From: Sphingobium sp. Z007
GTDB lineage: Bacteria; Pseudomonadota; Alphaproteobacteria; Sphingomonadales; Sphingomonadaceae
Assembly (NCBI RefSeq): GCF_900013425.1
Contig: NZ_FBXK01000001.1
Location: 408,001 to 472,000, forward strand
Reading direction: 5' to 3'
Length of the DNA stretch: 64,000 nt
Shown here piece after piece: positions 1 to 64,000 of this stretch. The notes beneath the pieces were generated by a model. It had not been told where the DNA came from, did no database searches, and saw only the letters and a program-made list of their open reading frames with translations. Positions within the stretch are counted from its first letter, which is position 1. The number at the start of each line of letters is the position of its first letter. A program made the translations under genes and the position numbers.

Positions 1-2
1 CG

Positions 3-644
3 GTCATCGTGCTGGCGGCAGCGGGCAAGCATTTCTGCGCCGGGGCGGATTTCTCGTTCCTCGACGAATTGACCCGCACCCCCGCGCCGCAGATCAAGGC
101 GCAGATCTACACCCATTTCCAAGGCGCGGCCAAACGCATCTATCATTGCCCCAAACCCACCGTCGCGCTGGTGCAGGGGGCTGCCGTCACGGTGGGGTGC
201 GAACTCTCGCTCGCCTGCGATTTCCGCGTCGTGGCCGACAATGCCTTCTTTCAGGAAAGCTGGATCAAGCTGGGCATCATGCCACCGCTGGGCGGCGTCT
301 TCCTGCTACCGCGCATCGTCGGCCTTGGCCGCGCGGCGCAGATCGTCTTGCGCGGCCTGCCGGTCAAGGCGCAGGAGGCCGAACGGATCGGCCTGGCGTC
401 CGAACTCGTGCCGGTCGATGCGCTCGCCGATCGCGGGCGCGAACTGGCGCTCGAACTCGCCGCCATCGCTCCGCTCGCCTATGCGCAAGTGAAGGAGGCG
501 CTGCATCGCGGGCTGGAAACCTCGATGGAGGCCGAGTGGTCCACCAACGTCCTCAATCAGGCGATCCTGCTGGGCACGGACGACTTCAAGGAAGGGCTGG
601 ACGCTGTAAAGACCAGGCGCGCGCCAATATTCACGGGCCAATGA
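3..644 (+). CDS. Enoyl-CoA hydratase/isomerase family protein (5' end outside window)
   Basis: This is a crotonase-fold protein whose frame is already open at the left edge, so its N-terminus lies upstream. It should act in the cytoplasm on an acyl-CoA. The visible part starts in the oxyanion-hole strand (AAGKHFCAGADF) and continues through the GAAVTVGCELSLACD segment to the usual C-terminal helices, ending at TGA. The first catalytic glutamate of hydratases (in GCELSLACD) is present. The second, normally in a PExxLG segment, is not evident, because that stretch reads FQESWIKLG. Hydration is therefore uncertain and an isomerase or hydrolase is possible. It ends about 70 bases before the convergent porin gene, so it probably closes an operon that begins outside the window. 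Confidence 0.85.
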   Translation, partial: VIVLAAAGKHFCAGADFSFLDELTRTPAPQIKAQIYTHFQGAAKRIYHCPKPTVALVQGAAVTVGCELSLACDFRVVADNAFFQESWIKLGIMPPLGGVFLLPRIVGLGRAAQIVLRGLPVKAQEAERIGLASELVPVDALADRGRELALELAAIAPLAYAQVKEALHRGLETSMEAEWSTNVLNQAILLGTDDFKEGLDAVKTRRAPIFTGQ

Positions 645-717
645 TCCGCGTCGCCCCGCCTTTGCCGACCGGTGGCGTCACCGGCTGGGAAAGGCGGAGC
701 GCGCAAGCCGATCCGTC

Positions 718-2159
718 CTAAAAGGCCAGATAGAGCGACGCCGACCCCAGCAGCACATCCTTGTACCCCGGCAGGAATGTCGGATTGACTACATATTGCA
801 GTGCTGGGGCAACGCGAATACCCGGACCAAGATGCACCGCATATGCGCCCGATATGCCCACCTGATGCCGCGCCGTGTCAATCCCGCGCAGGGCATAGGA
901 CTGGTGCAGGTCTTCGCTGAATCTATTGTAACTGACCGTCAGGTTGAAAGAATCCGTTGGCCTCGCGTCGAACGGTCCGACATAATAGGCGCGTATTTCA
1001 GCCGCTTTGCTGAACGAGCTGACCGACTTGCGCGCCGCACTGTAACTGGCACCCAGATAAAGCCCACGAAAGAATAATTGGTCGTCCGGCCGGGTCGCCT
1101 GGAAATCGATCAGCGCATAATAGGAATGATTATGGTCGCGGCCCCCCAGGAAACGGTCATAATCCGATGTATTGTAGAGATAGCCGACCCGCGCCCAGAA
1201 ACTGCGCTGGGTCGGAGACGCACGACGCCGGATGCCCACTTCGCCGATATACAGGGCTTTGGCATTATCCTGGTCCCAATCCAGGCCGATGCCGTTGGTG
1301 CGTATCTCCCTGCGATGCCAAGCGGGTTGAGCGACCGCTGCACCCCGCCCAGCACGTAAAACCCCTTCTTGCCGTTGATCTGGACATTGACGCCCGGTGT
1401 TGTCGCCGGTTCTGCGCTCAGGCCCGCCTGTACCGGCAGCAACGATACCAGTCCCGTCGTCAATGTCGGGTTGCCCCCGGTGATTAGGCCCGCGAAATGC
1501 AGGTAATTTTGCAGGAAGCCAGCCTTCACCTCCACGGTGCGGTTGGCAAAGCCATGATAGAGGGACAGCGTCTTGAACGTGATGGAATTGCGACCGTTCG
1601 GGTCGAAACTGGTCACCGAATAGCCGCCGCCGACCGTCAACATCGTGTCGCCCAGACCTATATCGTCCAGTTTCTTGGTGACGTAGATGTTGAGCGCATT
1701 GTTGCGCAGCGTCAATGTCTGCCCATTATAAACCTGGGGATTGCCCGGCATCCCCGTCGGGGTCAGGTGCATCTGGATGGCGGTGGCCGATTGCATTTCG
1801 ATGCCGATACCCCGGTCGGCCAGCGCATCGCGAATTTCGCCGCTGTCTCCCACGATCGTGTCGATGAGGCCGGGAAACTGGGTCGTCAGCATCGGTTCGC
1901 GCAGCGCGTCGAAGCGCGCATAATCCTTCGGATCGCGCTTCCCCGGCTTGCCGGGCGGGGCGAGCGAGGATGCGCCGGGTAGGGTGGGGGATGCTGGCAT
2001 CTCCGATTGGTCCGCCTGTGCCGCATCGTCGGCAACGGCCGGTCCTCGTTGCACAGCCTGCGCGGTGGCGGCCCCAGGCCAGAACAGGCCGCATGTCAGC
2101 GCGAGCGCACCCAGAGGCAGATTTGAAAAGGCTACTCGATTGATATTAAACAAGGACAA
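718..2159 (-). pseudogene. OprB-type carbohydrate-selective porin, frameshifted
   Basis: Two overlapping reading frames together make one outer-membrane porin of about 480 residues. The upstream frame starts at TTG 2159, which has a GGGAGAG ribosome site about seven bases upstream. It encodes a signal peptide (GALALTCGLFWPGAATAQ), a proline-rich linker and the first beta-barrel half. The downstream frame carries the rest and ends in SLYLAF, the terminal phenylalanine typical of outer-membrane proteins. The two join if one G is restored in the run at 1308-1310, giving the continuous stretch GIAGEIRTNGIGLDWD. The family forms channels for sugars or small organic solutes. An AACCTA/TAGGTT inverted repeat lies 28 bases upstream of the start. 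The shift may be a real mutation or a homopolymer error; all other parts of the barrel look intact. Confidence 0.8.
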
Positions 2160-2186
2160 CGCGCACTCTCCCGACCCGGAAACAGA

Positions 2187-2204
2187 AACCTAGTTATATA
2201 GGTT
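2187..2204. promoter_or_regulatory. Island operator motif, copy at porin promoter
   Basis: The sequence AACCTAGTTATATAGGTT is an inverted repeat (AACCTA and TAGGTT arms, six-base centre) 28 bases upstream of the porin start. It is the most symmetrical copy of a motif repeated across the island. Binding by a regulator is inferred from the recurrence and position. Confidence 0.7.
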
Positions 2205-2433
2205 CGCGCGTAACGAAGGCGCAGGCACGGCGCCAGCCCGTCGATCGGCTGTCGATCGCGTTTGCAGCGGGTTGCTGGGCGAAAAAGCGGTGGGTCGCAC
2301 AATTTTGCGATGAAAGGACGCATCGTCCGCCGCACATGCGCGTCAACTATATGACAAGACAGGTAGAAAGCGAATCATGATCGATGATGCGGACATGCGC
2401 CGCACCGCCGATCATGAACAATCGGCTGACCGC

Positions 2434-3177
2434 CTACCAGGTGCCGCCGTCCACCCGCAGCAGCGTGCCTGTGGTATAGCTGGACGCCGGACTGGCAAGG
2501 TAGAGGGCAGACGTCACCACTTCCTCCGGTCGACCCGGTCGCCCCAGCGCATTGCGCGCGGTTTCCCGCGCCTCGGGGCTCCAGGCGTTCGCGATGTCGG
2601 TCAGGAATGGCCCTGCTGACAATGTATTGACCCGTACCTTGGGCGCATATTCATGCGCCATCGACAGCGTCATCGCGTTGAGCGCCGCCTTGGACGATCC
2701 ATAGGGGATGATGGCGGGCAGGGGCATGACCCCGCCGGTCGACGACACATTGATGATGGTCCCGCCATCGCCGTCATACATGCGCTTGGCGATCTGGCTC
2801 GCCAGCCGGAACGGCCCTTTGAAATTGAGGTTCAGCACGCTGTCGAACAGCTTTTCCGTTACCTCATGGCTGGGCGCGGCAGGGCTCATGCCCGCATTGT
2901 TGACCAATATGTCGATCTTGCCGAACTGCGCATAGGCCGCCGCGATCAGAGCGTCGATGTCGTCCCATCGCCCGCAATGCGCGGCATGGGCCATCGCCCT
3001 GCGTCCCTTGGCCCGCACCAGCGCGGCCACTTCTTCGCACGCGTCCAGCTTGCGGCTGGCGATGATGACGTCCGCGCCATGATCGGCAAAGGCCAGCACC
3101 ATTTCCCGCCCCAGCCCCCGGCTGCCGCCCGTGACCAGCGCCACCTTGCCGCTCAGGTCGAACAGCGGATCGCTCAT
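2434..3177 (-). CDS. SDR family NAD(P)-dependent oxidoreductase
   Basis: This is a classical short-chain dehydrogenase of 247 residues. The dinucleotide-binding motif TGGSRGLG lies near residue 16, NNAG near 90, and the catalytic YGSSK motif near 155, so it should be an active keto/hydroxy oxidoreductase. It is the last gene of a four-gene minus-strand operon: its ATG overlaps the stop of the preceding acyl-CoA dehydrogenase by four bases (ATGA). In the levulinate pathway a similar SDR (LvaD) accompanies the kinase and dehydrogenase, so a role in hydroxyacyl-CoA or keto acid interconversion is plausible. The exact substrate is not evident. Confidence 0.92.
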   Translation of the reverse strand: MSDPLFDLSGKVALVTGGSRGLGREMVLAFADHGADVIIASRKLDACEEVAALVRAKGRRAMAHAAHCGRWDDIDALIAAAYAQFGKIDILVNNAGMSPAAPSHEVTEKLFDSVLNLNFKGPFRLASQIAKRMYDGDGGTIINVSSTGGVMPLPAIIPYGSSKAALNAMTLSMAHEYAPKVRVNTLSAGPFLTDIANAWSPEARETARNALGRPGRPEEVVTSALYLASPASSYTTGTLLRVDGGTW

Positions 3178-4487
3178 AGCGCCGGCTCCAGCGCGGGATC
3201 AGCCAGGACGGCGGCATATTTCGCCCGCACGGCGGCCAGTCGATCGGGAATATGCTCGCGCGGAAACAGTCCCTCGGATGGCGTCGCCTTGCGGGTATAG
3301 GCCTTGGCCACTTGCACCTTATGCACTTCGGTCGGACCGTCGGCCAGCGCCAGGCTGGGCAGGCTCATCCACATTGCCGACAGCACGGTTTCGTTGGTGA
3401 CGCCATAGCTGCCGTGAATCTGGATCGCGCGCTGGACCACGTCATGATAGATTTTGGCCATCTGCACCTTGCACATGGCGATCAGCGTGCGGGCCGCGCC
3501 GTGCGGTTGATTGTCGATCACCCAGGCGGTCTTGAGCACCAGCATCCGAAACTGCTCTATCTCGATCGCGCTGTCGGCGATCATGCCCTGGACGAACTGA
3601 TGGTCGTCCAACAACTTGCCCTGCGTGCGGCGGGACACGACGCGCTCCTGCATCATCTCGAACGCGCGCTGGCACCGCCCCACCGTGCGCATCGCATGAT
3701 GCACCCGTCCGCCGCCCAGCCGCGCCTGCGCAACCTTGAAGCCTTCGCCCGGCGCACCCAGCATCGCGTCGATCGGCACGCGGACCTGATTATAATGGAT
3801 ATAGCCATGGATGCCGTGGCTGTCGTCCAGCGGATCGTCGCCGATCGTGCCGACATTGCGGATAATCTCTATCCCCGGCGTTTCGGCGGGCACCACCAAC
3901 ATCGACATGCGGCTGTGCGCGGGCGCATCGGGATCGGTCACGGCCATGACGATCAGGAAGGAGGCATAGCGGGCGTTGGACGAAAACCATTTATGGCCCT
4001 CGATCACCCATTCGTCGCCGTCGCGGGTGGCCCGGCACACAAATTCCTTGGGGTCGGCCCCCGCCTGCGGCTCTGTCATGGAAAAGGTCGATACGATGTC
4101 GCCGTCCAGCAGGGGCTGGAGATAGCGCGCCTTCTGCGCCGGCGTGCCGAACATCGCCAATATCTCGGCATTGCCGGTATCGGGCGCGGCGGTGCCGAAT
4201 ATGGTCGGCGCCCAATAGGACCGGCCGATAATCTCGTTCATATAAGCGAGCTTCATCTGGCCATATCCCGCGCCGCCCAGATGCGGGTCCAGGTGGCACG
4301 CCCACAGGCCCTGCGCCTTCACCTGGTCCTGCAACGGCGCGATGATCGCGCGCGCCTGCGCATTGCCGGTGTCATAGGGGTCGCCATGATGGGGGAACAG
4401 CAGGTCGATCGGCTCGCACTCGGCCTTCACGAAGTCTAGCATCCAGTCCAGCTTGGCCTGAAACGCGGGGTCTATGGTAAAATCCAT
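3174..4487 (-). CDS. Acyl-CoA dehydrogenase, ACAD10/11-like
   Basis: This 437-residue flavoprotein has the full acyl-CoA dehydrogenase layout: an N-terminal helical domain, the FAD-binding SMTEPQAGAD segment near residue 135, the beta-domain with GHKWFSSNA, and a C-terminal helical domain containing QIHGSYGVTNE. Length and sequence style match the ACAD11/LvaC group rather than short-chain dehydrogenases. It follows a phosphotransferase gene by about 30 bases, as in the lva operon, where a 4-hydroxyacyl-CoA is phosphorylated and the dehydrogenase homologue then completes isomerisation to a 3-hydroxyacyl-CoA. That function is an inference from gene pairing. Its stop overlaps the start of the downstream SDR. 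Confidence 0.92.
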   Translation of the reverse strand: MDFTIDPAFQAKLDWMLDFVKAECEPIDLLFPHHGDPYDTGNAQARAIIAPLQDQVKAQGLWACHLDPHLGGAGYGQMKLAYMNEIIGRSYWAPTIFGTAAPDTGNAEILAMFGTPAQKARYLQPLLDGDIVSTFSMTEPQAGADPKEFVCRATRDGDEWVIEGHKWFSSNARYASFLIVMAVTDPDAPAHSRMSMLVVPAETPGIEIIRNVGTIGDDPLDDSHGIHGYIHYNQVRVPIDAMLGAPGEGFKVAQARLGGGRVHHAMRTVGRCQRAFEMMQERVVSRRTQGKLLDDHQFVQGMIADSAIEIEQFRMLVLKTAWVIDNQPHGAARTLIAMCKVQMAKIYHDVVQRAIQIHGSYGVTNETVLSAMWMSLPSLALADGPTEVHKVQVAKAYTRKATPSEGLFPREHIPDRLAAVRAKYAAVLADPALEPAL

Positions 4488-4518
4488 GGGGTTTCCTCTC
4501 CATTCTTATGGGAATGTG

Positions 4519-5586
4519 TCAGCCGATCCGGCGAATGAGGTCGGCCGCGTTGGCAAAGCTTTCGAGTACCAGGCGGGAGAAGAAAGTGCCGGTTTCCTTG
4601 GACAGAATGCCGGCCTGCGCCTGGGCGACCTTATATTCCAGGATGCACCCGCCCTTGAACATGGCCAGGATCGCATAATAGTCGAAATCGGCCATGTCGC
4701 GGCCCGTGCCAGCGGCATAATAGCGCGCCATTTCCTGCCGCGTGGGCCAATTCTCGCTATTGTAGAGCCGCTTAGAGGGCAGCACGTCCGGCGCATTTTC
4801 GTCGCGCATCGCATTGGTGAAGCTGGCAAGGTCGAGCAGCGGGTCGCCGATGGTCGATAATTCCCAGTCGATCAGTGCGTTGAGGCGACAGGGCGGCCCA
4901 TCGGCGAACAGCGCGTTGGGCGTGCCGACATCGCCATGGATGATGCCCGCCTGAAAGGTGGAGGGGATATTGGCACGCAGCCAGTCCCGCGTCAGTGCAT
5001 AGCCTGGCAACTCGCGGCCGGGATAATTGTAAAGCTGCTTGTAGCTCAGCAACTGTCCTTCCCAGCGATCCACCTGCCGTTCCAGATAATTGTCCGGCTT
5101 GCCGAAACCCTCCAGTCCGACCGCCTTGTAATCGACATTGGCCAGCGCCACCAGGCCATCGACCATCGCATAGGCGACGCTATATTCATAAGGCGGCTGG
5201 TCGAACGGCGCCTTGTGATAGATATGCTCGCCGATGATCGTCGCGGCCCATCCGTCGACCTTGTCCATCACATAGAAGGGCGCGCCGATCACGTCCGTAT
5301 CGGCGCAACTGCCCCGGCAGATCGGGTGCGGCACCGGCGTGCCGTTCAGCGCAGTCAGCACCCGCGCCTCGCGCAGCACGCTTTTCTCGCTGCCCGGCGG
5401 CGCGACTACCGGCGGACGCCGCAGCACCATTGTCTCGCAGCCGCGTTCCAGGGACAGGATGACGTTGCTGGTGCCGCCGTGAATCTTCCGCGCCGACAAT
5501 GGGCCGTCGCCCAGTTCCGGGATATGCGTATCCAGCCATGCCGTCAGTCTGGCGATGTCGACCAACCCGGTCAGATCGTCGCTCAT
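4519..5586 (-). CDS. Phosphotransferase family protein (ACAD10/11 kinase-domain type, LvaA-like)
   Basis: This is an aminoglycoside-phosphotransferase-fold kinase of 355 residues. The catalytic loop HGDVGTPN is at residues 217-224 and the metal-binding IDWE at 239-242, both intact. In vertebrate ACAD10/11 this domain is fused to an acyl-CoA dehydrogenase, and in bacteria the two are often adjacent genes, as here. The known chemistry is ATP-dependent phosphorylation of the hydroxyl group of a hydroxyacyl-CoA. The start ATG overlaps the marR stop by four bases, so the two are translationally coupled. It is not an antibiotic-resistance gene by context. Confidence 0.9.
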   Translation of the reverse strand: MSDDLTGLVDIARLTAWLDTHIPELGDGPLSARKIHGGTSNVILSLERGCETMVLRRPPVVAPPGSEKSVLREARVLTALNGTPVPHPICRGSCADTDVIGAPFYVMDKVDGWAATIIGEHIYHKAPFDQPPYEYSVAYAMVDGLVALANVDYKAVGLEGFGKPDNYLERQVDRWEGQLLSYKQLYNYPGRELPGYALTRDWLRANIPSTFQAGIIHGDVGTPNALFADGPPCRLNALIDWELSTIGDPLLDLASFTNAMRDENAPDVLPSKRLYNSENWPTRQEMARYYAAGTGRDMADFDYYAILAMFKGGCILEYKVAQAQAGILSKETGTFFSRLVLESFANAADLIRRIG

Positions 5587-6065
5587 GCGTCTTCGCCCAC
5601 GTCTTCGCGCTCAGCCATTGCGCGCAGATTTTGGCTCATGATCGCTCGGATGGCGCGAAGGTCCGCCACCGCGCGGGCGATCATGTCGGGGTCGATCCCC
5701 TCGGTCAGTTGCGCCGCGCGGCGCAGCCCCTCGGCATCGTCGCCTTCGCGCATCGCAATACCCTGCGCCGTGGGGATCAGCAGGCGCGCGCGCTTGTGAT
5801 CGGGATTGTCGCGCCATTCGATCAGCCCGCGCGTCGCCAGCATGTCGGCTGCCCGCTGAACCACCTGGCGCGGATGGCCCAGCGCCCGGCCGATCTGCGG
5901 CACGGTGGGCGGGCGCTGCGCATGGGTGACGGCGGTCAGCACGATATTCTCCACCTCGGTCAGGCCATGGGCTTCCCGGATGGAGCGGAAGGCCAGGTCG
6001 GTGCGCCCGCGCGATCGCGCGATCTCGTCGACCAGTTCGATAAAGATTTCTGCGGCTCTCTTCAT
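5583..6065 (-). CDS. MarR family transcriptional regulator
   Basis: This is a winged-helix regulator of 160 residues from the chosen ATG at 6065. An in-frame GTG at 6089 would add eight residues (MSLWNLCS) but lies inside a long palindrome that looks like the operator, so the later start is preferred, although its ribosome site is weak. The HTH/wing region spans TVPQIGRALGHPRQVVQRAADMLATRGLIEWRDNPDHKRA. It heads the operon with the kinase, ACAD and SDR genes, so it probably represses its own operon in response to a CoA ester or free acid. The ligand is not known. Confidence 0.88.
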   Translation of the reverse strand: MKRAAEIFIELVDEIARSRGRTDLAFRSIREAHGLTEVENIVLTAVTHAQRPPTVPQIGRALGHPRQVVQRAADMLATRGLIEWRDNPDHKRARLLIPTAQGIAMREGDDAEGLRRAAQLTEGIDPDMIARAVADLRAIRAIMSQNLRAMAEREDVGEDA

Positions 6066-6074
6066 GGAACATAA

Positions 6075-6108
6075 ATTCCATAATGACACATTAGTGTCAA
6101 TATGGAAT
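6075..6108. promoter_or_regulatory. Long palindrome, probable MarR operator
   Basis: This is a near-perfect 34-base inverted repeat: outer arms ATTCCATA/TATGGAAT and inner arms TGACAC/GTGTCA around ATTA, with only one non-pairing position per arm. It starts 10 bases upstream of the preferred marR start. MarR proteins usually bind such palindromes over their own promoter. The autoregulation is inferred. Confidence 0.75.
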
Positions 6109-6136
6109 ATGATCAGGCATTTGCCCGTTCAAAAGA

Positions 6137-6176
6137 AAAAGCATCCCAAGCGCCATCAGGCGCTTGGGATGCTTTT
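6137..6176. terminator. Bidirectional hairpin terminator
   Basis: A perfect stem of 18 bases (AAAAGCATCCCAAGCGCC and its complement) with an ATCA loop carries A- and T-rich ends on both sides. It lies downstream of the thiolase stop and separates that transcript from the marR operon promoter. Confidence 0.9.
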
Positions 6177-6252
6177 GGCAGAACAGAGGCGATCGGGCCA
6201 GGTTGGCGCGGCGGCCGATCCGGTTTGATCGTCCGCCGCGCTCAAGGCAGGG

Positions 6253-7506
6253 TCAGATCCGTTCGATGATGATCGCCGGTGCCATACCGCCCGCCGCGCA
6301 CATCGTCACCAGGCCATAGCGGCCGCCCGTCCGCTCCAGTTCGTCCAGCACCGTGCCGATCAGGATCGCGCCGGTCGCGCCGATCGGATGGCCCAGCGCG
6401 ATCGACCCGCCATTGACGTTCACCTTGGCGCGATCCAGGTCCAGGTCGCGGATGAATTTTTCGGCCACCACGGCAAAGGCCTCGTTAATCTCCCACAGGT
6501 CGATATCGTCCTTGGTCAGGCCCGCCTTGGCCAGCACCTTCTTGGCGGCGGGGACTGGTGCGTTCAGCATCAACGTCGCATCGTCGCCGACATTGGCGGT
6601 CGCCACGATGCGGGCGCGGGGTTTCAGGCCATGCGTCTCGGCATAGGCCTTGGATGCCAGCAGCACCGCCGCTGCGCCATCGACCACGCCCGACGAATTG
6701 CCGGCATGATGGAAATGTTCGATCGCCAGGTTGGGGAATTTCTGGTTGATCAGGCCGCGCGGCGTGTTGCCGTCTTCGTCGATCACCATGTCGGCGATCG
6801 CGGTGAAGGAAGGCTTGAGCGCAGCCAGGCCTTCGGCGGTCGTCTGCGGACGGGGAAATTCGTCCTTCGCCAGCACGACATTGCCCTCATCATCGATCAC
6901 CGGCACCACCGATTTGTCGAAACGGCCTTCGGCCATCGCGCGTTCGGCGCGCTTCTGGCTTTCCAGGCCCAGCGCATCGAGCGCTTCGCGGCTGATGCCC
7001 TCCATGCTGGCGATCGCGTCGCCGCACACGCCCTGGTGCGACTGGGGGTGGACAGACTGAAGGCGCGCATTGCCCGATCCCATGCCCAGCGGCATGATGC
7101 CCGCGGCCATTTCTTCCTGTGCCATGGTGGCGGTCAGCGACATCATCTCGGTGCCGCCCGCCACGATCAGGTCTTCCATGCCCGACATGATCTGCGCGGC
7201 GGCCAGGCTGACGGTGGTGATGCCGCCGCCGCAGAAACGGTCCAGCGTCATGCCGCTCGCCTTGGGATCATAGCCCGCGTCGAGCGCCGCCATCCGTCCC
7301 ATGTCGCCGCCCTGCTTGCCCTTCTGGGTGGATGTGGACCAGATCACATCGTCCACATCGGCGGTGTTCAGGTCGTTGCGCTCGGCGATCGCCTTGAGCA
7401 CGGTGGCGGCCAGATGCTGCGGGTGCATATGGGCGAGCGCGCCCTTTCCGACCTTGCCGATGCCACGCGGGGTGCGGACGGCGTCGATGATATAGGCTTC
7501 GGACAC
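6253..7506 (-). CDS. Acetyl-CoA C-acyltransferase (thiolase)
   Basis: This 417-residue thiolase should perform CoA-dependent cleavage of 3-ketoacyl-CoA. All active-site blocks are present: the nucleophile in TLDRFCGGG near residue 90, GHPIGATG with the catalytic histidine, and CAAGGM with the second cysteine near the C-terminus. The start chosen is GTG 7506, preceded by GGAGAAG six bases away and giving the typical N-terminus VSEAYIIDAVRTPRG. The longer upstream frame lacks thiolase homology. It is a monocistronic minus-strand gene ending in a strong hairpin and divergent from the thioesterase. A variant of the island motif lies between the two. Confidence 0.94.
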   Translation of the reverse strand: MSEAYIIDAVRTPRGIGKVGKGALAHMHPQHLAATVLKAIAERNDLNTADVDDVIWSTSTQKGKQGGDMGRMAALDAGYDPKASGMTLDRFCGGGITTVSLAAAQIMSGMEDLIVAGGTEMMSLTATMAQEEMAAGIMPLGMGSGNARLQSVHPQSHQGVCGDAIASMEGISREALDALGLESQKRAERAMAEGRFDKSVVPVIDDEGNVVLAKDEFPRPQTTAEGLAALKPSFTAIADMVIDEDGNTPRGLINQKFPNLAIEHFHHAGNSSGVVDGAAAVLLASKAYAETHGLKPRARIVATANVGDDATLMLNAPVPAAKKVLAKAGLTKDDIDLWEINEAFAVVAEKFIRDLDLDRAKVNVNGGSIALGHPIGATGAILIGTVLDELERTGGRYGLVTMCAAGGMAPAIIIERI

Positions 7507-7566
7507 ATTCTTCTCCTGGGTTGCGCAATGGCTCGCTGCCTGCCAAGGCAGTATTTGGATACATCG

Positions 7567-7580
7567 CCTACTTAGTTGAT
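7567..7580. promoter_or_regulatory. Weak copy of island operator motif
   Basis: CCTACTTAGTTGAT lies between the divergent thiolase and thioesterase genes. It keeps the TTAGTTGA part of the motif but lacks the AT-rich TATATAAC arm, so it is a low-confidence copy. Confidence 0.35.
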
Positions 7581-7676
7581 GATGTGATGCAAAGCAAAAA
7601 TTTTGATGCCGCCGATATGTCATGTCATGGCGGGCGACAATTGACGATCGCCGACCGACCCTCGCTTTTAGCCACC

Positions 7677-8537
7677 ATGAGGAAGCCCGTGCCCAAAGCC
7701 CTGTTCGACCTGCGCGCCACCCATAATTCGCATCGCTTTCACCTGCCGGTGACGATGGATCTGTGCGTGGGGGTGCCCGACCGCCGCTTCCTGTTCGGCG
7801 GGGTCGGGCTGGCGGCGGCGATCGATGCGATGCAGCGGACCAGCGGTCGCCCGGTCATCTGGGCCACCGCCCATTATCTCTCCTTCGCCCGGCCCGGTTC
7901 TACGGTCGACTTGGATGTCTGGATCCCGGTCGCAGGCAACCAGACCAGCCAGGCGCAGGTGCTAGAACATATAGAAGACAGCAAGATCATCAGCGTGGTC
8001 GCCGCACTGGGCGCGCGCGACAGCGCCATTGCCGACCAGTGGGTGCCGATGCCGCAGGTCGCGCCGCCCGGCGATTGTCCCGTGGCGCGCAACTGGCGGG
8101 CGGGCGACGATGGCCTGCAAAGCCGGTTCGAAGTAAGGCTGGCCCATGGCCGCTATCCCGACGGCACGGCCAATGATGGGCGCAGCCAAGACGGTCGCGT
8201 CGCTTTCTGGATTCGCTCGACCGAAGGATTGCTGGCCGATCCGCTGTTGCTGGCGGTGGTGGCCGACTATATTTCGATGGCGATCGGCAATGCGATCGGC
8301 GCCTTTGCCGGGGGCAACAGCCTCGACAACACGATCCGTTATGCACGGGTTGAGCCGTCCGAATGGGTGTTGTGCGACATTCGGATCGAATCGGTCCATC
8401 ATGGCGTGGTCCATGGCGTGATGCACCTGTTTGAAGAAGGCGGCCTGTTGATGGCCACCGCCAGCCAGTCGCTGATCCTGCGTCATTATGACAGCCCGGC
8501 AGAGGTCGCGGCCCGCCGCGCCGGCATCGCTCCTTGA
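7677..8537 (+). CDS. Acyl-CoA thioesterase, TesB-like double hotdog
   Basis: This is a 286-residue protein with two hotdog halves in the manner of acyl-CoA thioesterase II. The C-terminal half has the family pattern SLDNTIRYAR with the aspartate, and TASQSLILR with the glutamine near residue 265; both positions are catalytic in TesB. It would release free acids from CoA esters. The ATG at 7677 is chosen, but an in-frame ATG at 7617 is possible because no strong ribosome site distinguishes them. A second, PaaI-type thioesterase follows about 130 bases downstream. Confidence 0.82.
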   Translation: MRKPVPKALFDLRATHNSHRFHLPVTMDLCVGVPDRRFLFGGVGLAAAIDAMQRTSGRPVIWATAHYLSFARPGSTVDLDVWIPVAGNQTSQAQVLEHIEDSKIISVVAALGARDSAIADQWVPMPQVAPPGDCPVARNWRAGDDGLQSRFEVRLAHGRYPDGTANDGRSQDGRVAFWIRSTEGLLADPLLLAVVADYISMAIGNAIGAFAGGNSLDNTIRYARVEPSEWVLCDIRIESVHHGVVHGVMHLFEEGGLLMATASQSLILRHYDSPAEVAARRAGIAP

Positions 8538-8669
8538 TATATTCGCATCGACCGCAGTCCTGCCATCGAAAGTCACTGGTGACGCGGCAAAAGCCCATGA
8601 CTTTGGATTGCTGTTGCACCACTTGTCTAACTACCTTATGTCGCAACGCAGCATAAGCAGGTGGGAACT

Positions 8670-9131
8670 ATGATGCTTGATGACGCAGGCAGCCGGTTGG
8701 CCGATGACGGGCCGCATGGCTTGGACGATGGCTGGCGACCGTTCGACAGCGTCAGGCAGACGGGTTTCGAAAATGCGCTGCCCCCGCTCGACGTCCGCCC
8801 CATCCCCGGCGGCGCGGAGATGCGGACCCAGCCCCATGCCGGCTGCGCCAATGTCATGGGGTCGCTGCACGGCGGCTTCCTCTCGGCAATCGCCGAACAG
8901 TCGCTGTTCCTGCCGCTCTATCTGCATGGCCGGTGCAGCCGCGGCGGCATCGTGGTGATCGACTTCTCGCTCAGTTTCATGGCCGGTGGCGACATCGCCA
9001 CGCCCATCGTCGCCCGGCTCGAACTGCTGCGCGAAACCGGACGCATGGCGTTCGTGCGCGGTACGTTGTGGCAGGGGGACGTTGCCATCACCGCCTATAG
9101 CGGCACGGTGCGCAAACTCGACAAGCGCTAG
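8670..9131 (+). CDS. PaaI family thioesterase (hotdog fold)
   Basis: This is a single hotdog-domain protein of 153 residues. The motif NVMGSLHGGFLSAIAE contains the HGG turn and the acidic residue used by PaaI/HGG thioesterases, and a strand reading GIVVIDFSLSFM follows. The start ATG 8670 has AGGTGGGA just upstream. It would hydrolyse stalled or toxic acyl-CoA intermediates in the cytoplasm. It ends seven bases before the convergent crotonase gene. Confidence 0.87.
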   Translation: MMLDDAGSRLADDGPHGLDDGWRPFDSVRQTGFENALPPLDVRPIPGGAEMRTQPHAGCANVMGSLHGGFLSAIAEQSLFLPLYLHGRCSRGGIVVIDFSLSFMAGGDIATPIVARLELLRETGRMAFVRGTLWQGDVAITAYSGTVRKLDKR

Positions 9132-9138
9132 GAGGCGC

Positions 9139-9882
9139 TCACCGCTTGCCGAAAGTGCCGCCGACCCGGTTGGCGAAGTCCGGCCCGACACCGGGGCTGG
9201 CGACGATCTCATGGGCCAGGCCCGCGTCCAGGGTCATGCCATCGGACGCATTGAGCAGCGCCTTGTTGCCGCGATGGCTGTGCCAGGACAGCGCCATGAT
9301 GTCGCCCGTCAGGCGCGCCAGTTCCTCCTCGAACGCCGCGTCCGTTACGCACAGATTGGCCAGCCCCATCGCCAGCGCCTGCCGTCCGTCATAGGTGCGG
9401 CCCGTGAACATCATTTCGCGCGCCTTGTGCTGCCCCACCCGCCGGGGCAGCCGCTGCGTCATCCCCCATCCGGGCACCAGCGCCCATTTGCCGTGGGTGT
9501 CGGCAAAGCGCGCCGATTCCGCCGCCAGGATGATGTCGGCGGCCAGGACCAGTTCCAGCCCGCCGGTATAGCATGGCCCCTGCACCGCCGCGATGACAGG
9601 CTGGGGCAGGTTCGCCAACCGGGTGATGGTCGCGGCCTGGAAAAATCGGCGCGGCGGCTTCTGCTGCTTGCCAAGGTCCGCGCCCGCGCTGAAGACCGGC
9701 CCCGCCGCGCGCAGCACGACCGCGCCGACCCCGTCGGTTTCGCGTTCCAGATCGGCCAGGTGCGCGTCGAGCGCTGCGAACATATCGACATTGAGCGCGT
9801 TGCGTTTGTCGGGGCGGTTGAGCGTCAGCGTGGCGACGCCATCGGCATCGCTCCGCAGGATCAGCGTCTGGCTATCGGTCAT
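9139..9882 (-). CDS. Enoyl-CoA hydratase/isomerase family protein
   Basis: This is a 247-residue crotonase. It starts at ATG 9882 (MTDSQTLILRSDADGVATLTLNRP), which matches the usual family N-terminus; an ATG at 9918 would extend it by twelve residues. The oxyanion-hole segment FSAGADL and the first glutamate (in GLELVLAAD) are present. The second glutamate position reads ADTHGKWAL, with histidine where hydratases have glutamate. It may therefore be a hydratase with altered activity or an isomerase. It is divergent from an SDR, with a strong copy of the island operator between them. Confidence 0.88.
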   Translation of the reverse strand: MTDSQTLILRSDADGVATLTLNRPDKRNALNVDMFAALDAHLADLERETDGVGAVVLRAAGPVFSAGADLGKQQKPPRRFFQAATITRLANLPQPVIAAVQGPCYTGGLELVLAADIILAAESARFADTHGKWALVPGWGMTQRLPRRVGQHKAREMMFTGRTYDGRQALAMGLANLCVTDAAFEEELARLTGDIMALSWHSHRGNKALLNASDGMTLDAGLAHEIVASPGVGPDFANRVGGTFGKR

Positions 9883-9922
9883 CGGCGCACTATCCCGCCT
9901 TCGGACGCGCTTGTCCATCGCA

Positions 9923-9941
9923 GTTATATAACCTAGTTGAC
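9923..9941. promoter_or_regulatory. Island operator motif, crotonase/SDR divergent promoter
   Basis: GTTATATAACCTAGTTGAC contains the self-complementary GTTATATAAC followed by CTAGTT. It is 41 bases upstream of the minus-strand crotonase start and 55 bases upstream of the plus-strand SDR start, so one site could control both. Confidence 0.7.
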
Positions 9942-9995
9942 AACGCAACCCGGATCGCGGCACCCCGATCATGGATATGGGCGAGGAGAAGCGGG

Positions 9996-10781
9996 TTGGG
10001 CAAACTGGACGGACGGGTCGCCATCGTCACTGGCGGCGGACGCGGCATCGGGCGCGCCACGGCGGAACGCTTTGCACGTGAAGGCGCAACGGTCGTCGTC
10101 GCGACGCGATCCGCCGCGCCGGGGCAGGATGTGGTCGACGCCATCGCCGCAGCAGGCGGCACCGCCATTCTCGAAACCCTGGACATGGGCGATCGGCAGG
10201 CGGTCAGGGCGATGGTGATGCGCACGGGCGATCGGTTCGGACGGATCGACATCGTCCTGCACAATGCGGCCTTTCTGACCCCGGCCAGCCTGGCCGACAT
10301 GCCCGACGATGTGCTCGACGCGATGTTCGACGTCGGGGTCAAGGCCGCCTTCTGGCTGACCAAGGACGCGCTGCCCTGGCTGGAAAAAAGCCCGTGCGGG
10401 CGCATCCTCGTCACATCTTCGGTCGCGGGCAACCGCAAATCGCTGCCCGCCCGCGTCCATTATGGCGCGGCCAAGATGGCGGTGACCGGCTTCGTGCGCG
10501 GCGCGGCGCTGGAACTGGCGCGAAAGGGCATCACCGTCAACGCGATCGAACCGGGGCTGACCCGCACCCACGCGCTCGAATCGAACGCTACCGAAGAACA
10601 GATCGCCGCCATGGGTGCGCAGGTGCCGGTCGGACGCCCCGGCAAGCCGCAGGAAATCGCGGCGGGATTTCTGTTCCTGGCGTCGGATGAAGCCGACTAC
10701 ACGACCGGACAGACATTGACGATGGATGGCGGCGCATCGCTTGGCGACCCGCACGGCCTGCTCAGCGAACGGGAGGACTGA
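9996..10781 (+). CDS. SDR family oxidoreductase
   Basis: This short-chain dehydrogenase of 261 residues starts at TTG 9996, supported by GAGGAGA about eight bases upstream and the immediate MGKLDGRVAIVTGGGRGIG motif. The catalytic YGAAK is near residue 156 and NAA replaces the usual NAG. The C-terminus (TLTMDGGASLG) is typical. It is followed by an ACAD gene with five bases between them and then an HSD10-like SDR, so it belongs to a three-gene plus-strand operon carrying out dehydrogenation and hydroxyacyl-CoA oxidation. Confidence 0.9.
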   Translation: MGKLDGRVAIVTGGGRGIGRATAERFAREGATVVVATRSAAPGQDVVDAIAAAGGTAILETLDMGDRQAVRAMVMRTGDRFGRIDIVLHNAAFLTPASLADMPDDVLDAMFDVGVKAAFWLTKDALPWLEKSPCGRILVTSSVAGNRKSLPARVHYGAAKMAVTGFVRGAALELARKGITVNAIEPGLTRTHALESNATEEQIAAMGAQVPVGRPGKPQEIAAGFLFLASDEADYTTGQTLTMDGGASLGDPHGLLSERED

Positions 10782-10786
10782 TCGCC

Positions 10787-11935
10787 ATGCCGATGAAACG
10801 CAACCATTATACAGACGATCAGGAACAGTTCCGTGACACGTTTCGCCGCTTTCTGGCGCGCGAAGTGATCCCCCATTCGCCGCGCTTTCTCGAACAGGGG
10901 ATGATCGACCGCGACGTCTATCGCCGGGCGGGGGAGGGTGGTTTCCTCTGCTATTGGGTCGATCCGGCCTATGGCGGCCTTGGCCTCACAGACTTCCGCT
11001 ACGATCAGATCATGTATGAGGAAGTGGCCAAAAGCCATGAAACCGGCCTATGGATGGGTGCGCTCAATCGTAATTCGCCGCCCTATATCGCCAAATATGG
11101 CAGCGAGGCGCAAAAGCACCACTTCCTGCCGAAGCTGGTGTCGGGCGAGATGATCTGCGCTATCGCCATGACGGAGCCTGACGCGGGCAGCGACATTGCC
11201 GGTTTCAAGACCCATGCCCGCCCGCTCGGCGATGGTCGCTGGCTATTGAACGGCCAGAAAACCTACATTTCCTATGGCCTGACCGCCGAACTGTTCGTGG
11301 TCGCGGCCAAGACGGACCCGGCAAACCCCCGGCAACTGGGCCTGTTCCTGGTCGAAAAGGGGATGTCCGGTTTCCGCCCCGGCCGCAAGTTGGAGAAGCT
11401 TGGCTTCCTGACGCAGGATACGTCGGAACTTTTCTTCGACAATGTCGAACTGTCGCCGCTGCACGTCATCGGCGATCCGACGCGCGGTTTCGACTATATG
11501 CGCGGCGGACTGGCGGAGGAGCGGATCACCACCGCCGCACAGTCCCTCCCCAATGCGCAGGAAGCGATCCGGCTGGCGGTCGATTTCACCATGGGGCGAA
11601 AGGCGTTCGGCACGCGGATCGCCGATTTTCAGAACACCAAGTTCAAACTGGCCGAATTGCGCACGGAAGTGGACTGCGCCCAGGCCTTTCTCGACCATTG
11701 TGTCGACCTGTTCAACGCAGGCGAGCTCGACCCGGCGACCGCTGCCGCCTGCAAACTCAAATGCAGCGAAGTTCAGGCCCGCGCGGTGGACGAATCGCTG
11801 CAGCTCCATGGATCGGCCGGCTTCATGCGCGAATATCCGATCTGCCGCCTCTACGCCGACGCGCGCATCTCGCGCATTTTCGCGGGCACGTCGGAAGTCA
11901 TGAAAATCGTCATTGCAAAGGACATGCTGGGCTGA
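10787..11935 (+). CDS. Acyl-CoA dehydrogenase, isovaleryl/long-chain type
   Basis: This 382-residue flavoenzyme introduces an alpha-beta double bond into an acyl-CoA and passes electrons to ETF. The FAD-binding segment AIAMTEPDAGSD is near residue 125. GLAEERITTAA carries a glutamate in the position of the catalytic base of isovaleryl-type enzymes. The C-terminus RIFAGTSEVMK has alanine where medium-chain enzymes have glutamate, consistent with that subgroup. The ATG at 10787 follows the SDR stop closely. Confidence 0.93.
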   Translation: MPMKRNHYTDDQEQFRDTFRRFLAREVIPHSPRFLEQGMIDRDVYRRAGEGGFLCYWVDPAYGGLGLTDFRYDQIMYEEVAKSHETGLWMGALNRNSPPYIAKYGSEAQKHHFLPKLVSGEMICAIAMTEPDAGSDIAGFKTHARPLGDGRWLLNGQKTYISYGLTAELFVVAAKTDPANPRQLGLFLVEKGMSGFRPGRKLEKLGFLTQDTSELFFDNVELSPLHVIGDPTRGFDYMRGGLAEERITTAAQSLPNAQEAIRLAVDFTMGRKAFGTRIADFQNTKFKLAELRTEVDCAQAFLDHCVDLFNAGELDPATAAACKLKCSEVQARAVDESLQLHGSAGFMREYPICRLYADARISRIFAGTSEVMKIVIAKDMLG

Positions 11936-11963
11936 CCGGCATCAACATCGGGGAGACTATCCT

Positions 11964-12743
11964 ATGGACGTGAATGGACTTTCGGCCGTCGTCACCGGCG
12001 GCGCTTCGGGCCTGGGCGCCGCCACGGCGCGCGCGCTGGCGGCAAAGGGCGCCAAGGTCGCGATCTTCGACCTCAATGTCGAAGCGGGCGAAGCGATCGC
12101 GCACGAAATCGGCGGCGTCTATTGCGAAGCGAACGTGACCTCCGACGATTCCATCGACGCCGCCTTCGCCAAGGCGCGCGCCGCGATCGGGCAGGAACGC
12201 ATCCTCATCAACTGCGCGGGCATCGGCCCTGCGGCCAAGACGGTCAGCCGCTCGCGGGAGGATGGCTCGATCAAACATTATCCCATGGCCCAATTCAACA
12301 CGATCATTCAGGTCAATCTGGTCGGCACCTTCCGCTGCATCGCCAAGTCGGCGGCGGGCATGGTGACGCTCGATCCGCTGGAATCGGGTGAACGCGGCGC
12401 GATCGTCAACACAGCGTCGGTCGCGGCGGAGGATGGCCAGGTCGGCCAGGCCGCCTATTCCGCGTCGAAGGGCGGCATCGTCGGCATGACGCTGCCGGTC
12501 GCGCGCGACCTGATGGGGGAGGCGATCCGGGTCAACACCATCCTGCCGGGCATCTTCGAAACGCCCCTGATGCTGGGTATGCCGCAAAATGTCATCGACA
12601 GCCTGGGCGCATCGGTGCCTTTCCCCAAGCGCCTGGGCAAGCCGCCCGAATATGCAATGCTGGCGCTGCACCTCATCGAAAACGCCTATTTCAACGGCGA
12701 AGACATCCGTCTCGACGGCGCGATCCGCATGGCGCCGCGCTAA
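11964..12743 (+). CDS. 3-hydroxyacyl-CoA dehydrogenase type 2 (HSD10-like SDR)
   Basis: This SDR of 259 residues resembles 17-beta-HSD10, which oxidises 3-hydroxy- or 2-methyl-3-hydroxyacyl-CoA with NAD+. Visible motifs are VTGGASGLG near residue 10, NCAG, a catalytic AAYSASKGG, and the characteristic PFPKRLGKPPEYAML segment near the C-terminus. The start ATG 11964 has GGGGAG upstream. It is the third gene of the operon with an SDR and an ACAD, giving consecutive beta-oxidation steps in one transcript. A GC-rich hairpin follows the stop. Confidence 0.93.
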   Translation: MDVNGLSAVVTGGASGLGAATARALAAKGAKVAIFDLNVEAGEAIAHEIGGVYCEANVTSDDSIDAAFAKARAAIGQERILINCAGIGPAAKTVSRSREDGSIKHYPMAQFNTIIQVNLVGTFRCIAKSAAGMVTLDPLESGERGAIVNTASVAAEDGQVGQAAYSASKGGIVGMTLPVARDLMGEAIRVNTILPGIFETPLMLGMPQNVIDSLGASVPFPKRLGKPPEYAMLALHLIENAYFNGEDIRLDGAIRMAPR

Positions 12744-12749
12744 AACAGG

Positions 12750-12779
12750 GGCGGGGGCGACGCATCGGGCGCCCCCGCC
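12750..12779. terminator. GC-rich hairpin between convergent genes
   Basis: GGCGGGGGCG and CGCCCCCGCC form a ten-base stem with a ten-base loop, directly between the converging HSD10-like and aldo/keto reductase genes. It probably works in both directions, although there is no clear T-run. Confidence 0.7.
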
Positions 12780-12784
12780 ATCCT

Positions 12785-13828
12785 TCATTCCCCCGACTTG
12801 TAGCGCGCGAACAGTTGCGGATTGCGTTCCTGCGTGAAGATACGGTGGTGCGAATTGGGATAGCACATCGGCGTCTGGCTCGCCCGGTCCAGCGCCTCTG
12901 TCTCCGCGTCGGTCAGCGCCCATTGCGCCGCCGCCAGATTGTCGGCCAGCTGCGCGTCGGTGCGCGCGCCCACCAGAACGCTGGACACGCCAGGACGACG
13001 CAGCAGCCAGTTCAGCGCGGCCTGGCTGTGGCTCACACCGTCCCGCGCGGCGACGATGGCGTCGATCGCGTCCAGCACGGCGGTGCCCGTTGCCGTCTCA
13101 TAGGCCTTGAGCCGACCGCTCTGCTGCAACCGGGTCGCGTCCCCCGTGTCGGCGCGGAACTTGCCCGACAGATAGCCTTGCGCCAGTGGACTCCAGATCA
13201 GCGCGCCCACCCCCTGATCCACGCCACAGGGCAACAATTCCTGTTCGGCGTCGCGCACCATCAGCGAATATTGGATCTGCTGGCCGACATAGCGTTCATA
13301 GCCCTGTTCGCGCGCCACCGCCTGCGCTTTCATCAACTGCCATCCGGCATAGTTGGAACAGCCCACATAACGGACCTTGCCCGCCGTCACCAGATCGTCC
13401 AGTGCGCGCAGCGTTTCTTCCAGCGGCACCAGCGCGTCGAAACTATGCACCTGATACAGGTCGATCCAGTCGGTGCCCAGCCGCTTCAGGCTCGCCTCGC
13501 ACGCGGCGATCAGGTGGCGGCGCGACAGGCCGGTGTCATGGTCGTTGCGGCCCATCCGCCCGAACGCCTTGGTCGCCACGACGACATGCTGGCGCCGTGC
13601 GCCCAGCGCCTCGCCCAATATCTCCTCGGATCGCCCGGCGGCATAGACGTCCGCCGTGTCGAACAGCGTGACCCCCGCGTCCAAGCACATATCGACCTGG
13701 CGGGCCGCATCCGCCCCGCGCGTCGCGCCCACGCCACCAAACTGACCGTCGCCATCGGAAAAGGTCATCGCGCCAAAGCCCAGCACCGAAACCGACAGCC
13801 CGCTACGGCCCACAAATCGCCTCTCCAT
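12785..13828 (-). CDS. Aldo/keto reductase
   Basis: This NADP-dependent TIM-barrel reductase has 347 residues. The catalytic tetrad is visible: aspartate and tyrosine in LFDTADVYAAG, lysine in VVVATKAFG and histidine in DLYQVHSFD. The ATG at 13828 is supported by AGGAGCG nine bases upstream and the family start MERRFVGRSGLSVS. The longer open frame runs through the operator and is rejected. It would reduce an aldehyde or ketone intermediate. It is divergent from a 2-hydroxyacid dehydrogenase, and a related aldo/keto reductase lies at 56870. Confidence 0.91.
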   Translation of the reverse strand: MERRFVGRSGLSVSVLGFGAMTFSDGDGQFGGVGATRGADAARQVDMCLDAGVTLFDTADVYAAGRSEEILGEALGARRQHVVVATKAFGRMGRNDHDTGLSRRHLIAACEASLKRLGTDWIDLYQVHSFDALVPLEETLRALDDLVTAGKVRYVGCSNYAGWQLMKAQAVAREQGYERYVGQQIQYSLMVRDAEQELLPCGVDQGVGALIWSPLAQGYLSGKFRADTGDATRLQQSGRLKAYETATGTAVLDAIDAIVAARDGVSHSQAALNWLLRRPGVSSVLVGARTDAQLADNLAAAQWALTDAETEALDRASQTPMCYPNSHHRIFTQERNPQLFARYKSGE

Positions 13829-13854
13829 ATGCCCGCTCCTTATTCGATGGTATT

Positions 13855-13872
13855 CCAGGTTATACAGGTTGC
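13855..13872. promoter_or_regulatory. Island operator motif, aldo/keto reductase promoter
   Basis: On the minus strand this reads GCAACCTGTATAACCTGG, two AACCT-like half sites. It is 27 bases upstream of the aldo/keto reductase start and about 90 upstream of the divergent 2-hydroxyacid dehydrogenase. Confidence 0.55.
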
Positions 13873-13897
13873 TATCCGCCACCCACGCTCTATCGTC

Positions 13898-13927
13898 AAG
13901 GCAAAGGCAAAGGCAAAGGCAAAGGCG
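13898..13927. repeat. Hexanucleotide tandem repeat (AAGGCA)
   Basis: Four exact AAGGCA units and one AAGGCG unit lie in tandem between divergent promoters, 35 bases before the 2-hydroxyacid dehydrogenase start. Such tracts can change length by slippage and so alter promoter or leader spacing. That effect here is conjecture. Confidence 0.85.
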
Positions 13928-13962
13928 CAGGACAGGAACATGACAATGCGGCGATCCCCCCG

Positions 13963-14901
13963 ATGAGCGGCCCGCGCGTGCTGGTCATGAGCCGGGCCAT
14001 CCTCAGGATGCTGCGTCCTCCGCCGGGCGAATTTGATTATATCTGCCTGGACGATCATGCCGATCGTGACGCTTTTCTGGCCAGCGACGGCGCGGGCATC
14101 GCGGCCATCCTGTGTTCGGGCATGGAACGGCTCGACGTCGCCCGCCTTGCCCTGCTGCCCGATCTCAGGGTGATCGCGGTCGTCGCGGCGGGCATGGCGG
14201 GGATAGATCTCGACGCGGCGCGAGCGCGCGGCATAGCGGTGTGCAACGCGGGCGACATCAATGCGGCCGACGTCGCTGAATATGCCGTCACGATGATGCT
14301 GGCGCACCGCCGCGCGGTGATCGCCAACGACGCCTATGTCCGGTCGGGCCGCTGGGTGGAGGCGCGCCTGCCGCCCGGCCATGCCGTGTCGGCACAGCGC
14401 GTGGGCATCGTCGGCCTTGGCCATATCGGCCATAACATCGCGCGGCGGCTCGACCCCTTCGGCTGTGCGATACGCTGGTGGGGACCAAACCCCAAGCCTG
14501 TATCCTGGCACCGGATGGAGTCGCTGGCGGATCTGGCCGATTGGGCGACGACGCTGATGGTCGCGGTGGCGGGCAATGACCACACGCGCGGCCTTGTCAG
14601 CGCCGACATCCTCGGTCGGGTCGGCCCGGACGGGCTGATCGTCAATGTCTCGCGCGGTTTCGTGATCGACGAACCCGCGATGATCGCGGCGCTGCGCGAT
14701 GGCACGCTGGGCGGCGCGGCGCTCGACGTGTTCGATGGGGAGCCGATCGACGGCAGCGGCTGGGTCGACGTCCCCAATGTGCTGATGGCTCCGCATGTCG
14801 CGGGCGCTACGGTCGAATCACTCGCTACGGTCATGCAGGGCGCGCTCGACAACATCCGCCGCCATTGCGCCGGGGCGCCGCTGGAACGGCGCGTCGTCTG
14901 A
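13963..14901 (+). CDS. D-isomer-specific 2-hydroxyacid dehydrogenase
   Basis: This NAD-dependent dehydrogenase of 312 residues converts 2-keto acids and D-2-hydroxy acids into each other. The nucleotide-binding motif GLGHIG lies near residue 148. The catalytic arginine is in NVSRG, the glutamate in DVFDGEP and the histidine in APHVAG near residue 278, so the triad is complete. No convincing ribosome site precedes the ATG. It stands alone, convergent with the MaoC gene, and its link to the rest of the pathway is not obvious from sequence. Confidence 0.9.
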   Translation: MSGPRVLVMSRAILRMLRPPPGEFDYICLDDHADRDAFLASDGAGIAAILCSGMERLDVARLALLPDLRVIAVVAAGMAGIDLDAARARGIAVCNAGDINAADVAEYAVTMMLAHRRAVIANDAYVRSGRWVEARLPPGHAVSAQRVGIVGLGHIGHNIARRLDPFGCAIRWWGPNPKPVSWHRMESLADLADWATTLMVAVAGNDHTRGLVSADILGRVGPDGLIVNVSRGFVIDEPAMIAALRDGTLGGAALDVFDGEPIDGSGWVDVPNVLMAPHVAGATVESLATVMQGALDNIRRHCAGAPLERRVV

Positions 14902-14927
14902 CCGCGCATGACCGTTGTTTCGTGCGC

Positions 14928-15764
14928 CTACAGGAACGTCATATAGCCATGGTCCAGAACGATGCGGTCGCGTTCGACCACGCGCGCGGTAAAGGCCGCC
15001 GCGCCCGGACCTTCGCGCCAGATCGCCGTCTCGATCGTTTCGCCCGGAAAGACCGGCGCGGAAAAGCGCGCATCCATCCGCCGGATCCGGTCGGGTCGAT
15101 TGTCGGCCAGCGCGCGCAACAACGCCCGGCCAACCACCCCATAAGTCGCCATGCCATGCAGGATCGGTCGCGCAAACCCGGCCGATCGTGCGGCCCTGGG
15201 GTCGATGTGCAGCGGATTCATGTCGCCAGACAATCGGTACAACAAAGCCTGATTGTCGCCGGTCGACAGCGCTATCAATAGGTCGGGTGCGCGGCGGGGG
15301 ATCGGATGGGGCGCAATCTGCCCCTCGGACGATCCGCCGAAACCACCATCGCCGCGCAGGAAATGGGTGTTGCGCACGGTTGCGATATGGCGGCCATCAT
15401 CGGCATGGATCTGACGCGTCTGGTACAGGATCGCGCCTTTCTCCGCGCCCTTGTCCACGACCGGCCCGAATGTCGTATAGCTGGTCAATTCACCCTTGAC
15501 CGGCATGGGCGCGTGCAACGTCGCATGGGTTTCGGCGTGCAACATCTTTTGCCAGGTCACGCCATAGGCCGGGTCGCGCCATACCGATCCGGCATAGGCC
15601 ATGGTGGCAACCATGGTGGGCAGCGCCACCAGACCATCTTCATAGACGAACGGCAATTCGTCCGCGCCCACCCCCAGCGCATAGAGCATCACCTTGAATG
15701 GATTGATCTTCTGCCGCGTCTCGACCGGTGGCAGGTCGATCAACCGCTGTGGGTCAAATGCCAT
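14928..15764 (-). CDS. MaoC-like (R)-specific enoyl-CoA hydratase 2
   Basis: This is a double-hotdog protein of 278 residues. The C-terminal half has the hydratase-2 motif YRLSGDMNPLHIDPRAA near residue 180, with the catalytic aspartate and histidine intact. The N-terminal half (PFVYEDGLVALPTMVATMAYAG) is the non-catalytic hotdog typical of peroxisomal-type hydratase 2. It would hydrate trans-2-enoyl-CoA to (R)-3-hydroxyacyl-CoA. The upstream SDR resembles the dehydrogenase half of the HSD17B4 multifunctional enzyme, so the two genes form a split (R)-specific beta-oxidation pair, separated by only five bases once the SDR frame is repaired. Confidence 0.92.
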   Translation of the reverse strand: MAFDPQRLIDLPPVETRQKINPFKVMLYALGVGADELPFVYEDGLVALPTMVATMAYAGSVWRDPAYGVTWQKMLHAETHATLHAPMPVKGELTSYTTFGPVVDKGAEKGAILYQTRQIHADDGRHIATVRNTHFLRGDGGFGGSSEGQIAPHPIPRRAPDLLIALSTGDNQALLYRLSGDMNPLHIDPRAARSAGFARPILHGMATYGVVGRALLRALADNRPDRIRRMDARFSAPVFPGETIETAIWREGPGAAAFTARVVERDRIVLDHGYMTFL

Positions 15765-15769
15765 GATCG

Positions 15770-16689
15770 TTACACCGGGTCATAGGGCCAGATGTCGCTA
15801 ACCTGCGCCAGCGGCATCATGTCGCCCGCCATCGCGGGCAACAGGTCGCGCACGATGCTGCCGGCTGTCCAGCCCTCCGACCGCTGCATCGTTCTGACCG
15901 GGCGCGGCTTGTTGAACAGGAAAATCTCGTTCCGCCGAACGTCTGGCCGTTCACGTCCCGCGCCCCGTCCGACAGCAAGGCGGCGACCATCGGCGCGATC
16001 TTGTCGGTGGTCATCGTCTGCATCCGCGCCGTGGCCCCTTCATCATCCACCTCGATAGCTGGGATCGTCGCGACCAGGCGGCTCCAGGCGAATGGCGCGA
16101 TGCAGTTGGACCGCACGCCAAAACGCCGCATGTCCAGCGCGATCGCATTGGACAGCGCGAATATGCCCATCTTGGCCGCCGCATAATTGGCCTGGCCGAC
16201 ATTGCCGACCAGCCCGGATGTCGATGTGAAATGGACATAACTGCCCGAACCCTGGTCCTTGAAATGGGGCGCCGCCGCCTTCGCCACATAAAAGGCGCCA
16301 TTGAGATGCACGTCCATCACCCGCTGCCAATCGACGATGCTCATCTTGTGAAAGATGCGGTCGCGCAGGATGCCGGCATTGTTGACGACGCCGTCTATGC
16401 GTCCGAAATGCGCGATCGCGTCGGCTATGATGGAGGCCGCACCCGCCGGTTCCGCAACGCTTGCGCCATTGGCCACCGCCTTGCCGCCCTGGTCGCGGAT
16501 CATGGCCGCCACCGCCGCCGCTGGCCCTGTATCGGCGCCTTCCCCGTGGGCGGAAGTCCCCAGATCATTCACGACCACGCTTGCGCCCTGCCGGGCGCAC
16601 AGCAACGCCACGTCGCGCCCGATGCCGCGCCCCGCACCAGTCACCGCCACAACCTTGCCGTCCAGCCGCGCCGAATCGTTCATCATCAT
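15770..16689 (-). pseudogene. HSD17B4-type SDR, frameshifted near the C-terminus
   Basis: The first 250 residues are a normal (R)-3-hydroxyacyl-CoA dehydrogenase-type SDR: TGAGRGIG, NNAG, catalytic YAAAK and the long NDLGTSAHGEG insertion typical of this group. After VNGQTFG the frame turns into an unrelated serine/cysteine/arginine-rich tail and stops near 15817. The adjacent frame instead continues as NEIFLFNKPRPVRTM and ends in SDIWPYDPV with TAA at 15770-15772, five bases before the MaoC start. An indel around 15931-15936 explains this. The active site precedes the break, so a truncated protein might fold, but a sequencing error or recent mutation is equally likely. Confidence 0.85.
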
Positions 16690-16721
16690 CCCGCAGACCG
16701 CTTTGCCCGATACTAGACCAA

Positions 16722-16739
16722 GCTATATAACCTATTCAA
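16722..16739. promoter_or_regulatory. Island operator motif, SDR-MaoC promoter
   Basis: GCTATATAACCTATTCAA matches the TATATAACCTA core. It is 33 bases upstream of the SDR start. The adjoining TACTAGACCAA at 16711-16721 is identical over eleven bases to half of the TetR-type inverted repeat at 56.8 kb. Confidence 0.6.
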
Positions 16740-16817
16740 CCAGCACCTTGCCCGCTGGCGGTCGCGCTGCGCGCCTGCGGCCGTCGGCGCGCCACCCATC
16801 GCCGCATAAAAAAGCCT

Positions 16818-16965
16818 TCAAATGTAGGATTTTATCTGCTTCAAGGAGATGGTCAGCCCTGCGACCGGGGCCGTCCGCCCGCCGTCCTGCCGTCCATAAA
16901 GGCAAAGGTGACATAAGGTGACATTTTGGCGTGGCGATTGCGGTGCCTTTGTCGCCTTAGTGGCG
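16818..16965. repeat. Dispersed palindromic repeat element, copy 1
   Basis: The element opens with AATGTAGGATTTTATCTGCT and ends with an inverted repeat, TAAGGTGACA...TGTCGCCTTA, which encloses GCGGTGCCTT. A second copy with the same blocks in the same order lies at about 36604-36778. The middle differs in length and sequence between copies. It resembles REP/ERIC-like intergenic repeats, but I do not recognise a named family. Confidence 0.7.
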
Positions 16966-17101
16966 TGGCTTCGCCCTAGATGCCCGATCCGTTCGCAGCA
17001 AAGTGCACCTGGCTAACTATGTTGCTGTTCTCCGGTTGCGCGGCGCGGCGGATCAGGGCAAAGACCGATGCAAACAGGATTTGCAAATCGAGGAGCCTTG
17101 C

Positions 17102-19147
17102 ATGAGCGAAGTCGGAACATACAGCATCGAGGATGGCGGCATCGGCGTCATCGCAATCGACAACCCGCCGGTCAACGCGCTGGGCATCAAGACGCGCCTG
17201 GCGCTCGATGAAGGCTTCCGCACTTTCGCCGCCGACGACCGCGTGAAGGCGATCGTCCTGATCTGCGGTGGCCGGACCTTCTTTGCCGGCGCGGATATTT
17301 CCGAATTTGGCCAGCCGCAGCAGGAACCGGGCCTCCATGACGTGTTCGACATCATCGAAAATGGCAGCAAGCCCGTCGTCGCCGCGATCCATGGCACGGC
17401 GCTGGGCGGCGGCTATGAACTGGCGCTCATCTGCCATTATCGCATCGCCGTGCCGTCGGCGAAGGTCGGCCTGCCCGAAGTCAATCTGGGACTGCTGCCC
17501 GGTGCTGGCGGGACGCAGCGTTTGCCGCGCATCGTGGGCGTGGAAACCGCGCTCGACATCATCACCGGCGGCGCGCCCGTGCCTGCGAAAAAGGCGCTCG
17601 ACCTTGGCATGATCGATGCCGTGGCGCAGGAAGGCAATCTGCGCGAAGACGCCATCGCCTTTGCCCGCACCATCGTCGATAAACCGCTCCAGCGCGTGCG
17701 CGACCGTCAGGACAAGGTCGCCCCCGCGCGCGGCAAGCCGGACATTTACGAAACCTATCTCAAGAAAAACGCCCGCGCTTTCCGGGGTTTCAAGGCGCCC
17801 TATAATATCGTCCGCGCGATCGAGGCATCGGCCGAGATCGAGGATTTCGACAAGGGGATCGAGCGGGAGAAGGAACTGTTCGAAGAACTGGTGACCAGCA
17901 CCGAATCCGCCGCGCAACGCTATTATTTCTTCGCCGAACGGGAAACCGCCAAGGTGCCAGACGTGCCCAAGGGCACCGCCACCATTCCCGTCCAGACCGT
18001 GGGCGTCATCGGTGCGGGCACGATGGGTGGCGGCATCACCATGAACTTCCTCAATGTCGGCATCCCGGTGACGCTGGTGGAAATGACGCAGGAAGCGCTG
18101 GATCGCGGTGTCGGCGTCATCCGTAAAAATTACGAGAATACCGCCAAAAAGGGCCGCATGACCGCCGATCAGGTGGAACAGCGTATGGCGCTCATCACGC
18201 CGGCCATCGGCCTGGAATCGCTGGGCGATGTCGACCTCATCATAGAGGCGGTCTATGAGGAGATGGGCGTCAAGAAGGACGTCTTTGGCAAACTCGACAA
18301 GATCGCCAAGCAGGGCGCGATCCTGGCGTCCAATACCTCGTTCCTCGACCTGGACGAAATCGCTGCGGCGACGAGCCGGCCCGACTGGGTTATCGGCCTG
18401 CACTTCTTCTCGCCCGCCAACGTCATGCGCCTGCTCGAAGTGGTGCGCGGCGCAAAAACGTCGAAGGAAGTGATCGCCACCGCGATGGCGCTGGCCAAGA
18501 AGATCGGCAAGGTGCCGGTACTGTCGGGCGTATGCTTCGGATTCATCGCCAATCGCATCATGGCCCAGCGCGGCAGCCAGGCCGACGCCCTCGTTCTGGA
18601 AGGCCCGACGCCGCAGGATGTCGATCAGGCCATCTATGATTATGGCTTTGCGATGGGACCGTTCCAGATGATCGATCTGGTCGGCCTGGACGTCATCGGG
18701 CGCGACGAGACGGAACGCAGCGTGCGCGGCGACCTGGTCAAGGCGGATCGGCTGGGCCAGAAGAAGAATGGCGGCTATTACGACTATGACGAAAACCGCA
18801 AGGCGACGCCGTCGCCGGTCGCAGCCGCCGCCATCGCCGACTTCGCCGCCGTCAAGGGCGTGGCGAACAAGGGCGCGCTGTCGGCCGAAGACATTGTCGC
18901 CCGCCTGCTCTACCCCGTCGTCAACGAAGGGGCCAAGGTGCTGGAGGAAGGCATCGCCATCCGGGCGTCGGACGTCGATGTCGCCGCGATCCTGGGCTAT
19001 AATTGGCCCGTCTACACCGGCGGCCCGATGTTCTGGGGCGACACGGTCGGCTTGCAGAAGATCGTCGATGGTCTGACCGCCATGGGGATAGAACCGTCCC
19101 GGCTGCTGGTCGAAAAAGCCGCCAAAGGTGAGAGCTTCACCCGCTAA
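17102..19147 (+). CDS. Bifunctional enoyl-CoA hydratase/3-hydroxyacyl-CoA dehydrogenase
   Basis: This multifunctional protein of 681 residues has an N-terminal crotonase domain (1-190), a linker, an NAD-binding 3-hydroxyacyl-CoA dehydrogenase domain starting at [12 protein letters not shown] near residue 300, and C-terminal helical dimerisation repeats. In the crotonase part both catalytic glutamates are visible ([11 protein letters not shown] and [15 protein letters not shown]), so it is the one clearly competent hydratase of the island. The architecture matches peroxisomal-type and FadJ-like enzymes. The start ATG 17102 follows GAGGAG. It is a single-gene transcript ending in a strong GC-rich hairpin. 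Confidence 0.95.
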
Positions 19148-19152
19148 ATATC

Positions 19153-19186
19153 GGCGGGCGCGGTGGTCCGTGCGACCGCGCCCGCC
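19153..19186. terminator. GC-rich hairpin between convergent genes
   Basis: GGCGGGCGCGGT pairs with ACCGCGCCCGCC over twelve bases around a ten-base loop. It sits five bases after the FadB-like stop and just before the converging MFS stop, so it likely serves both. Confidence 0.8.
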
Positions 19187-19195
19187 ATCCCTGTC

Positions 19196-20536
19196 CTACT
19201 GGGCGCTGCCGGCGCGCCCGGCCAGTTCCTGCCGCACCAGTCGGGCGGCAACAAAGCAGAGCAGCCCGCACGCCACCAGCCCGCCCAGTACGAATAGCAG
19301 CGAATAGCGGATGGCTTCCTTGCCGAAAGTCGGTTCCAGCAGGTCGTTCATCACTCCGACGAAGACCGGGCCAAGGCCGATGCCCACCACCGTGGTGCTC
19401 AGCGTCAGCAGCGCTGTAATCATCCCCCGGTTGCGCACCGGCGACATGCCCACCGCCACCGCATAGGTCGGCGGCATCCAGAACGTCATGAACAGCTTGG
19501 ACATGAACAGACCGAACAGCGACATCATCGGATCGCGTGCCAGAAGGAACAGCAGGCCAAAGGGCGCTGCCAACATCGTCCCCCATCCCGCAACGCGCAT
19601 ATAAACGGCAAAATCCCCCTTGGCGACCCGGTCGGCGATCCGCCCGGCGCCGATATTGCCCAGGAACAGGCCGCCCGCCACGGCCAGCCCCATCATGCCG
19701 CCGACCTGCATCGTCGTCATGCCATGGACGCGGATATAAAAAGTCGGACCCCATCCCAGGATCGAATATCCCGCAAAGGAACAGCACATAGCGACCACCA
19801 TCAACAGGCGCAGCGGCGGCGAACGAAAGGCGAAAGCGAAGGCTTCCCTGAACGGCGGCGTTTCGACCGGCGGCGCGAAGCTGGTGCCTGCATCGGCCAT
19901 GCCGCGTGGCGGATCCTTGACGGTCAGGTGGATGCCCACCGCCAGCAACAATCCAGGCAGCCCGACGACGATGAACGCTATGCGCCAATCAAATGCGGTG
20001 TTGAGCCAGCCACCGAAGAACAGCCCGAACGCGATGCCGATCGCCTGGGCTGCCAGCCATATGCCGATCACCGTCGCACGCTGCGATACCGGATAGAGAT
20101 CGGCCAGCAGCGACTGGGTGGCCGGGCCGCCGCCCGCCTCTCCCGATGCCACGCCGATGCGGGCCAGGGCGAGCTGGACGAAATTCTGCACGAAGCCGCA
20201 CAATACCGTGGCCAGGCTCCATACCGTCAGGCACCCCACCAGCACATTGCGCCGCGAGCCCCGGTCGACCATCCGCGCGATCGGGATGCCCGCAATCACG
20301 TAAAAGGCGGAAAAGGCGATCCCCGAAAGCAATCCCATGGCGGTGTCGCTGACGCCCAGGTCAGTCTTGATCGGTTCCAGCAGGATGGCCAATATCTGGC
20401 GATCCACGAAATTGACGATCCCAACAAGGCACAGGATGGACAGCACATAATGGCGGCGGGGCAATGTCCACCATGCGTAGGAATCCGGTTGGTCCGCCGT
20501 CGTCGGTGCGGACGCACTGCTACCTGCTGATTCCAC
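19196..20536 (-). CDS. MFS transporter, spinster-like
   Basis: This is a twelve-helix major facilitator of 446 residues with the family signature FVDRQILAILLEPIKTDLG in helix 1 and a repeated RxxDRGSRR loop after helix 2. Spinster-like bacterial members move lipophilic or organic acid substrates. GTG 20536, preceded by AGAAGAG, is chosen as start. The longer frame from 20596 would translate straight through the operator and a strong terminator, which argues against it. The island operator lies 21 bases upstream, so it is probably co-induced as substrate importer or product exporter. Confidence 0.88.
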   Translation of the reverse strand: MESAGSSASAPTTADQPDSYAWWTLPRRHYVLSILCLVGIVNFVDRQILAILLEPIKTDLGVSDTAMGLLSGIAFSAFYVIAGIPIARMVDRGSRRNVLVGCLTVWSLATVLCGFVQNFVQLALARIGVASGEAGGGPATQSLLADLYPVSQRATVIGIWLAAQAIGIAFGLFFGGWLNTAFDWRIAFIVVGLPGLLLAVGIHLTVKDPPRGMADAGTSFAPPVETPPFREAFAFAFRSPPLRLLMVVAMCCSFAGYSILGWGPTFYIRVHGMTTMQVGGMMGLAVAGGLFLGNIGAGRIADRVAKGDFAVYMRVAGWGTMLAAPFGLLFLLARDPMMSLFGLFMSKLFMTFWMPPTYAVAVGMSPVRNRGMITALLTLSTTVVGIGLGPVFVGVMNDLLEPTFGKEAIRYSLLFVLGGLVACGLLCFVAARLVRQELAGRAGSAQ

Positions 20537-20556
20537 GCCACTCTTCTGATTATTAG

Positions 20557-20574
20557 ATATATAACCTAGGCAAC
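20557..20574. promoter_or_regulatory. Island operator motif, MFS promoter
   Basis: ATATATAACCTAGGCAAC lies 21 bases upstream of the MFS GTG start. Its location inside the longest open frame helps to reject the earlier start. Confidence 0.65.
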
Positions 20575-20599
20575 CATGTTTGACGGGCAGGGACAAGAA

Positions 20600-20634
20600 A
20601 AAAAGGGGCCGTCACGGCATGACAGCCCCTTTTT
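20600..20634. terminator. Hairpin terminator of the amidohydrolase gene
   Basis: AAAAAGGGGC and GCCCCTTTTT pair around a loop that itself contains GTCA/TGAC. It lies 17 bases beyond the amidohydrolase stop, with T-runs in both directions. Confidence 0.85.
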
Positions 20635-20650
20635 CACGTCGAGTGCCGGT

Positions 20651-21766
20651 TCAGGCGGCGATCAATTGTGGATTGGGGTTCAATATTTCATGCTTGAACC
20701 GGAACAGGCGCGCCGCATTGCCGCCCAATATGTCGATCTTGTCCTGCTCGCTAATGTCGATACCGGCGAACAATCCCTCAATTACCGACTGCGAATGGGG
20801 GAAGGTGCCTTCCGCGTGCGGATAGTCCGACGCCCACATCAGCGCGCGCGTCCCCGTAACGGAACGTGACATGATGCAGGCGCGGTCATGCTGGAACGAG
20901 CATGTCACCTGCCGCTTGATGATCTCCGAGGGCATCATCGAAAGCTTGGGGCGAACGAAGATGTCATGTGCGACATAGACCTCGTCCATACGCTCGGCGA
21001 TCGCCGCCAGCCAGCTCGCGCCACATTCGATGACTGCGACCTGCGCCTTGGGATTGCGGTCGAGCAGGCCACCCGACACCATATACATTATCGCGTTGAT
21101 GCCGTCGTTCATCTGCATACTATAATTGATGACGGCCGCGCCAGGACCGCGTTCGTTGACCACAGTTTCGGCCCCCGTCCCGGTATGGAGCACGAAGACG
21201 ATGCCCAGATCGCCAGCCAACCTGAACAGCGGATCCCATGCCTCGTCATTATATTTGGGGATGCCCGTCATCGGGATGGATGGCAGCATCACGGCAGTGA
21301 AGCCCAGCGTCGCGATCCGACGCAATTCCTGTTCAGCATATTTCAGGTTCCGCACGGGCAATACGCCGCACCGGACGAAACGGTTGAGATGGCCGGAAAA
21401 ATACGCATTGTTCCAGTCGTTGTAGATTTCGCACTGGGCCAGTTCGGCGTCTTCATCGTCGATCGCATAGAGCCACAGGCCAAGGCTGGGGAATGCGATT
21501 TCCGCATCGATCCCGTCTTTTTCCATGTCGATCAGGCGTCCGCCAAGATCATGGATGCCCAATCGAGTCGCGCCGCCGAAATCGGGGTTTTTGGCCAGGC
21601 GCAGCTTGAAGATCGTCTTGTGCTCGGTCTTCGTAACCAATGCGTCGCCATCCTTGATGGTGTGTACCGCGTGCTGTTTCAGCGATGCGGGCAGGTTATC
21701 GAGAAACAGGCTGTTGGGTTCGCGCACATGGCTGTCGGCGCTGAAAATAAAGGGCTTCATGGGCAT
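20651..21766 (-). CDS. Amidohydrolase family protein (ACMSD-like TIM barrel)
   Basis: This metal-dependent hydrolase or decarboxylase has 371 residues. The N-terminal SADSHV supplies a D-x-H metal site, LHTG near residue 195 a histidine, and WASDYPHAEG near residue 320 the conserved aspartate; these are the marks of amidohydrolase family 2. Members include decarboxylases and C-C or ester hydrolases acting on ring-cleavage products. ATG 21766 is preferred because AAAGGA lies directly upstream; ATG 21760 is also possible. It is a single-gene minus-strand transcript with its own terminator and a long non-coding upstream region. Confidence 0.86.
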   Translation of the reverse strand: MPMKPFIFSADSHVREPNSLFLDNLPASLKQHAVHTIKDGDALVTKTEHKTIFKLRLAKNPDFGGATRLGIHDLGGRLIDMEKDGIDAEIAFPSLGLWLYAIDDEDAELAQCEIYNDWNNAYFSGHLNRFVRCGVLPVRNLKYAEQELRRIATLGFTAVMLPSIPMTGIPKYNDEAWDPLFRLAGDLGIVFVLHTGTGAETVVNERGPGAAVINYSMQMNDGINAIMYMVSGGLLDRNPKAQVAVIECGASWLAAIAERMDEVYVAHDIFVRPKLSMMPSEIIKRQVTCSFQHDRACIMSRSVTGTRALMWASDYPHAEGTFPHSQSVIEGLFAGIDISEQDKIDILGGNAARLFRFKHEILNPNPQLIAA

Positions 21767-22545
21767 TTTTCCTTTCCCGTGGGCCATCGCCAAAGGCCCG
21801 AGTTCCTGACATTATCGTACTTCGTATCCAGCATCGGCAACAACGGTCGGCGTACCTGTCGACGCTGTGCCATGGCCCGGCCGCAGCGGTCTTCCTGTCG
21901 GACGGGTGCACATGCCTGGGATGTCCCTGCATCTGCCACGCATCCTTATACGCCGCGCCGGAACGACTGTCTCGCAAAAAAAGATACCTCTTTTGCTATA
22001 TCCCGTTGCTGCACCTTCTATGCGCGGTACGTCCGGTCGGCGCGAATTTGCGCGGCCCAACATGTCGCAGTGTGCGATTCGTTCCGTAGCTATGTCGATC
22101 ATGGGCGTGGCGACGCTCACGCCCCCAAATTCAAGGCGATCTCGCATGGCGCAGAAATACTCTTTGGACTCAAGGCGCAAGCAAAAGTGGCTGACATGAT
22201 ATTGTCGTCAAAGGGGCTGAAAAGCGCACATTGCCCGATCCGGCGGCCGATGCGACTCTTCCCTCCCGCGTCCTTTGCGCGGGCATGTAGCAATGTGCCC
22301 CGATGCGCCCCAATGCGCCATGGCGACCCCAGATATGAGCGCAGAGCAGGGGCGAGTGGTCTGACATGATAAGTAGGTTAACTAAGATGACCAGTTCATG
22401 TGGGAAAAATACCATTGGGAGCCTTTTTGGATAAAAGAGATGCCTATATAGTTGCGTTCGCGGTGACCGCTGTGTAATTGGGCCTTGTACGAACCCCAAA
22501 GAGGTTCTTTAGAGGTTCTTTTTTACAACAGGGAGGTTGTCGGAT
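21767..22545. other. Long non-coding region between amidohydrolase and TonB receptor
   Basis: About 780 bases show no credible gene. The open frames in both strands lack start signals, compositional support or family resemblance. The right part holds a motif variant TAGGTTAACTAAG (22374-22386), a second AT-rich site GCCTATATAGTTGC (22442-22455), and a direct repeat AGAGGTTCTTT at 22500-22510 and 22511-22521, 25 bases before the receptor start. An 11-base repeat CTGACATGATA occurs near 22191 and 22361. The region could be a regulatory leader or the remains of a lost gene. Confidence 0.6.
22374..22386. promoter_or_regulatory. Island operator variant upstream of TonB receptor
   Basis: TAGGTTAACTAAG, read on the other strand as CTTAGTTAACCTA, combines the AACCTA half with a CTTAGTT half. 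It is 160 bases upstream of the start, farther than most copies. Confidence 0.45.
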
Positions 22546-25035
22546 ATGCACGCACGTCGTAACTCGGTACGGGGGGCTGTGACCGGCCTTTTGCTCGGCA
22601 CTGCATTCAGTGCGCTGGCCGTGACGCCCGCCTTCGCACAAACGCCGCAATCCGGCACCCAGGGCGGTCTGGAAGACATCGTCGTCACCGCGCGGAAAGT
22701 CGCGGAAAATCTTCAGGACGTGCCTGTCGCGATCACGGCTTTTACCGCGGAATCGCTGCTTGAACAGGGTGCGACCAAGGTGTCGGACGTCGCCCGCACC
22801 ACGCCCAGCCTTACCGTTCGTGAATCGCCCTCTAACCCCACGGCCATCTCGATCACGCTGCGTGGCCAGGTTCAGACCGACATTCTCGCTACGCTCGATC
22901 CTTCGGTGGGCACCTATGTTGATGACGTCTACTGGTCGCGCGCCTATGGTCTCAACCAGGATTTGCTCGATCTGAGCAGCGTTCAGGTTCTCAAAGGCCC
23001 GCAAGGCACGCTGTTCGGGCGCAACACCACCGGCGGCGCGATGCTGTTCGAAACCAATAACCCCAATTTCGACGGCATCTCCGGCAGCGTCGCTGCGACG
23101 TATGGGCGCTTCAACGAACGTGTGGGCACGGTGATCATCAACATTCCGCTGATCGATGACAAGTTGGCGATCCGTGGAGCGGTTCAGCGGAACTTGCGCG
23201 ATGGTTGGATGAAGGATCGCGTGACGGGCGACAAATATAATGACCGGGACAATTGGGCTGCGCGCGGGAAGATCCTCTATCAGGCGACCGACAATCTGAG
23301 CTTCCTGTTCTCCGGCGAATATTTCAAGCAGGATGTGAGCGCTTCGGGTCGTCAGATGCTGTATCTCGTTCCGTCGGGATTGACGGCGCCGTCCGCCGCG
23401 AACAATACAGCGCTCCAGTCTGCCGGGGCCGCAGCTGCCGCGACGCTGACCGCGGCGGGCCTTCCGGTTCCGGCCGGAATCAATCCTTTCAGCTATGGTG
23501 CGATCGGATCGAGCGGCGCGCTTCAGGCGGGCGGTAATCTCCGCAATTATTACACCAACCTGGGCGCCAGCGAGACTGAATTGTCGCAGGGCGTAGCGGG
23601 AAATCCGAACTTCCCCAGTTCCTCGCCACAGACTTATGTCAAGACGCAGACCTATAACGGCACGGTCAACCTCGACACCTTCTTCGGCGCGATCAAGTTC
23701 GTAGGCGGCTGGCGCAGGGTTAGCACGACGTCGCGTCTGGATCTCGATGGTTCGGCCGCGCCGATCCACACCACCACCGGCGACCAGACCCTGACCCAAT
23801 ATTCAGGCGAATTGCAGATCACGGGCCAGGCGCTCGACGATGCCATCGATTTCGCCGGCGGCGCCTTCTATTTCCATGAATCGGGCTTTGACACCTCTTC
23901 GTCGATCGCGCTGCCCTCGTTCAATCCCACCACCTTGCTGTTCAGCGGCCAATTGGACAATGACAGCATCGGTACCTACGCGCAGGCGACCTATCATTTC
24001 AATGATCGCCTCTCCTTTACCGGCGGTTTGCGCTATTCGGTCGATGACAAAGGGTTGACCACCCGCAACAAGAATATGTCGCGCGCCACGGGGATATCGG
24101 TGTGCCAGATACCGACCGCCAGCATAACCAATGACTGCGCCCTGCGGGTCCGTGACGAATTTGACGGCGTTTCCTATCTCGCCAGCCTGGATTACAAGCT
24201 GAGTGACGATGTCCTTGTCTATCTCAAGACCAGCAAGGGTTTCCGGTCAGGCGGCCAGAATTTGCGTGCCAACTCGGTCGCGACTGCCATCCCCTTCCGC
24301 CCCGAAGTCGCCTACGCCCATGAAGCAGGCGTCAAGAGCGAATTGTTCGACCGTCGCTTGCGTGTGAACCTCGCGGGCTATTATTCCAACGTGGAAGATA
24401 TTCAGCGCACCACGCTGATCGGTCTGCCCAACGGCACGACCCAGACGGTTCTGACCAATGCGGGCAAGATCCGCATCTGGGGTCTGGAAGGCGAATTTGT
24501 GATGCAGTTGCCCGCCGGGTTCCAGATCGGCGGCACCGGCGCCTATACCAACGCGAAATACAAAGAATATCAGGAACTGCCCAGCCGCACCAACCTGACC
24601 GGCAGTCGCCTGACGGAGCGTGTGGAAGGCGTGCCGGAGTGGACCTGGTCGCTGACCGGCAGCTACGAACATGAATTCGACTTCGGCCGGTTCAACATAC
24701 GTACCGACTATAGCTGGAACTCGGCGATCAATCTGCAACCCTACACGCCCTTTCTGGGCGATCCGCAGGGCGTGACGATCGATCCCAATACCGGCAAGAC
24801 CATCGCGCAGAACATCATCGACGCCACGACCTCGCCCAAACAGGGCGTGCTGAGCGCGCGGGCAGCACTTTCGCTGATGGACGACAAGCTGGAACTGGCA
24901 GTGTTCGGTCGCAACCTGACGAACAATCGCAAGGTGGTTCAGGCGCTCTATGTCGGCGGCATCGGCTATGTGTCGGGCGTGCATCGTGAGCCGGTGACCT
25001 ATGGCGGTACGATCACCTATCGCTTCGGAAACTGA
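22546..25035 (+). CDS. TonB-dependent outer-membrane receptor
   Basis: This outer-membrane active transporter has 829 residues. It has a signal peptide ending ...VTPAFAQ near residue 32, a TonB-box-like opening EDIVVTARKVAENLQD, a plug domain with QVLKGPQGTLFGRNTTGG near residue 155, and a beta-barrel. The start ATG 22546 has GGGAGG nine bases upstream; the earlier TTG at 22537 is too close to that site. The C-terminus (TITYRFGN) is unusual in not ending in an aromatic residue. Such receptors import large or hydrophobic nutrients with TonB energy. It is paralogous to the receptor at 36827-39232, and a hairpin follows the stop. Confidence 0.94.
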   Translation: MHARRNSVRGAVTGLLLGTAFSALAVTPAFAQTPQSGTQGGLEDIVVTARKVAENLQDVPVAITAFTAESLLEQGATKVSDVARTTPSLTVRESPSNPTAISITLRGQVQTDILATLDPSVGTYVDDVYWSRAYGLNQDLLDLSSVQVLKGPQGTLFGRNTTGGAMLFETNNPNFDGISGSVAATYGRFNERVGTVIINIPLIDDKLAIRGAVQRNLRDGWMKDRVTGDKYNDRDNWAARGKILYQATDNLSFLFSGEYFKQDVSASGRQMLYLVPSGLTAPSAANNTALQSAGAAAAATLTAAGLPVPAGINPFSYGAIGSSGALQAGGNLRNYYTNLGASETELSQGVAGNPNFPSSSPQTYVKTQTYNGTVNLDTFFGAIKFVGGWRRVSTTSRLDLDGSAAPIHTTTGDQTLTQYSGELQITGQALDDAIDFAGGAFYFHESGFDTSSSIALPSFNPTTLLFSGQLDNDSIGTYAQATYHFNDRLSFTGGLRYSVDDKGLTTRNKNMSRATGISVCQIPTASITNDCALRVRDEFDGVSYLASLDYKLSDDVLVYLKTSKGFRSGGQNLRANSVATAIPFRPEVAYAHEAGVKSELFDRRLRVNLAGYYSNVEDIQRTTLIGLPNGTTQTVLTNAGKIRIWGLEGEFVMQLPAGFQIGGTGAYTNAKYKEYQELPSRTNLTGSRLTERVEGVPEWTWSLTGSYEHEFDFGRFNIRTDYSWNSAINLQPYTPFLGDPQGVTIDPNTGKTIAQNIIDATTSPKQGVLSARAALSLMDDKLELAVFGRNLTNNRKVVQALYVGGIGYVSGVHREPVTYGGTITYRFGN

Positions 25036-25045
25036 TGCTTGGGGC

Positions 25046-25074
25046 AGGGTCGGCGGGTGCGTCCCGCCGACCCT
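25046..25074. terminator. Hairpin after TonB receptor gene
   Basis: AGGGTCGGCGGG pairs with CCCGCCGACCCT over twelve bases around a five-base loop, starting ten bases after the stop. There is no strong T-run. Confidence 0.75.
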
Positions 25075-25159
25075 CCCGCTTGTCGAAACGCCTCGCTTTT
25101 GTAATGAGCGTCCTACCCAGCCGGATTGCGACATGCGCAACGGGACCGGCAAGGACGGG

Positions 25160-25960
25160 ATGCTCATAATGACCAATGATCTTGACTTGAATGAAGCGGT
25201 GGGACTGGGCGGCTCCGTCGTTTCGCGAACCGTTCGGCAATTGACCCAGTTCAGCCTCCAGGCGCAGGACGGCGATTATCTCGGCTCCGAAGCCGAACTG
25301 CTCGAACGCATGAGCATCAGCCGCCCGACCCTGCGTCAGGCGGCCAAGGTGGTGGAAAGCGACTGCCTTCTGTCGGTTCGGCGCGGCGTCAATGGCGGCT
25401 TCTACGCCACCCGGCCCAGCGCGCGCCATGTGGTCCAGTCTCCGGCCCTGTGGCTGCGCCTCCAGTCCGCGACGCTCGACCAGATGAACCGGGCGAGTAT
25501 GCTCATCTATCCTACCGCAGGCGCAGAAGCGGCCAAATGCACCGACCCCCGGTTGATCGCCGAACTGACCGCGTTCCGCGCCGCGATCGACGAACGGGAA
25601 GCGCGGGGCGAAAGCCAGCGTGAAACGCTGGACGCCGAAATCGCCTTTTCCCAACTGATCGCGAATATGAGCGGCGATCCCGTGCTCACGCTGTTCATCG
25701 GCATCAGCTACACGTTCGGCCTGCTGGAGAGGGAATATCGCTTCTATCGCCGGTCGCCGCAACGGCGCCAGCGCTGGCTGTCGCTGCAACGCAGCTATTG
25801 CGACGCCATTTTGTCGGGCGACAGCGACATCGCCATGTTGATCGGCAAGCGGCGGGGACAGCAGGTGGAAAGCTGGATCGCCGAGGACAAGGCGGCAACG
25901 CAGCAGGACGGCAGCACCGACCCGGCGAAAACAGGGGAAAAGGATGATGGCGCAACTTGA
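25160..25960 (+). CDS. GntR/FadR-type transcriptional regulator
   Basis: This 266-residue regulator has an N-terminal winged helix: GSEAELLERMSISRPTLRQA is the recognition region and LLSVRRGVNGGFYATRP the wing. A helical ligand domain of FCD style follows. Proteins of this group respond to acyl-CoAs or organic acids. ATG 25160 has AAGGA just upstream; ATG 25169 is an alternative. The gene overlaps the following hydrolase-flavin reductase by 17 bases. It is one of four regulators in the window and is a reasonable, unproven candidate for recognising the island-wide operator, because it sits centrally and next to a TonB receptor. Confidence 0.88.
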   Translation: MLIMTNDLDLNEAVGLGGSVVSRTVRQLTQFSLQAQDGDYLGSEAELLERMSISRPTLRQAAKVVESDCLLSVRRGVNGGFYATRPSARHVVQSPALWLRLQSATLDQMNRASMLIYPTAGAEAAKCTDPRLIAELTAFRAAIDEREARGESQRETLDAEIAFSQLIANMSGDPVLTLFIGISYTFGLLEREYRFYRRSPQRRQRWLSLQRSYCDAILSGDSDIAMLIGKRRGQQVESWIAEDKAATQQDGSTDPAKTGEKDDGAT

Positions 25961-27167
25961 CTATATCGGCTTTGGCGGCGTGCGTCTTGCCGCGCAAAGC
26001 TATGGTCGGGACGATGATCCTGGCATATTGTTGCTGCATGGCGGCGGCCAGACGCACGCCGTATGGCACGCCGCTGCCTTGGCCCTGGCCCAAGCGGGTC
26101 GCTATGTCATCAGCCTGGACCTGCGGGGCCATGGCGCAAGCGAATGGCCCGGCGATGGGCGCTATGATCTCGATGCCTATATCGGCGACATCCGGGCCGT
26201 GCTGGCGACCTTGCGCGCCAGGCCTGTGATCGTCGCCGCGTCCCTTGGCGGCTGGATCGCCACGGCAGTGCTGGGCGAAAGCGAAACGCCGCTGGCGACC
26301 GGCCTCGTTCTGGTGGATTCTCCGCCCCGGATGGACCCGGTCCGATCGAGCCGGATGGGCGATGCATTGCGGCGCGTGGCGACGGCCAATGGGGGTCATT
26401 GGGATCCGCGTATGTTGGACAGTTTCGACCTGCCCGCGGTCGAGGATCGGCTGATCGAAGCCGCGCGCCGGCTTAAGGTGCCTACGCTGGTCGTCCGGGG
26501 TGAACGCAGCCTTCTCAGTACGCAGGAATCGATCGCTGAACTGGCGGCCTGCATAGCCGATGTCGAAGCGGTCGAGGTCGGCGATGCGGGGCATCTGGTC
26601 GCGGTGGACCAGTCCGACGCCTTCAACGCCCTGCTGCTCGATTTTCTGGAACGCCGGATTCCCCTGTCGCCGCCGCAATATGTCGCGGGGTCCGATTCCC
26701 GCACCTTGCGCGATGCGCTGGGCTGCTTCGCCACCGGCGTGACCGTCGTCACAACGCTCGACCGCGATGGCAATCCCGTCGGTTTGACCGCCAATTCGTT
26801 CACGTCGGTATCGCTCGATCCGCCGCTGCTGCTGGTGTGTCTTGCCAATGGCGCCGGCAGTCTGCCCGCCTTTCTTGCTGCCCCCCATTTCGTGGTCAAT
26901 GTGCTCCATATCGGGCAGCAGCCGGTGTCGGGCCGCTTCGCCAGCCGGACGGAGGATCGCTTCGGCCAGACCGATTGTGAAATCTGGGACAGCGGGGTGC
27001 CGGTGATCCGCCATTCGCTCGCCAGTTTCGAATGTGCCCGCGACACGGTGCATGATGCGGGCGATCACAAGATTCTGATCGGCCGGGTCCAGCGGGTGCA
27101 GTTCGAACCGCATCGCGACCCGCTCCTCTATTTCCGCGGCAAATATCGCCGCCTGCATTTCAGCTGA
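25944..27167 (+). CDS. Alpha/beta hydrolase-flavin reductase fusion protein
   Basis: One open frame of 407 residues joins two enzymes. Residues 1-240 are an alpha/beta hydrolase with oxyanion strand LHGGGQT, nucleophile Ser100 in AASLGGW and histidine 217 in DAGHLV. Residues about 252-407 are a flavin reductase of the HpaC/DIM6-NTAB type, with LRDALGCFATGVTVVTTLD and GLTANSFTSVSLDPPLLLVCL. No frame change or stop separates them. Flavin reductases supply FMNH2 or FADH2 to a partner monooxygenase, which is not in the window. The hydrolase part resembles the separate hydrolase at 31021. The start overlaps the GntR stop, so the two are co-transcribed. Confidence 0.9.
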   Translation: MMAQLDYIGFGGVRLAAQSYGRDDDPGILLLHGGGQTHAVWHAAALALAQAGRYVISLDLRGHGASEWPGDGRYDLDAYIGDIRAVLATLRARPVIVAASLGGWIATAVLGESETPLATGLVLVDSPPRMDPVRSSRMGDALRRVATANGGHWDPRMLDSFDLPAVEDRLIEAARRLKVPTLVVRGERSLLSTQESIAELAACIADVEAVEVGDAGHLVAVDQSDAFNALLLDFLERRIPLSPPQYVAGSDSRTLRDALGCFATGVTVVTTLDRDGNPVGLTANSFTSVSLDPPLLLVCLANGAGSLPAFLAAPHFVVNVLHIGQQPVSGRFASRTEDRFGQTDCEIWDSGVPVIRHSLASFECARDTVHDAGDHKILIGRVQRVQFEPHRDPLLYFRGKYRRLHFS

Positions 27168-27176
27168 TCGGTGTGC

Positions 27177-27197
27177 CCTAGTACATATATCACTAGG
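27177..27197. promoter_or_regulatory. Island operator motif with dyad, upstream of thiolase-DUF35 operon
   Basis: CCTAGT and ACTAGG form inverted arms around ACATATATC. The minus strand reads AACCTAGTGATATATG, close to the common form. It is about 150 bases upstream of the operon start. A second dyad, ATGGGTA/TACCCAT, spans 27202-27239. Confidence 0.6.
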
Positions 27198-27349
27198 TTT
27201 TATGGGTAGGCATTTTTTGGGGTGACAAGAGGTACCCATTTAGGCACAAGGTCAGGACAATAATCGCTGCCCGTGATTCATCAGGCAGGACGGAACCCGG
27301 ATGGGCACATGCCCTGATCGGGAACTGGCATCGAAAGAGCAGGAACGGG

Positions 27350-28567
27350 ATGACCTGGGTAAATCAGGATAAATGCGCGATCGTCGGGATTGGCGCGACG
27401 GACTATTATGTCCGTGGCAAAAGCTGGCCTCGCACCATCAACGACATGGCCGGCGAAGCCATTTTGAAAGCGTGCGAGGATGCGGGCATATCCGTCAACC
27501 AGATCGACGGCATCGCTTATTATTCCGGCGCAGGCGCGGGTTATCTCGACAAGTTCGATACCGCCACCCTGATGGAGACGCTGGGCATCCCCTATGTCGG
27601 CTTTTCCGCCACGCTGACCAGCGGCGGCGGCGGCTGCCCCGGTGCGATCGGCCTTGCGACTGCGGGCCTTATGAACCAGGATTGCACCTATACGGTCACG
27701 TTGATGGCGTTGCAGCAATTGCCCCAGCACCGGCTGGGCGTCGTGTTCGGCGCGTCCGCGCCCAACCCGGAAAATAGTTTCCTGCAACCCTCCGGCCTGG
27801 TCGGTCCCGGCCATCTGATGAGCGTGCTGGCGCGCCGTCACATGCATCTCTACGGCACCGATCCCGAAGCGTTCAAGGAAATCGTCCAGGCGACCCGCGA
27901 CAATGCGGTGGACCGACCCAAGGCGATCCGGCGCAAGCCGCTCTCGGACGAAGAATATTGGAACTCGCCCATGTTGGCGGACCCGCTGCGGCGGCTCGAT
28001 TTCTGCCTGGAAACCGACGGCGCCGTCGCGGTCATCACCACGACCATGGACCGGGCGAAGGATTGCCGTCACAAGCCTGCCGTCGTCCATGGCGTCGCCC
28101 ATGGCGGCACGCGCGAATGGGGACGGGCCTTCGCGTGGATGGGGATGCCTGATCCCGATTTCGCATCGTCGGGCCATAAATTCGTCGCGGATCGCATCTG
28201 GGACCAGACCGGCCTGACCGCCAGGGACATGGATGTCGCGCTGATCTACGACCATTTTTCGTCGATGGTGCTGATGCAGTTGGAAGATTATGGCTTTTGC
28301 GAAAAGGGGGAGGGCAGCGATTATGTCTTGTCCGGCAAAATCCGCTATGACAAGGCGACCGGCAAGGGTGTGAATGGCGGCGTGCCGGTCAACACCCACG
28401 GCGGCAATCTCAACGAAGCCTATATCATCGGCATGACCCACATCGTCGAGGGCGTGGAGCAGGTGCGCGGCACGACCGTCAACCAGGTCGAGGATTGCGA
28501 ATTTGCCCTTGTGACCGGCGGCCCTGCGTCGCTCCCCGTTTCCGGTCTCGTACTGAGGAGAGCCTGA
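27350..28567 (+). CDS. Thiolase-fold protein, lipid-transfer/retro-aldolase (Ltp2) type
   Basis: This 405-residue thiolase-superfamily protein belongs to the SCP2-thiolase-like group that pairs with DUF35 proteins. The segment where active thiolases carry the nucleophilic cysteine reads TSGGGGCPGAIGLATAGL (90-107); by eye the cysteine position is glycine, with a cysteine displaced three residues. The C-terminal block VNTHGGNLNEAYIIGMTH keeps histidine 350. In steroid side-chain degradation such proteins (Ltp2) with a DUF35 partner cleave beta-hydroxyacyl-CoA by a retro-aldol reaction. A similar role is inferred here. It heads a six-gene operon with coupled starts. Confidence 0.88.
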   Translation: MTWVNQDKCAIVGIGATDYYVRGKSWPRTINDMAGEAILKACEDAGISVNQIDGIAYYSGAGAGYLDKFDTATLMETLGIPYVGFSATLTSGGGGCPGAIGLATAGLMNQDCTYTVTLMALQQLPQHRLGVVFGASAPNPENSFLQPSGLVGPGHLMSVLARRHMHLYGTDPEAFKEIVQATRDNAVDRPKAIRRKPLSDEEYWNSPMLADPLRRLDFCLETDGAVAVITTTMDRAKDCRHKPAVVHGVAHGGTREWGRAFAWMGMPDPDFASSGHKFVADRIWDQTGLTARDMDVALIYDHFSSMVLMQLEDYGFCEKGEGSDYVLSGKIRYDKATGKGVNGGVPVNTHGGNLNEAYIIGMTHIVEGVEQVRGTTVNQVEDCEFALVTGGPASLPVSGLVLRRA

Positions 28568-29004
28568 TGAGCTACGGACCCGCGCGCGTCCTTCCGGGCG
28601 AAGGCATCAAGATCACGACCAATCCCGATACCGAAGCCTTTTGGGAAGCGGCGAAGGAAAAGCGCCTGACCGCCTGTCAGTGCGGCGATTGCGGGCATTT
28701 CCGTATGCCACCATCGCCCTATTGCCCCAAATGCCAATCGACGCAGAAAGCCTGGCCCGACCTGCCGGGCACCGGCACGATCTTCAGCTACGCCATATGC
28801 TCGAAAAATCCCGCCACGGGGGAGGATTATGTCTACGTCCCCGTGGTCGTCAGCCTGGACGGCACTGACGATGCGCGGCTCGTATCCAATCTGGGCGGTA
28901 TCGACGCTGACGATGTCCGCATCGGGCAAAAGGTCCAGGTCGACTGGAACCCGATCGACGATGGCTGGATGCTACCCATATTCAAGCCGGTGGAGGCCGT
29001 ATGA
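28567..29004 (+). CDS. DUF35 / OB-fold zinc-ribbon CoA-binding protein
   Basis: This 145-residue protein has a rubredoxin-like zinc ribbon, CQCGDCG...CPKCQS, near residues 38-59, followed by an OB-fold (GTGTIFSYAICSKNP... to GQKVQVDWNPIDDGW). This is the companion type found with thiolase-like Ltp2 proteins, where it positions the acyl-CoA. The ATG shares one base with the preceding stop (TGATG), and GAGGAGA serves as ribosome site. The very tight coupling supports a physical complex with the thiolase-fold protein. Confidence 0.92.
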   Translation: MSYGPARVLPGEGIKITTNPDTEAFWEAAKEKRLTACQCGDCGHFRMPPSPYCPKCQSTQKAWPDLPGTGTIFSYAICSKNPATGEDYVYVPVVVSLDGTDDARLVSNLGGIDADDVRIGQKVQVDWNPIDDGWMLPIFKPVEAV

Positions 29005-30350
29005 GCGAGACCGAAGAAATGACCCGCCCCGCAACCGCGCATGGCCCTTTGCCCGACGATCTTCGCTATTTCGATCCGCAGATCGAAACGCTCCCGCGCC
29101 CCGAACTGGACCGGCTCCAGGAATTGCGCCTGCTCTCGATGCTGCAATATATCTATGACGGCAACGGCCTCATCCGCGAAATCTGGGACGCTGCCGGGGT
29201 CAAGCCTTCGGACATCACGTCGCTCGCCGATTTTCGGGCCAAGGCACCGTTCATCGACAAGGATATGATCCGCGACTATCGCGACCGCAACGATGATCCG
29301 TGCGGCGGGCTGCGCGTCGCCGATTATCGCGACATTCCCCATATCGGCTTCACGTCGGGCACCACAGGCGATCCCACGCCGGTCCCCAATGGCAAGGGCA
29401 GCCCCACCGAAGCGGAAGTCCTGCGCGAATTTTGGCAGATCGGCGCGCGCGGCGGCGACTATGTCACCTATATGATGTTCACGTTCCGCAGCGGCATCAG
29501 CCGCACCTCCTTCCTGAACGAGGCGGGCTTCACCCCCATATTGTCGCCGCACGACCCCGCCATGCTGCCGCAGATGATCGACGCGATCGAAACCTATCGC
29601 CCGACCATCCTCTACATGCTCTCCACCCCGATGATGATCGGGCTGGAAAAATATTTCGAGGCCAGCGACAAGGATCCGCGCGACGTCTTCCGTTCCGTAA
29701 AGGGCGGGGTGTTCGGCGGCGAACCCATGAGTCCGCGTTTCCAGAAACTCGCTAAGGATTGGGGCATCGAGATTTTCGATTATACCTCGCTGGGCGATGT
29801 GACCGGGGCGATGGAATGTCGCGCGCATAACGGTTTCCATGCGTGGGAAGACCTGGCGCTGGTCGAAAATCTCGACCCGGACGGCAATCCCGTACCCGAT
29901 GGCGAAATGGGCGAATTGGTCGTGACCGCGCTGACCGATCCATGGGCGCCGCTGGTCCGTTTCCGCACCGCCGACCTGGTGAAGTTCGATCGCTCGCCGT
30001 GCAGCTGCGGTCGCACCCATCTGCGTTTCTGGACGCTGGGCCGTGCGGGCGACCAGACCTTCATCCAAGGCATGCCTGTCCTGCCGCGCGACATCCAGGC
30101 GATCGTCGAACTGTTCCCCGAAACCAAGTCCGCCCTGTTCCAGATCATCCGGCCCCAGGCGCAGATGGACGTGCTGCGCCTGCGGGTGGGCTATGACGGG
30201 TTGACCGACAGCCCCGATGCGCTCGCCGCGCGGATCGCCAGCAAGGTGACGGACATGCTGGGCGTGCCGTCCGCCATCGAGCTGGTGCCGGCGGAGGAAC
30301 TGCTGAAGCTTGGCCCACCCCAGAAAATTCCGAGGGTAACGAAGTCATGA
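29001..30350 (+). CDS. Phenylacetate-CoA ligase-like adenylate-forming enzyme
   Basis: This 449-residue adenylate-forming ligase is of the PaaK group. The phosphate-binding loop FTSGTTGDPT near residue 116, DYTSLGDVTG near 260 and the C-terminal PPQKIPRVTK with the adenylation lysine are present. RFRTADLVKF followed by CSCGRTH fits this family. It would activate a carboxylic acid, probably aromatic or cyclic, to its CoA ester. It overlaps the DUF35 gene by four bases (ATGA), in the same operon. Confidence 0.92.
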   Translation: MSETEEMTRPATAHGPLPDDLRYFDPQIETLPRPELDRLQELRLLSMLQYIYDGNGLIREIWDAAGVKPSDITSLADFRAKAPFIDKDMIRDYRDRNDDPCGGLRVADYRDIPHIGFTSGTTGDPTPVPNGKGSPTEAEVLREFWQIGARGGDYVTYMMFTFRSGISRTSFLNEAGFTPILSPHDPAMLPQMIDAIETYRPTILYMLSTPMMIGLEKYFEASDKDPRDVFRSVKGGVFGGEPMSPRFQKLAKDWGIEIFDYTSLGDVTGAMECRAHNGFHAWEDLALVENLDPDGNPVPDGEMGELVVTALTDPWAPLVRFRTADLVKFDRSPCSCGRTHLRFWTLGRAGDQTFIQGMPVLPRDIQAIVELFPETKSALFQIIRPQAQMDVLRLRVGYDGLTDSPDALAARIASKVTDMLGVPSAIELVPAEELLKLGPPQKIPRVTKS

Positions 30351-31024
30351 GCGCCACCATGTCTATGATCCGCCCCAGCGCAATTGCGCAATTTAACGAT
30401 AATGGCACCACCCGCCTGCTGCCGATCAGCGAACGGGAAGTCAGCCGGACCACGTCCTTCTTTCGCCGCATATTGGCGAGCGACTGGGATTTACGCGGTC
30501 GCTTCGCGCTGATCCTGGGGACGCAGGCCGACGCCTATTTCCTCTCCGCGTTCGAACGCGCGTTGCAGGAACGCGGCGTGACCGTGTGCAATTCGGAAGC
30601 GAACAGCTGGGACGGCGCGCGGTCCGAAGCGACGATCCGCCGGTTCGACGTGGCGATCGTCGCGGTGGTGACGCCGATCGTGCTCGACGCCATCCGCAAT
30701 GCGGGCCATGACGCCAAGACCCTGTTCCAGGGCAAGATCGTCTGGGCTTCGGGCGCTGCCTATGATGTGCTGGACGGTACTGCGGGTATCGACCTGCGCC
30801 GCTGGATTCCGCTTGGCCCCGCCTTCGCGATCGAGGGGCGGCACCGGGGCGGCGCGCATTATGACGGCCGCGAATGGCTGATCGAAACGCAGGGCGACAC
30901 CCTCTATGTCACCAGCCGGCTCGATCGCGCCATGCCCTTCGACCGTCTGCCGGTCGCGCTTGCGGCGCGGATCAATACCGATCCCTGTCCCGGCGGCGCG
31001 CTGGGACCGCGCCTCGTCCTTTGA
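30347..31024 (+). CDS. Unrecognised conserved-style protein in ligase operon
   Basis: This 225-residue protein is not recognised. It is predicted soluble, with no signal peptide or membrane helix. It has an alternating alpha/beta pattern (FALILGTQADAYFLSAFERALQERGVTV, then VAIVAVVTPIVLDAIRNAG) suggestive of a Rossmann-like or ligase-like core, and ends ALGPRLVL. It is coupled on both sides: its ATG overlaps the PaaK-like stop by four bases and its stop overlaps the next start, so it is certainly part of the operon. A remnant or non-catalytic adenylate-enzyme subdomain is one possibility, offered as conjecture only. Confidence 0.75.
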   Translation: MSATMSMIRPSAIAQFNDNGTTRLLPISEREVSRTTSFFRRILASDWDLRGRFALILGTQADAYFLSAFERALQERGVTVCNSEANSWDGARSEATIRRFDVAIVAVVTPIVLDAIRNAGHDAKTLFQGKIVWASGAAYDVLDGTAGIDLRRWIPLGPAFAIEGRHRGGAHYDGREWLIETQGDTLYVTSRLDRAMPFDRLPVALAARINTDPCPGGALGPRLVL

Positions 31025-31854
31025 TCCGGTTCGACGGATTTGGCGGCGTTGCCCTGGCGGCGGATGTGGCGGGGCCGGCCAACGGCGCCAGCGTCCTCTT
31101 CCTCCACGGCGGCGGCCAGACCCGGCATAGCTGGGGGCGCGCGGTCGATGAGGCGGCGGCACGCGGCTTTCGCGCGATCACGCTCGACCTGCGCGGCCAT
31201 GGCGATAGCGACTGGGCGCCCGACGGCGACTATCGCATCGACGCGCATGTTGCCGACATTCGCGCCGTCGTCGCCACGCTGCCCGACGTGCCGGCGCTGG
31301 TCGGCGCATCGCTGGGCGGCCTCGCTTCCCTTCTGGCCACCGGCGAAAGCCCTGCTCCGATTGCACGCGGCCTGGTGCTGGTCGATGTCGTGCCCCAGAT
31401 CGAAATGGAAGGAGCGCAGGAAATTCGCGCCTTCATGACCGGAAATGCGGACGGCTTTGCGACCGTGGAGGCCGCCGCCGATGCCGTCGCCGCCTATCTG
31501 CCCCATCGCACTCGACCATCCAGCAGCGCAGGTCTGATGAAAAATCTGCGGCGTCGCGACGATGGCCGCCTGCATTGGCATTGGGATCCCGCGATGCTGG
31601 GCGATCTCAAGGGGCTGGACCCGGCCGCGCGCGAAGCCCGCTTCACCCACGCAGCGACGAAGGTGCGCGTGCCCACCCTGCTGATCCGCGGCGGCATGAG
31701 CCGCATCGTCAGCATGGACGGGGTCGCCGCCTTCCGGCGCGCCATGCCCCATAGCGAATTCATCAACATCGAACAGGCGGACCATATGGTCGCGGGGGAT
31801 GCGAACGACGCCTTCAACGCGCCGCTGCTCGATTTTCTGGACCGGAGCCGATGA
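31021..31854 (+). CDS. Alpha/beta hydrolase
   Basis: This 277-residue hydrolase has LFLHGGGQTRHSW as oxyanion strand, nucleophile serine in VGASLGGLA near residue 99 and histidine in EQADHMVAGD. TTG 31021 overlaps the previous stop by four bases and is the only sensible start, because upstream codons lie within the preceding gene in another frame. It is clearly related to the hydrolase half of the fusion at 25944, including the HGGGQT and LRGHGxSxWxxDGxY patterns. It could hydrolyse an ester, lactone or C-C bond of a pathway intermediate. Confidence 0.86.
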   Translation: MIRFDGFGGVALAADVAGPANGASVLFLHGGGQTRHSWGRAVDEAAARGFRAITLDLRGHGDSDWAPDGDYRIDAHVADIRAVVATLPDVPALVGASLGGLASLLATGESPAPIARGLVLVDVVPQIEMEGAQEIRAFMTGNADGFATVEAAADAVAAYLPHRTRPSSSAGLMKNLRRRDDGRLHWHWDPAMLGDLKGLDPAAREARFTHAATKVRVPTLLIRGGMSRIVSMDGVAAFRRAMPHSEFINIEQADHMVAGDANDAFNAPLLDFLDRSR

Positions 31855-33407
31855 CGAACCACGCTGATCTCGACCCCTATATCGCCGTCCACCATTATGG
31901 CCTTGGCGACCTGCTGCATGAACAGGCGCGCAGCCGCCCGCATATGATCGCCGCGATCGATGGGGACCATCGCTTCACCTACGCGCAGTTTGACGAGCGG
32001 GTGAACCGCCTCGCCGGCGTCCTGCGCGCGCGCGGCGTGGGCCATGGCGACCGCGTCCTCTGGCTGGGCCAGAATAGTATGCGCGTGATGGAGGCGCTGC
32101 TGGCCTCCGCGCGTGTCGGCGCCATCTTCTGCCCGGCCAACTGGCGCGCGTCCGTGCCGGAAATCGCCGCCATGCTGGACGATTTCGATCCCAAGGTCAC
32201 CTTCTGGCAGCATGAGGAAATCGGTACCGGCAACCGCCAGGCGCGCGACGGGTGGAAGCCTGACAGCCACTGGATCTGCCATGACGGCTGCGATGGAGAG
32301 GACAGCTATGAAGCGCTGCTCGCCGCCGCCGATCCCGAAAACGAATTTGCGCCGGTCGACACCGGCACGCCCCTGCTTGCCATCTATACCGCCGCCTTTT
32401 CCGGGCGGCCCGGCGCCGCGCTGCTCAGCCATGAATCGCTGCTCATCATGGCCTGGCTCGCGCTCCAGTCGCAAAAGATCGACGAACATTCGGGCTATCT
32501 CGTGTCTGGCCCGATGTTCCATGTCGGCGTTCTCATGGGCACGCTGGGCACATTCCTGGCGGGCGGGCGCAATGCCTTCGTCCCCCGCGTCGAGGCGGAA
32601 AATCTGCTGCGCATGATCGAGGCGGAAAAACTCACCCACGCCTTCGTGCCCCAACCCACCGTGGTGCAGATGCGTGAAGTGAACAAGGATGGCGCGTATG
32701 ACGTGACCAGCCTGTTTGCCGACAACCAAATGTCGGATTGGAAAATTCCCATGATCATGCCGGCCGACGCGCCGGCGATTGAAAAGATGGGCGGCTATGG
32801 CCAGACCGAGATTGGCGGCCTGACGTCGGTGTTGTGGATGGGGGGGCAGGGCGCGGGGCGCGCGGTGCCCTTCGTCGCGTTCAAGATCGGCGATGAAGAC
32901 GGGCATGAAGTGCCACGCGGCCAGACCGGCGAAATCTTCGCGCGCGGCCCGATCGTCATGTGCGGCTATTGGAACCGGCCGGAAGAAAATGCCCGCCGCG
33001 TCGTCAATGGCTGGCATCGCACCAATGACCTTGGCAAGCGGCTGGAGGATGGCAGCCTGGTCTTCGTCGGCCCCAAGACGACGATGATCAAAACCGGCAT
33101 CGAAAATGTCTATCCTGCCGAAGTGGAAGCGTGCCTGCGCCAGCATCCCGCCGTCGCCGATGTGTGCGTCATCGGCGTGCCGGATCCCAAATGGGACCAG
33201 AATGTAAAGGCGGTCGTCATTGCCAGGGACGGCGTAACGGTCGATGCGACGACACTGATCGACCATTGCCGCGATCGCATGGCGTCCTACAAAAAGCCCA
33301 AGATCATAGACTTCGTCGACACGCTGCCCCGTAATGCCCATGGCTTTGTCGATCGTGCGGCGGTCGATGCGGCCTTTGGCGGCGGCGGTTATCCCAGCGT
33401 GGGATGA
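31851..33407 (+). CDS. AMP-ligase family protein with degraded catalytic motifs
   Basis: This 518-residue protein has the full length and fold of acyl-CoA synthetases, with GYGQTE near residue 335 and NVYPAEVEACLRQHP near 415. Key motifs depart from active enzymes. The phosphate loop reads YTAAFSGRPGAAL (179-191), without the SGTTGxPK pattern or its lysine. TGD is replaced by TND. The C-terminal lysine that drives adenylation is replaced by phenylalanine at about 499 (NAHGFVDRA). It may bind acyl-AMP or CoA without adenylation, or act as a partner subunit. It overlaps the hydrolase stop by four bases and ends the operon. Confidence 0.87.
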   Translation: MTNHADLDPYIAVHHYGLGDLLHEQARSRPHMIAAIDGDHRFTYAQFDERVNRLAGVLRARGVGHGDRVLWLGQNSMRVMEALLASARVGAIFCPANWRASVPEIAAMLDDFDPKVTFWQHEEIGTGNRQARDGWKPDSHWICHDGCDGEDSYEALLAAADPENEFAPVDTGTPLLAIYTAAFSGRPGAALLSHESLLIMAWLALQSQKIDEHSGYLVSGPMFHVGVLMGTLGTFLAGGRNAFVPRVEAENLLRMIEAEKLTHAFVPQPTVVQMREVNKDGAYDVTSLFADNQMSDWKIPMIMPADAPAIEKMGGYGQTEIGGLTSVLWMGGQGAGRAVPFVAFKIGDEDGHEVPRGQTGEIFARGPIVMCGYWNRPEENARRVVNGWHRTNDLGKRLEDGSLVFVGPKTTMIKTGIENVYPAEVEACLRQHPAVADVCVIGVPDPKWDQNVKAVVIARDGVTVDATTLIDHCRDRMASYKKPKIIDFVDTLPRNAHGFVDRAAVDAAFGGGGYPSVG

Positions 33408-33422
33408 TCCGCCCGCCCTGCG

Positions 33423-34820
33423 TCAATCCGCCGCCACCCCGGCGTTGCGCGGCAGGGCGAAGGCCAGCAAGGTCGCGACGATGCACAGCGACACGATCAC
33501 CCCCATGGTCAGGAAAAAAGCGCCGGTGGTGGGGTAACTCGCGCCGCCGCCCGGCGTCATCACCGTACTGGTCGCCAGCAGCACCGATACCATCTGCGCG
33601 CCGATGCCCAGGAAGGCCTGGCGCATCACCGTCATCATGCCGGCCGCCTCGCTGGTGCGTTCTGGCGGCACCGCCCCGGCCAATATGGTCGGGCCGACCG
33701 CGAACTGCATCGTCGCGCCGAAGGATATGAGGATCAGGATCAGCGTGATGACCAGGATGCTGTCATTGTAGAACATGGCGAGCAGCCAGCCCGAAGTGGT
33801 CAGCAGCCCGCCGGTTATCATCGTCGTTCGCCCGCCTCCGCGCGACGTCATCCAGCCGCTGAGCGGCCCGGCCGCCAGCGAACTGATATTGGACGGCAGC
33901 TTCGCCAGGCCCGCCAGCGTCGCGGTCGCGCCCAGGCCGATCTGGGTCCAGGTCGGCGCCTGCAACAACAGCGAAAAGACGAGGGTGATCTGGAGCGTGC
34001 TCATCGCCACCAGCGCGGTCACCGCATTGGCGATGAACACCTGACGATTGGCGAACAGGCGGACATCGAACAGTGGATTGGCCGTGCGCAGGCTCGCTCG
34101 TATCCACAAGGCCATCAGCGCCAGGCCGAGCGCTACGGTGATCGCGGTGCGCCCATCGAACAGGCCCCATTTGGGACCACTGGTGATCGCCAGCAACAGC
34201 GCGAAAATGGCGGGCACGAACAATATACCCCCGATCCAGTCCAGGCGGCCATCCATCCTGGCGCGCGGCGACGAAGGCAGCGCGCAATAAATCGCGATAA
34301 AGGCGATTGCGGCGAACAGCGCACTGGCAAAAAACACGCCATGCCAGGAATAATGATCGACGATCATTCCCCCGATCACCAGTCCGCAGGCGGTGCCCGC
34401 CGATGCGCCCGATATCATCAGGCCGATGCCCATAGGCACCTGCTTGGGCGACAGGTTTTCACGCACAAGGCCCACGCACAGCGGCAGGATGGCCCCGGTC
34501 AGCCCCTGGAGGCATCGGCCCGCCAGCAGCATCGGATAATTGACCGAAAAGGTGCTGACCAACGATCCGACGAAGGCGATCGTCAACATGCCCAGCATCA
34601 GGCGGCGTCGCCCGAAAATATCGCCCAGCCGCCCCGCCAGCGCGGCCGCCCCGGCGCCGATCACGAGATAGGATGTGATGAGCCAGCCTACCCGCACCGG
34701 GTCGCCCAGATCATCGGTCAGCGCGCGTTGTGCGGCATAGATCATGGCGGTTTCGAACGATCCGGTGATCTCGGCGATCCACAATGCGCCGATGATCGCT
34801 GCTGTCGATTTGCCTCGCAT
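33423..34820 (-). CDS. MFS transporter, EmrB/QacA-like (14 helices)
   Basis: This membrane protein of 465 residues resembles drug:proton antiporters of the DHA2 group. It has GRLGDIFGRRRLMLG after helix 2 and about fourteen hydrophobic segments. It may export toxic acids or intermediates, or take up substrate. GGAGAAGG precedes the ATG at 34820. It is convergent with the ligase operon (15 bases apart, no obvious hairpin) and divergent from a pair of SDR genes, with an operator copy between them. Confidence 0.88.
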   Translation of the reverse strand: MRGKSTAAIIGALWIAEITGSFETAMIYAAQRALTDDLGDPVRVGWLITSYLVIGAGAAALAGRLGDIFGRRRLMLGMLTIAFVGSLVSTFSVNYPMLLAGRCLQGLTGAILPLCVGLVRENLSPKQVPMGIGLMISGASAGTACGLVIGGMIVDHYSWHGVFFASALFAAIAFIAIYCALPSSPRARMDGRLDWIGGILFVPAIFALLLAITSGPKWGLFDGRTAITVALGLALMALWIRASLRTANPLFDVRLFANRQVFIANAVTALVAMSTLQITLVFSLLLQAPTWTQIGLGATATLAGLAKLPSNISSLAAGPLSGWMTSRGGGRTTMITGGLLTTSGWLLAMFYNDSILVITLILILISFGATMQFAVGPTILAGAVPPERTSEAAGMMTVMRQAFLGIGAQMVSVLLATSTVMTPGGGASYPTTGAFFLTMGVIVSLCIVATLLAFALPRNAGVAAD

Positions 34821-34909
34821 CCGCCGCCTTCTCCTGAAGTCTGGCCATTAACTGGCCATCTGTCATTTTCATCGACCGCTATAGCGAAGCCTCGTTCACT
34901 GAGATAGTG

Positions 34910-34927
34910 CTATCATACCTAGTTAGC
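34910..34927. promoter_or_regulatory. Island operator motif, MFS/SDR divergent promoter
   Basis: CTATCATACCTAGTTAGC carries the ACCTAGTT core. It is 33 bases upstream of the plus-strand SDR GTG start and 90 bases upstream of the divergent MFS gene. Confidence 0.6.
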
Positions 34928-34959
34928 GATGAAGGCATAATCATGAGGAGGCGGATAGC

Positions 34960-35841
34960 GTGAACATCCCTGCACATCATATCGTGGTCGAACCGCCGCC
35001 GTTCGAATCGCCGCCCTTTCCTGCCGATTGCTTCGTCGGTCAAACGGTGGTCGTGACTGGTGGCGGATCGGGCATGGGCCTGGCGATGGCGACGGCATTC
35101 GGGCAGGGCGGGGCAAAGGTCGCGCTGCTGGGCCGGACCGCCGAAACGCTCGAAAAGGGCGTGGCCACCTTGACCGATCTGAGCATCGTCGCGCTGGGCA
35201 TCCAGGGCGACGTGCGCAATCCCGAAGCGATCGCATCCGCCTTCGACATGGCCGAACGGGAATTGGGTCCAGTGACGCTACTCGCCAACAATGCCGGTGG
35301 CAATTATCCGGTGTTGGCTGAAGCCATGTCGCCGGGCCAATGGCGCTCTATCACCCGCATCGCCATCGACGGCACCTTCTTCGTCTCGACCGAATTTGCC
35401 CGCCGCCGCATCGCGGCGGGCGGTGGCGGCGCGATCGTGAACAATTCGGCGCAATATGTCTGGTCCGGTTTCCCCGGCGACGCCCATTCGGCGGCGGCCA
35501 AGGCGGCGATCGTCACCATGACCACCGGCCATGCCGCCGACTGGAAACCGCATGGCATCCGCGTCAATTGCGTGGCGGCGGGCTTCTTTCCGCACGAACG
35601 CTCCAATGCGGCGGACGATGCCGAAGCCGTCGCACGCCTTGGCACCATGTTCCCGCTGGGCCGGGTCGGGCGCATCCGCGAATTTGGCTGGGTTTCGGCC
35701 TTTCTCTGTTCGTCTTACGCATCCGGGGTGACGGGTGAAACCTTGGTCATCGACGGCGGCGACCGATTGCGCCGTCAGTTGATGAGTCCTGCCTTCGTGC
35801 CACCACGCGAACGCGAATCCATCTGGGGAGTAGCGCCATGA
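34960..35841 (+). CDS. SDR resembling 2,4-dienoyl-CoA reductase
   Basis: This 293-residue SDR starts at GTG 34960, with AGGAGG about eight bases upstream. The cofactor motif is VTGGGSGMG near residue 32 and NNAGG follows. The usual YxxxK is replaced by HSAAAK, that is serine at the tyrosine position with the lysine kept. That substitution is characteristic of 2,4-dienoyl-CoA reductases, which use another tyrosine. QYVWSGFPGDAHSAAAK fits them well. It would reduce a conjugated dienoyl-CoA with NADPH. It overlaps a second, degenerate SDR by four bases. Confidence 0.88.
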   Translation: MNIPAHHIVVEPPPFESPPFPADCFVGQTVVVTGGGSGMGLAMATAFGQGGAKVALLGRTAETLEKGVATLTDLSIVALGIQGDVRNPEAIASAFDMAERELGPVTLLANNAGGNYPVLAEAMSPGQWRSITRIAIDGTFFVSTEFARRRIAAGGGGAIVNNSAQYVWSGFPGDAHSAAAKAAIVTMTTGHAADWKPHGIRVNCVAAGFFPHERSNAADDAEAVARLGTMFPLGRVGRIREFGWVSAFLCSSYASGVTGETLVIDGGDRLRRQLMSPAFVPPRERESIWGVAP

Positions 35842-36464
35842 CGACATTGCCCACCTTGCTTGAAGGGCGTCATGCGATGGTCGCCGGGGTCGGCGACGCG
35901 GTCGATCATGTCGCGACGGCGTTGGCGGCGCTTGGTGCCAGGATCAGCCGGATCACCGCGCCTTCCGTCGATGGAGAAACAATCGCGGCCGCCTTTTGCG
36001 ATGCGGAAGCCCGGCAGGGACAACCCGTTGACTTGCTTGTCCACGGCGGTGCGCCGCTCGGCGTGGCGGACGCGGCAACTGTGTCGCTCGATGTCTGGCG
36101 GGATGGGTTTTCCGCCGACATTGACGGGCGTTTCCTGCATGCCGCCGCCTTTGCGCGCAGCCGTATCGCCGCGCATGATCGCGGTGCCATCCTGTTCCTG
36201 CTGCCGTCGCCCCGCATCGCTGCGGGCCGCACGGCGCAACTGAGCGCCCATGGCGCCCTCGACAATCTGGTCAAGTCGCTGGCGGTGGAATGGGGCCGCG
36301 ATGGCATCAGGACCAATGCGATCGCCAGCCATGTCGTGGACGGGTTCGCGCAGGCGACGGAGGCTGCGCGCGCGTCGCTGGGGCATCTGGCTGCTTATAT
36401 CCTCAGCGACCATGGCGCCTATATTAGCGGCATGGTGATGGGAATCGACGAACTCCCTTCCTGA
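35838..36464 (+). CDS. Degenerate SDR-fold protein, coupled to DECR-like SDR
   Basis: This 208-residue protein keeps an SDR outline (LLEGRHAMVAGVGDAVDHVATAL, then LVHGGAPLG in place of NNAG, and AVEWGRDGIRTNAIAS). It lacks the glycine-rich cofactor motif and the YxxxK catalytic pair, which here reads LSAHGALDNL. It is also shorter than active SDRs. Its start overlaps the stop of the DECR-like SDR, so the two are made together. A non-catalytic subunit of a heteromer is plausible by analogy with paired SDRs; it could also be a decaying duplicate. Confidence 0.8.
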   Translation: MTTLPTLLEGRHAMVAGVGDAVDHVATALAALGARISRITAPSVDGETIAAAFCDAEARQGQPVDLLVHGGAPLGVADAATVSLDVWRDGFSADIDGRFLHAAAFARSRIAAHDRGAILFLLPSPRIAAGRTAQLSAHGALDNLVKSLAVEWGRDGIRTNAIASHVVDGFAQATEAARASLGHLAAYILSDHGAYISGMVMGIDELPS

Positions 36465-36509
36465 AGTCGGCGGGTCTCTGCCGACCGGCGGACGCCCATC
36501 CTCCAAAAA

Positions 36510-36534
36510 GAGGGCCGACATTATGTCGGCCCTC
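36510..36534. terminator. Hairpin terminator after SDR pair
   Basis: GAGGGCCGACA pairs with TGTCGGCCCTC around TTA, an eleven-base perfect stem, with an A-run on the left that is a T-run for minus-strand transcription. It probably ends the SDR-pair transcript and blocks readthrough from the right. Confidence 0.8.
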
Positions 36535-36603
36535 GACGGGGGATCTGAATGCTATGATGTGGGCGTCGATGCCTGGCGCTGGCAGTTCTTGGAAATAATG
36601 CTT

Positions 36604-36778
36604 CCAATGTAGGATTTCATTTGCTTCATATTATCCGATGAAATCGCCCGCTTCCATCCAGTCCTCGTCTCCTGGCCCTGGCACTTGTCTTGGCCCTGTC
36701 CCTTGCTCAGCCAAAAGGCACTAAGATGACTTAAGGTGACATTTTCAACCGCGCGATGCGGTGCCTTTGTCACCTTAG
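36604..36778. repeat. Dispersed palindromic repeat element, copy 2
   Basis: It shares ordered blocks with the copy at 16818-16965: AATGTAGGATTTCATTTGCT at the left, then AAAGGCA, then the inverted repeat TAAGGTGACA...TGTCACCTTA enclosing GATGCGGTGCCTTTG. Here the inverted arms are perfect. Both copies lie in intergenic DNA. Confidence 0.75.
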
Positions 36779-36787
36779 GCCAACATT

Positions 36788-36820
36788 CTGCCGACGCTTC
36801 GGGGATAGAAGCGTCGGCAG
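36788..36820. terminator. Hairpin terminator of second TonB receptor
   Basis: CTGCCGACGCTTC pairs with GAAGCGTCGGCAG, a thirteen-base perfect stem with a seven-base loop, beginning six bases beyond the receptor stop on the minus strand. No strong T-run follows. Confidence 0.8.
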
Positions 36821-36826
36821 CCTGGT

Positions 36827-39232
36827 TCAGAAGCCGCCGAACTTGAACGTCGCGGTGACGCCATAGGTAGCCGGGTCGTTACGCTTGCCCATCGCCGCGA
36901 ACAGCGGCGCGCCGAACAACAGGCCCGCCACGTCGACGCGACGGTTCAGGATGTTGCGGCCAAACAGCGCGACCTCGATCGTCTCGTCGGCGAAGGACAC
37001 ACCGACGCGGCCGTTCAGTTCGCCACCGGCCGGACGGGTCAGCGCCTTGGCAATGGCATTGGTGATGCTGTCGTCCAGCGCGTTGCCGGTCTGGAGGGTG
37101 CGGTAGGAATACAGCGCGGTATCGTCCTGCCAGGCATAGTCCAGATGGGCGCGGACGGTGCTGGACCCGATCGACTTTTCATAGTCGCCCGCGATGCTGA
37201 ACGTCCATTCGGGGACGTTCTGGAACACCTCGTCGCGGCGGTCACCGCTGGCGTCGGCAAATTCCAGATATTTCGCATTGGACAGCGCCGCCGTGCCCGA
37301 CAGGGTAAGGCCTTCGAACAAACGGGCCGTCAATTCGGCTTCACCGCCATAGAAACGTGCCTTGCCTGCATTGCTGACGACAGTGGAGGTCGAACTGCCG
37401 TCGGCACTGACCAACAGGGTCGTGCGCTGGATGTCCTTCACTTCATTGTAGAAGGCGGCCAAGTTGAAACGAACCCTTCGGCCGAACATCTCGGCCTTCA
37501 CGCCCGCTTCATGCTCGCGCGCCACTTCCGGTCCAAAGGGGGCAAAGGCGCCGCCGGTCGTCGAACCTGCCGCACGCAGATTCTGTCCGCCCGACCGGAA
37601 GCCCTTGCTGGTCTTGATATAGACCAGCACATCGGGATTGATCTGATAGTTCAGGCCCAGCGTATAGGAGATGCCATCGAAACCCGACTTGGACTGCGCC
37701 CGGCATGTCCCCGGCTCGGCCGTGGCGATCAGGCACGACAGCAGCGTATCCGTATCCGCATTGCGAGTGGCGTTGAAGGACACGATATTCTTGTCCTCCA
37801 CCGAATAGCGGACGCCGCCGGTTGCCGACAACGCATCGGTGAAATGAAAGGTGCTCTGCACATACATGCCCATCGACCGATTGGTGATGTCGCCGATATA
37901 ATAGGTCTGCGGCAACAATCCGCCAGCGGAAACGCGTGTCAGTGCCGGCAGCGCAATCGACGTCGACTCGTCCCGGCCGGTTTCGTTGAAGGCAAAGAAG
38001 CCGCCCGCGAAATCGATCTTGTCGTCCATCGCCGTCCCGGTAGCCTGCAACTCGCCGGAATAGGATTGCAAATCCTGCTTGCCGGTCGTCTTGACGATCG
38101 AATAGGGCGATCCGTCAAGATCGAGGGGCGCGAACGACTTGATCGTACGATAGCCGCCTATGAATTTGAGCGCCCCCCAAAATGTGTCGAGATTGGCGGT
38201 CATTACATAAGTCTGGGTCTTGACGTCCACGCGCGGATCGCCGTCGTTCAGACGAGATCTGTCCGTGCCGGTATAGTTGGCGATATAGTTGGAATAAAGA
38301 CCGCTACCAATACCCACCAACTGCCCAACGCCGCCCGGAACGGCCAGCAAAGCTGCGTTGGCCGGATTGGCTTCCAGCGCCGCCTCGATATTAGCAGGCG
38401 AAGTCGGCGCGACATACAACAGTTCATAGGGACGGTCGTAATTCTTCATCCCGTAAAATTCGCCCGAAAAGATGAGCTGGAAATTGTCGGTGGGGTCCAG
38501 GCGCAGCTTTACCCGTCCGGTATAGCTGTCACGCTCCGCCAGATCGCGGCCGCTAATCTCGTTCTTGATGAAACCGTCCCGCTTGTTGACGGTAAAGCCT
38601 GCGCGAAGGGCGGCCTTGTCGGCGACGATCGGCAGGTTCAGCACGGCGTCCGCGTTGCGTTCGTTGAAGCGGCCATAGGTCGCCGACATCATACCAGACA
38701 CGCCATCATAATTGGGGTCATTGCTCTGGATCAGCAAAGCGCCGCCCGTGGTGTTACGGCCAAACAGCGTGCCTTGCGGACCGCGCAACACTTGCGCGCT
38801 CTGGACGTCGAGAAGATTGGCGTTCAGGCCGTAGGCGCGCGCCCAATAGAAACCGTCGACATAGACACCGACAGACGGATCGAGCGTAGCGAGTACATCG
38901 GTCTGGACCTGGCCGCGAATCGTAATGTTGGATGCAGAACCATTGGAGGAGGCCTGCGTGAAGGTGATGCCGGGGGTCAGTCGCGCGATATCGGGCACCT
39001 GGACTGCCGACTGCTGCCTGAGCGCATCGCCGGTCTGTACGGTGACGGCGACGGGAATGTCCTGCAGATTTTCAGCGACCTTGCGCGCAGTGACGACAAT
39101 GTCCTCCAGGCCACTGCTGCTTTTTGCGACGGGGCCCTGCGCGATAGCCGGAGCGGCCCACAGCATAGCCGTCAGCGCAGCTCCTGAAACCGATCGCGTG
39201 AGCGCATGGCGAAGTGTAAAACAGGATTTCAT
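36827..39232 (-). CDS. TonB-dependent outer-membrane receptor (second copy)
   Basis: This 801-residue TonB-dependent receptor has a signal peptide ending ...WAAPAIAQ near residue 32, the opening EDIVVTARKVAENLQDIPVAVT, plug motif QVLRGPQGTLFGRNTTGG, and a barrel ending in TATFKFGGF with the terminal phenylalanine expected of outer-membrane proteins. It is paralogous to the receptor at 22546, sharing long stretches in the plug and in VLVYIKTSKGFRSGGQNLRA. The start ATG 39232 has GGAGGA five bases upstream. It is divergent from the first tandem ACAD pair, with two motif variants in between. It likely imports the hydrophobic substrate or a related molecule. Confidence 0.95.
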   Translation of the reverse strand: MKSCFTLRHALTRSVSGAALTAMLWAAPAIAQGPVAKSSSGLEDIVVTARKVAENLQDIPVAVTVQTGDALRQQSAVQVPDIARLTPGITFTQASSNGSASNITIRGQVQTDVLATLDPSVGVYVDGFYWARAYGLNANLLDVQSAQVLRGPQGTLFGRNTTGGALLIQSNDPNYDGVSGMMSATYGRFNERNADAVLNLPIVADKAALRAGFTVNKRDGFIKNEISGRDLAERDSYTGRVKLRLDPTDNFQLIFSGEFYGMKNYDRPYELLYVAPTSPANIEAALEANPANAALLAVPGGVGQLVGIGSGLYSNYIANYTGTDRSRLNDGDPRVDVKTQTYVMTANLDTFWGALKFIGGYRTIKSFAPLDLDGSPYSIVKTTGKQDLQSYSGELQATGTAMDDKIDFAGGFFAFNETGRDESTSIALPALTRVSAGGLLPQTYYIGDITNRSMGMYVQSTFHFTDALSATGGVRYSVEDKNIVSFNATRNADTDTLLSCLIATAEPGTCRAQSKSGFDGISYTLGLNYQINPDVLVYIKTSKGFRSGGQNLRAAGSTTGGAFAPFGPEVAREHEAGVKAEMFGRRVRFNLAAFYNEVKDIQRTTLLVSADGSSTSTVVSNAGKARFYGGEAELTARLFEGLTLSGTAALSNAKYLEFADASGDRRDEVFQNVPEWTFSIAGDYEKSIGSSTVRAHLDYAWQDDTALYSYRTLQTGNALDDSITNAIAKALTRPAGGELNGRVGVSFADETIEVALFGRNILNRRVDVAGLLFGAPLFAAMGKRNDPATYGVTATFKFGGF

Positions 39233-39277
39233 ATCATCCTCCCCTTAGCTGACCGCGTATCAGTTTCGCGGGTTTCA

Positions 39278-39295
39278 GCTAGTTGGCTTAGTTGC
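39278..39295. promoter_or_regulatory. Island operator variant at second TonB receptor promoter
   Basis: GCTAGTTGGCTTAGTTGC contains two CTAGTT/CTTAGTT half sites in direct orientation, 46 bases upstream of the receptor start. Confidence 0.45.
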
Positions 39296-39435
39296 ACTTG
39301 TTGGTCAATAGGGCTGCGGCAACAAACTAGGCGCTGTTGTTTTGACAACACTTTCGTTGAGCAAGCTCAGCAATTCGGACTACGTTGGCGCAGCTCGCCC
39401 GCACCGACAGAAGAATGCCATTGCGTGAGAGACAT

Positions 39436-39450
39436 GGTTAGCTTAGTTGG
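39436..39450. promoter_or_regulatory. Island operator variant at ACAD pair promoter
   Basis: GGTTAGCTTAGTTGG repeats the CTTAGTTG half seen at 39278-39295 and lies 41 bases upstream of the ACAD start at 39491. Confidence 0.45.
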
Positions 39451-39490
39451 AGAGGTGAATAGATAATGCTTACACACACAAGGAACGAGC

Positions 39491-40612
39491 ATGAACTTTG
39501 ACCTGTCCGACGAACAGAAAATGCTCGCGGAGCAGGCGCGCGGGCTGCTGGGCGAGCGATCATCGTCCGACCGGCTGCGCGAATTGATCGATGCGGGGAA
39601 GGAATGGGACGAGTCGCTCTGGCGCGAAATTGCCGAGATGGGCTTTCTGGGCGCTGCCCTGCCGGAACAATTTGGCGGGTTGGGCATGACCGAACTGGAC
39701 CTGGGCGTCATCAGCGAAGAATTGGGCCGGGCTAATACGGCACTGCCCTTCTTCTCCTCCATCGTCCTTGCCGCCGACGCGATCAACCTGGCCGGGTCCG
39801 GCGCGCAAAAGGAAAAATGGCTGCCCCGGCTTGCCAGCGGCGATGCCATCGGCACCCTCGCCTATGCCGAGGGGCCGGCCGGGTGGACCGGCAACGCGGT
39901 CAAGACGCACTATGCCGCAGGCGCAGTGACGGGCACTAAGACTCCCGTGGCCGATGCCGGTATCGCGACGGTCGCGGTCGTGTTGGTCAAGGCCGCCGAT
40001 ACATTCATGCTGTCGCTGGTAGAACTCGACCAGCCCGGTGTTACCCGCACCCGCCTCAACAGTTTCGACCAGTTGCGCGCCCATTACAGCCTGGCGTTCG
40101 ATGCAGTTCCTGCCGAATTGCTGGAAAATGCGCTGACCCAGGACGTGATCGATCGGCTATTTGATCGTGCGGCGGTCCAGGCCGCGTTCGAAGCGGTCGG
40201 CGGCGCGGACGCCTGTCTGGTGATGGCGCGCGACTATGCCATGGATCGCCAGATTTTCGGTCGTCCGCTGTCTAGCTATCAGGCGATCAAGCACAAGCTT
40301 GCGAATATTGCGGTTGGCGTCGAACTGGCGCGGTCGAACGCCTATTTTGGCGCCTGGGCGGCACTGAACGATCCCGATGCTCTGCCGGTTGCCGCGGCAT
40401 CGGCCCGGTTGATGGCCATCGACGCCTTCGAAAACGCCGCGCGAGAAAATATCCAGGTGCATGGCGGCATTGGCTACACGTTCGAGGCGAACTGCCATTT
40501 CTACTATCGGCGCGAAAGGACGCTCGCGCTCAGCCTTGGCGGCCGCGAATCCTGGGCAGATCGGCTCATCAAGCATCTTCCCGGATCGCAGTTCAAGGCG
40601 GAGGCGGCATAA
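39491..40612 (+). CDS. Acyl-CoA dehydrogenase, small partner of tandem pair 1
   Basis: This 373-residue ACAD-family protein has the N-terminal helical domain (MNFDLSDEQKMLAEQARGLLGE) and the C-terminal QVHGGIGYTFEANCHFYYRR, but the middle FAD-binding segment is weak (LAYAEGPAGWTGNAV) compared with the TEPxAGSD of its partner. It is followed, with one shared base (TAATG), by a 400-residue ACAD. In steroid side-chain degradation such unequal neighbours form alpha2-beta2 heterotetramers in which only one subunit type supplies full FAD and catalytic residues. A heteromer is inferred here too. Confidence 0.9.
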   Translation: MNFDLSDEQKMLAEQARGLLGERSSSDRLRELIDAGKEWDESLWREIAEMGFLGAALPEQFGGLGMTELDLGVISEELGRANTALPFFSSIVLAADAINLAGSGAQKEKWLPRLASGDAIGTLAYAEGPAGWTGNAVKTHYAAGAVTGTKTPVADAGIATVAVVLVKAADTFMLSLVELDQPGVTRTRLNSFDQLRAHYSLAFDAVPAELLENALTQDVIDRLFDRAAVQAAFEAVGGADACLVMARDYAMDRQIFGRPLSSYQAIKHKLANIAVGVELARSNAYFGAWAALNDPDALPVAAASARLMAIDAFENAARENIQVHGGIGYTFEANCHFYYRRERTLALSLGGRESWADRLIKHLPGSQFKAEAA

Positions 40613-41814
40613 TGGATTTCAACGACACCCCCCAAGAAGCGCTGTTCCGCCAGGAAGCGCGCCAATGGCTCGCCGCCAATGCGCCGGCTTTCGAAAAGTC
40701 CGAAGGCATTTCAGAAGCGCAGGAAGTCGCGCTGGGCAAAGCCTGGCAAAAGCGCCTGTCCGAAGGTGGCTATGCAGGCATATTGCTGCCCCGACAATAT
40801 GGCGGTCGCGGCGCCACCATCGCCGAAGCGACTGTGTTTGGTGAGGAAGAAAGCAAATATCATCTCGCCAAGGAAGCCTATATCGGCATCGGGCTGGGCA
40901 TGGCTTTGCCGGTGATCTTCAAGCATGGCACGCCCGAACAGATCGAAAAGTTCGCTGGCCCCACTCTGCGCGGTGAAATGACCTGGTGCCAGCTGTTTTC
41001 GGAACCGTCCGCCGGGTCCGATCTGGCCGCGGTGCGCACGCGCGCGGTCCGGGATGGCAACGATTATGTGGTCAACGGCCAGAAAGTCTGGTCGAGCTGG
41101 GCGCATCATTCCGACTGGGGCATATTGATCGTCCGTACCGATCCTGGCCTGCCCAAGCATAAGGGGCTGACCTTCTTCGTCGTCGACATGAAAACGCCGG
41201 GCATCGAGGTCCGCCCGATCCGTCAGATCTCGGGCGCGAGCGATTTTAACGAAACCTTCCTGACCGACGTGCGCATCCCCGAATACTGCCGCATCGGCGC
41301 AGAGGGCGAGGGGTGGGCCTGCGCTATGACAGTGTTGATGGGCGAGCGTCTGAACCAGGGGAGCGAGGGCAATGGCGGCGGCATCGCCGACTTAATCCAA
41401 TATGCGGCAGACACACCCCGCGCCGAGGGTACTGCGCTGGATTCGTCCGCGACCCGAACCGCACTCGCCTGCGCCTATGCCGAAGAACAGGCGGAGCGCT
41501 ATTTCCAGGCCCGCCTGCGTACCATGGTATCGCGCGGCGAAAATCCTGGCGCGCTCGCCTCGATGGTCAAGCTTGCCTACACCAATCGTTATCAGAAGAC
41601 GTCCGGGCTGGCGCTCGAAATGCGCGGCCCGGCGGGTCTGGTTGCCGAAGAGGGTAGCGACACCGCGCGAATTCAGGGCGACTATATCTGGTCTACGGCG
41701 CTGCGAGTCGCTGGCGGCGCAGACGAGGTGTTGCGGAACCAGATCGCCGAGCGCGTGCTGGGGATGCCGGGCGAAATGCGCGCCGACAAGAATATCCCCT
41801 TCGATCAGTTATAA
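40612..41814 (+). CDS. Acyl-CoA dehydrogenase, large partner of tandem pair 1
   Basis: This 400-residue ACAD has a well-preserved FAD segment CQLFSEPSAGSDLA near residue 125 and NGQKVWSSWAHHSDWG near 158. The C-terminus RVAGGADEVLRNQIAERVLGMP is typical of the steroid-type large subunits. Its start is fused to the stop of the smaller ACAD, ensuring equal expression. It would oxidise an acyl-CoA side chain and hand electrons to ETF. A near-equivalent lies at 54065 in the second tandem pair. Confidence 0.92.
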   Translation: MDFNDTPQEALFRQEARQWLAANAPAFEKSEGISEAQEVALGKAWQKRLSEGGYAGILLPRQYGGRGATIAEATVFGEEESKYHLAKEAYIGIGLGMALPVIFKHGTPEQIEKFAGPTLRGEMTWCQLFSEPSAGSDLAAVRTRAVRDGNDYVVNGQKVWSSWAHHSDWGILIVRTDPGLPKHKGLTFFVVDMKTPGIEVRPIRQISGASDFNETFLTDVRIPEYCRIGAEGEGWACAMTVLMGERLNQGSEGNGGGIADLIQYAADTPRAEGTALDSSATRTALACAYAEEQAERYFQARLRTMVSRGENPGALASMVKLAYTNRYQKTSGLALEMRGPAGLVAEEGSDTARIQGDYIWSTALRVAGGADEVLRNQIAERVLGMPGEMRADKNIPFDQL

Positions 41815-41862
41815 GGCCGCCGCCTGCTCCACCTGCCACCTTGCGTGAGGAGCGTAAGAACG

Positions 41863-41880
41863 ATAACCTAGTTATATAAG
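41863..41880. promoter_or_regulatory. Island operator motif, ligase operon promoter
   Basis: ATAACCTAGTTATATAAG is nearly identical to the copy at 2187-2204 over AACCTAGTTATATA. It is 55 bases upstream of the ligase start. Confidence 0.68.
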
Positions 41881-41934
41881 AAGCGTAGACATCATTGCGA
41901 CATGAGTCTGCATGAGTATTTTCGGGGGTTTGCA

Positions 41935-43455
41935 ATGTCCGTTTTTTCCGACCTGCTCAATGGCGTACTGACGATAGACCCGTCTGCGGACGTCATCGAT
42001 TATCAGGGCAGATGGTATAGCTGGCAGGAGTTGGGCGACACTATCGGTGCGATCCGATCGCTGCTTGCTACCCTGGGTCTGGGTCAGGACGCGCGCGTGG
42101 GCGTGATGGTGAAGAACCGTCCGTCGCCCTTCGCCGCGGTGCTCACGGCAGTGGCCGACGGCATGACCATGGTGTCGATCAATCCGCTGTTGCCCGACCA
42201 CCGGCTGATCAAGGATCTGGACGGGCTGGACCTGCCCGTCGTCATCGCGGAACAGGCAGACCTTGACCGTCCGGGCATATTGGATGTCCTCAAGGCCGCT
42301 GGAACGGCCGTCATCGAACTGCCTGGCATATTGGAGGGCGCATATTTTCGTCCCGGCTATGAACATTTTGGCGACACTGTAAAGGTGACTGAGCCGGGCA
42401 TCATCGTCGAAATGCTGACCAGCGGCACGACCGGCAAGCCCAAGCGGGTTCCGCTCCAGCGCGCCGCCTTCGACCAGAGTTTCGAAGGGGCGCTCAGCTA
42501 TGAAAAGGATCGCAAGCCCGGCGAAGCGGCGATCCTGCGGCCCGGTATCACCATCCTATCCAACCCGATGACCCATATCGGCGGGCTGTGGGGCGCGCTG
42601 ACCTGTATCGCGGGCGGACGCAAGGCTTGCCTGCTGGAAAAATTTTCGGTCGCCAGTTGGCATGATGCGATCAAGCGCCACAAGCCCAAGGTCGCAGGCG
42701 CGGTGCCCGCCGGCCTCCGCATGATTCTGGACGCCAACATCCCCAAAGAGGATTTGGCCAGCCTGGTCGCGATCCGCACGGGCGCGGCCCCGCTCGATTT
42801 CGAAGTCACCAAGGAGTTTATGGAGCGCTACGCCCTGCCGGTGCTCCAAAATTACGGCGCGACCGAATTTTCCGGCGCGGTGGCCGGATGGGCACTCAAA
42901 GATTTCCACCAGTTCTGGGACAAGAAGCCGGGCAGCGTCGGGCGTTTCCAGCCCGGCGTTAAGGGTAGGGTGGTCGATCCAGACACAGGCGAGGAAAAGT
43001 CCGTTGGCGAAGAAGGCGTGCTGGAGATGAAGGCGGCGCAATTCGGTCTGGGCGACGTCTGGTTGCGCACGACTGATCGCGCGATCATCGATACGGACGG
43101 CTTTCTGTTCATCAAGGGACGCGCCGATCTCGCCATAATTCGTGGCGGGTTCAAGGTGCATCCCGACGACATTAACAAGACCTATGAACTGCATCCCGCG
43201 ATCCGGGAGGCCGTTACCGTGGGCATGGAAGATCGCCGCCTGGGCGCCGTGCCGATGACGGCGATCATCCTCAAGGATGGTGCCGACGCGCCGTCCGAAG
43301 CGGAACTGAAGGACTATGGCCGGGACCATCTGATGCCATATCAGGTGCCGGTAAAATTCCTGATCGTCGATGACGTGCCGCGCACCCCATCAATGAAACC
43401 CGCGCTGCCGCAGGTGCGCGACCTCTTCAAGTCCGACGCCGCCGACGCGGCCTGA
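41935..43455 (+). CDS. Acyl-CoA synthetase (AMP-dependent ligase)
   Basis: This adenylate-forming ligase has 506 residues. The phosphate loop MLTSGTTGKPKRV near residue 160 is complete, NYGATE-like ALPVLQNYGATEF follows, RTTDR replaces TGD, and the C-terminal TPSMKPALPQ supplies the lysine. It should convert a carboxylic acid to its CoA ester with ATP. ATG 41935 is preferred because GGGGG lies six bases upstream; ATG 41902 would add eleven residues. It heads an operon with MaoC, crotonase, ACAD and crotonase genes, a self-contained activation and beta-oxidation set. Confidence 0.9.
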   Translation: MSVFSDLLNGVLTIDPSADVIDYQGRWYSWQELGDTIGAIRSLLATLGLGQDARVGVMVKNRPSPFAAVLTAVADGMTMVSINPLLPDHRLIKDLDGLDLPVVIAEQADLDRPGILDVLKAAGTAVIELPGILEGAYFRPGYEHFGDTVKVTEPGIIVEMLTSGTTGKPKRVPLQRAAFDQSFEGALSYEKDRKPGEAAILRPGITILSNPMTHIGGLWGALTCIAGGRKACLLEKFSVASWHDAIKRHKPKVAGAVPAGLRMILDANIPKEDLASLVAIRTGAAPLDFEVTKEFMERYALPVLQNYGATEFSGAVAGWALKDFHQFWDKKPGSVGRFQPGVKGRVVDPDTGEEKSVGEEGVLEMKAAQFGLGDVWLRTTDRAIIDTDGFLFIKGRADLAIIRGGFKVHPDDINKTYELHPAIREAVTVGMEDRRLGAVPMTAIILKDGADAPSEAELKDYGRDHLMPYQVPVKFLIVDDVPRTPSMKPALPQVRDLFKSDAADAA

Positions 43456-43484
43456 ACCATCTGAATATTGGGAAAGAGACTGAC

Positions 43485-44774
43485 ATGGCGACCAAATCCC
43501 CCGACGACATCAAGCAAAGCGACGAATGGCAGAAGGCGGTCGATTATGCGATCACCGACAATGACATCGAACGGCAGGAAAAGCTGCTGGGCTATATGCA
43601 GGCGGCCAAGACGCGCGAATATATCCAGACCGCGACCACCGACAATATCCGCAATTTCGCCCATGGCACCGGTGACGACAATCCGCTGTTCTGCGACCCC
43701 GAATATGCCCGCGGCACACGCTGGGGCAGCGTGATCGCTCCTGGCATGATGGTGGGCCAGATCAACGCCCCGATGCTGGGCGATGCGCCCGGCGACGACA
43801 TTAAGGCGCTGCGCAAAAGCCTGTGGAAGGGCGTCCATGTGTTCGTGTCGGGATCGACTTGGGACTGGTATCGCCCTGTTTTCCCCGGCGACACCATCTA
43901 CAGCTATAATGGCGACGAGACGTCGGAAGTGAAGACGTCGGAATTTTCGGGCCGCTCCGTCATTACGGTGCGCAAGGATGTGAAGATCAACCAGCGCGGC
44001 GAGGTGGTCGCCGTCTACCGCATCCTGCGCGTGCTGACCGAGCGCAAGACCGCTGCGAAAAAGGGCAAATATAGCGCCCTGGAACCGGCGACCTACACCG
44101 ACGAGGACATCGCCAAAGTCGATGAAGTCTATGCGGCCGAGATGGTGCGCGGCGCGGAAACGCGCAACTTCGACGACGTGCAGGTGGGCGAAAGCTTGGG
44201 CAAGATGGCTAAGGGGCCGCTCACGGTGACGGACGTCATCGTCTATCATGCCGGCGGCTATGGCTTCGTACCCTATGCGCCCACGGTCGGTCGCCTGGCG
44301 CATAAGAACCGCAAGCGCATCCCCGCCTTTTACGTGAAGAATGAATATGGCGTGCCCGACGTGGCGCAACGTCTGCACTGGGATCCGGTCTGGGCGCAGG
44401 CGATCGGCAACCCGATGGCCTACGACTATGGAGTCATGCGCGAAAGCTATCTTTGGCATTATCTCAATGACTGGGCTGGCGACGACGGCGTCATCACCCA
44501 TGTCCATGACGAAATCCGCAAATTCAACTATATGGGCGATGTCCAGACGATCACCGGCGAAGTCACCGGCAAGCGTGAGGAAGGCGGCCAGAACTTGGTC
44601 GATGTGAAAGTCATATTCACCAACCAGCGCGGCGACGAGACCGTGCGCGCCACAGCGACCATCGCGCTGCCCAAGAAGGGCGGTATCGCCATGTACCCGG
44701 AAGTCCCACGCGATCTGGCGGAGGAAGCGGCCAAGATGATGCAGCGCCACTGGGAATTGTCGAGAAAGAAGTAA
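43485..44774 (+). CDS. MaoC/FAS1-type dehydratase, double hotdog
   Basis: This 429-residue protein has two hotdog domains. The N-terminal domain contains NFAHGTGDDNPLFCDPEYARGTRWG (residues about 47-72), the hydratase-type D-x-N-P segment with the catalytic aspartate. The C-terminal domain starts near 225 (FDDVQVGESLG), with AGGYGF, and ends in TATIALPKKGG. Members hydrate enoyl-CoA esters with bulky acyl groups. The following crotonase starts immediately after its stop codon, so the two are tightly coupled. Confidence 0.87.
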   Translation: MATKSPDDIKQSDEWQKAVDYAITDNDIERQEKLLGYMQAAKTREYIQTATTDNIRNFAHGTGDDNPLFCDPEYARGTRWGSVIAPGMMVGQINAPMLGDAPGDDIKALRKSLWKGVHVFVSGSTWDWYRPVFPGDTIYSYNGDETSEVKTSEFSGRSVITVRKDVKINQRGEVVAVYRILRVLTERKTAAKKGKYSALEPATYTDEDIAKVDEVYAAEMVRGAETRNFDDVQVGESLGKMAKGPLTVTDVIVYHAGGYGFVPYAPTVGRLAHKNRKRIPAFYVKNEYGVPDVAQRLHWDPVWAQAIGNPMAYDYGVMRESYLWHYLNDWAGDDGVITHVHDEIRKFNYMGDVQTITGEVTGKREEGGQNLVDVKVIFTNQRGDETVRATATIALPKKGGIAMYPEVPRDLAEEAAKMMQRHWELSRKK

Positions 44775-45572
44775 ATGAGCTTTCAGACCATCAGGGTGGA
44801 AGCACGCGGGCCGGTCGAGATCGTTACTCTCGACCGGCCTACGGCGCTCAATGCCCTTTCCGAACAATTGGTCGCCGAACTGGGCGACTATGTCTATGCG
44901 CTCAAGCATCGGCGCGACGTGCGGGTAGTGATCCTGCGTGGCGAAGGCCGGGCCTTCTGCGCTGGTCTCGACATCAAGGAAAACCGCCTCGAAACCAACG
45001 AGACCCGCTTCCAGAGGAGCTGGCGGGGGCAGACGCAATTGGGCGATGTACTCAAGGGGATGCGCCTGGCGCCGCAACCCTTCATCGCGCTGGGTCATGG
45101 ATCGGCTTGCGGAGGCGGCTTTTCGCTCTTGCTCGCGTCCGACGTGCGTTTCGGCACGCCTGATCTGCGTATGAACGCCGCCTATATCAAGATCGGCCTT
45201 GGCGGCGCGGACATCGGCTCGAGCTATTTTCTGCCACGTCTCGTAGGGGCCAGCCTGGCGGCGGAACTGTTGCTGACCGGCCGGTTCATCCATGCCGACC
45301 GAGCCTTGAGGCTGGGTCTGCTCAGCGACGTTGTGGAGCCGGACAGACTGCTCGAAACCGGCCTGGCATTGGCGGATGAAATGGTCGCCAATTCGCCCTA
45401 TGGCCTGGCGCTGACCAAGCAGGCGCTCAACATGAACATCGATGCGCCCTCGATCGAATCCGCTTTTGCGATCGAGGATCGGCAACAGGTGATGCTCGCC
45501 GGGACAGAGGATCATCGGGAAGCGATGACCGCCTTTGTCGAAAAGCGCACGCCACAATATCTAGGGCGATAA
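44775..45572 (+). CDS. Crotonase family protein lacking both hydratase glutamates
   Basis: This 265-residue crotonase has an intact oxyanion segment (GRAFCAGLDIKENRL), but the first glutamate position reads GGGFSLLLASD and the second reads MNAAYIKIGLGG. The block AYIKIGLGGADIGSSYFLPRLVG is typical of a crotonase subgroup annotated only generically. It is therefore unlikely to hydrate by the standard mechanism; isomerisation or C-C bond cleavage are options. It begins directly at the MaoC stop. Confidence 0.88.
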   Translation: MSFQTIRVEARGPVEIVTLDRPTALNALSEQLVAELGDYVYALKHRRDVRVVILRGEGRAFCAGLDIKENRLETNETRFQRSWRGQTQLGDVLKGMRLAPQPFIALGHGSACGGGFSLLLASDVRFGTPDLRMNAAYIKIGLGGADIGSSYFLPRLVGASLAAELLLTGRFIHADRALRLGLLSDVVEPDRLLETGLALADEMVANSPYGLALTKQALNMNIDAPSIESAFAIEDRQQVMLAGTEDHREAMTAFVEKRTPQYLGR

Positions 45573-45602
45573 TAGCGCCTGACTTTCGATCTGGAGATCA
45601 TC

Positions 45603-46745
45603 ATGCTCGACACTTCCGCCCGTTTCGCCTTCAACGACGATCATGCGATGTTTCGCGACACCGTGCGTCAGGTCTTTGCCAAGGAACTAGTCCCCAATCT
45701 CGACAAGTTCGAGGAGGAAGGGATCGTCAGCCGGGATTTTTGGCGGGCCTGTGGCGACGCGGGTATGTTATGCCCGACGGTCAAAGAAGAACATGGCGGG
45801 CTGGGGCTGGACTTCGGCTTCAACGTCGTCGTCGCCGAAGAACTGGCCTATGCGGGATCGTCGGCGGGGATCACCCTGCAAAGCGACATCACGGCTGAAT
45901 ATATAGAGGTCTATGGCTCGCCCGAGCAGCACGCGAAATATCTGCCCAAAATGGTCAGCGGCGAATGTATCACCGCGATCGCCATGACAGAGCCAGGCAC
46001 CGGATCGGACCTTCAGGGCATCCGCACGACTGCCAAGAAGGATGGCAATCATTATGTCATCAACGGGTCCAAAACCTATATCACCAATGGCCAGAATGCC
46101 GATGTCGTCATCGTCGCGGCCAAGACCGCGCCCGAACTGGGGGCAAAGGGCGTCTCGCTGATCCTGGTCGATGCCGATGTCGCCGGTTTCAAGCGCGGAC
46201 GCAATCTCGACAAGGTTGGCCAACACTCGGCGGACACGTCGGAACTGTTTTTCGAAGATGTGCGCGTCCCCATCACTAATTGCCTGGGTCAGGAAGGGCA
46301 GGGCTTCATCTATCTGATGAGCCAGTTGCCGCAGGAACGCCTCTCCATTGCCGTCTCTGCTCAGGCCGCTGCCCAGCGCGCGTTCGACGAAGCGGTCAGT
46401 TTCACCAAGGAAAGGCAGGCGTTCGGCCAGGCGGTGTTCCAATTCCAGAATACCAAATTCACGCTGGCCGACATGAAAAGCCAGTTGCAGGTTGGCTGGG
46501 CGCATCTCGACTGGGCGATCAAGCGGCATATGGCCGGTGCGCTCACCACCGCCGAAGCCTCCGCCGCCAAGCAATGGCATACGGACATGCAGGGGCGGGT
46601 GATCGACATGGCGCTACAGCTTCATGGCGGCGCGGGCTATATGAACGAATATATGGTCGCCCGCCTGTGGCGCGACGCGCGCGTCACGCGCATCTTCGGC
46701 GGAACCAACGAAATCATGAAGGAAGTGGTGAGCCGCTCCCTTTAA
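45603..46745 (+). CDS. Acyl-CoA dehydrogenase, long-chain type
   Basis: This 380-residue ACAD has a strong long-chain pattern. AIAMTEPGTGSDLQGIRT near residue 123 binds FAD. SQLPQERLSIAV carries the glutamate used as catalytic base in long-chain enzymes. The C-terminus RIFGGTNEIMKEVVSRSL has glycine where medium-chain enzymes have glutamate. It is the fourth gene of the ligase operon, with 30 bases after the crotonase. Confidence 0.94.
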   Translation: MLDTSARFAFNDDHAMFRDTVRQVFAKELVPNLDKFEEEGIVSRDFWRACGDAGMLCPTVKEEHGGLGLDFGFNVVVAEELAYAGSSAGITLQSDITAEYIEVYGSPEQHAKYLPKMVSGECITAIAMTEPGTGSDLQGIRTTAKKDGNHYVINGSKTYITNGQNADVVIVAAKTAPELGAKGVSLILVDADVAGFKRGRNLDKVGQHSADTSELFFEDVRVPITNCLGQEGQGFIYLMSQLPQERLSIAVSAQAAAQRAFDEAVSFTKERQAFGQAVFQFQNTKFTLADMKSQLQVGWAHLDWAIKRHMAGALTTAEASAAKQWHTDMQGRVIDMALQLHGGAGYMNEYMVARLWRDARVTRIFGGTNEIMKEVVSRSL

Positions 46746-46760
46746 TAGCGGGGGTTTGCC

Positions 46761-47546
46761 ATGTCGGAACAGCGTGTCCTCATGACCGTCACGGACGGGG
46801 TGGCGGACGTCCGCCTCAACCGGCCGGACAAATTGAACGCCATTGACGAGGCGCAGTTTCGCGCAATCGCCGACACGATCGCGAATATCGCGGCGCGCCG
46901 CGATATTCGATGTGTCGTCCTATCGGGCGAGGGCAGGGCGTTCAGCGTCGGTGTCGACCTAGACAGTCTCGCGAATGCGCCTGCCTTGCGCGATTTGATG
47001 CCGCGGACCCATGGCGCGGCCAATCTTTTCCAGCAATGCGCCTGGGGGTGGCGTACATTGCCAGTGCCGGTCATTGCAGCGGTGCATGGCTATGCCTTTG
47101 GGGCAGGATGCCAGATGATGCTGGGGGCCGACATCCGCTTCTGTGCGCCGGACACCGACATCTCGGTGATGGAAATGCGCTGGGGCCTGATCCCTGACGT
47201 CGCCGGCACGGCATTGCTGCGCGGGTTGGTCCGCGAGGACAGACTCCGGGAAATCATTTTCACCGGACGTCGCTACACGGGCACGGAGGCATTCGAGATC
47301 GGGCTGGTCACACATCAGGCGGCGGCCCCCCATGCCGAGGCGATGGCGATGGCGCGCGCAATTGCCGATTCCAGTCCCGATGCCATGCGCGCGGCCAAGC
47401 GATTGCTCAACCTCCCATGGGCAATCAGCGATGGCGACCTGCTGCTGGCCGAATCACGGGAGCAGGAAGTGCTGTTAGCGTCGGACAATCATGCCGAGGC
47501 TGTGCGTGCCGGTCGTGACAAGCGCGCGCCCATTTTCAAGAACTAG
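46761..47546 (+). CDS. Enoyl-CoA hydratase/isomerase family protein
   Basis: This 261-residue crotonase ends the ligase operon. The second catalytic glutamate is present in ISVMEMRWGLIPDVAG, while the first position reads GAGCQMMLGAD with glutamine. The pattern MxMxWGLIPD defines a known but functionally vague subgroup. Water addition with one glutamate is possible but unproved. Its 3' end overlaps the convergent alpha/beta hydrolase by eleven bases, so no terminator separates them. Confidence 0.9.
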   Translation: MSEQRVLMTVTDGVADVRLNRPDKLNAIDEAQFRAIADTIANIAARRDIRCVVLSGEGRAFSVGVDLDSLANAPALRDLMPRTHGAANLFQQCAWGWRTLPVPVIAAVHGYAFGAGCQMMLGADIRFCAPDTDISVMEMRWGLIPDVAGTALLRGLVREDRLREIIFTGRRYTGTEAFEIGLVTHQAAAPHAEAMAMARAIADSSPDAMRAAKRLLNLPWAISDGDLLLAESREQEVLLASDNHAEAVRAGRDKRAPIFKN

Positions 47547-48414
47547 GGCGCACTGGCTTATTGGCCAAGATCCCGCTGAGCGCGGCGATCAACGCCAGCG
47601 GTTGCTCGATCATGATGTGATGATTGCAGGCGGGTATGGCAACGGGCGTTCCGGCATGGGGCGCGATCTTGAGCGCCAATGCCACGCGATCGGCCGTCAT
47701 CACGTTGCTCTCGGTCCCGTAAATGACGTCCACGGGTAATTGCAGGCCGAACAGTTCGTCGCGATAGCGTTCGGCATTGAGCGAGACTGCGGCTTGAGGA
47801 TCGAACTTCCAACTCCATCCCGCTGCCGTCTCTACCACGCCATGGCGTGCGATATGATCGACGATAGCAGGCACGGGCTCCTTGACCTCCGGGATCAGCC
47901 GAAAGCGGGCTAACGCGCTATCCAGATCGGGATATAGCCGCAGCGGCTGCGTGGGGATCTGGTGCGCCTGTTCTTCGACGGTGGGGATGCCCGCATCGAT
48001 CATGATGAGGCGATGTACGCGCTGCGGCGCGCGCTTGGCGGCCAATATCCCGCCCATCGTCCCGAAGCTGTGCGTGACCAGGGTGAAAGGATCAAAACCG
48101 CAGGCTGCCGCCACGGCCAATATCTCCCGCCCATTCTGCACCCGGCTATAGTTTTCGCGCCGATCGCTATCGCCCATGCCGGACAGGTCGAGGGCGACCA
48201 CCCGATAACGGTCCGTGAACGAAGGCGCGATATGATCCCACCATCGCGCATGTGCGCGAAACCCATGCACCAATATCAGGCCCGGCAGCGATGCCACGTC
48301 CATGTTCCAGCCGCGGCAAGCGATGCGCGCGCCTTCCACCGGCACCGAAAATATGCGCGGGATATGCGCCCATTGAGCCGCCAGCCAATCGTCCAGCGCT
48401 GTTTCGCGCGACAT
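47536..48414 (-). CDS. Alpha/beta hydrolase
   Basis: This 292-residue serine hydrolase has LILVHGFRAHARWWD as oxyanion strand, nucleophile serine in VTHSFGTMGG near residue 115 and a histidine near the C-terminus in ACNHHIMIEQP. DLSGMGDSD is a typical strand. It could hydrolyse an ester, lactone or ring-cleavage product. GAGGAAT precedes the ATG. It is divergent from a crotonase-SDR-crotonase operon, with a clear operator copy between the two starts. Confidence 0.88.
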   Translation of the reverse strand: MSRETALDDWLAAQWAHIPRIFSVPVEGARIACRGWNMDVASLPGLILVHGFRAHARWWDHIAPSFTDRYRVVALDLSGMGDSDRRENYSRVQNGREILAVAAACGFDPFTLVTHSFGTMGGILAAKRAPQRVHRLIMIDAGIPTVEEQAHQIPTQPLRLYPDLDSALARFRLIPEVKEPVPAIVDHIARHGVVETAAGWSWKFDPQAAVSLNAERYRDELFGLQLPVDVIYGTESNVMTADRVALALKIAPHAGTPVAIPACNHHIMIEQPLALIAALSGILANKPVRPSS

Positions 48415-48469
48415 GCATTATTCCTCTTTCGCCGGGCATCGCATGATCGCAAACACGAATATGCGGTGC

Positions 48470-48486
48470 TATACAACCTAGTAAAC
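48470..48486. promoter_or_regulatory. Island operator motif, hydrolase/crotonase divergent promoter
   Basis: TATACAACCTAGTAAAC lies 56 bases upstream of the minus-strand hydrolase and about 107 upstream of the plus-strand crotonase. The following ACTTGGTT may be a second half site. Confidence 0.65.
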
Positions 48487-48592
48487 TTGGTTCATAGGGG
48501 TGTGGAGTAGCGTGTCAAACCGGCTTTAGACGGGTGGACGAAGTGCCCGCTTCACCGCTTCCCGAAGGCCGAACCGGAGAGCAAAGACAAGC

Positions 48593-49375
48593 ATGGCCTA
48601 CGAAACGATTCTGTACGACATTGTCGATGATGTCGCCGTCATCAAGATGAACCAGCCCCAGACGCTGAATGCGATGACCATGAAAATGGGTGAGGAACTG
48701 CTGGACGCTGTGTGGCGCGCAGAGAAGGATGCGCGTGCGATGCTAATCGGATCTGTTGGCCGCGGCTTCTGTTCGGGGGCCAATCTCGCCGAAGGCGGCA
48801 TCGACCTTACCGATCCCGCTCGCGACATGGGCGGCAATCTTGACGGCATATTCAATCCGATCATCTATCAGATGCGGGCGGCCGAAATCCCGGTCGTGAC
48901 GGCGGTCAAGGGACCGGCTGCTGGGGTCGGTTGCGGAATAGCGCTTGCCGGCGACATGATTGTCGCGGGCGAAAATACGATCTTCTTTCAGGCGTTCAGC
49001 AAGGTTGGCCTCGCCCCCGATGGCGGCTCCTCCTATTTGCTGGTCAAAGCGATCGGCCGTCCCCGCGCGATGGAAATGATGCTGCTCGGTCCCAAGCTCA
49101 AGGCACCGCAGGCGTTGGAATGGGGCATGATCAACCGGGTCGTGGCCGACGATGACGTCGATGACCGGGCACTTGATCTGGCGAAGGAACTGGCGCGCGG
49201 CCCCCGCTCGCTCGGCATCATCAAGCGCGTGGCCTGGGCCGCGCTCGACGCATCCTTTGAAACGGCATTGTCCAATGAGCGCGTCGCGCAACGGGAAGCC
49301 GGGCGGACCGAGGATTTCAGCGAAGGCGTCGCTGCTTTCCGCGATAAGCGCCCAGCGCAGTTCAAGGGCCGATAA
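48593..49375 (+). CDS. Crotonase family protein, PaaG-like
   Basis: This 260-residue crotonase has RGFCSGANLAEGG as oxyanion turn. The first glutamate position reads GVGCGIALAGD and the second FFQAFSKVGLAPDGG, so both glutamates are missing. The GLAPDGGSSYLL block, with aspartate, matches the ring-isomerase PaaG and related enzymes, which use an aspartate in this place. Double-bond isomerisation or ring modification is thus more likely than hydration. It leads a three-gene operon with an SDR and another crotonase. Confidence 0.9.
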   Translation: MAYETILYDIVDDVAVIKMNQPQTLNAMTMKMGEELLDAVWRAEKDARAMLIGSVGRGFCSGANLAEGGIDLTDPARDMGGNLDGIFNPIIYQMRAAEIPVVTAVKGPAAGVGCGIALAGDMIVAGENTIFFQAFSKVGLAPDGGSSYLLVKAIGRPRAMEMMLLGPKLKAPQALEWGMINRVVADDDVDDRALDLAKELARGPRSLGIIKRVAWAALDASFETALSNERVAQREAGRTEDFSEGVAAFRDKRPAQFKGR

Positions 49376-49379
49376 GGTG

Positions 49380-50150
49380 ATGCCATCATCGCCGCTTTTC
49401 GACCTATCCGGCAAGGTCGCCATCGTCACTGGCGGCAATGGCGGGCTGGGTTTGGGCATGGCCAGAGGGTTGGCGCAGGCGGGTGCCGCTATCGCGATCG
49501 CCGCGCGGCGCGCCGACAAGGCCAAAGCTGCTCTCGTCGCGTTGGAATCGATAGGCGCAAAGGCGATCTTCATCGAAACCGACGTTGCGGATCGCGCATC
49601 CTGTTTCGCCATGGCGCAGGCCGTCGCAGATCAGCTTGGACGGATCGACATATTGATCGCGAACGCCGGGATTGGCGAGGGCGCGCGGCCAGAAACCATG
49701 AGCGAAGCGATGTGGCGCCGCACACTCGATATCAATCTGTCGGGCAGCTTCTTCAGCGCGCAGGCCGTGCATTCGCACATGAAGGCGTCGGGTGGCGGCA
49801 AATTGGTGATGCTTGGCTCCATGACCTCGATCTTCGGGGCGGCGGGGGCCGCCAATTATGCCGCCAGCAAGGGCGCGGTGGTACAACTCGCCAAATCGCT
49901 CGCCATCGCCTGGGCGCGTGACAATATCCAGGTCAATGCCATCCTGCCGGGCTGGCTCGTTACGGATATGGTTGCCGACACGAAAGCCAAGGTGCCCGGC
50001 TTCGATGAGGCGATCGTGGCGCGCACGCCCGCGCGGCGCTGGGGCGAACCCGACGACTTGGCGGGCACCGCCGTCTATCTCTGTTCGCGCGCATCCGATT
50101 TCGTCACCGGCGCGGCGATCGCCGTCGATGGTGGCTATGCGGTGATGTAG
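49380..50150 (+). CDS. SDR family oxidoreductase
   Basis: This 256-residue SDR has VTGGNGGLG near residue 17, NAGIGEG near 92, and catalytic YAASKGAV near 160 with the serine in GSMTS. ATG 49380 is four bases after the crotonase stop, with AAGGTG just upstream, so the much longer open frame that begins inside the crotonase is rejected. It would oxidise a hydroxy-CoA ester or alicyclic alcohol formed by its neighbours. Confidence 0.92.
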   Translation: MPSSPLFDLSGKVAIVTGGNGGLGLGMARGLAQAGAAIAIAARRADKAKAALVALESIGAKAIFIETDVADRASCFAMAQAVADQLGRIDILIANAGIGEGARPETMSEAMWRRTLDINLSGSFFSAQAVHSHMKASGGGKLVMLGSMTSIFGAAGAANYAASKGAVVQLAKSLAIAWARDNIQVNAILPGWLVTDMVADTKAKVPGFDEAIVARTPARRWGEPDDLAGTAVYLCSRASDFVTGAAIAVDGGYAVM

Positions 50151-50152
50151 GC

Positions 50153-50938
50153 ATGGCGCTGATCACCATCAGCGATACGGGCAATGTGCGGACGCTGACC
50201 ATTGATCGGCCCGGCGAGCATAATGCCATCGGCCCGGATTTGCTGGCCGAACTCGCATTGGCGCTGAGAGCCACGCGCGCTGACAACAATATCGGCGCAT
50301 TGATACTGACAGGGGCCGGCGCCATGTTTAGCGCAGGCGGCGATGTGCAGGCGTTGCTGGATGGCCTGTCGACGCGCGACGTTGCGACCGAAGGCGCTGC
50401 GCTGGAGGCAGCGGTCATGACCGTGGATCTGTTGCGCACGATGCCGATTCCGACTTTGGCGGCCGTCAACGGCCCCGCGGCAGGCGGCGGCCTGGCACTC
50501 GCGCTCGCCTGCGATTTGCGCATCGCTGCCGACAGCGCAAAATTCGCCTATGCCTACGGCGCTATTGGACTGGCAGGCGATCTGGGCGTCAATTGGCTGC
50601 TGGTTCGTGCGTTGGGACAGGCGCGGGCGCGAACTATCGCCTTTGGCGGCGCATTCGGTTCGCAGCAGGCGCTCGCTATTGGTCTGGTGGAAAGCGTTGT
50701 GCCCGATACTGCTCTGGCGGCAGAGGCGTTGGGCCGGGCGCGCAAACTGGCGCATATTCCCCTATCCGCCGCTACCGCGATCAAGGCCAATCTCGATTTT
50801 GCCGCCGACCAAGATTTTGCAGCCGCAGCCGCGCATGAGCGCGATAGCTTTCAGACTTTGCGCGGTAGCGCGGCGCACCGATCGGCCGTGGAGGCATTTA
50901 TGCAGAGAACGGCGCGAAGATCGCGTGGATGGCAATGA
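50153..50938 (+). CDS. Crotonase family protein, PaaG-like
   Basis: This 261-residue crotonase starts two bases after the SDR stop. The oxyanion turn is AMFSAGGDVQA. The first glutamate position reads GGGLALALACD and the second FAYAYGAIGLAGDLG, so both catalytic glutamates are absent, and GLAGDLG provides an aspartate as in PaaG-like isomerases. It is similar in plan to the crotonase at 48593, and the two flank the SDR. A hairpin follows its stop. Confidence 0.9.
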   Translation: MALITISDTGNVRTLTIDRPGEHNAIGPDLLAELALALRATRADNNIGALILTGAGAMFSAGGDVQALLDGLSTRDVATEGAALEAAVMTVDLLRTMPIPTLAAVNGPAAGGGLALALACDLRIAADSAKFAYAYGAIGLAGDLGVNWLLVRALGQARARTIAFGGAFGSQQALAIGLVESVVPDTALAAEALGRARKLAHIPLSAATAIKANLDFAADQDFAAAAAHERDSFQTLRGSAAHRSAVEAFMQRTARRSRGWQ

Positions 50939-50944
50939 TAGGAC

Positions 50945-50963
50945 AGGCGTTGGGAACACGCCT
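50945..50963. terminator. Weak hairpin between convergent genes
   Basis: AGGCGT pairs with ACGCCT around a seven-base loop in the 45-base gap between the crotonase and the convergent alcohol dehydrogenase. The stem is short. Confidence 0.4.
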
Positions 50964-50983
50964 GACGCCTGCCTTGTCCCAGG

Positions 50984-51991
50984 TCAGATTTCAATGCCGA
51001 TCTTGCCGAAATGGCGGCCACTTTCCTGGTGGCGAAAAGCATTGGCAAGCTCGACCAGGGGAAAACGCATATCGACCACGGGCCGGATGCCGGTGGCATT
51101 GATCGCGGCGATCATGTCGAGCTGATGCCTGCGGCTGCCGACTGTCACGCCGATCACGCGCGCCTGCTTGCCCATCAGCAGCGCGGTCGGCACTGGCCCC
51201 TGCACCCCGGCCAGCACGCCGATCAGCGAAATATGGCCGCCCACGCGGATCGCCGACAGCGATTGTGGCAGTGTGCCCGCGCCGCCGATTTCCACGACAT
51301 GATCGACGCCGCGCCCATCGGTCAGCTTCTTGGCAGTCGATCCCCATTTGGCATCCCCACGATAATTGATGAGGTGATCGGCGCCCATGGCCTTCAAGCG
51401 CTCCAACTTCTCGTCGGAGGATGATGTGGCAATGACGGTAGCGCCCATCGCCTTGGCGAATTGCAACGCAAAGATGGAAACGCCGCCTGTACCCTGCACA
51501 AGTACGCTGTCGCCCGCCTTGATGCCGCCTTCGACCACCAGCGCGCGCCAGGCGGTAAGCCCGGCGCAGGTCAGGGTGGCCGCTTCCATCGCATCATAGC
51601 CGCGCGGGACATGGGTGAACCAGTGCGCAGGCACGGTTATGGCTTGGCGTGCATAGCCATCGACGCCGTCGCCCGGCACATTGGCGAAGCCGCCGTCCTG
51701 CGGTCCGCCTTCGATCCAATCGGGGAAAAAGGTGGAGACGACGAGGTCGCCGACTGCAAATTGGGTCACGCCCTCCCCCAGTGCGATGACCTCGCCCGCA
51801 CCGTCCGACAGGGGAATGCGCCCAGCTGGAATCGGGATGCCGCCGGTCACGACGGCATAATCATGATAGTTGAGTGAACTGGCCTGTAACCGCACCTGAA
51901 TTTCGCCCGGACCGGGTGCCAATGCTACAGGCAGGTCGACAACGCGCAGCGTGTCGAGCGTTGCGGGGCTGCTGATCTGGATCGCCTGCAT
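50984..51991 (-). CDS. Zinc-type alcohol dehydrogenase/quinone oxidoreductase (MDR family)
   Basis: This medium-chain dehydrogenase/reductase has 335 residues. The N-terminal GroES-like domain (LNYHDYAVVTGGIPIP, DGAGEVIALGEGV) is followed by the Rossmann domain with VQGTGGVSIFALQFAKAMG near residue 165. The structural zinc cysteines of classical alcohol dehydrogenases are not seen, so it is closer to NADPH:quinone reductases. The start ATG 51991 has AGGAGA upstream. It would reduce an enone or aldehyde. It is divergent from the Nudix gene. Confidence 0.9.
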   Translation of the reverse strand: MQAIQISSPATLDTLRVVDLPVALAPGPGEIQVRLQASSLNYHDYAVVTGGIPIPAGRIPLSDGAGEVIALGEGVTQFAVGDLVVSTFFPDWIEGGPQDGGFANVPGDGVDGYARQAITVPAHWFTHVPRGYDAMEAATLTCAGLTAWRALVVEGGIKAGDSVLVQGTGGVSIFALQFAKAMGATVIATSSSDEKLERLKAMGADHLINYRGDAKWGSTAKKLTDGRGVDHVVEIGGAGTLPQSLSAIRVGGHISLIGVLAGVQGPVPTALLMGKQARVIGVTVGSRRHQLDMIAAINATGIRPVVDMRFPLVELANAFRHQESGRHFGKIGIEI

Positions 51992-52083
51992 ATATCTTCT
52001 CCTGGAATTGCGGGTCGTGGCTTCTGGTCCGCAAAGAAAGCTTGTCCTTCGATCCATCCTGTCCCACACATAGGCAAATAAGT

Positions 52084-52096
52084 GAACCTTGTTATG
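52084..52096. promoter_or_regulatory. Possible weak operator copy at Nudix promoter
   Basis: GAACCTTGTTATG keeps AACCT and GTTAT of the island motif with one substitution in the core, 30 bases upstream of the Nudix start. Confidence 0.35.
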
Positions 52097-52125
52097 AATC
52101 GTCAAACGGTCGGGGCGGGTATGAT

Positions 52126-52914
52126 ATGGCAGAGCGACCCAGGGAGATAGCGATACCGCGATCGGCGGCCACCATCCTGCTGGTCCGGGATGCGCCGTTC
52201 GAAGTGCTGATGGTGCGGCGTCATGCCGCCCAGACTTTTTCTTCTGCACTGGTCTTTCCAGGCGGGACGGTGGACGAAAGCGATCGGTCCGACGCCTGGT
52301 TGGAACTTGTCACCGGCGGGGAGTCATTGGACGTAACGGAGCGGGCGCTGCGGATCGCCGCTTTCCGCGAGACGTTCGAGGAAACATCTGTGCTGCTGGC
52401 ACGCGACGCTGGCGGCAAGCCTGTCGGCTGCGTCAGCAAGACGCGCGGTGATTTTCGCACGGTCGTTGCGGAAAGCGGCGGTACGCTCTGGCTCGACGAT
52501 CTGGTCAAGTTCGGCCACTGGATTACGCCGGTCAACGGCCCCAAGCGATTCGACACGCATTTCTTTCTCGCCCAGACCGCTGTGGATCAGGAAGCGGTGT
52601 GCGATGGCGGGGAGGCTGTCGCGCTGGAATGGGCGTCGCCGACATCGATATTGGCGCGCGCCAGTGCGGGAGAGCGGTCGATCCTGTTCCCCACCCGCAT
52701 GAACCTTCGACGGTTGGCGGAGTCCGATACTGTGGCAGATGCCCTGAGCGCGGCGCGCGTGCGCGCCGTCTTCACCGTGCTGCCACGGGTCGAACGGCGT
52801 GAAGGCGGCATGGTCGTCATGATCCCGCGTGAAGCGGGTTATGGCGAAACCGAGAATTTCCATCCGCATGAAGAGATGGCCGGCCATGTCGCCGGGCAAC
52901 CTGACAAAGGCTGA
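52126..52914 (+). CDS. Nudix hydrolase, NUDT19-like, predicted (acyl-)CoA diphosphatase
   Basis: This 262-residue Nudix protein has the box split: FPGGTVDES near residue 48 and, after an insertion of about 30 residues, AAFRETFEETSVLL, which contains the REtfEE metal site. Such an inserted Nudix box is a mark of the NUDT19/RP2p group, which hydrolyses CoA and CoA esters. It sits just before a tandem ACAD pair in an island devoted to acyl-CoAs. A role in controlling CoA esters is inferred. ATG 52126 is the start; an in-frame extension to 52042 has no family resemblance. Confidence 0.85.
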   Translation: MAERPREIAIPRSAATILLVRDAPFEVLMVRRHAAQTFSSALVFPGGTVDESDRSDAWLELVTGGESLDVTERALRIAAFRETFEETSVLLARDAGGKPVGCVSKTRGDFRTVVAESGGTLWLDDLVKFGHWITPVNGPKRFDTHFFLAQTAVDQEAVCDGGEAVALEWASPTSILARASAGERSILFPTRMNLRRLAESDTVADALSAARVRAVFTVLPRVERREGGMVVMIPREAGYGETENFHPHEEMAGHVAGQPDKG

Positions 52915-52970
52915 TAAGCGAAAATTGCGGACGCTGGCCCGATGGCCGCGTTCGCCTAGAGAGGCGATGG

Positions 52971-54068
52971 ATGTCGATTTTATATGATGAGGGGCAGCAG
53001 GCGATCGGCGGGGAGGCCGTGCGAATCCTGGCCGACCGCACGCGCAGCGAGACGCTTAAGGCATTGCTGGAAACGACCGGCCGCTATGATGCGGGCTTCT
53101 GGGACATTTGCAAGGAGCAGGGCTGGACCGCCGTGGGCGTTCCCGAAGAATTTGGCGGGATCGGCCTGGGCCTTGTCGAACTGGGCCTGATTGCCGAAGC
53201 GATCGGTCAGGTCGCGGGCGGCGCACCCTTTCTGGGGACAGGCTATGGCGTGGCGCAGGCAATTCTGCGCTACGGGTCCGATGCATTAAAGGCCCAGTGG
53301 TTGCCGACTTTGGCCAGCGGCGAAACGATCGGCGCGGTCGCCTTTGCGGAGGGCGCCGATATGCTGCCACCCCAGCCGCTGATGCGCCTTGCCAATGGCC
53401 GCCTGACGGGCGTAAAACCGGCGGTATCGGCTGGCGGTAGCGCCGACATCGCGATCCTGCTCGCTTCGGGCGAACATGGTCCGGTTCTCGTGCTCGTCGA
53501 ACTGGCGGCGGACGGCGTGACGCGGGAATTGATCGACACGTTCGACAATAGCCGCTGTACCGCTGACCTGCACTTCGACGGCGCGGAAGCGATCATCCTG
53601 ATCCATGAGGGCGCGTTGGCTGCGGCCCGCGCTGTGCTGGAGTTGCAGGCCGTCGTCACCGCGCATGAACAGGTGGGCGGCGCAGAGGCGATGCTTGGTA
53701 AGGCGCGCGACTATGCGATGGACCGCCGCGCCTTCGGCCAAGTGATCGGCGGATTTCAGTCGGTCAAGCACCGCATCGCGGAGGATTATGTGTTGGTGGA
53801 ACTGGCCCGCGCCAACGCCATCCAGGCCGCAGCATCCGAAGGCAAAGCCGATTTCGGTCCTAACGCGGCGGCCGCACGGCTGTCGGCGACCGAAGCCTAT
53901 GACACTGTTTCGCGCGACGCGACGCAGGTGCATGGCGGCATCGGCGTCACCTGGGAAGCAGACCTTCATTTGCATCAGCGTCGTGCGCGCACGCTCGCGA
54001 TCGAGAATGGCCCGTCGCTGTTCTGGGAAGATGCGCTGGTTGATTATCTGGTGGGAGAGGCCGCATGA
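52971..54068 (+). CDS. Acyl-CoA dehydrogenase, small partner of tandem pair 2
   Basis: This 365-residue ACAD-family protein parallels the one at 39491: a short N-terminal helical domain (MSILYDEGQQAIGGEAVRIL), a weak central FAD segment (VAFAEGADMLPPQPL) and a C-terminal QVHGGIGVTWEADLHLHQRR. It overlaps the following 403-residue ACAD by four bases (ATGA). The repeated small/large arrangement supports a heteromeric dehydrogenase. GAGAGG precedes the ATG. Confidence 0.9.
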   Translation: MSILYDEGQQAIGGEAVRILADRTRSETLKALLETTGRYDAGFWDICKEQGWTAVGVPEEFGGIGLGLVELGLIAEAIGQVAGGAPFLGTGYGVAQAILRYGSDALKAQWLPTLASGETIGAVAFAEGADMLPPQPLMRLANGRLTGVKPAVSAGGSADIAILLASGEHGPVLVLVELAADGVTRELIDTFDNSRCTADLHFDGAEAIILIHEGALAAARAVLELQAVVTAHEQVGGAEAMLGKARDYAMDRRAFGQVIGGFQSVKHRIAEDYVLVELARANAIQAAASEGKADFGPNAAAARLSATEAYDTVSRDATQVHGGIGVTWEADLHLHQRRARTLAIENGPSLFWEDALVDYLVGEAA

Positions 54069-55276
54069 ACACCGATCTGGAACGCTATCGCGCCGATGCA
54101 ATGGCCTGGCTGGCGACCAAGGCAGCGCAGTTCGGCCGCGCCGCGCGCCGGGGCCTGTCCGAAGCGGAGGATCTGGCGCTTGGGCGTCGCTGGCAGGCGG
54201 AAAAATTCGCCGCAGGCTATTCCGCCATTACTTGGCCCAAAGAACATGGCGGCCAGGGGCTGGGGGCGCTGGAGAAGCTGGCTTTCGAGCAGGAGGAGAT
54301 GAAGCACAGCTTTCCCAACGATTATTTTGCGGTCAGCCTGGGCATGCCCGTGCCGATCATGCTGCGCTATGTGCAGAACGACTGGGCCAATGCGCGCGCG
54401 ACCAGGGCGCTGAACGGCGACGAAATTTGGTGCCAACTCTTTTCCGAACCGGCCGCCGGGTCCGACCTGGCCGGGCTGCGGACCCGCGCGGACCGGGAAG
54501 AAAGCACCGGCGACTGGATCATCAACGGCCAGAAACTGTGGACCACCTGGGCGCAATATGCCGATTATGGCGTGATCGTCGCGCGCACCGACCCGAACGT
54601 CGCCAAGCATCGGGGCCTTACCTATTTTTGGATCGACATGAAGGCGTCTGGTGTCACCGTGCGACCGGTCAGGCTGGCGGAAGGCCGTTCCGAGGTGAAC
54701 GAGGTCTTTTTCGACGATGTCCGCATTCCCGACAGCCAGCGCCTCGGCCCGGTTGGCGGGGGCTTTGGCGTGGCGATGGAAACGCTGATGATCGAGCGCT
54801 ATCAGGCGACCGATCCTACGGGATTCGGGCCGCCGATCGACTTGTTCGTGGAAGAGGCAATGGCGATGTTTATCGGCGGCAGGCCCGCGATCGAGGATGG
54901 GCGCGTGCGTGAACGCATTGCGCGCACCTATGCCGCGCAATCGGCGCTGGCGGCGATCCACCGCCGCGCCTTGCTCAGCCTTGCGGCCGGGATGCAGCCG
55001 GGGCCGGAAGGATCGGTGCATAAGCTGGTGTCCGTCCGCACGCGCCAGAAGCTTAGCGAATTTGCGATGGATCTCAAGGGCGTCAACGGGATGCGCTACG
55101 ACGAGGACAAGACGCGCAAGGAAAGCTGGTCGAAAAGCTGGATGACCGCGCCCACCGGGCGTATTGCGGGCGGCGCGGACGAAATGCTGCTCAATACCAT
55201 CGCTGAAAAGATATTGGGTTTGCCGCAGGACCACCGGCCGGACAAAGGTGTGGCCTTCAACGACATACCACGCTGA
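54065..55276 (+). CDS. Acyl-CoA dehydrogenase, large partner of tandem pair 2
   Basis: This 403-residue ACAD has the FAD segment CQLFSEPAAGSDLAG near residue 130 and NGQKLWTTWAQYADYG near 162. The C-terminus IAGGADEMLLNTIAEKILGLP closely resembles that of the protein at 40612. It starts inside the stop of the small partner. Together they would oxidise an acyl-CoA distinct from that of pair 1, given clear differences between the pairs. Confidence 0.92.
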   Translation: MNTDLERYRADAMAWLATKAAQFGRAARRGLSEAEDLALGRRWQAEKFAAGYSAITWPKEHGGQGLGALEKLAFEQEEMKHSFPNDYFAVSLGMPVPIMLRYVQNDWANARATRALNGDEIWCQLFSEPAAGSDLAGLRTRADREESTGDWIINGQKLWTTWAQYADYGVIVARTDPNVAKHRGLTYFWIDMKASGVTVRPVRLAEGRSEVNEVFFDDVRIPDSQRLGPVGGGFGVAMETLMIERYQATDPTGFGPPIDLFVEEAMAMFIGGRPAIEDGRVRERIARTYAAQSALAAIHRRALLSLAAGMQPGPEGSVHKLVSVRTRQKLSEFAMDLKGVNGMRYDEDKTRKESWSKSWMTAPTGRIAGGADEMLLNTIAEKILGLPQDHRPDKGVAFNDIPR

Positions 55277-55303
55277 TCATCGCACCACTGTCATGGAGTA
55301 TGC

Positions 55304-56188
55304 ATGCCGCTACGGGACTTCCTGATTTTCCTAGCGATTTGTGTAGCCTGGGCGCTGAATACGATCGTCAGCAAGCTCGTCGTCACCGACATGGCCGTGC
55401 CACCGCTTTTCTATGCGGCGGTGCGGACATTGGTGGTGGGAGCATTGCTTTATCGCTATCTGTTCCCAATGCCTGCGCAGATATGGCGGGTGTGCGTCGT
55501 GACTTTGCTCGTCGGCGGCGGGGGCTTCGCGCTAATTTTTATCGGCTTGCAGACGGCCACGCCGTCGTCGGCCGCCGTAGTCATCCTGTCACAAACGCCG
55601 CTGACGATCCTTTTTGCCGTATTGCTGCTGGGCGAAAAAGTGGGGATTAGGCGCTTTACCGGCATGCTGTTGACATTGGCCGGGGTACTGGTCGTGCTGT
55701 TTGATCCGGTGGGTATGCACGGCTCGATCGGCCTCATATTCGTGGGATTATGTGCGTTGGCGGGGTCGCTTGGCTCCGTGATGCTGAAGCAATTGCCGAC
55801 GGAGCCCATCCGCCTTCAGGCATGGGGCGGGGTATCGAGCAGCATCGTCTTGATACCGATCAGCCTGTTGCTGGAGAAGGGGCAATGGACTGCCATGGGC
55901 GCTGCGGGCTGGCATTTCGTCGCCGCGCTGCTTTTTTCCGCCGTGGTGGTGTCCGTCATCGCGCACACGACCTATTATGGCCTGCTCCAGCGCTATGACG
56001 CCAATATGATCGCGCCGCTCACGCTGATGACGCCGATCCTGACCATTGCCTTTGGAGCGTTGATCACCGGGGATCCGATCGGCTGGCGCCTGATTGCCGG
56101 TGCGTTGCTCGCGGTGGGCGGGGTTATGATCATCGCGATCCGGCCCAGCCGCACGCTACCCAAATGGCTGATCATGCGCGATCTTTAG
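55304..56188 (+). CDS. EamA/DMT family transporter
   Basis: This 294-residue membrane protein has ten predicted hydrophobic helices in two EamA repeats (FLIFLAICVAWALNTIVSKLVV at the N-terminus; GLLQRYDANMIAPLTLMTPILTIAFGALI in the second half). Members export metabolites or amino acid derivatives. It lies 28 bases after the ACAD pair in the same direction, so it may be part of that transcript, and ends four bases before the convergent TetR gene. Confidence 0.9.
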   Translation: MPLRDFLIFLAICVAWALNTIVSKLVVTDMAVPPLFYAAVRTLVVGALLYRYLFPMPAQIWRVCVVTLLVGGGGFALIFIGLQTATPSSAAVVILSQTPLTILFAVLLLGEKVGIRRFTGMLLTLAGVLVVLFDPVGMHGSIGLIFVGLCALAGSLGSVMLKQLPTEPIRLQAWGGVSSSIVLIPISLLLEKGQWTAMGAAGWHFVAALLFSAVVVSVIAHTTYYGLLQRYDANMIAPLTLMTPILTIAFGALITGDPIGWRLIAGALLAVGGVMIIAIRPSRTLPKWLIMRDL

Positions 56189-56192
56189 GCGG

Positions 56193-56786
56193 TCAGCCGC
56201 CGGCGGCCAGAGCTAATGCCACTGCATCGCCGATCCGGCGGCGGAATGTCTCGGGCGTGGGCGCCTTGCCCTGCTTGGCACCCCGTGCGGCATGAACAAG
56301 AACGCTCGCGACCTGGGTAGTGGAGATGTTCTTGCCGGCAAAGCCGATGTCCCCTTCGGCTTCCGCCCGGTCCAGCATCGCCTGGATGCGCGCGCGCGGG
56401 CGTGGTCCGCCCTGCGTGAAGTGGTCGGGATGCGCCGCTACGAAAGCTTTGAGTTCGCCCAGATGCTCGGCATCGCCGAACCATTCCAGCGCCACGCCGA
56501 AATAGGCGTAAAGCAATGCGCGCAGGCGTTGCGACAAGGGGGCGTCACTGGTTTCCGCCGCGACGGCGCGGCTCTCTACTTCGGCCTGGCAGCGGTCCAG
56601 CATCATCGCGAAGATCGCCACCTTGCCGCTGAAATGCAGGTAGAGCGTGGCCTTGGCTACGCCCGCTTCGCGCGCAATGTCGTCCATCGACGTGCGGCGA
56701 TAGCCGTGTCGGACGAACAGGATGCGCGTGGCGTCGACAATCTGGTCTAGCCGCAGGATGGTGGCGGGGCGGGGCGCTGCATTCAT
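56193..56786 (-). CDS. TetR family transcriptional regulator
   Basis: This 197-residue repressor-type protein has an N-terminal helix-turn-helix, TSMDDIAREAGVAKATLYLHFSGK (residues about 29-52), typical of TetR. The C-terminal ligand domain is unrelated to named subfamilies I recognise. It is divergent from an aldo/keto reductase gene, and an inverted repeat lies between them, so it probably controls that promoter and its own. Confidence 0.91.
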   Translation of the reverse strand: MNAAPRPATILRLDQIVDATRILFVRHGYRRTSMDDIAREAGVAKATLYLHFSGKVAIFAMMLDRCQAEVESRAVAAETSDAPLSQRLRALLYAYFGVALEWFGDAEHLGELKAFVAAHPDHFTQGGPRPRARIQAMLDRAEAEGDIGFAGKNISTTQVASVLVHAARGAKQGKAPTPETFRRRIGDAVALALAAGG

Positions 56787-56807
56787 GACAACGGGATATA
56801 CAAATAC

Positions 56808-56833
56808 TAGACCAAATGCAAGAATATGGTCTA
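56808..56833. promoter_or_regulatory. Inverted repeat, probable TetR operator
   Basis: TAGACCA and TGGTCTA arms are separated by twelve bases in the divergent tetR/aldo-keto reductase promoter. The left arm with its flank, TACTAGACCAA, is repeated exactly at 16711-16721. Confidence 0.65.
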
Positions 56834-56869
56834 ATCATTCCACTAATGGATTCGGGTGAGAGGGCTGCC

Positions 56870-57922
56870 ATGCGCTATATCAATCTGGGTAATACCGGGC
56901 TGAAGGTTTCCCGCCTTTGCCTTGGCTGCATGACCTATGGCGCGATGGGAGACGGAACTGCCAGTACCGGTCATGCCTGGACGCTCGATGAGGAAGCGAG
57001 CCGCCCCTTCTTCCGCGCCGCACTGGAAGCAGGGATCAATTTCTTCGATACCGCCAATGGCTATTCGGCCGGGACTTCGGAAGAATATGTCGGGCGGGCG
57101 TTGAAGGCGATGGCCCGCCGTGATGAAGTGGTGATCGCGACCAAGGCCTATATCCCTTGGCGCAATGCGCCCAATGCCGGTGGACTGAGCCGCAAGGCCT
57201 TGTTTCAGGCGGCGGACGACAGCCTGCGCCGATTAGGCACCGATTATATCGACCTGTACCAGATTCATCGCTGGGACGACGACACCCCGATCGAAGAAAC
57301 GATGGAGGCGCTGCACGACATCGTAAAGGCCGGCAAGGCCCGCTATATCGGCGCATCGTCGATGTGGGCCTGGCAATTTTCCAAGGCGCAACATGTCGCG
57401 CAGACCAATGGCTGGACCCGGTTCGTGTCGATGCAGCCGGAGGTCAACCTGCTCTACCGCGAGGAGGAAAGGGAGATGATCCCGCTATGCATCGACCAGG
57501 GTGTCGGCGTCATCCCCTGGAGCCCGCTTGCGCGCGGCAAGTTGACCCGCCCGTGGGAGGTCGCCACGACGCGATCGCAGACCGACCAGTTCGCGCAACA
57601 TCTTTTCGGCAAGACCGAGGAGCACGACCGGCAGGTAGTCGACGTGGTGCTGGCGCTGGCCCGGAACCGTGGCGTCGCCCCGGCCCAGGTCGCGCTCGCC
57701 TGGTTGCTGGCCAAGCCCGGTATCACCGCGCCGATCATCGGCGCATCCAGGGCGGAGCATCTGAACGACGCCATTGCGGCGCTGGAGCTGGTCTTGGACG
57801 ACGCGGAGATCGAGGCGCTGGAGGCGCCCTATATCCCGCATGCCGTGGTCGGCCTGGCGTTTCCCGTCGCGTTCCGGGGGCGGCTGACGCCGCCTTCGGC
57901 GGTTGAGAAGGGAGGCAATTGA
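56870..57922 (+). CDS. Aldo/keto reductase
   Basis: This 350-residue TIM-barrel reductase has the tetrad aspartate/tyrosine in FFDTANGYSAG, lysine in VVIATKAYIPW and histidine in DLYQIHRWDDD. ATG 56870 (MRYINLGNTGLKVS) is the family start, with GAGAGG six bases upstream. It resembles YajO/Tas-type enzymes rather than the reductase at 12785. It is in an operon with an epimerase-type dehydrogenase (two-base gap) and is likely repressed by the divergent TetR. Confidence 0.92.
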   Translation: MRYINLGNTGLKVSRLCLGCMTYGAMGDGTASTGHAWTLDEEASRPFFRAALEAGINFFDTANGYSAGTSEEYVGRALKAMARRDEVVIATKAYIPWRNAPNAGGLSRKALFQAADDSLRRLGTDYIDLYQIHRWDDDTPIEETMEALHDIVKAGKARYIGASSMWAWQFSKAQHVAQTNGWTRFVSMQPEVNLLYREEEREMIPLCIDQGVGVIPWSPLARGKLTRPWEVATTRSQTDQFAQHLFGKTEEHDRQVVDVVLALARNRGVAPAQVALAWLLAKPGITAPIIGASRAEHLNDAIAALELVLDDAEIEALEAPYIPHAVVGLAFPVAFRGRLTPPSAVEKGGN

Positions 57923-57924
57923 CG

Positions 57925-58770
57925 ATGCAAGTAATGGTAACAGGCAGCTCGGGGAAGATCGGTCGCGAAGCCGTCCGGGCGCTCAAGGCGGCGGGCCACA
58001 GGGTTGTTGGCCTCGACCTCAAGGGCGGAACCATCGACGGGATTCGCACGGTCGAGGTGGATTGCACCGACTTCGGGCAGGTGATGGGCGCCTTTTCCGG
58101 CGTCGACACCATGGCAAAGCCCAACGCGATCGTGCATCTGGCGGGCATCCCGATGCCCGGCCTCGCCAGCGACGCGGACATATTCCAGGTCAATACGCTC
58201 TCGACCTATAATGTCTTTTCCGCCTGCGCCCGTCTGGGCATCCATCGCGTGATATGGGCGTCAAGCGAAACGGTGCTGGGCCTGCCATTCGCCACGCCGC
58301 CCGCCTATCTGCCGCTGGACGAAGATGCCCCTGACCTTCCCAACTGGTCCTATTCGCTGTCCAAACATCTGGGTGAGACGATGGCCGATCAATTCGTGCG
58401 CTGGCATCCGGCGATGGCGATCGCGTCGCTGCGCTTTTCCAATGTGTTCGATGCACCGGATTATGCCGCGCGCGACGCGATCGAAGCACGGCCGGATGCA
58501 CGAAAGTTGAATCTTTGGGCCTATGTCGACGCGCGCGACTGCGGCCAGGTGTGCCGACTAGCGGTGGAGGCACCATTGTCAGGCCATCAGCGGATGATCA
58601 TCGCGGCGGCGGATACCGTGGTGAGCGTGCCAAGCGGCGAACTGGCTGCGCGCTATTTCCCTGGTACGCCGATCAGGGACGGATTTGACGGCAATGCCTC
58701 CTTCCTGTCCTCGGCGCGAGCAGGTGAACTGATCGGCTACCATTCAAACTATAGCTGGCAGGGACGATAA
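57925..58770 (+). CDS. NAD-dependent epimerase/dehydratase family protein
   Basis: This extended SDR has 281 residues. The cofactor motif VTGSSGKIG is at residues 5-13 and the catalytic YSLSK near residue 145, with serine in ASSET. RFSNVFDAPDY and AYVDARDCGQVC are typical of the sugar-epimerase/uronate dehydrogenase-like group. The substrate is not known. ATG 57925 is preferred over TTG 57919 because GGGAGG lies nine bases upstream. Confidence 0.9.
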   Translation: MQVMVTGSSGKIGREAVRALKAAGHRVVGLDLKGGTIDGIRTVEVDCTDFGQVMGAFSGVDTMAKPNAIVHLAGIPMPGLASDADIFQVNTLSTYNVFSACARLGIHRVIWASSETVLGLPFATPPAYLPLDEDAPDLPNWSYSLSKHLGETMADQFVRWHPAMAIASLRFSNVFDAPDYAARDAIEARPDARKLNLWAYVDARDCGQVCRLAVEAPLSGHQRMIIAAADTVVSVPSGELAARYFPGTPIRDGFDGNASFLSSARAGELIGYHSNYSWQGR

Positions 58771-58773
58771 GCC

Positions 58774-58875
58774 ATGGGTCTGAAGGACGATGCCGCTCGC
58801 CTGATGCGCGACCGCTACGTCCGCCGATGGCAGATTGAGGTGCGTCGACATTGCCTTGCCGACCGACCTCGATGA
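58774..58875 (+). CDS. Possible small ORF or gene remnant (33 aa)
   Basis: A 33-codon frame (MGLKDDAARLMRDRYVRRW...) starts three bases after the epimerase stop, with GGGACG upstream. It is not recognised. It might be a leftover N-terminus of a lost gene or a chance frame. The rest of the gap to etfA (to 59012) shows no gene. Confidence 0.25.
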   Translation: MGLKDDAARLMRDRYVRRWQIEVRRHCLADRPR

Positions 58876-59012
58876 TGTGATGGCTCGAACCCCGGCTTTC
58901 GAACAGGTTTTGGCCTCTCGATAGGCATACGATGGCCAAGGGCGGCAGCATTACCGTCACGTTGGAGAGCAGACCATATGGCCCGCGCCCTTTTTTTTGT
59001 CTTTCCCAGCCC

Positions 59013-59942
59013 TCACAATTTGCTGGTCAGCTCCGGCACGATCTTGAACAGATCACCCACCAGACCGATATCCGCCACCTGGAAGATCGGCGCATCCTCA
59101 TCCTTGTTGATGGCGATGATGGTCTTGCTGTCCTTCATCCCCGCCAAATGCTGGATCGCCCCGGAAATGCCGACCGCAACATAGACTTCCGGCGCGACGA
59201 TCTTGCCGGTCTGTCCGACCTGATAGTCGTTGGGCACATAGCCCGCATCGACCGCCGCCCGGCTCGCCCCGACCGCAGCGCCGAGCTTGTCGGCGAGCGG
59301 ATAGATGACCTCCTCGAACGTCGGCCCATCCTTGAGCGCCCGACCACCTGACACGATGATCTTGGCGCTGGTCAGCTCCGGCCGTTCCAGCTTGGCGATC
59401 TCCGCCCCGACAAAGGACGACAGCCCCTTGTCCCCGGTCGAAGCCACCGCTTCCACCGTCCCCGAGCCGCCCTCGCGAGCCGCCTTCTCAAAAGCCGTAC
59501 CGCGAACGGTGATGACCTTCTTGGCGTCCTTGCTCTTGACCGTAGCAATTGCATTGCCCGCATAAATCGGCCGAGTGAACGTGTCTTCGCCCTCGACCGA
59601 CAGGATATCGCTGATCTGCATCACGTCGAGCAGAGCTGCGACGCGCGGCGCGATATTCTTGCCGTTGCTAGTGGCGGGCGCGATGAAAGCGTCATGATGC
59701 CCCATCAGTTCGACGACCAGCGGCGCGATATTCTCGGCGAGCGCATGGGCATAGGCCGCATCGTCAGCGACATGCACCTTGCCCACACCGGCAATCTGCG
59801 CAGCGGCGGCGGCAACGCCATCGACGCCCTCGCCTGCCACCAGCAGATGCACTTCGCCCAGCTTGGCCGCCGCGGTGATGGCGGAGAGGGTCGCGTCCTT
59901 GACGTCGCCGCCCTCATGTTCAACCCATACAAGCGTCTTCAT
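59013..59942 (-). CDS. etfA: Electron transfer flavoprotein alpha subunit
   Basis: This 309-residue FixB/EtfA protein has a C-terminal FAD-binding signature, [16 protein letters not shown], followed by [30 protein letters not shown], which is diagnostic. It binds FAD and carries electrons from acyl-CoA dehydrogenases to ETF-quinone oxidoreductase. Its start overlaps the etfB stop by four bases. A dedicated ETF fits the eight ACAD genes in the window, although this could also be the only ETF of the organism. Confidence 0.97.
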
Positions 59943-60688
59943 GCGGCAACTCCCATGGCCTTGAGTTTGGCAACCAGTTCATCGACATCGGCAACCTTGA
60001 CACCAGCGGTGCGCTTGGGTGGTTCAACCACCTTCAGCGTCTCCAGCCGTGCGCCGATATCCACGCCATAGTCGGCGGGCGTCTTCTGCGCGAGCGGCTT
60101 GGATTTCGCCTTCATGATGTTGGGCAACGACGCATAGCGCGGCTCGTTCAAGCGCAGGTCGGTGGTGATGATCGCCGGGGTCGACAGCTTCACCGTCTCC
60201 AGCCCGCCATCGACTTCGCGCGTCACCGACACGCTGTCGCCTTCGACCTCGACCTTCGACGCAAACGTGCCCTGCGGCAGGTTCAGCAGCGCCGCCAGCA
60301 TCTGGCCGGTCTGGTTGCTGTCATCGTCGATCGCCTGCTTGCCCAGGATGATCAGGCCAGCGCCTTCCTCTTCCTGCACCTTGGCGAGCAGCTTGGCCAC
60401 GGCCAGCGGTTCGACCTCTTCATCGGTCTGGATCAGGATCGCGCGGTCGGCACCCATGGCGAGCGATGTCCGCAGCGTTTCCTGCGCCTTGGCGACGCCG
60501 ATGGACACGGCGATCACTTCGGTCGCCACGCCCTTTTCCTTCAGGCGGATGGCTTCTTCGACCGCGATCTCGTCAAACGGGTTCATGCTCATCTTGACGT
60601 TCGCCAGATCGACGCCCGTACCGTCCGCCTTCACGCGCGGCTTCACATTATAATCAATGACCCGCTTCACGGGCACAAGGATCTTCAT
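59939..60688 (-). CDS. etfB: Electron transfer flavoprotein beta subunit
   Basis: This 249-residue FixA/EtfB protein starts [20 protein letters not shown] and contains [20 protein letters not shown] and the AMP-site segment [20 protein letters not shown], all family hallmarks. ATG 60688 has GGAG six bases upstream; the longer open frame runs over the operator and the divergent gene. It is co-transcribed with etfA. A FadR-type palindrome lies 18 bases upstream. Confidence 0.97.
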
Positions 60689-60705
60689 GGCTTGCTCCAT
60701 TTCCA

Positions 60706-60722
60706 TAATGGTCGGACCATTA
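60706..60722. promoter_or_regulatory. FadR/GntR-type operator at etfBA promoter
   Basis: TAATGGTCGGACCATTA is a perfect 17-base palindrome with a single central base. TGGTC-N-GACCA is the core known for E. coli FadR. It lies between etfB and the divergent FadR-like gene, so that regulator is the natural binder (inference). Confidence 0.8.
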
Positions 60723-60818
60723 AGGAATGAAAGGCGTCTGTCAATCCCCTTCGGTCCGGCCATTGCGCCTTTCTCGGTGTCCGTTATAAATTTGCGCATT
60801 CCTATCGGAGCGCACTCT

Positions 60819-61553
60819 ATGGCATCGTCCCCATCCCCCAAACCCAGTTTCGCCCCTATCAAGACGCGCCGCGCGTTCGAGGTGATCTGTGAACAGATCC
60901 GTGAGCAATTGGCGGCGGGCACGCTCAAGGCGGGGGATAAACTGCCTGCCGAACGGGAATTGGCGGTCGAATTCCAGGTCAGTCGCAGCGCGTTGCGAGA
61001 GGCGCTGCGCAGTCTGGAGGTTGCGGGGATCATCCGCAATGTGAAGGGGGCGAAAGGCGGGGCGTTTGTGCAAACGGCTGAGCCGGACCGGATTGTGCAG
61101 GCGATGCAGGATTATGTGCATCTGGGCGACATTTCGCTGGGCGAACTGACCGAGGCGCGGTTGGCTTTGCAGGACATCATCGTGCAGTTGGCGTGTGAGC
61201 GGGCGACTGAGACGGACCTGGCCGACCTGGAGGCGATCGCCGAGCGGACCAAGCGGGAAACGAGCGTCGAGGCGCGATACCAATGCGCGGCGGAATATTA
61301 TGGCGTACTGGCGCGGGCGACCAAGAACCGCATCTTCGGCATCTTCGTCGATTCCCTGTCGACGATCCTGCATGAATTCGTGCAGGGACCGGATTATGAG
61401 ACGTTGCAGCAGTCATTGATCGAATCCCGTTTCCGGCTGGTGCGGCAATTGCGAGCGAGAGACAGCAAGGCGGCGGTGGCGGAGATGCGCAAGCATCTGG
61501 AACGGGTGCATCGCCATGTCCGCAAGAACAGCAAGGCGGCGGCTAGGGGCTGA
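60819..61553 (+). CDS. FadR-like GntR family transcriptional regulator (FCD domain)
   Basis: This 244-residue regulator has a winged helix with [34 protein letters not shown] (residues about 42-76) and wing [13 protein letters not shown], then an all-helical FCD ligand domain. The start ATG 60819 follows CGGAG. The perfect TGGTC-N-GACCA site upstream of the divergent etfB and a near copy before the downstream CaiB gene suggest it controls both. Family members sense acyl-CoAs or organic acids. Confidence 0.92.
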
Positions 61554-61631
61554 GCGACCCGCTGATTGGAAGCGTTTGAAACAGCGAGTTAGACAGTTGC
61601 ATGCGATTGACGCCCCATGACAGCCATGTAA

Positions 61632-61646
61632 TAGGTAGGACCATTG
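61632..61646. promoter_or_regulatory. Second FadR-type site upstream of CaiB gene
   Basis: TAGGTAGGACCATTG matches the etfB palindrome at all but a few positions (GGT.GGACCATT). It lies 30 bases upstream of the CaiB start. Confidence 0.55.
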
Positions 61647-61675
61647 GATAATTGGTTCGACGGGTGGTTGAGGCT

Positions 61676-62863
61676 ATGGCGGAAGAGAGCGGGGCGGCGA
61701 CGGAGGGCGCGCTGGATGGCGTGCGGGTGCTGGATTTCACCAGCGTCATGGCTGGGCCGTTCGCGACGCGGATGATGGCCGACTTGGGGGCCGAAGTCAT
61801 CAAGGTGGAGTCGCTGGAAGGTGACCAGGTGCGCGCGCGCCCGCCGCAACGAGAGGGCTTCAGCGCCTATTTCGGCAATCTCAATGCAGGCAAACAGAGC
61901 ATTGCCTGCAACCTCAAATCGCCGGAGATCGTCGCGCTCATCAAGCAGTTGATCGGGACCTGCGACATAATGGTGGAGAATTTTCGGCCCGGCGTCATGG
62001 CGCGGTTCGGGCTGGATTTCGCCGCGCTGCATAAGGCCAATCCGCGGCTCATTTACTGCTCGATCTCCGGCTATGGCCAGACCGGGCCGAAGGCGCTGTC
62101 CCCGGCCTATGCGCCGGTGATCCATGCGGCCAGCGGGTTCGACATGGTCAATCTGCGCTATCAGGACGGCGCGGACCGGCCCGCGACCAGCGGCGTCTTC
62201 ATCGCTGACGTGCTGGGCGGCACCCATGCCTTCGGCGCGATCCAGGCGGCGCTGTATCAGCGCGAAAAGACGGGCGCGGGCCAGCATATCGACCTGTCGA
62301 TGCTGGAGGCGATGGTGGGGATGCTGGTCTTCGAGACGCAGGAGGCGCAGTTCCCCGGCGACGCCCGTCGCCCGCTCTACACCCCGCTCAAGACTAACGA
62401 CGGTTTCATCATGGTCGCGCCGACCAGCCCGCGCAATTTCGAGCAATTGACAGAAGCGGTCGGCCATCCCGAATGGCGCGACGATCCTCGCTTCCTGACC
62501 AATGCCGATCGCAACGCCAATTGGGCGACGTTGCTGGGGCTGACCGAAGAGTGGACGCTGGAGCGCAGCGCGGAGGAGACCGAAGCGATACTGTCGTGCT
62601 TTGGCGTACCATGCGGGCGTTATCGCGAGATCGACGAATTGCTGGACGATCCGCAACTAGAGTCGCGGGGCGCCTTTGCCGAAATCAGCGACGGGGCCGG
62701 GAGCTTCAAGGTGCCCAATCCGCCGTTCCGCATGAGCGGATCGCGGGTCGAGGCGCGCAATTATGTCGCGCGACTGGGTGAAGAGGGCGCGGAGATATTG
62801 GGCGGGCTGGGCGTGGACGAGGCTGCGCTCGCCGCGCTACGGGCGCAGGGCGACCTGCTGTAA
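61676..62863 (+). CDS. CaiB/BaiF type III CoA-transferase
   Basis: This 395-residue protein has the family opening GVRVLDFTSVMAGPFATRMMADLGAEVIKVE near residue 16 and ENFRPGVMARFGLD near 100. The catalytic region reads GQHIDLSMLEAMVGML, with glutamate where formyl-CoA transferase has its catalytic aspartate. It would transfer CoA between carboxylic acids, an ATP-free way to activate the substrate. ATG 61676 is taken as start; TTG 61652 and GTG 61664 are in frame. The FadR-type site upstream suggests joint control with etfBA. Confidence 0.9.
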   Translation: MAEESGAATEGALDGVRVLDFTSVMAGPFATRMMADLGAEVIKVESLEGDQVRARPPQREGFSAYFGNLNAGKQSIACNLKSPEIVALIKQLIGTCDIMVENFRPGVMARFGLDFAALHKANPRLIYCSISGYGQTGPKALSPAYAPVIHAASGFDMVNLRYQDGADRPATSGVFIADVLGGTHAFGAIQAALYQREKTGAGQHIDLSMLEAMVGMLVFETQEAQFPGDARRPLYTPLKTNDGFIMVAPTSPRNFEQLTEAVGHPEWRDDPRFLTNADRNANWATLLGLTEEWTLERSAEETEAILSCFGVPCGRYREIDELLDDPQLESRGAFAEISDGAGSFKVPNPPFRMSGSRVEARNYVARLGEEGAEILGGLGVDEAALAALRAQGDLL

Positions 62864-63215
62864 CACCCCCATTCCAGGCCGTGAAAGGGCTGGATTTCGA
62901 TCTCGCTTGGTCCCGGGATGCGATGTGGCAGGATTTCACCCAGGCAACAGCCTCGTCCATGTCCTTGACCTCGCATATCCATAAACCCGTAAGCAACTCG
63001 CGGGGGTGGGGGAAGGGGCGGTCGATGGCAGAGCGGTCGGTGCCGTTAAAGGCGACGCGCTTGCCCGGTGAGCAAGGGGTCAGGCCGTCGGCTATCACCA
63101 ACATGCCGACATCGCGCAAGGCGTTGTTGAAGCGGCCTATCGCGTTCGTTTCGGGCGAGGGCTGATAGCCTTTATCGCTGTCTTCGGTCGCGTTCACCAG
63201 CACCATCACGCGCAT
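62860..63215 (-). pseudogene. YCII/DGPF-domain protein, frameshifted
   Basis: The frame from ATG 63215 starts as a normal YCII-family protein (MRVMVLVNATEDSDKG...GLWICEVKDMDEAVAWVKSC). Then it slips. The continuation PHRIPGPSEIEIQPFHGLEW, which is the expected family ending, is in the adjacent frame, so about one base is missing near 62924-62930. No clear stop follows in the right frame before the antisense CaiB region, so the left limit is approximate. It lies between the convergent CaiB gene and an upstream ACAD. Function in this family is poorly defined. Confidence 0.75.
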
Positions 63216-63298
63216 CGCCTGTCTCCTTGCCCGGCGTTGGAACGATGGCGGAACTGTTCGGGAATTACGTCCCGGCGCAATATATTTGATAGAGATGA

Positions 63299-63334
63299 GG
63301 GGGCGGGATGCGTGCACGCATCTCGCCCGCCCCC
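63299..63334. terminator. Hairpin after partial ACAD gene
   Basis: GGGGGCGGG pairs with CCCGCCCCC and an inner ATGCG/CGCAT extends the stem with a small bulge. It starts two bases beyond the ACAD stop; a TTTT run on the plus-strand side suggests bidirectional use. Confidence 0.75.
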
Positions 63335-63336
63335 TT

Positions 63337-63999
63337 TTATCGCAACAACTCCCGTGCGATCGTGTTCTTCTGAATCTCCGACGATCCCTCGTAAATCCGC
63401 GTAATCCGAATGTCGCGATAGAGCCGCTCGATCGCAAAGCCCCGGCAATAGCCTGATCCACCGAAAATCTGGACCGCGGTGTCGACCGTGCGGCTGCCCG
63501 CTTCGGTGCAGAAGAGCTTGGCCATGGAGGCGAGTTCGCGTTTCTTTTCGCCCTGGTCATAGCGCCAGCAGGCGTCGAGCAGGATCAAGCGGGCAGCGCG
63601 CATGTCGGTGGCCATGGTGGCGATATAGTGGCGGATCGCTTGGAAGTCCGAGATGACGCCGCCAAAGGCGGGGCGCTGTTTCGATTCCTCGATCGCCAGT
63701 TCCAGCGCGTATTCGCCCATGCCGACGGCGGTCGCGCCGACATTCATGCGGCCCTCGTTCAAGCCTTCGAGCGCATAGTGGAAGCCGCGCCCTTCTTCGC
63801 CGAGCAGGGCGTCGGCGGGCAACTGGCATTCGTCGAAGGTCAGTTCATAGACGCCGGGCGTCGCGGTGCCCATCAGTTCGATCGTGCCGGTGACAGCAAA
63901 GCCGGGCGTGTCGGCGGGCATCAGGAAGGCGGAAATGCCGCCGCGTGGCCCGGCGGCCTTGTCGGTATAGGCATAGACGATCACATATTTGGCGTTCTT
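63337..63999 (-). CDS. Acyl-CoA dehydrogenase, 5' part outside window
   Basis: The C-terminal part (about 220 residues) of an ACAD runs off the right edge; the frame is open to the last bases (...KNAKYVIVYAYTDK). Visible are the end of the beta-domain (GGISAFLMPADTPGF), the helical domain with AFGGVISDFQAIRHYIATMATD, and the C-terminal RIYEGSSEIQKNTIARELL, in which the glutamate of YEG is the catalytic base of short/medium-chain enzymes. Unlike the ACADs at 10787 and 45603 it belongs to the medium-chain type. A hairpin follows immediately. Confidence 0.93.
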   Translation of the reverse strand, partial: KNAKYVIVYAYTDKAAGPRGGISAFLMPADTPGFAVTGTIELMGTATPGVYELTFDECQLPADALLGEEGRGFHYALEGLNEGRMNVGATAVGMGEYALELAIEESKQRPAFGGVISDFQAIRHYIATMATDMRAARLILLDACWRYDQGEKKRELASMAKLFCTEAGSRTVDTAVQIFGGSGYCRGFAIERLYRDIRITRIYEGSSEIQKNTIARELLR

Positions 64000-64000
64000 G

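Follow-up and report, generated by a model that had tools for sequence, protein, structure and literature searches.

A recurring palindrome across a catabolic island of Sphingobium sp. Z007 as the candidate operator of a GntR/FCD regulator

Operator-like sites in the window

The window analyzed here, a stretch of 64,000 nucleotides from Sphingobium sp. Z007 (C1:408001-472000 of G000), carries genes coding for thiolases, enoyl-CoA hydratases, SDRs, MFS transporters and TonB-dependent receptors, in whose upstream regions an operator-like site recurs. The site is an 18-base imperfect palindrome, AACCTAGTTAnnTAkGTT, which is close to AACnTAGTTAACTAnGTT and, in the G000 matrix, combines a strong left GT with a weak inner AC in the right half-site. 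With up to one mismatch, AACCTAGTT occurs 11 times in the window compared to 1.84 expected matches, a count reached by none of 100 shuffles, and TATATAAC is present six times compared to 0.17 expected.

A first matrix of 26 positions, EM-learned from island intergenic DNA, identified 12 sites of at least 15 bits in the window and none in the reversed window. Because this matrix was trained on the island DNA itself, more weight is given to a held-out matrix that excludes G000, G016 and G039; its 67 sites come from further genomes and had themselves been chosen with the first matrix. At a threshold of at least 14 bits, the held-out matrix recovered exactly the nine positions that a preliminary description of this DNA had listed as strong copies of a recurring motif (14.3-26.4 bits), and no site was obtained in the reversed window. 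Six weaker copies had also been proposed, of which those at 7567, 22374, 39436 and 52084 were retained (14.8-18.1 bits), the one at 39278 is doubtful (11.5 bits) and the one at 22442 was rejected with only 3.4 bits. A match at 8617 (14.3 bits) was discarded as well, as its equivalent in G016 scores just 3.7 bits. The sites are listed here in order, including one that had previously been missed, with their scores and those of the equivalent place in G016.

2187..2204, plus strand: predicted operator AACCTAGTTATATAGGTT, preceding a minus-strand ORF (about 1110-2000/2159); 24.3 bits, equivalent promoter in G016 20.0
7569..7586, plus strand: weaker predicted operator between thiolase (6253-7506, minus) and thioesterase (7689-8537, plus); 14.8 bits, G016 15.7
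9921..9938, minus strand: predicted operator between enoyl-CoA hydratase (9139-9882, minus) and SDR (9996-10781, plus); 16.3 bits, G016 23.7
13853..13870, plus strand: predicted operator between aldo/keto reductase (12785-13828, minus) and 2-hydroxyacid dehydrogenase (13963-14901, plus); 19.3 bits, G016 21.5
16720..16737, minus strand: predicted operator preceding SDR (15817-16689, minus); 14.3 bits, G016 18.0
17006..17023, plus strand: predicted operator, newly found, preceding a FadJ-like gene (17102-19147, plus); 21.9 bits, G016 21.2
20563..20580, plus strand: predicted operator preceding MFS transporter (19196-20446, minus); 22.0 bits, G016 22.8
22371..22388, plus strand: predicted operator preceding TonB-dependent receptor (22579-25035, plus); 17.6 bits, G016 21.8
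27182..27199, minus strand: predicted operator preceding a thiolase-like/ChsH2-like pair (27350-28567, 28567-29004, plus); 23.8 bits, G016 23.8
34916..34933, plus strand: predicted operator between MFS transporter (33423-34820, minus) and SDR (34960-35841, plus); 22.9 bits, G016 21.6
39285..39302, plus strand: doubtful weak site preceding TonB-dependent receptor (36827-39166, minus); 11.5 bits, G016 14.6
39431..39448, minus strand: predicted operator preceding acyl-CoA dehydrogenase (39491-40612, plus); 18.1 bits, G016 20.5
41865..41882, plus strand: predicted operator AACCTAGTTATATAAGAA, preceding an acyl-CoA ligase-like gene (41902-43455, plus); 26.4 bits, G016 20.8
48475..48492, plus strand: predicted operator between alpha/beta hydrolase (47536-48414, minus) and enoyl-CoA hydratase (48593-49375, plus); 22.0 bits, G016 19.0
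52067..52084, minus strand: weaker predicted operator between zinc ADH (50984-51991, minus) and a NUDIX gene (52126-52914, plus); 15.3 bits, G016 17.6

Most copies were initially placed 20-60 bases before a start codon, which is the case for about half of them (8/15 window sites and 15/28 island sites, with start codons as called in this study); the median distance is 49 nt. The reported position of copies between divergent genes was borne out, with divergent promoters at 15 of the 28 sites.

Extent, clustering and conservation

Sites of at least 13 bits run from G000:C1:315,979 to about 460,089, that is over 144 kb, and the originally assigned extent of 46 kb is therefore too small. Computation over the entire 4.94 Mb genome located all 19 matches to ACNTAGTTANMTAKGTT with up to two mismatches (13 distinct sites) within C1:315,982-456,492 (141 kb), while the reversed pattern yielded 8 matches in the genome. 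Genome-wide matches in unrelated promoters, named beforehand as the outcome that would speak against a common regulon, were thus not observed; the gathering of sites upstream of island genes supports one site type and one regulon. At a threshold of at least 15 bits, 25 sites were found in 262 kb, every one intergenic and located in the island, which for the first matrix is partly so by construction. Controls at this threshold gave two sites across ten 20-kb stretches and two in the reversed 262 kb. For the 15 of 28 sites that could be compared with relatives, the site columns are 85-87% identical, whereas the flanks show 58-60% identity.

Co-occurrence of the sites with a GntR/FCD protein

Control of the island had tentatively been attributed to the GntR protein encoded at position 25160 of the window. 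The GntR family is supported by the present analysis, but not this particular member (g153), as the motif tracks another protein encoded outside the window, which is probably of the type that binds it:

G000:C1:341754-342536, plus strand: g066, GntR/FCD protein, 66 kb to the left of the window

Among 298 family genomes, a motif match with up to one mismatch is found in all 14 genomes that encode g066 at 51% identity or more and in three of the 284 others (G111, G242 and G354), an association (Fisher 1.9e-21 by species, 9e-8 by genus) that is not independent of phylogeny, as one genus accounts for six of the 14 genomes and another for four. In the genus sample (49/80 genomes), three or more matches are confined to G000, G016, G039 and G047, and g066 is found in those four only. 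In other families of the order, 13 of 31 genomes show 1-4 matches with up to two mismatches although they do not encode g066; in most of these, counts of the reversed pattern equal or exceed the forward counts. At the level of individual scanned loci, a site of at least 15 bits lies within 1.5 kb in 18 of the 19 where g066 identity is 47% or above and in none of the seven where it is 43% or below. In G135, the best site near the second g066-like gene (47%) reaches just 11.8 bits. Among the loci listed, four compact ones (L092, L093, L094 and L102) have an acyl-CoA dehydrogenase gene with a site-bearing promoter ahead of the g066 gene. Among 16 non-actinobacterial loci, L142, L149 and L150 are without a match and L152 scores no higher than the control.

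g066 contains PF00392 (59.2 bits, cut-off 27) and PF07729 (71.1 bits, cut-off 24.3), and an N-terminal GntR HTH followed by a C-terminal FCD domain is the arrangement of the FadR subfamily of GntR proteins. The AT-rich palindromic site, in which 2 or 3 nt separate the GT and AC boxes, and the presence of a site beside the regulator's own gene, as at the 18 loci above, also agree with this subfamily. At the position which we take to be Arg35 in FadR numbering, Gly, Ala, Leu or Ser is found in 28/28 sequences; an Arg at this place has been tied to G/C (PMC4494728). As for the presumed Asp and His ligand positions of an FCD metal site, H164 and H238 are invariant (28/28); four residues ahead of H164, Asp does not occur in any sequence, and Ser, Ala or Thr occupies position 215.

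Relatives of g066 in Actinobacteria extend this picture. Their upstream regions reach at least 14 bits in 20 of 62 cases, compared to 1/1240 for shuffles and 3/280 for the rest of the same loci. From 49 of the 62 regions alone, the palindrome caActtaGTtaACtaagTtg was obtained de novo with a log-likelihood of 216.7 (34-43 across five shuffles); it is nearly identical to the island motif and displays the box layout ..taGT-ta-ACta.., palindromy having been imposed. When the actinobacterial matrix was applied to 262 kb of G000, 14 of 15 matches fell inside the island.

Known systems and the proposed mode of control

Regulons of the FadR subfamily (FCD) of GntR proteins were reconstructed by Suvorova et al. 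(2015; PMC4494728), and the parts of that study on this subfamily describe the same combination of GntR and FCD domains with an AT-rich palindrome containing GT and AC boxes. The 2-nt GT-to-AC spacing of the g066 site is one of the two spacings given there, and extra boxes 7-12 nt from the center are also described. In contrast to the TKGT/ACMA boxes, which represent a consensus and not a strict rule, the island box mostly has A and not G/T in the middle (TAGT; third base from the box start A 0.66, G 0.21 in the G000 matrix), and the outer AC/GT, about 7 nt from the center, is conserved at least as well as the inner boxes. The top solved-structure sequence match to the g066 profile is NanR of E. 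coli (6on4, E 3.3e-23); however, g066 scores 94.3 bits against a NanR model cut-off of 260, and NanR is described as binding direct GGTATA repeats (PMC4494728, PMC8012715), unlike the palindromic island site. By its description in PMC12042122, AlkR is similar in being an FCD-type GntR protein that acts on a hydrocarbon catabolic gene through a palindrome near the ATG and is released by long-chain acyl-CoA. Its site, ATTGTCAGACAAT, differs from the island motif, and a few alkane genes are reported to be under its control, compared to a predicted island-wide regulon here. KstR/KstR2, as outlined in PMC3068626, likewise represent a single repressor type over a large lipid catabolic gene set (mycobacterial cholesterol) but are TetR proteins, whereas g066 belongs to the GntR family. 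In open-licence PMC papers, none describing this site was found: no article matched either long palindrome, and the nine articles matching the 12-mer CTAGTTAACTAG did not by title concern a bacterial operator, in agreement with the earlier statement that no regulator with this site had been described.

Judged from sequence, the motif is very likely the operator of a g066-type GntR/FCD transcription factor that controls the island. As a dimer, g066 would recognize AACnTAGTTAACTAnGTT near the start codons of ~28 promoters over about 144 kb, including the divergent promoter adjoining its own gene, and would thereby control roughly 87 of 142 genes. These code for CoA ligases, acyl-CoA dehydrogenases, hydratases, SDRs, thiolases, ChsH2-like pairs, hydrolases and MFS and TonB-type uptake proteins. 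Most likely, g066 would act as a repressor that is released by a CoA ester, the predicted effector being a CoA thioester or an acid derived from the substrate. Two regulators encoded in the window itself compete for the role of binder:

25133..25960, plus strand: g153, GntR/FCD protein (Pfam FCD and weak GntR), the candidate first proposed
5583..6065, minus strand: g137, MarR-family protein (Pfam MarR_2), rival candidate

That g153 binds the motif is highly improbable: though it is a GntR/FCD protein within the island, with relatives in seven of the 17 site-bearing genomes tested (G000, G016, G039, G047, G135, G321 and G372), ten genomes with both sites and g066 lack any match to it at E <= 1e-25, its own upstream region contains no site (best score -8.0 bits), and G008 possesses a weak relative (34%) with 0 motif matches. 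AT-rich palindromes are also bound by MarR and TetR proteins, and the sites would fit this general operator shape. g137 is kept alongside sites in G047 and G321, and a MarR-like ORF, assigned by eye, adjoins the second site-bearing loci L104 and L105 in two genomes among the loci listed. The absence of g137 (E <= 1e-15) from 10-12 of the 17 site-bearing genomes tested and an upstream best of 1.2 bits, without a site, nevertheless make binding by g137 or another island regulator very improbable too; as the cross-genome regulator searches covered g066, g153 and g137, the TetR candidates are excluded only indirectly.

An operator shared by several related GntR/FCD proteins would imply control by a small family and not by a single regulator. 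Two g066-type copies exist in G047 (61 and 60%), three in G321 (73, 57 and 56%) and two in G135 (54 and 47%), and g036, a 40% paralogue, is located near the island in G000, yet just one copy is present at E <= 1e-40 in the g61 and g97 genomes and g036 has no upstream site (best 0.1 bits), which leaves this arrangement unlikely. Slightly better, though still improbable, are the prospects of g066 acting as an activator: more distant sites lie 88-200 nt from start codons, but the numbers of sites at 20-60 nt and at divergent promoters (15/28 each) argue for repression, as does the FCD protein AlkR, described as a repressor with a site at positions -27 to -40 relative to the ATG (PMC12042122). A dispersed repeat element or an artefact of promoter composition might be suspected behind short, AT-rich and numerous copies, but can practically be dismissed, given that recurrence is limited to 26 positions with diverging flanks and preserved site columns, and that the copies are restricted to one genome island and absent from the reversed window.

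For the putative repressor g066 and its palindrome, we also entertain a wider reading, which is conceivable but falls short of probable. Their recognition code may have been kept across Alphaproteobacteria and Actinobacteria and spread onto many unrelated operons, turning a ~144-kb island found on replicons of different kinds into one regulon, and the operator, in which the outer boxes dominate and the inner ones read TAGT, may define a distinct FadR-subfamily class sensing an undescribed class of CoA esters. Pfam and NCBIfam searches assigned island genes to CoA-thioester, ChsH2-like and AtuA families without naming a pathway, and a plasmid nucleotide search with 24 kb of the window returned short matches only, in five records. 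As a guess, the island substrate could be steroid or terpenoid side chains. A review of bile-acid degraders calls knowledge of their regulation limited (PMC8399759), and assigned master regulators are rare for large sphingomonad catabolic islands. A regulator-operator pair would offer a handle for finding the inducer and would allow the pathway to be delimited by promoters instead of gene family, while scanning for the operator site could locate the same pathway in other phyla. In Actinobacteria, asymmetric EM settled on a mycobacterial variant, T.CAAcTcagTaAACcATgT, and the mycobacterial mce2R operator of Vindal et al. (2008), cited in PMC2867952, could perhaps be a related site.

Clustering and conservation of the palindromic site

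With one mismatch allowed, the core of the AT-rich palindrome occurs 11 times in the window, where 1.84 occurrences would be expected; 100 shuffles never produced as many. A 26-wide matrix learned by EM on intergenic DNA from the neighbouring 166 kb contains the consensus AACCTAGTTAnnTAkGTT, a dyad close to AACnTAGTTAACTAnGTT whose outer boxes are AC and GT (A 0.93, C 0.88, G 0.88 and T 0.67) and whose inner boxes are TAGT/ACTA, the right one being weak.

Matrix counts over 262 kb of the contig (C1), on which the window occupies positions 408001-472000, are partly circular, because the matrix was trained on the island's own intergenic DNA: at 15 bits or more there are 25 sites, all intergenic and all within C1:310-462k, where intergenic DNA makes up 8.4% by the gene calls of this analysis, against 2 in ten 20-kb control stretches and 2 in the reversed 262 kb; at 17 bits or more the figures are 22, 0 and 0, and at 13 bits or more 29 (28 of them intergenic and 28 within the island), 5 and 2. 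Three further tests are less circular. A degenerate pattern with up to two mismatches matched 19 times across the 4.94-Mb genome, every time in C1:315,982-456,492 and together representing 13 distinct sites, as palindromes match twice; read backwards, it gave 8. A held-out matrix of 67 sites from other genomes, which omits G000 (Sphingobium sp. Z007) and its relatives G016 and G039 and whose training sites had been chosen with the first matrix, recovered at 14 bits exactly the nine strong positions reported in the preliminary description and had no match at this score in the reversed window. Finally, a matrix from actinobacterial DNA alone has 15 matches in the 262 kb, of which 14 fall inside the island, with 3 in the reversed sequence.

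G016 and G039 carry the island in synteny; in G047, at a protein identity of 50-85%, it is reshuffled, and sites precede relatives of the same genes in their new order. Intergenic stretches of 15 of the 28 sites could be paired by script with their G016 counterparts, and a site of at least 16.8 bits was kept at 14 of them; the match at 8617 of the window was not kept and was rejected. Identical columns amount to 233/270 in sites and 1478/2568 in flanks for G016 alone, and to 457/540 (85%) versus 3173/5435 (58%) for G016 and G039 combined. The replicon changes between relatives, as related parts of the island are found on a 5.23-Mb contig (G016:C1), a 1.17-Mb contig (G000:C1) and an 850-kb plasmid (NZ_CP032828.1).

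Candidate regulators and their co-occurrence with the site

Upstream site scores of the regulator genes checked in G000
g066 (GntR/FCD protein encoded left of the window): 19.6 bits
g099: 10.4 bits
g129: 3.2 bits
g137 (MarR family, in the window): 1.2 bits
g058: 0.5 bits
g036 (paralogue of g066): 0.1 bits
g088: -3.0 bits
g153 (GntR/FCD, in the window): -8.0 bits

Among 80 relatives, 49 of them in the genus, g066 was found at E <= 1e-40 in exactly G000, G016, G039 and G047, which have 14, 12, 11 and 3 motif matches, respectively; there is a single match in G001 and in G010 and none in the remaining 43 genus members. Outside the genus, 13 of 31 genomes carry 1-4 matches without g066, which is what composition gives, since reversed-pattern counts there range from 1 to 19. 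In a family sample of 298 genomes, g066 was matched at the same threshold in 18, of which 14 with at least 51% identity were taken as orthologues and four at 39-43% (G110, G330, G334, G342) were counted as negatives. The motif, with no more than one mismatch, occurs in 14/14 orthologue-bearing genomes versus 3/284 others (G111, G242, G354). Fisher's test gives 1.9e-21 by species and 9e-8 by genus, the latter being fairer because the genomes are related to each other. The window GntR protein g153, suggested in the preliminary description, is probably not the regulator: at the cut-off used it is absent from ten genomes that keep g066 and the sites. The MarR-family candidate g137, missing from the same ten at the cut-off used for it, was likewise rejected.

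Sites beside g066-type genes, including Actinobacteria

With L123 (at a contig edge) outside the scan, a site of at least 15 bits lies within 1.5 kb on either side in 18 of 19 loci of g066 relatives at 47% identity or more, the exception being the second G135 copy (best 11.8 bits), and in 0/7 loci at 43% or less. The site stands between g065 and g066 in G000, G016, G321 and a Parasphingopyxis MAG (L137); in L092, L093, L094 and L102 an acyl-CoA dehydrogenase gene with a site in its promoter is followed by the g066 gene. Sixteen pseudomonadotal g066-type proteins form one clade (support 98/95) in a tree with long outgroup branches, and the 47% G135 copy and g036 fall outside it. By eye, MarR-like ORFs adjoin a second site-bearing thiolase-SDR-hydratase locus at L104:13048-13485 (G367) and L105:6690-7127 (G300).

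A search of named genomes for g066 relatives yielded at least 80 loci. Sixteen non-actinobacterial loci are among the matches listed (L137-L152, of which L147 and L151 repeat G348 and G135): twelve have matches of at least 16 bits and none in reversed sequence, L152 has a single match, with 2 in its control, and no site match was found in L142, L149 or L150. Among the actinobacterial loci listed, 20/62 reach 14 bits in the 400 bp before the gene, compared with 1/1240 shuffles, 1/62 reversed sequences and 3/280 elsewhere in the same loci. De novo EM with an imposed palindrome on 49 non-redundant actinobacterial upstream regions, which took no input from the window, returned caActtaGTtaACtaagTtg (log-likelihood 216.7; five shuffles gave 34-43). 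When no palindrome was imposed, the EM converged on T.CAAcTcagTaAACcATgT, a mycobacterial variant. Because these loci are mostly mycobacterial and related to one another, more weight falls on the likeness to the sphingomonad motif than on the likelihood. Neighbouring genes again encode thiolase, hydratase, acyl-CoA dehydrogenase and nitronate monooxygenase, with mce genes (by eye) in some loci; in L167, L176 and L188 (Mycolicibacterium, Nocardia) the g066-type gene lies up to about 10 kb from genes resembling, by eye, those of mce operons.

Proposed repression, novelty and predicted regulon content

The residue presumed to correspond to HTH position 28, placed by FadR numbering, is Arg in 0/28 g066-type sequences. 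Suvorova et al. (PMC4494728) tied Arg at this position to G/C in the box; its absence here agrees with a box that reads TAGT rather than TGGT. In their description, FadR-subfamily sites have TKGT/ACMA boxes spaced by 3 or 2 nt, with additional boxes at a distance of 7-12 nt from the centre; the present motif fits the 2-nt spacing. A g066 dimer would bind the palindrome near start codons (median distance 49 nt) and block transcription; binding of a substrate-derived CoA ester or acid to the FCD domain would lift the block. Repression is probable from the position of the sites and from the example of AlkR, a repressor with an FCD domain that acts at -27 to -40 of the ATG and lets go on binding long-chain acyl-CoA (PMC12042122).

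A proteobacterial survey of 33 regulators tabulates the GntR members BioR, FadR, GlcC, HutC, HypR, LldR, NagQ and PdhR, and a gene set like the island's is described for none of these eight (PMC5343134). For a related steroid degrader, a 2026 paper proposed AraC and TetR regulators, and the word GntR does not occur in it (PMC12882949). No description of the site was found in the open-licence literature, and the motif, with g066 as its probable regulator, would represent a new regulon and operator within a well-known regulator family.

By the operon rule of this analysis, the predicted regulon comprises about 87 of 142 island genes. Families behind sites include thiolase, thioesterase, hydratase, SDR, MFS, TonB receptor, the amidohydrolase upstream gene region, a ChsH2-like pair, acyl-CoA dehydrogenase, AMP-binding ligase, hydrolase and NUDIX. 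Steroid or terpenoid side chains are a possible substrate, as suggested by the ChsH2-like and AtuA domains. The AtuA-family protein (acyclic terpene utilisation, 600 aa) is encoded within the island at G000:C1:375565-377367 (L014:5565-7367; L034-equivalent region). A single ORF at 25944-27167 of the window joins an alpha/beta hydrolase fold to a flavin reductase domain, an unusual fusion. Left of the window, inside the island, G000:C1:336838-340544 holds ORFs of 1004 aa and 186 aa (the latter resolvase-like), which by eye resemble a Tn3-type transposase and resolvase and are flanked by two SDR gene pieces.
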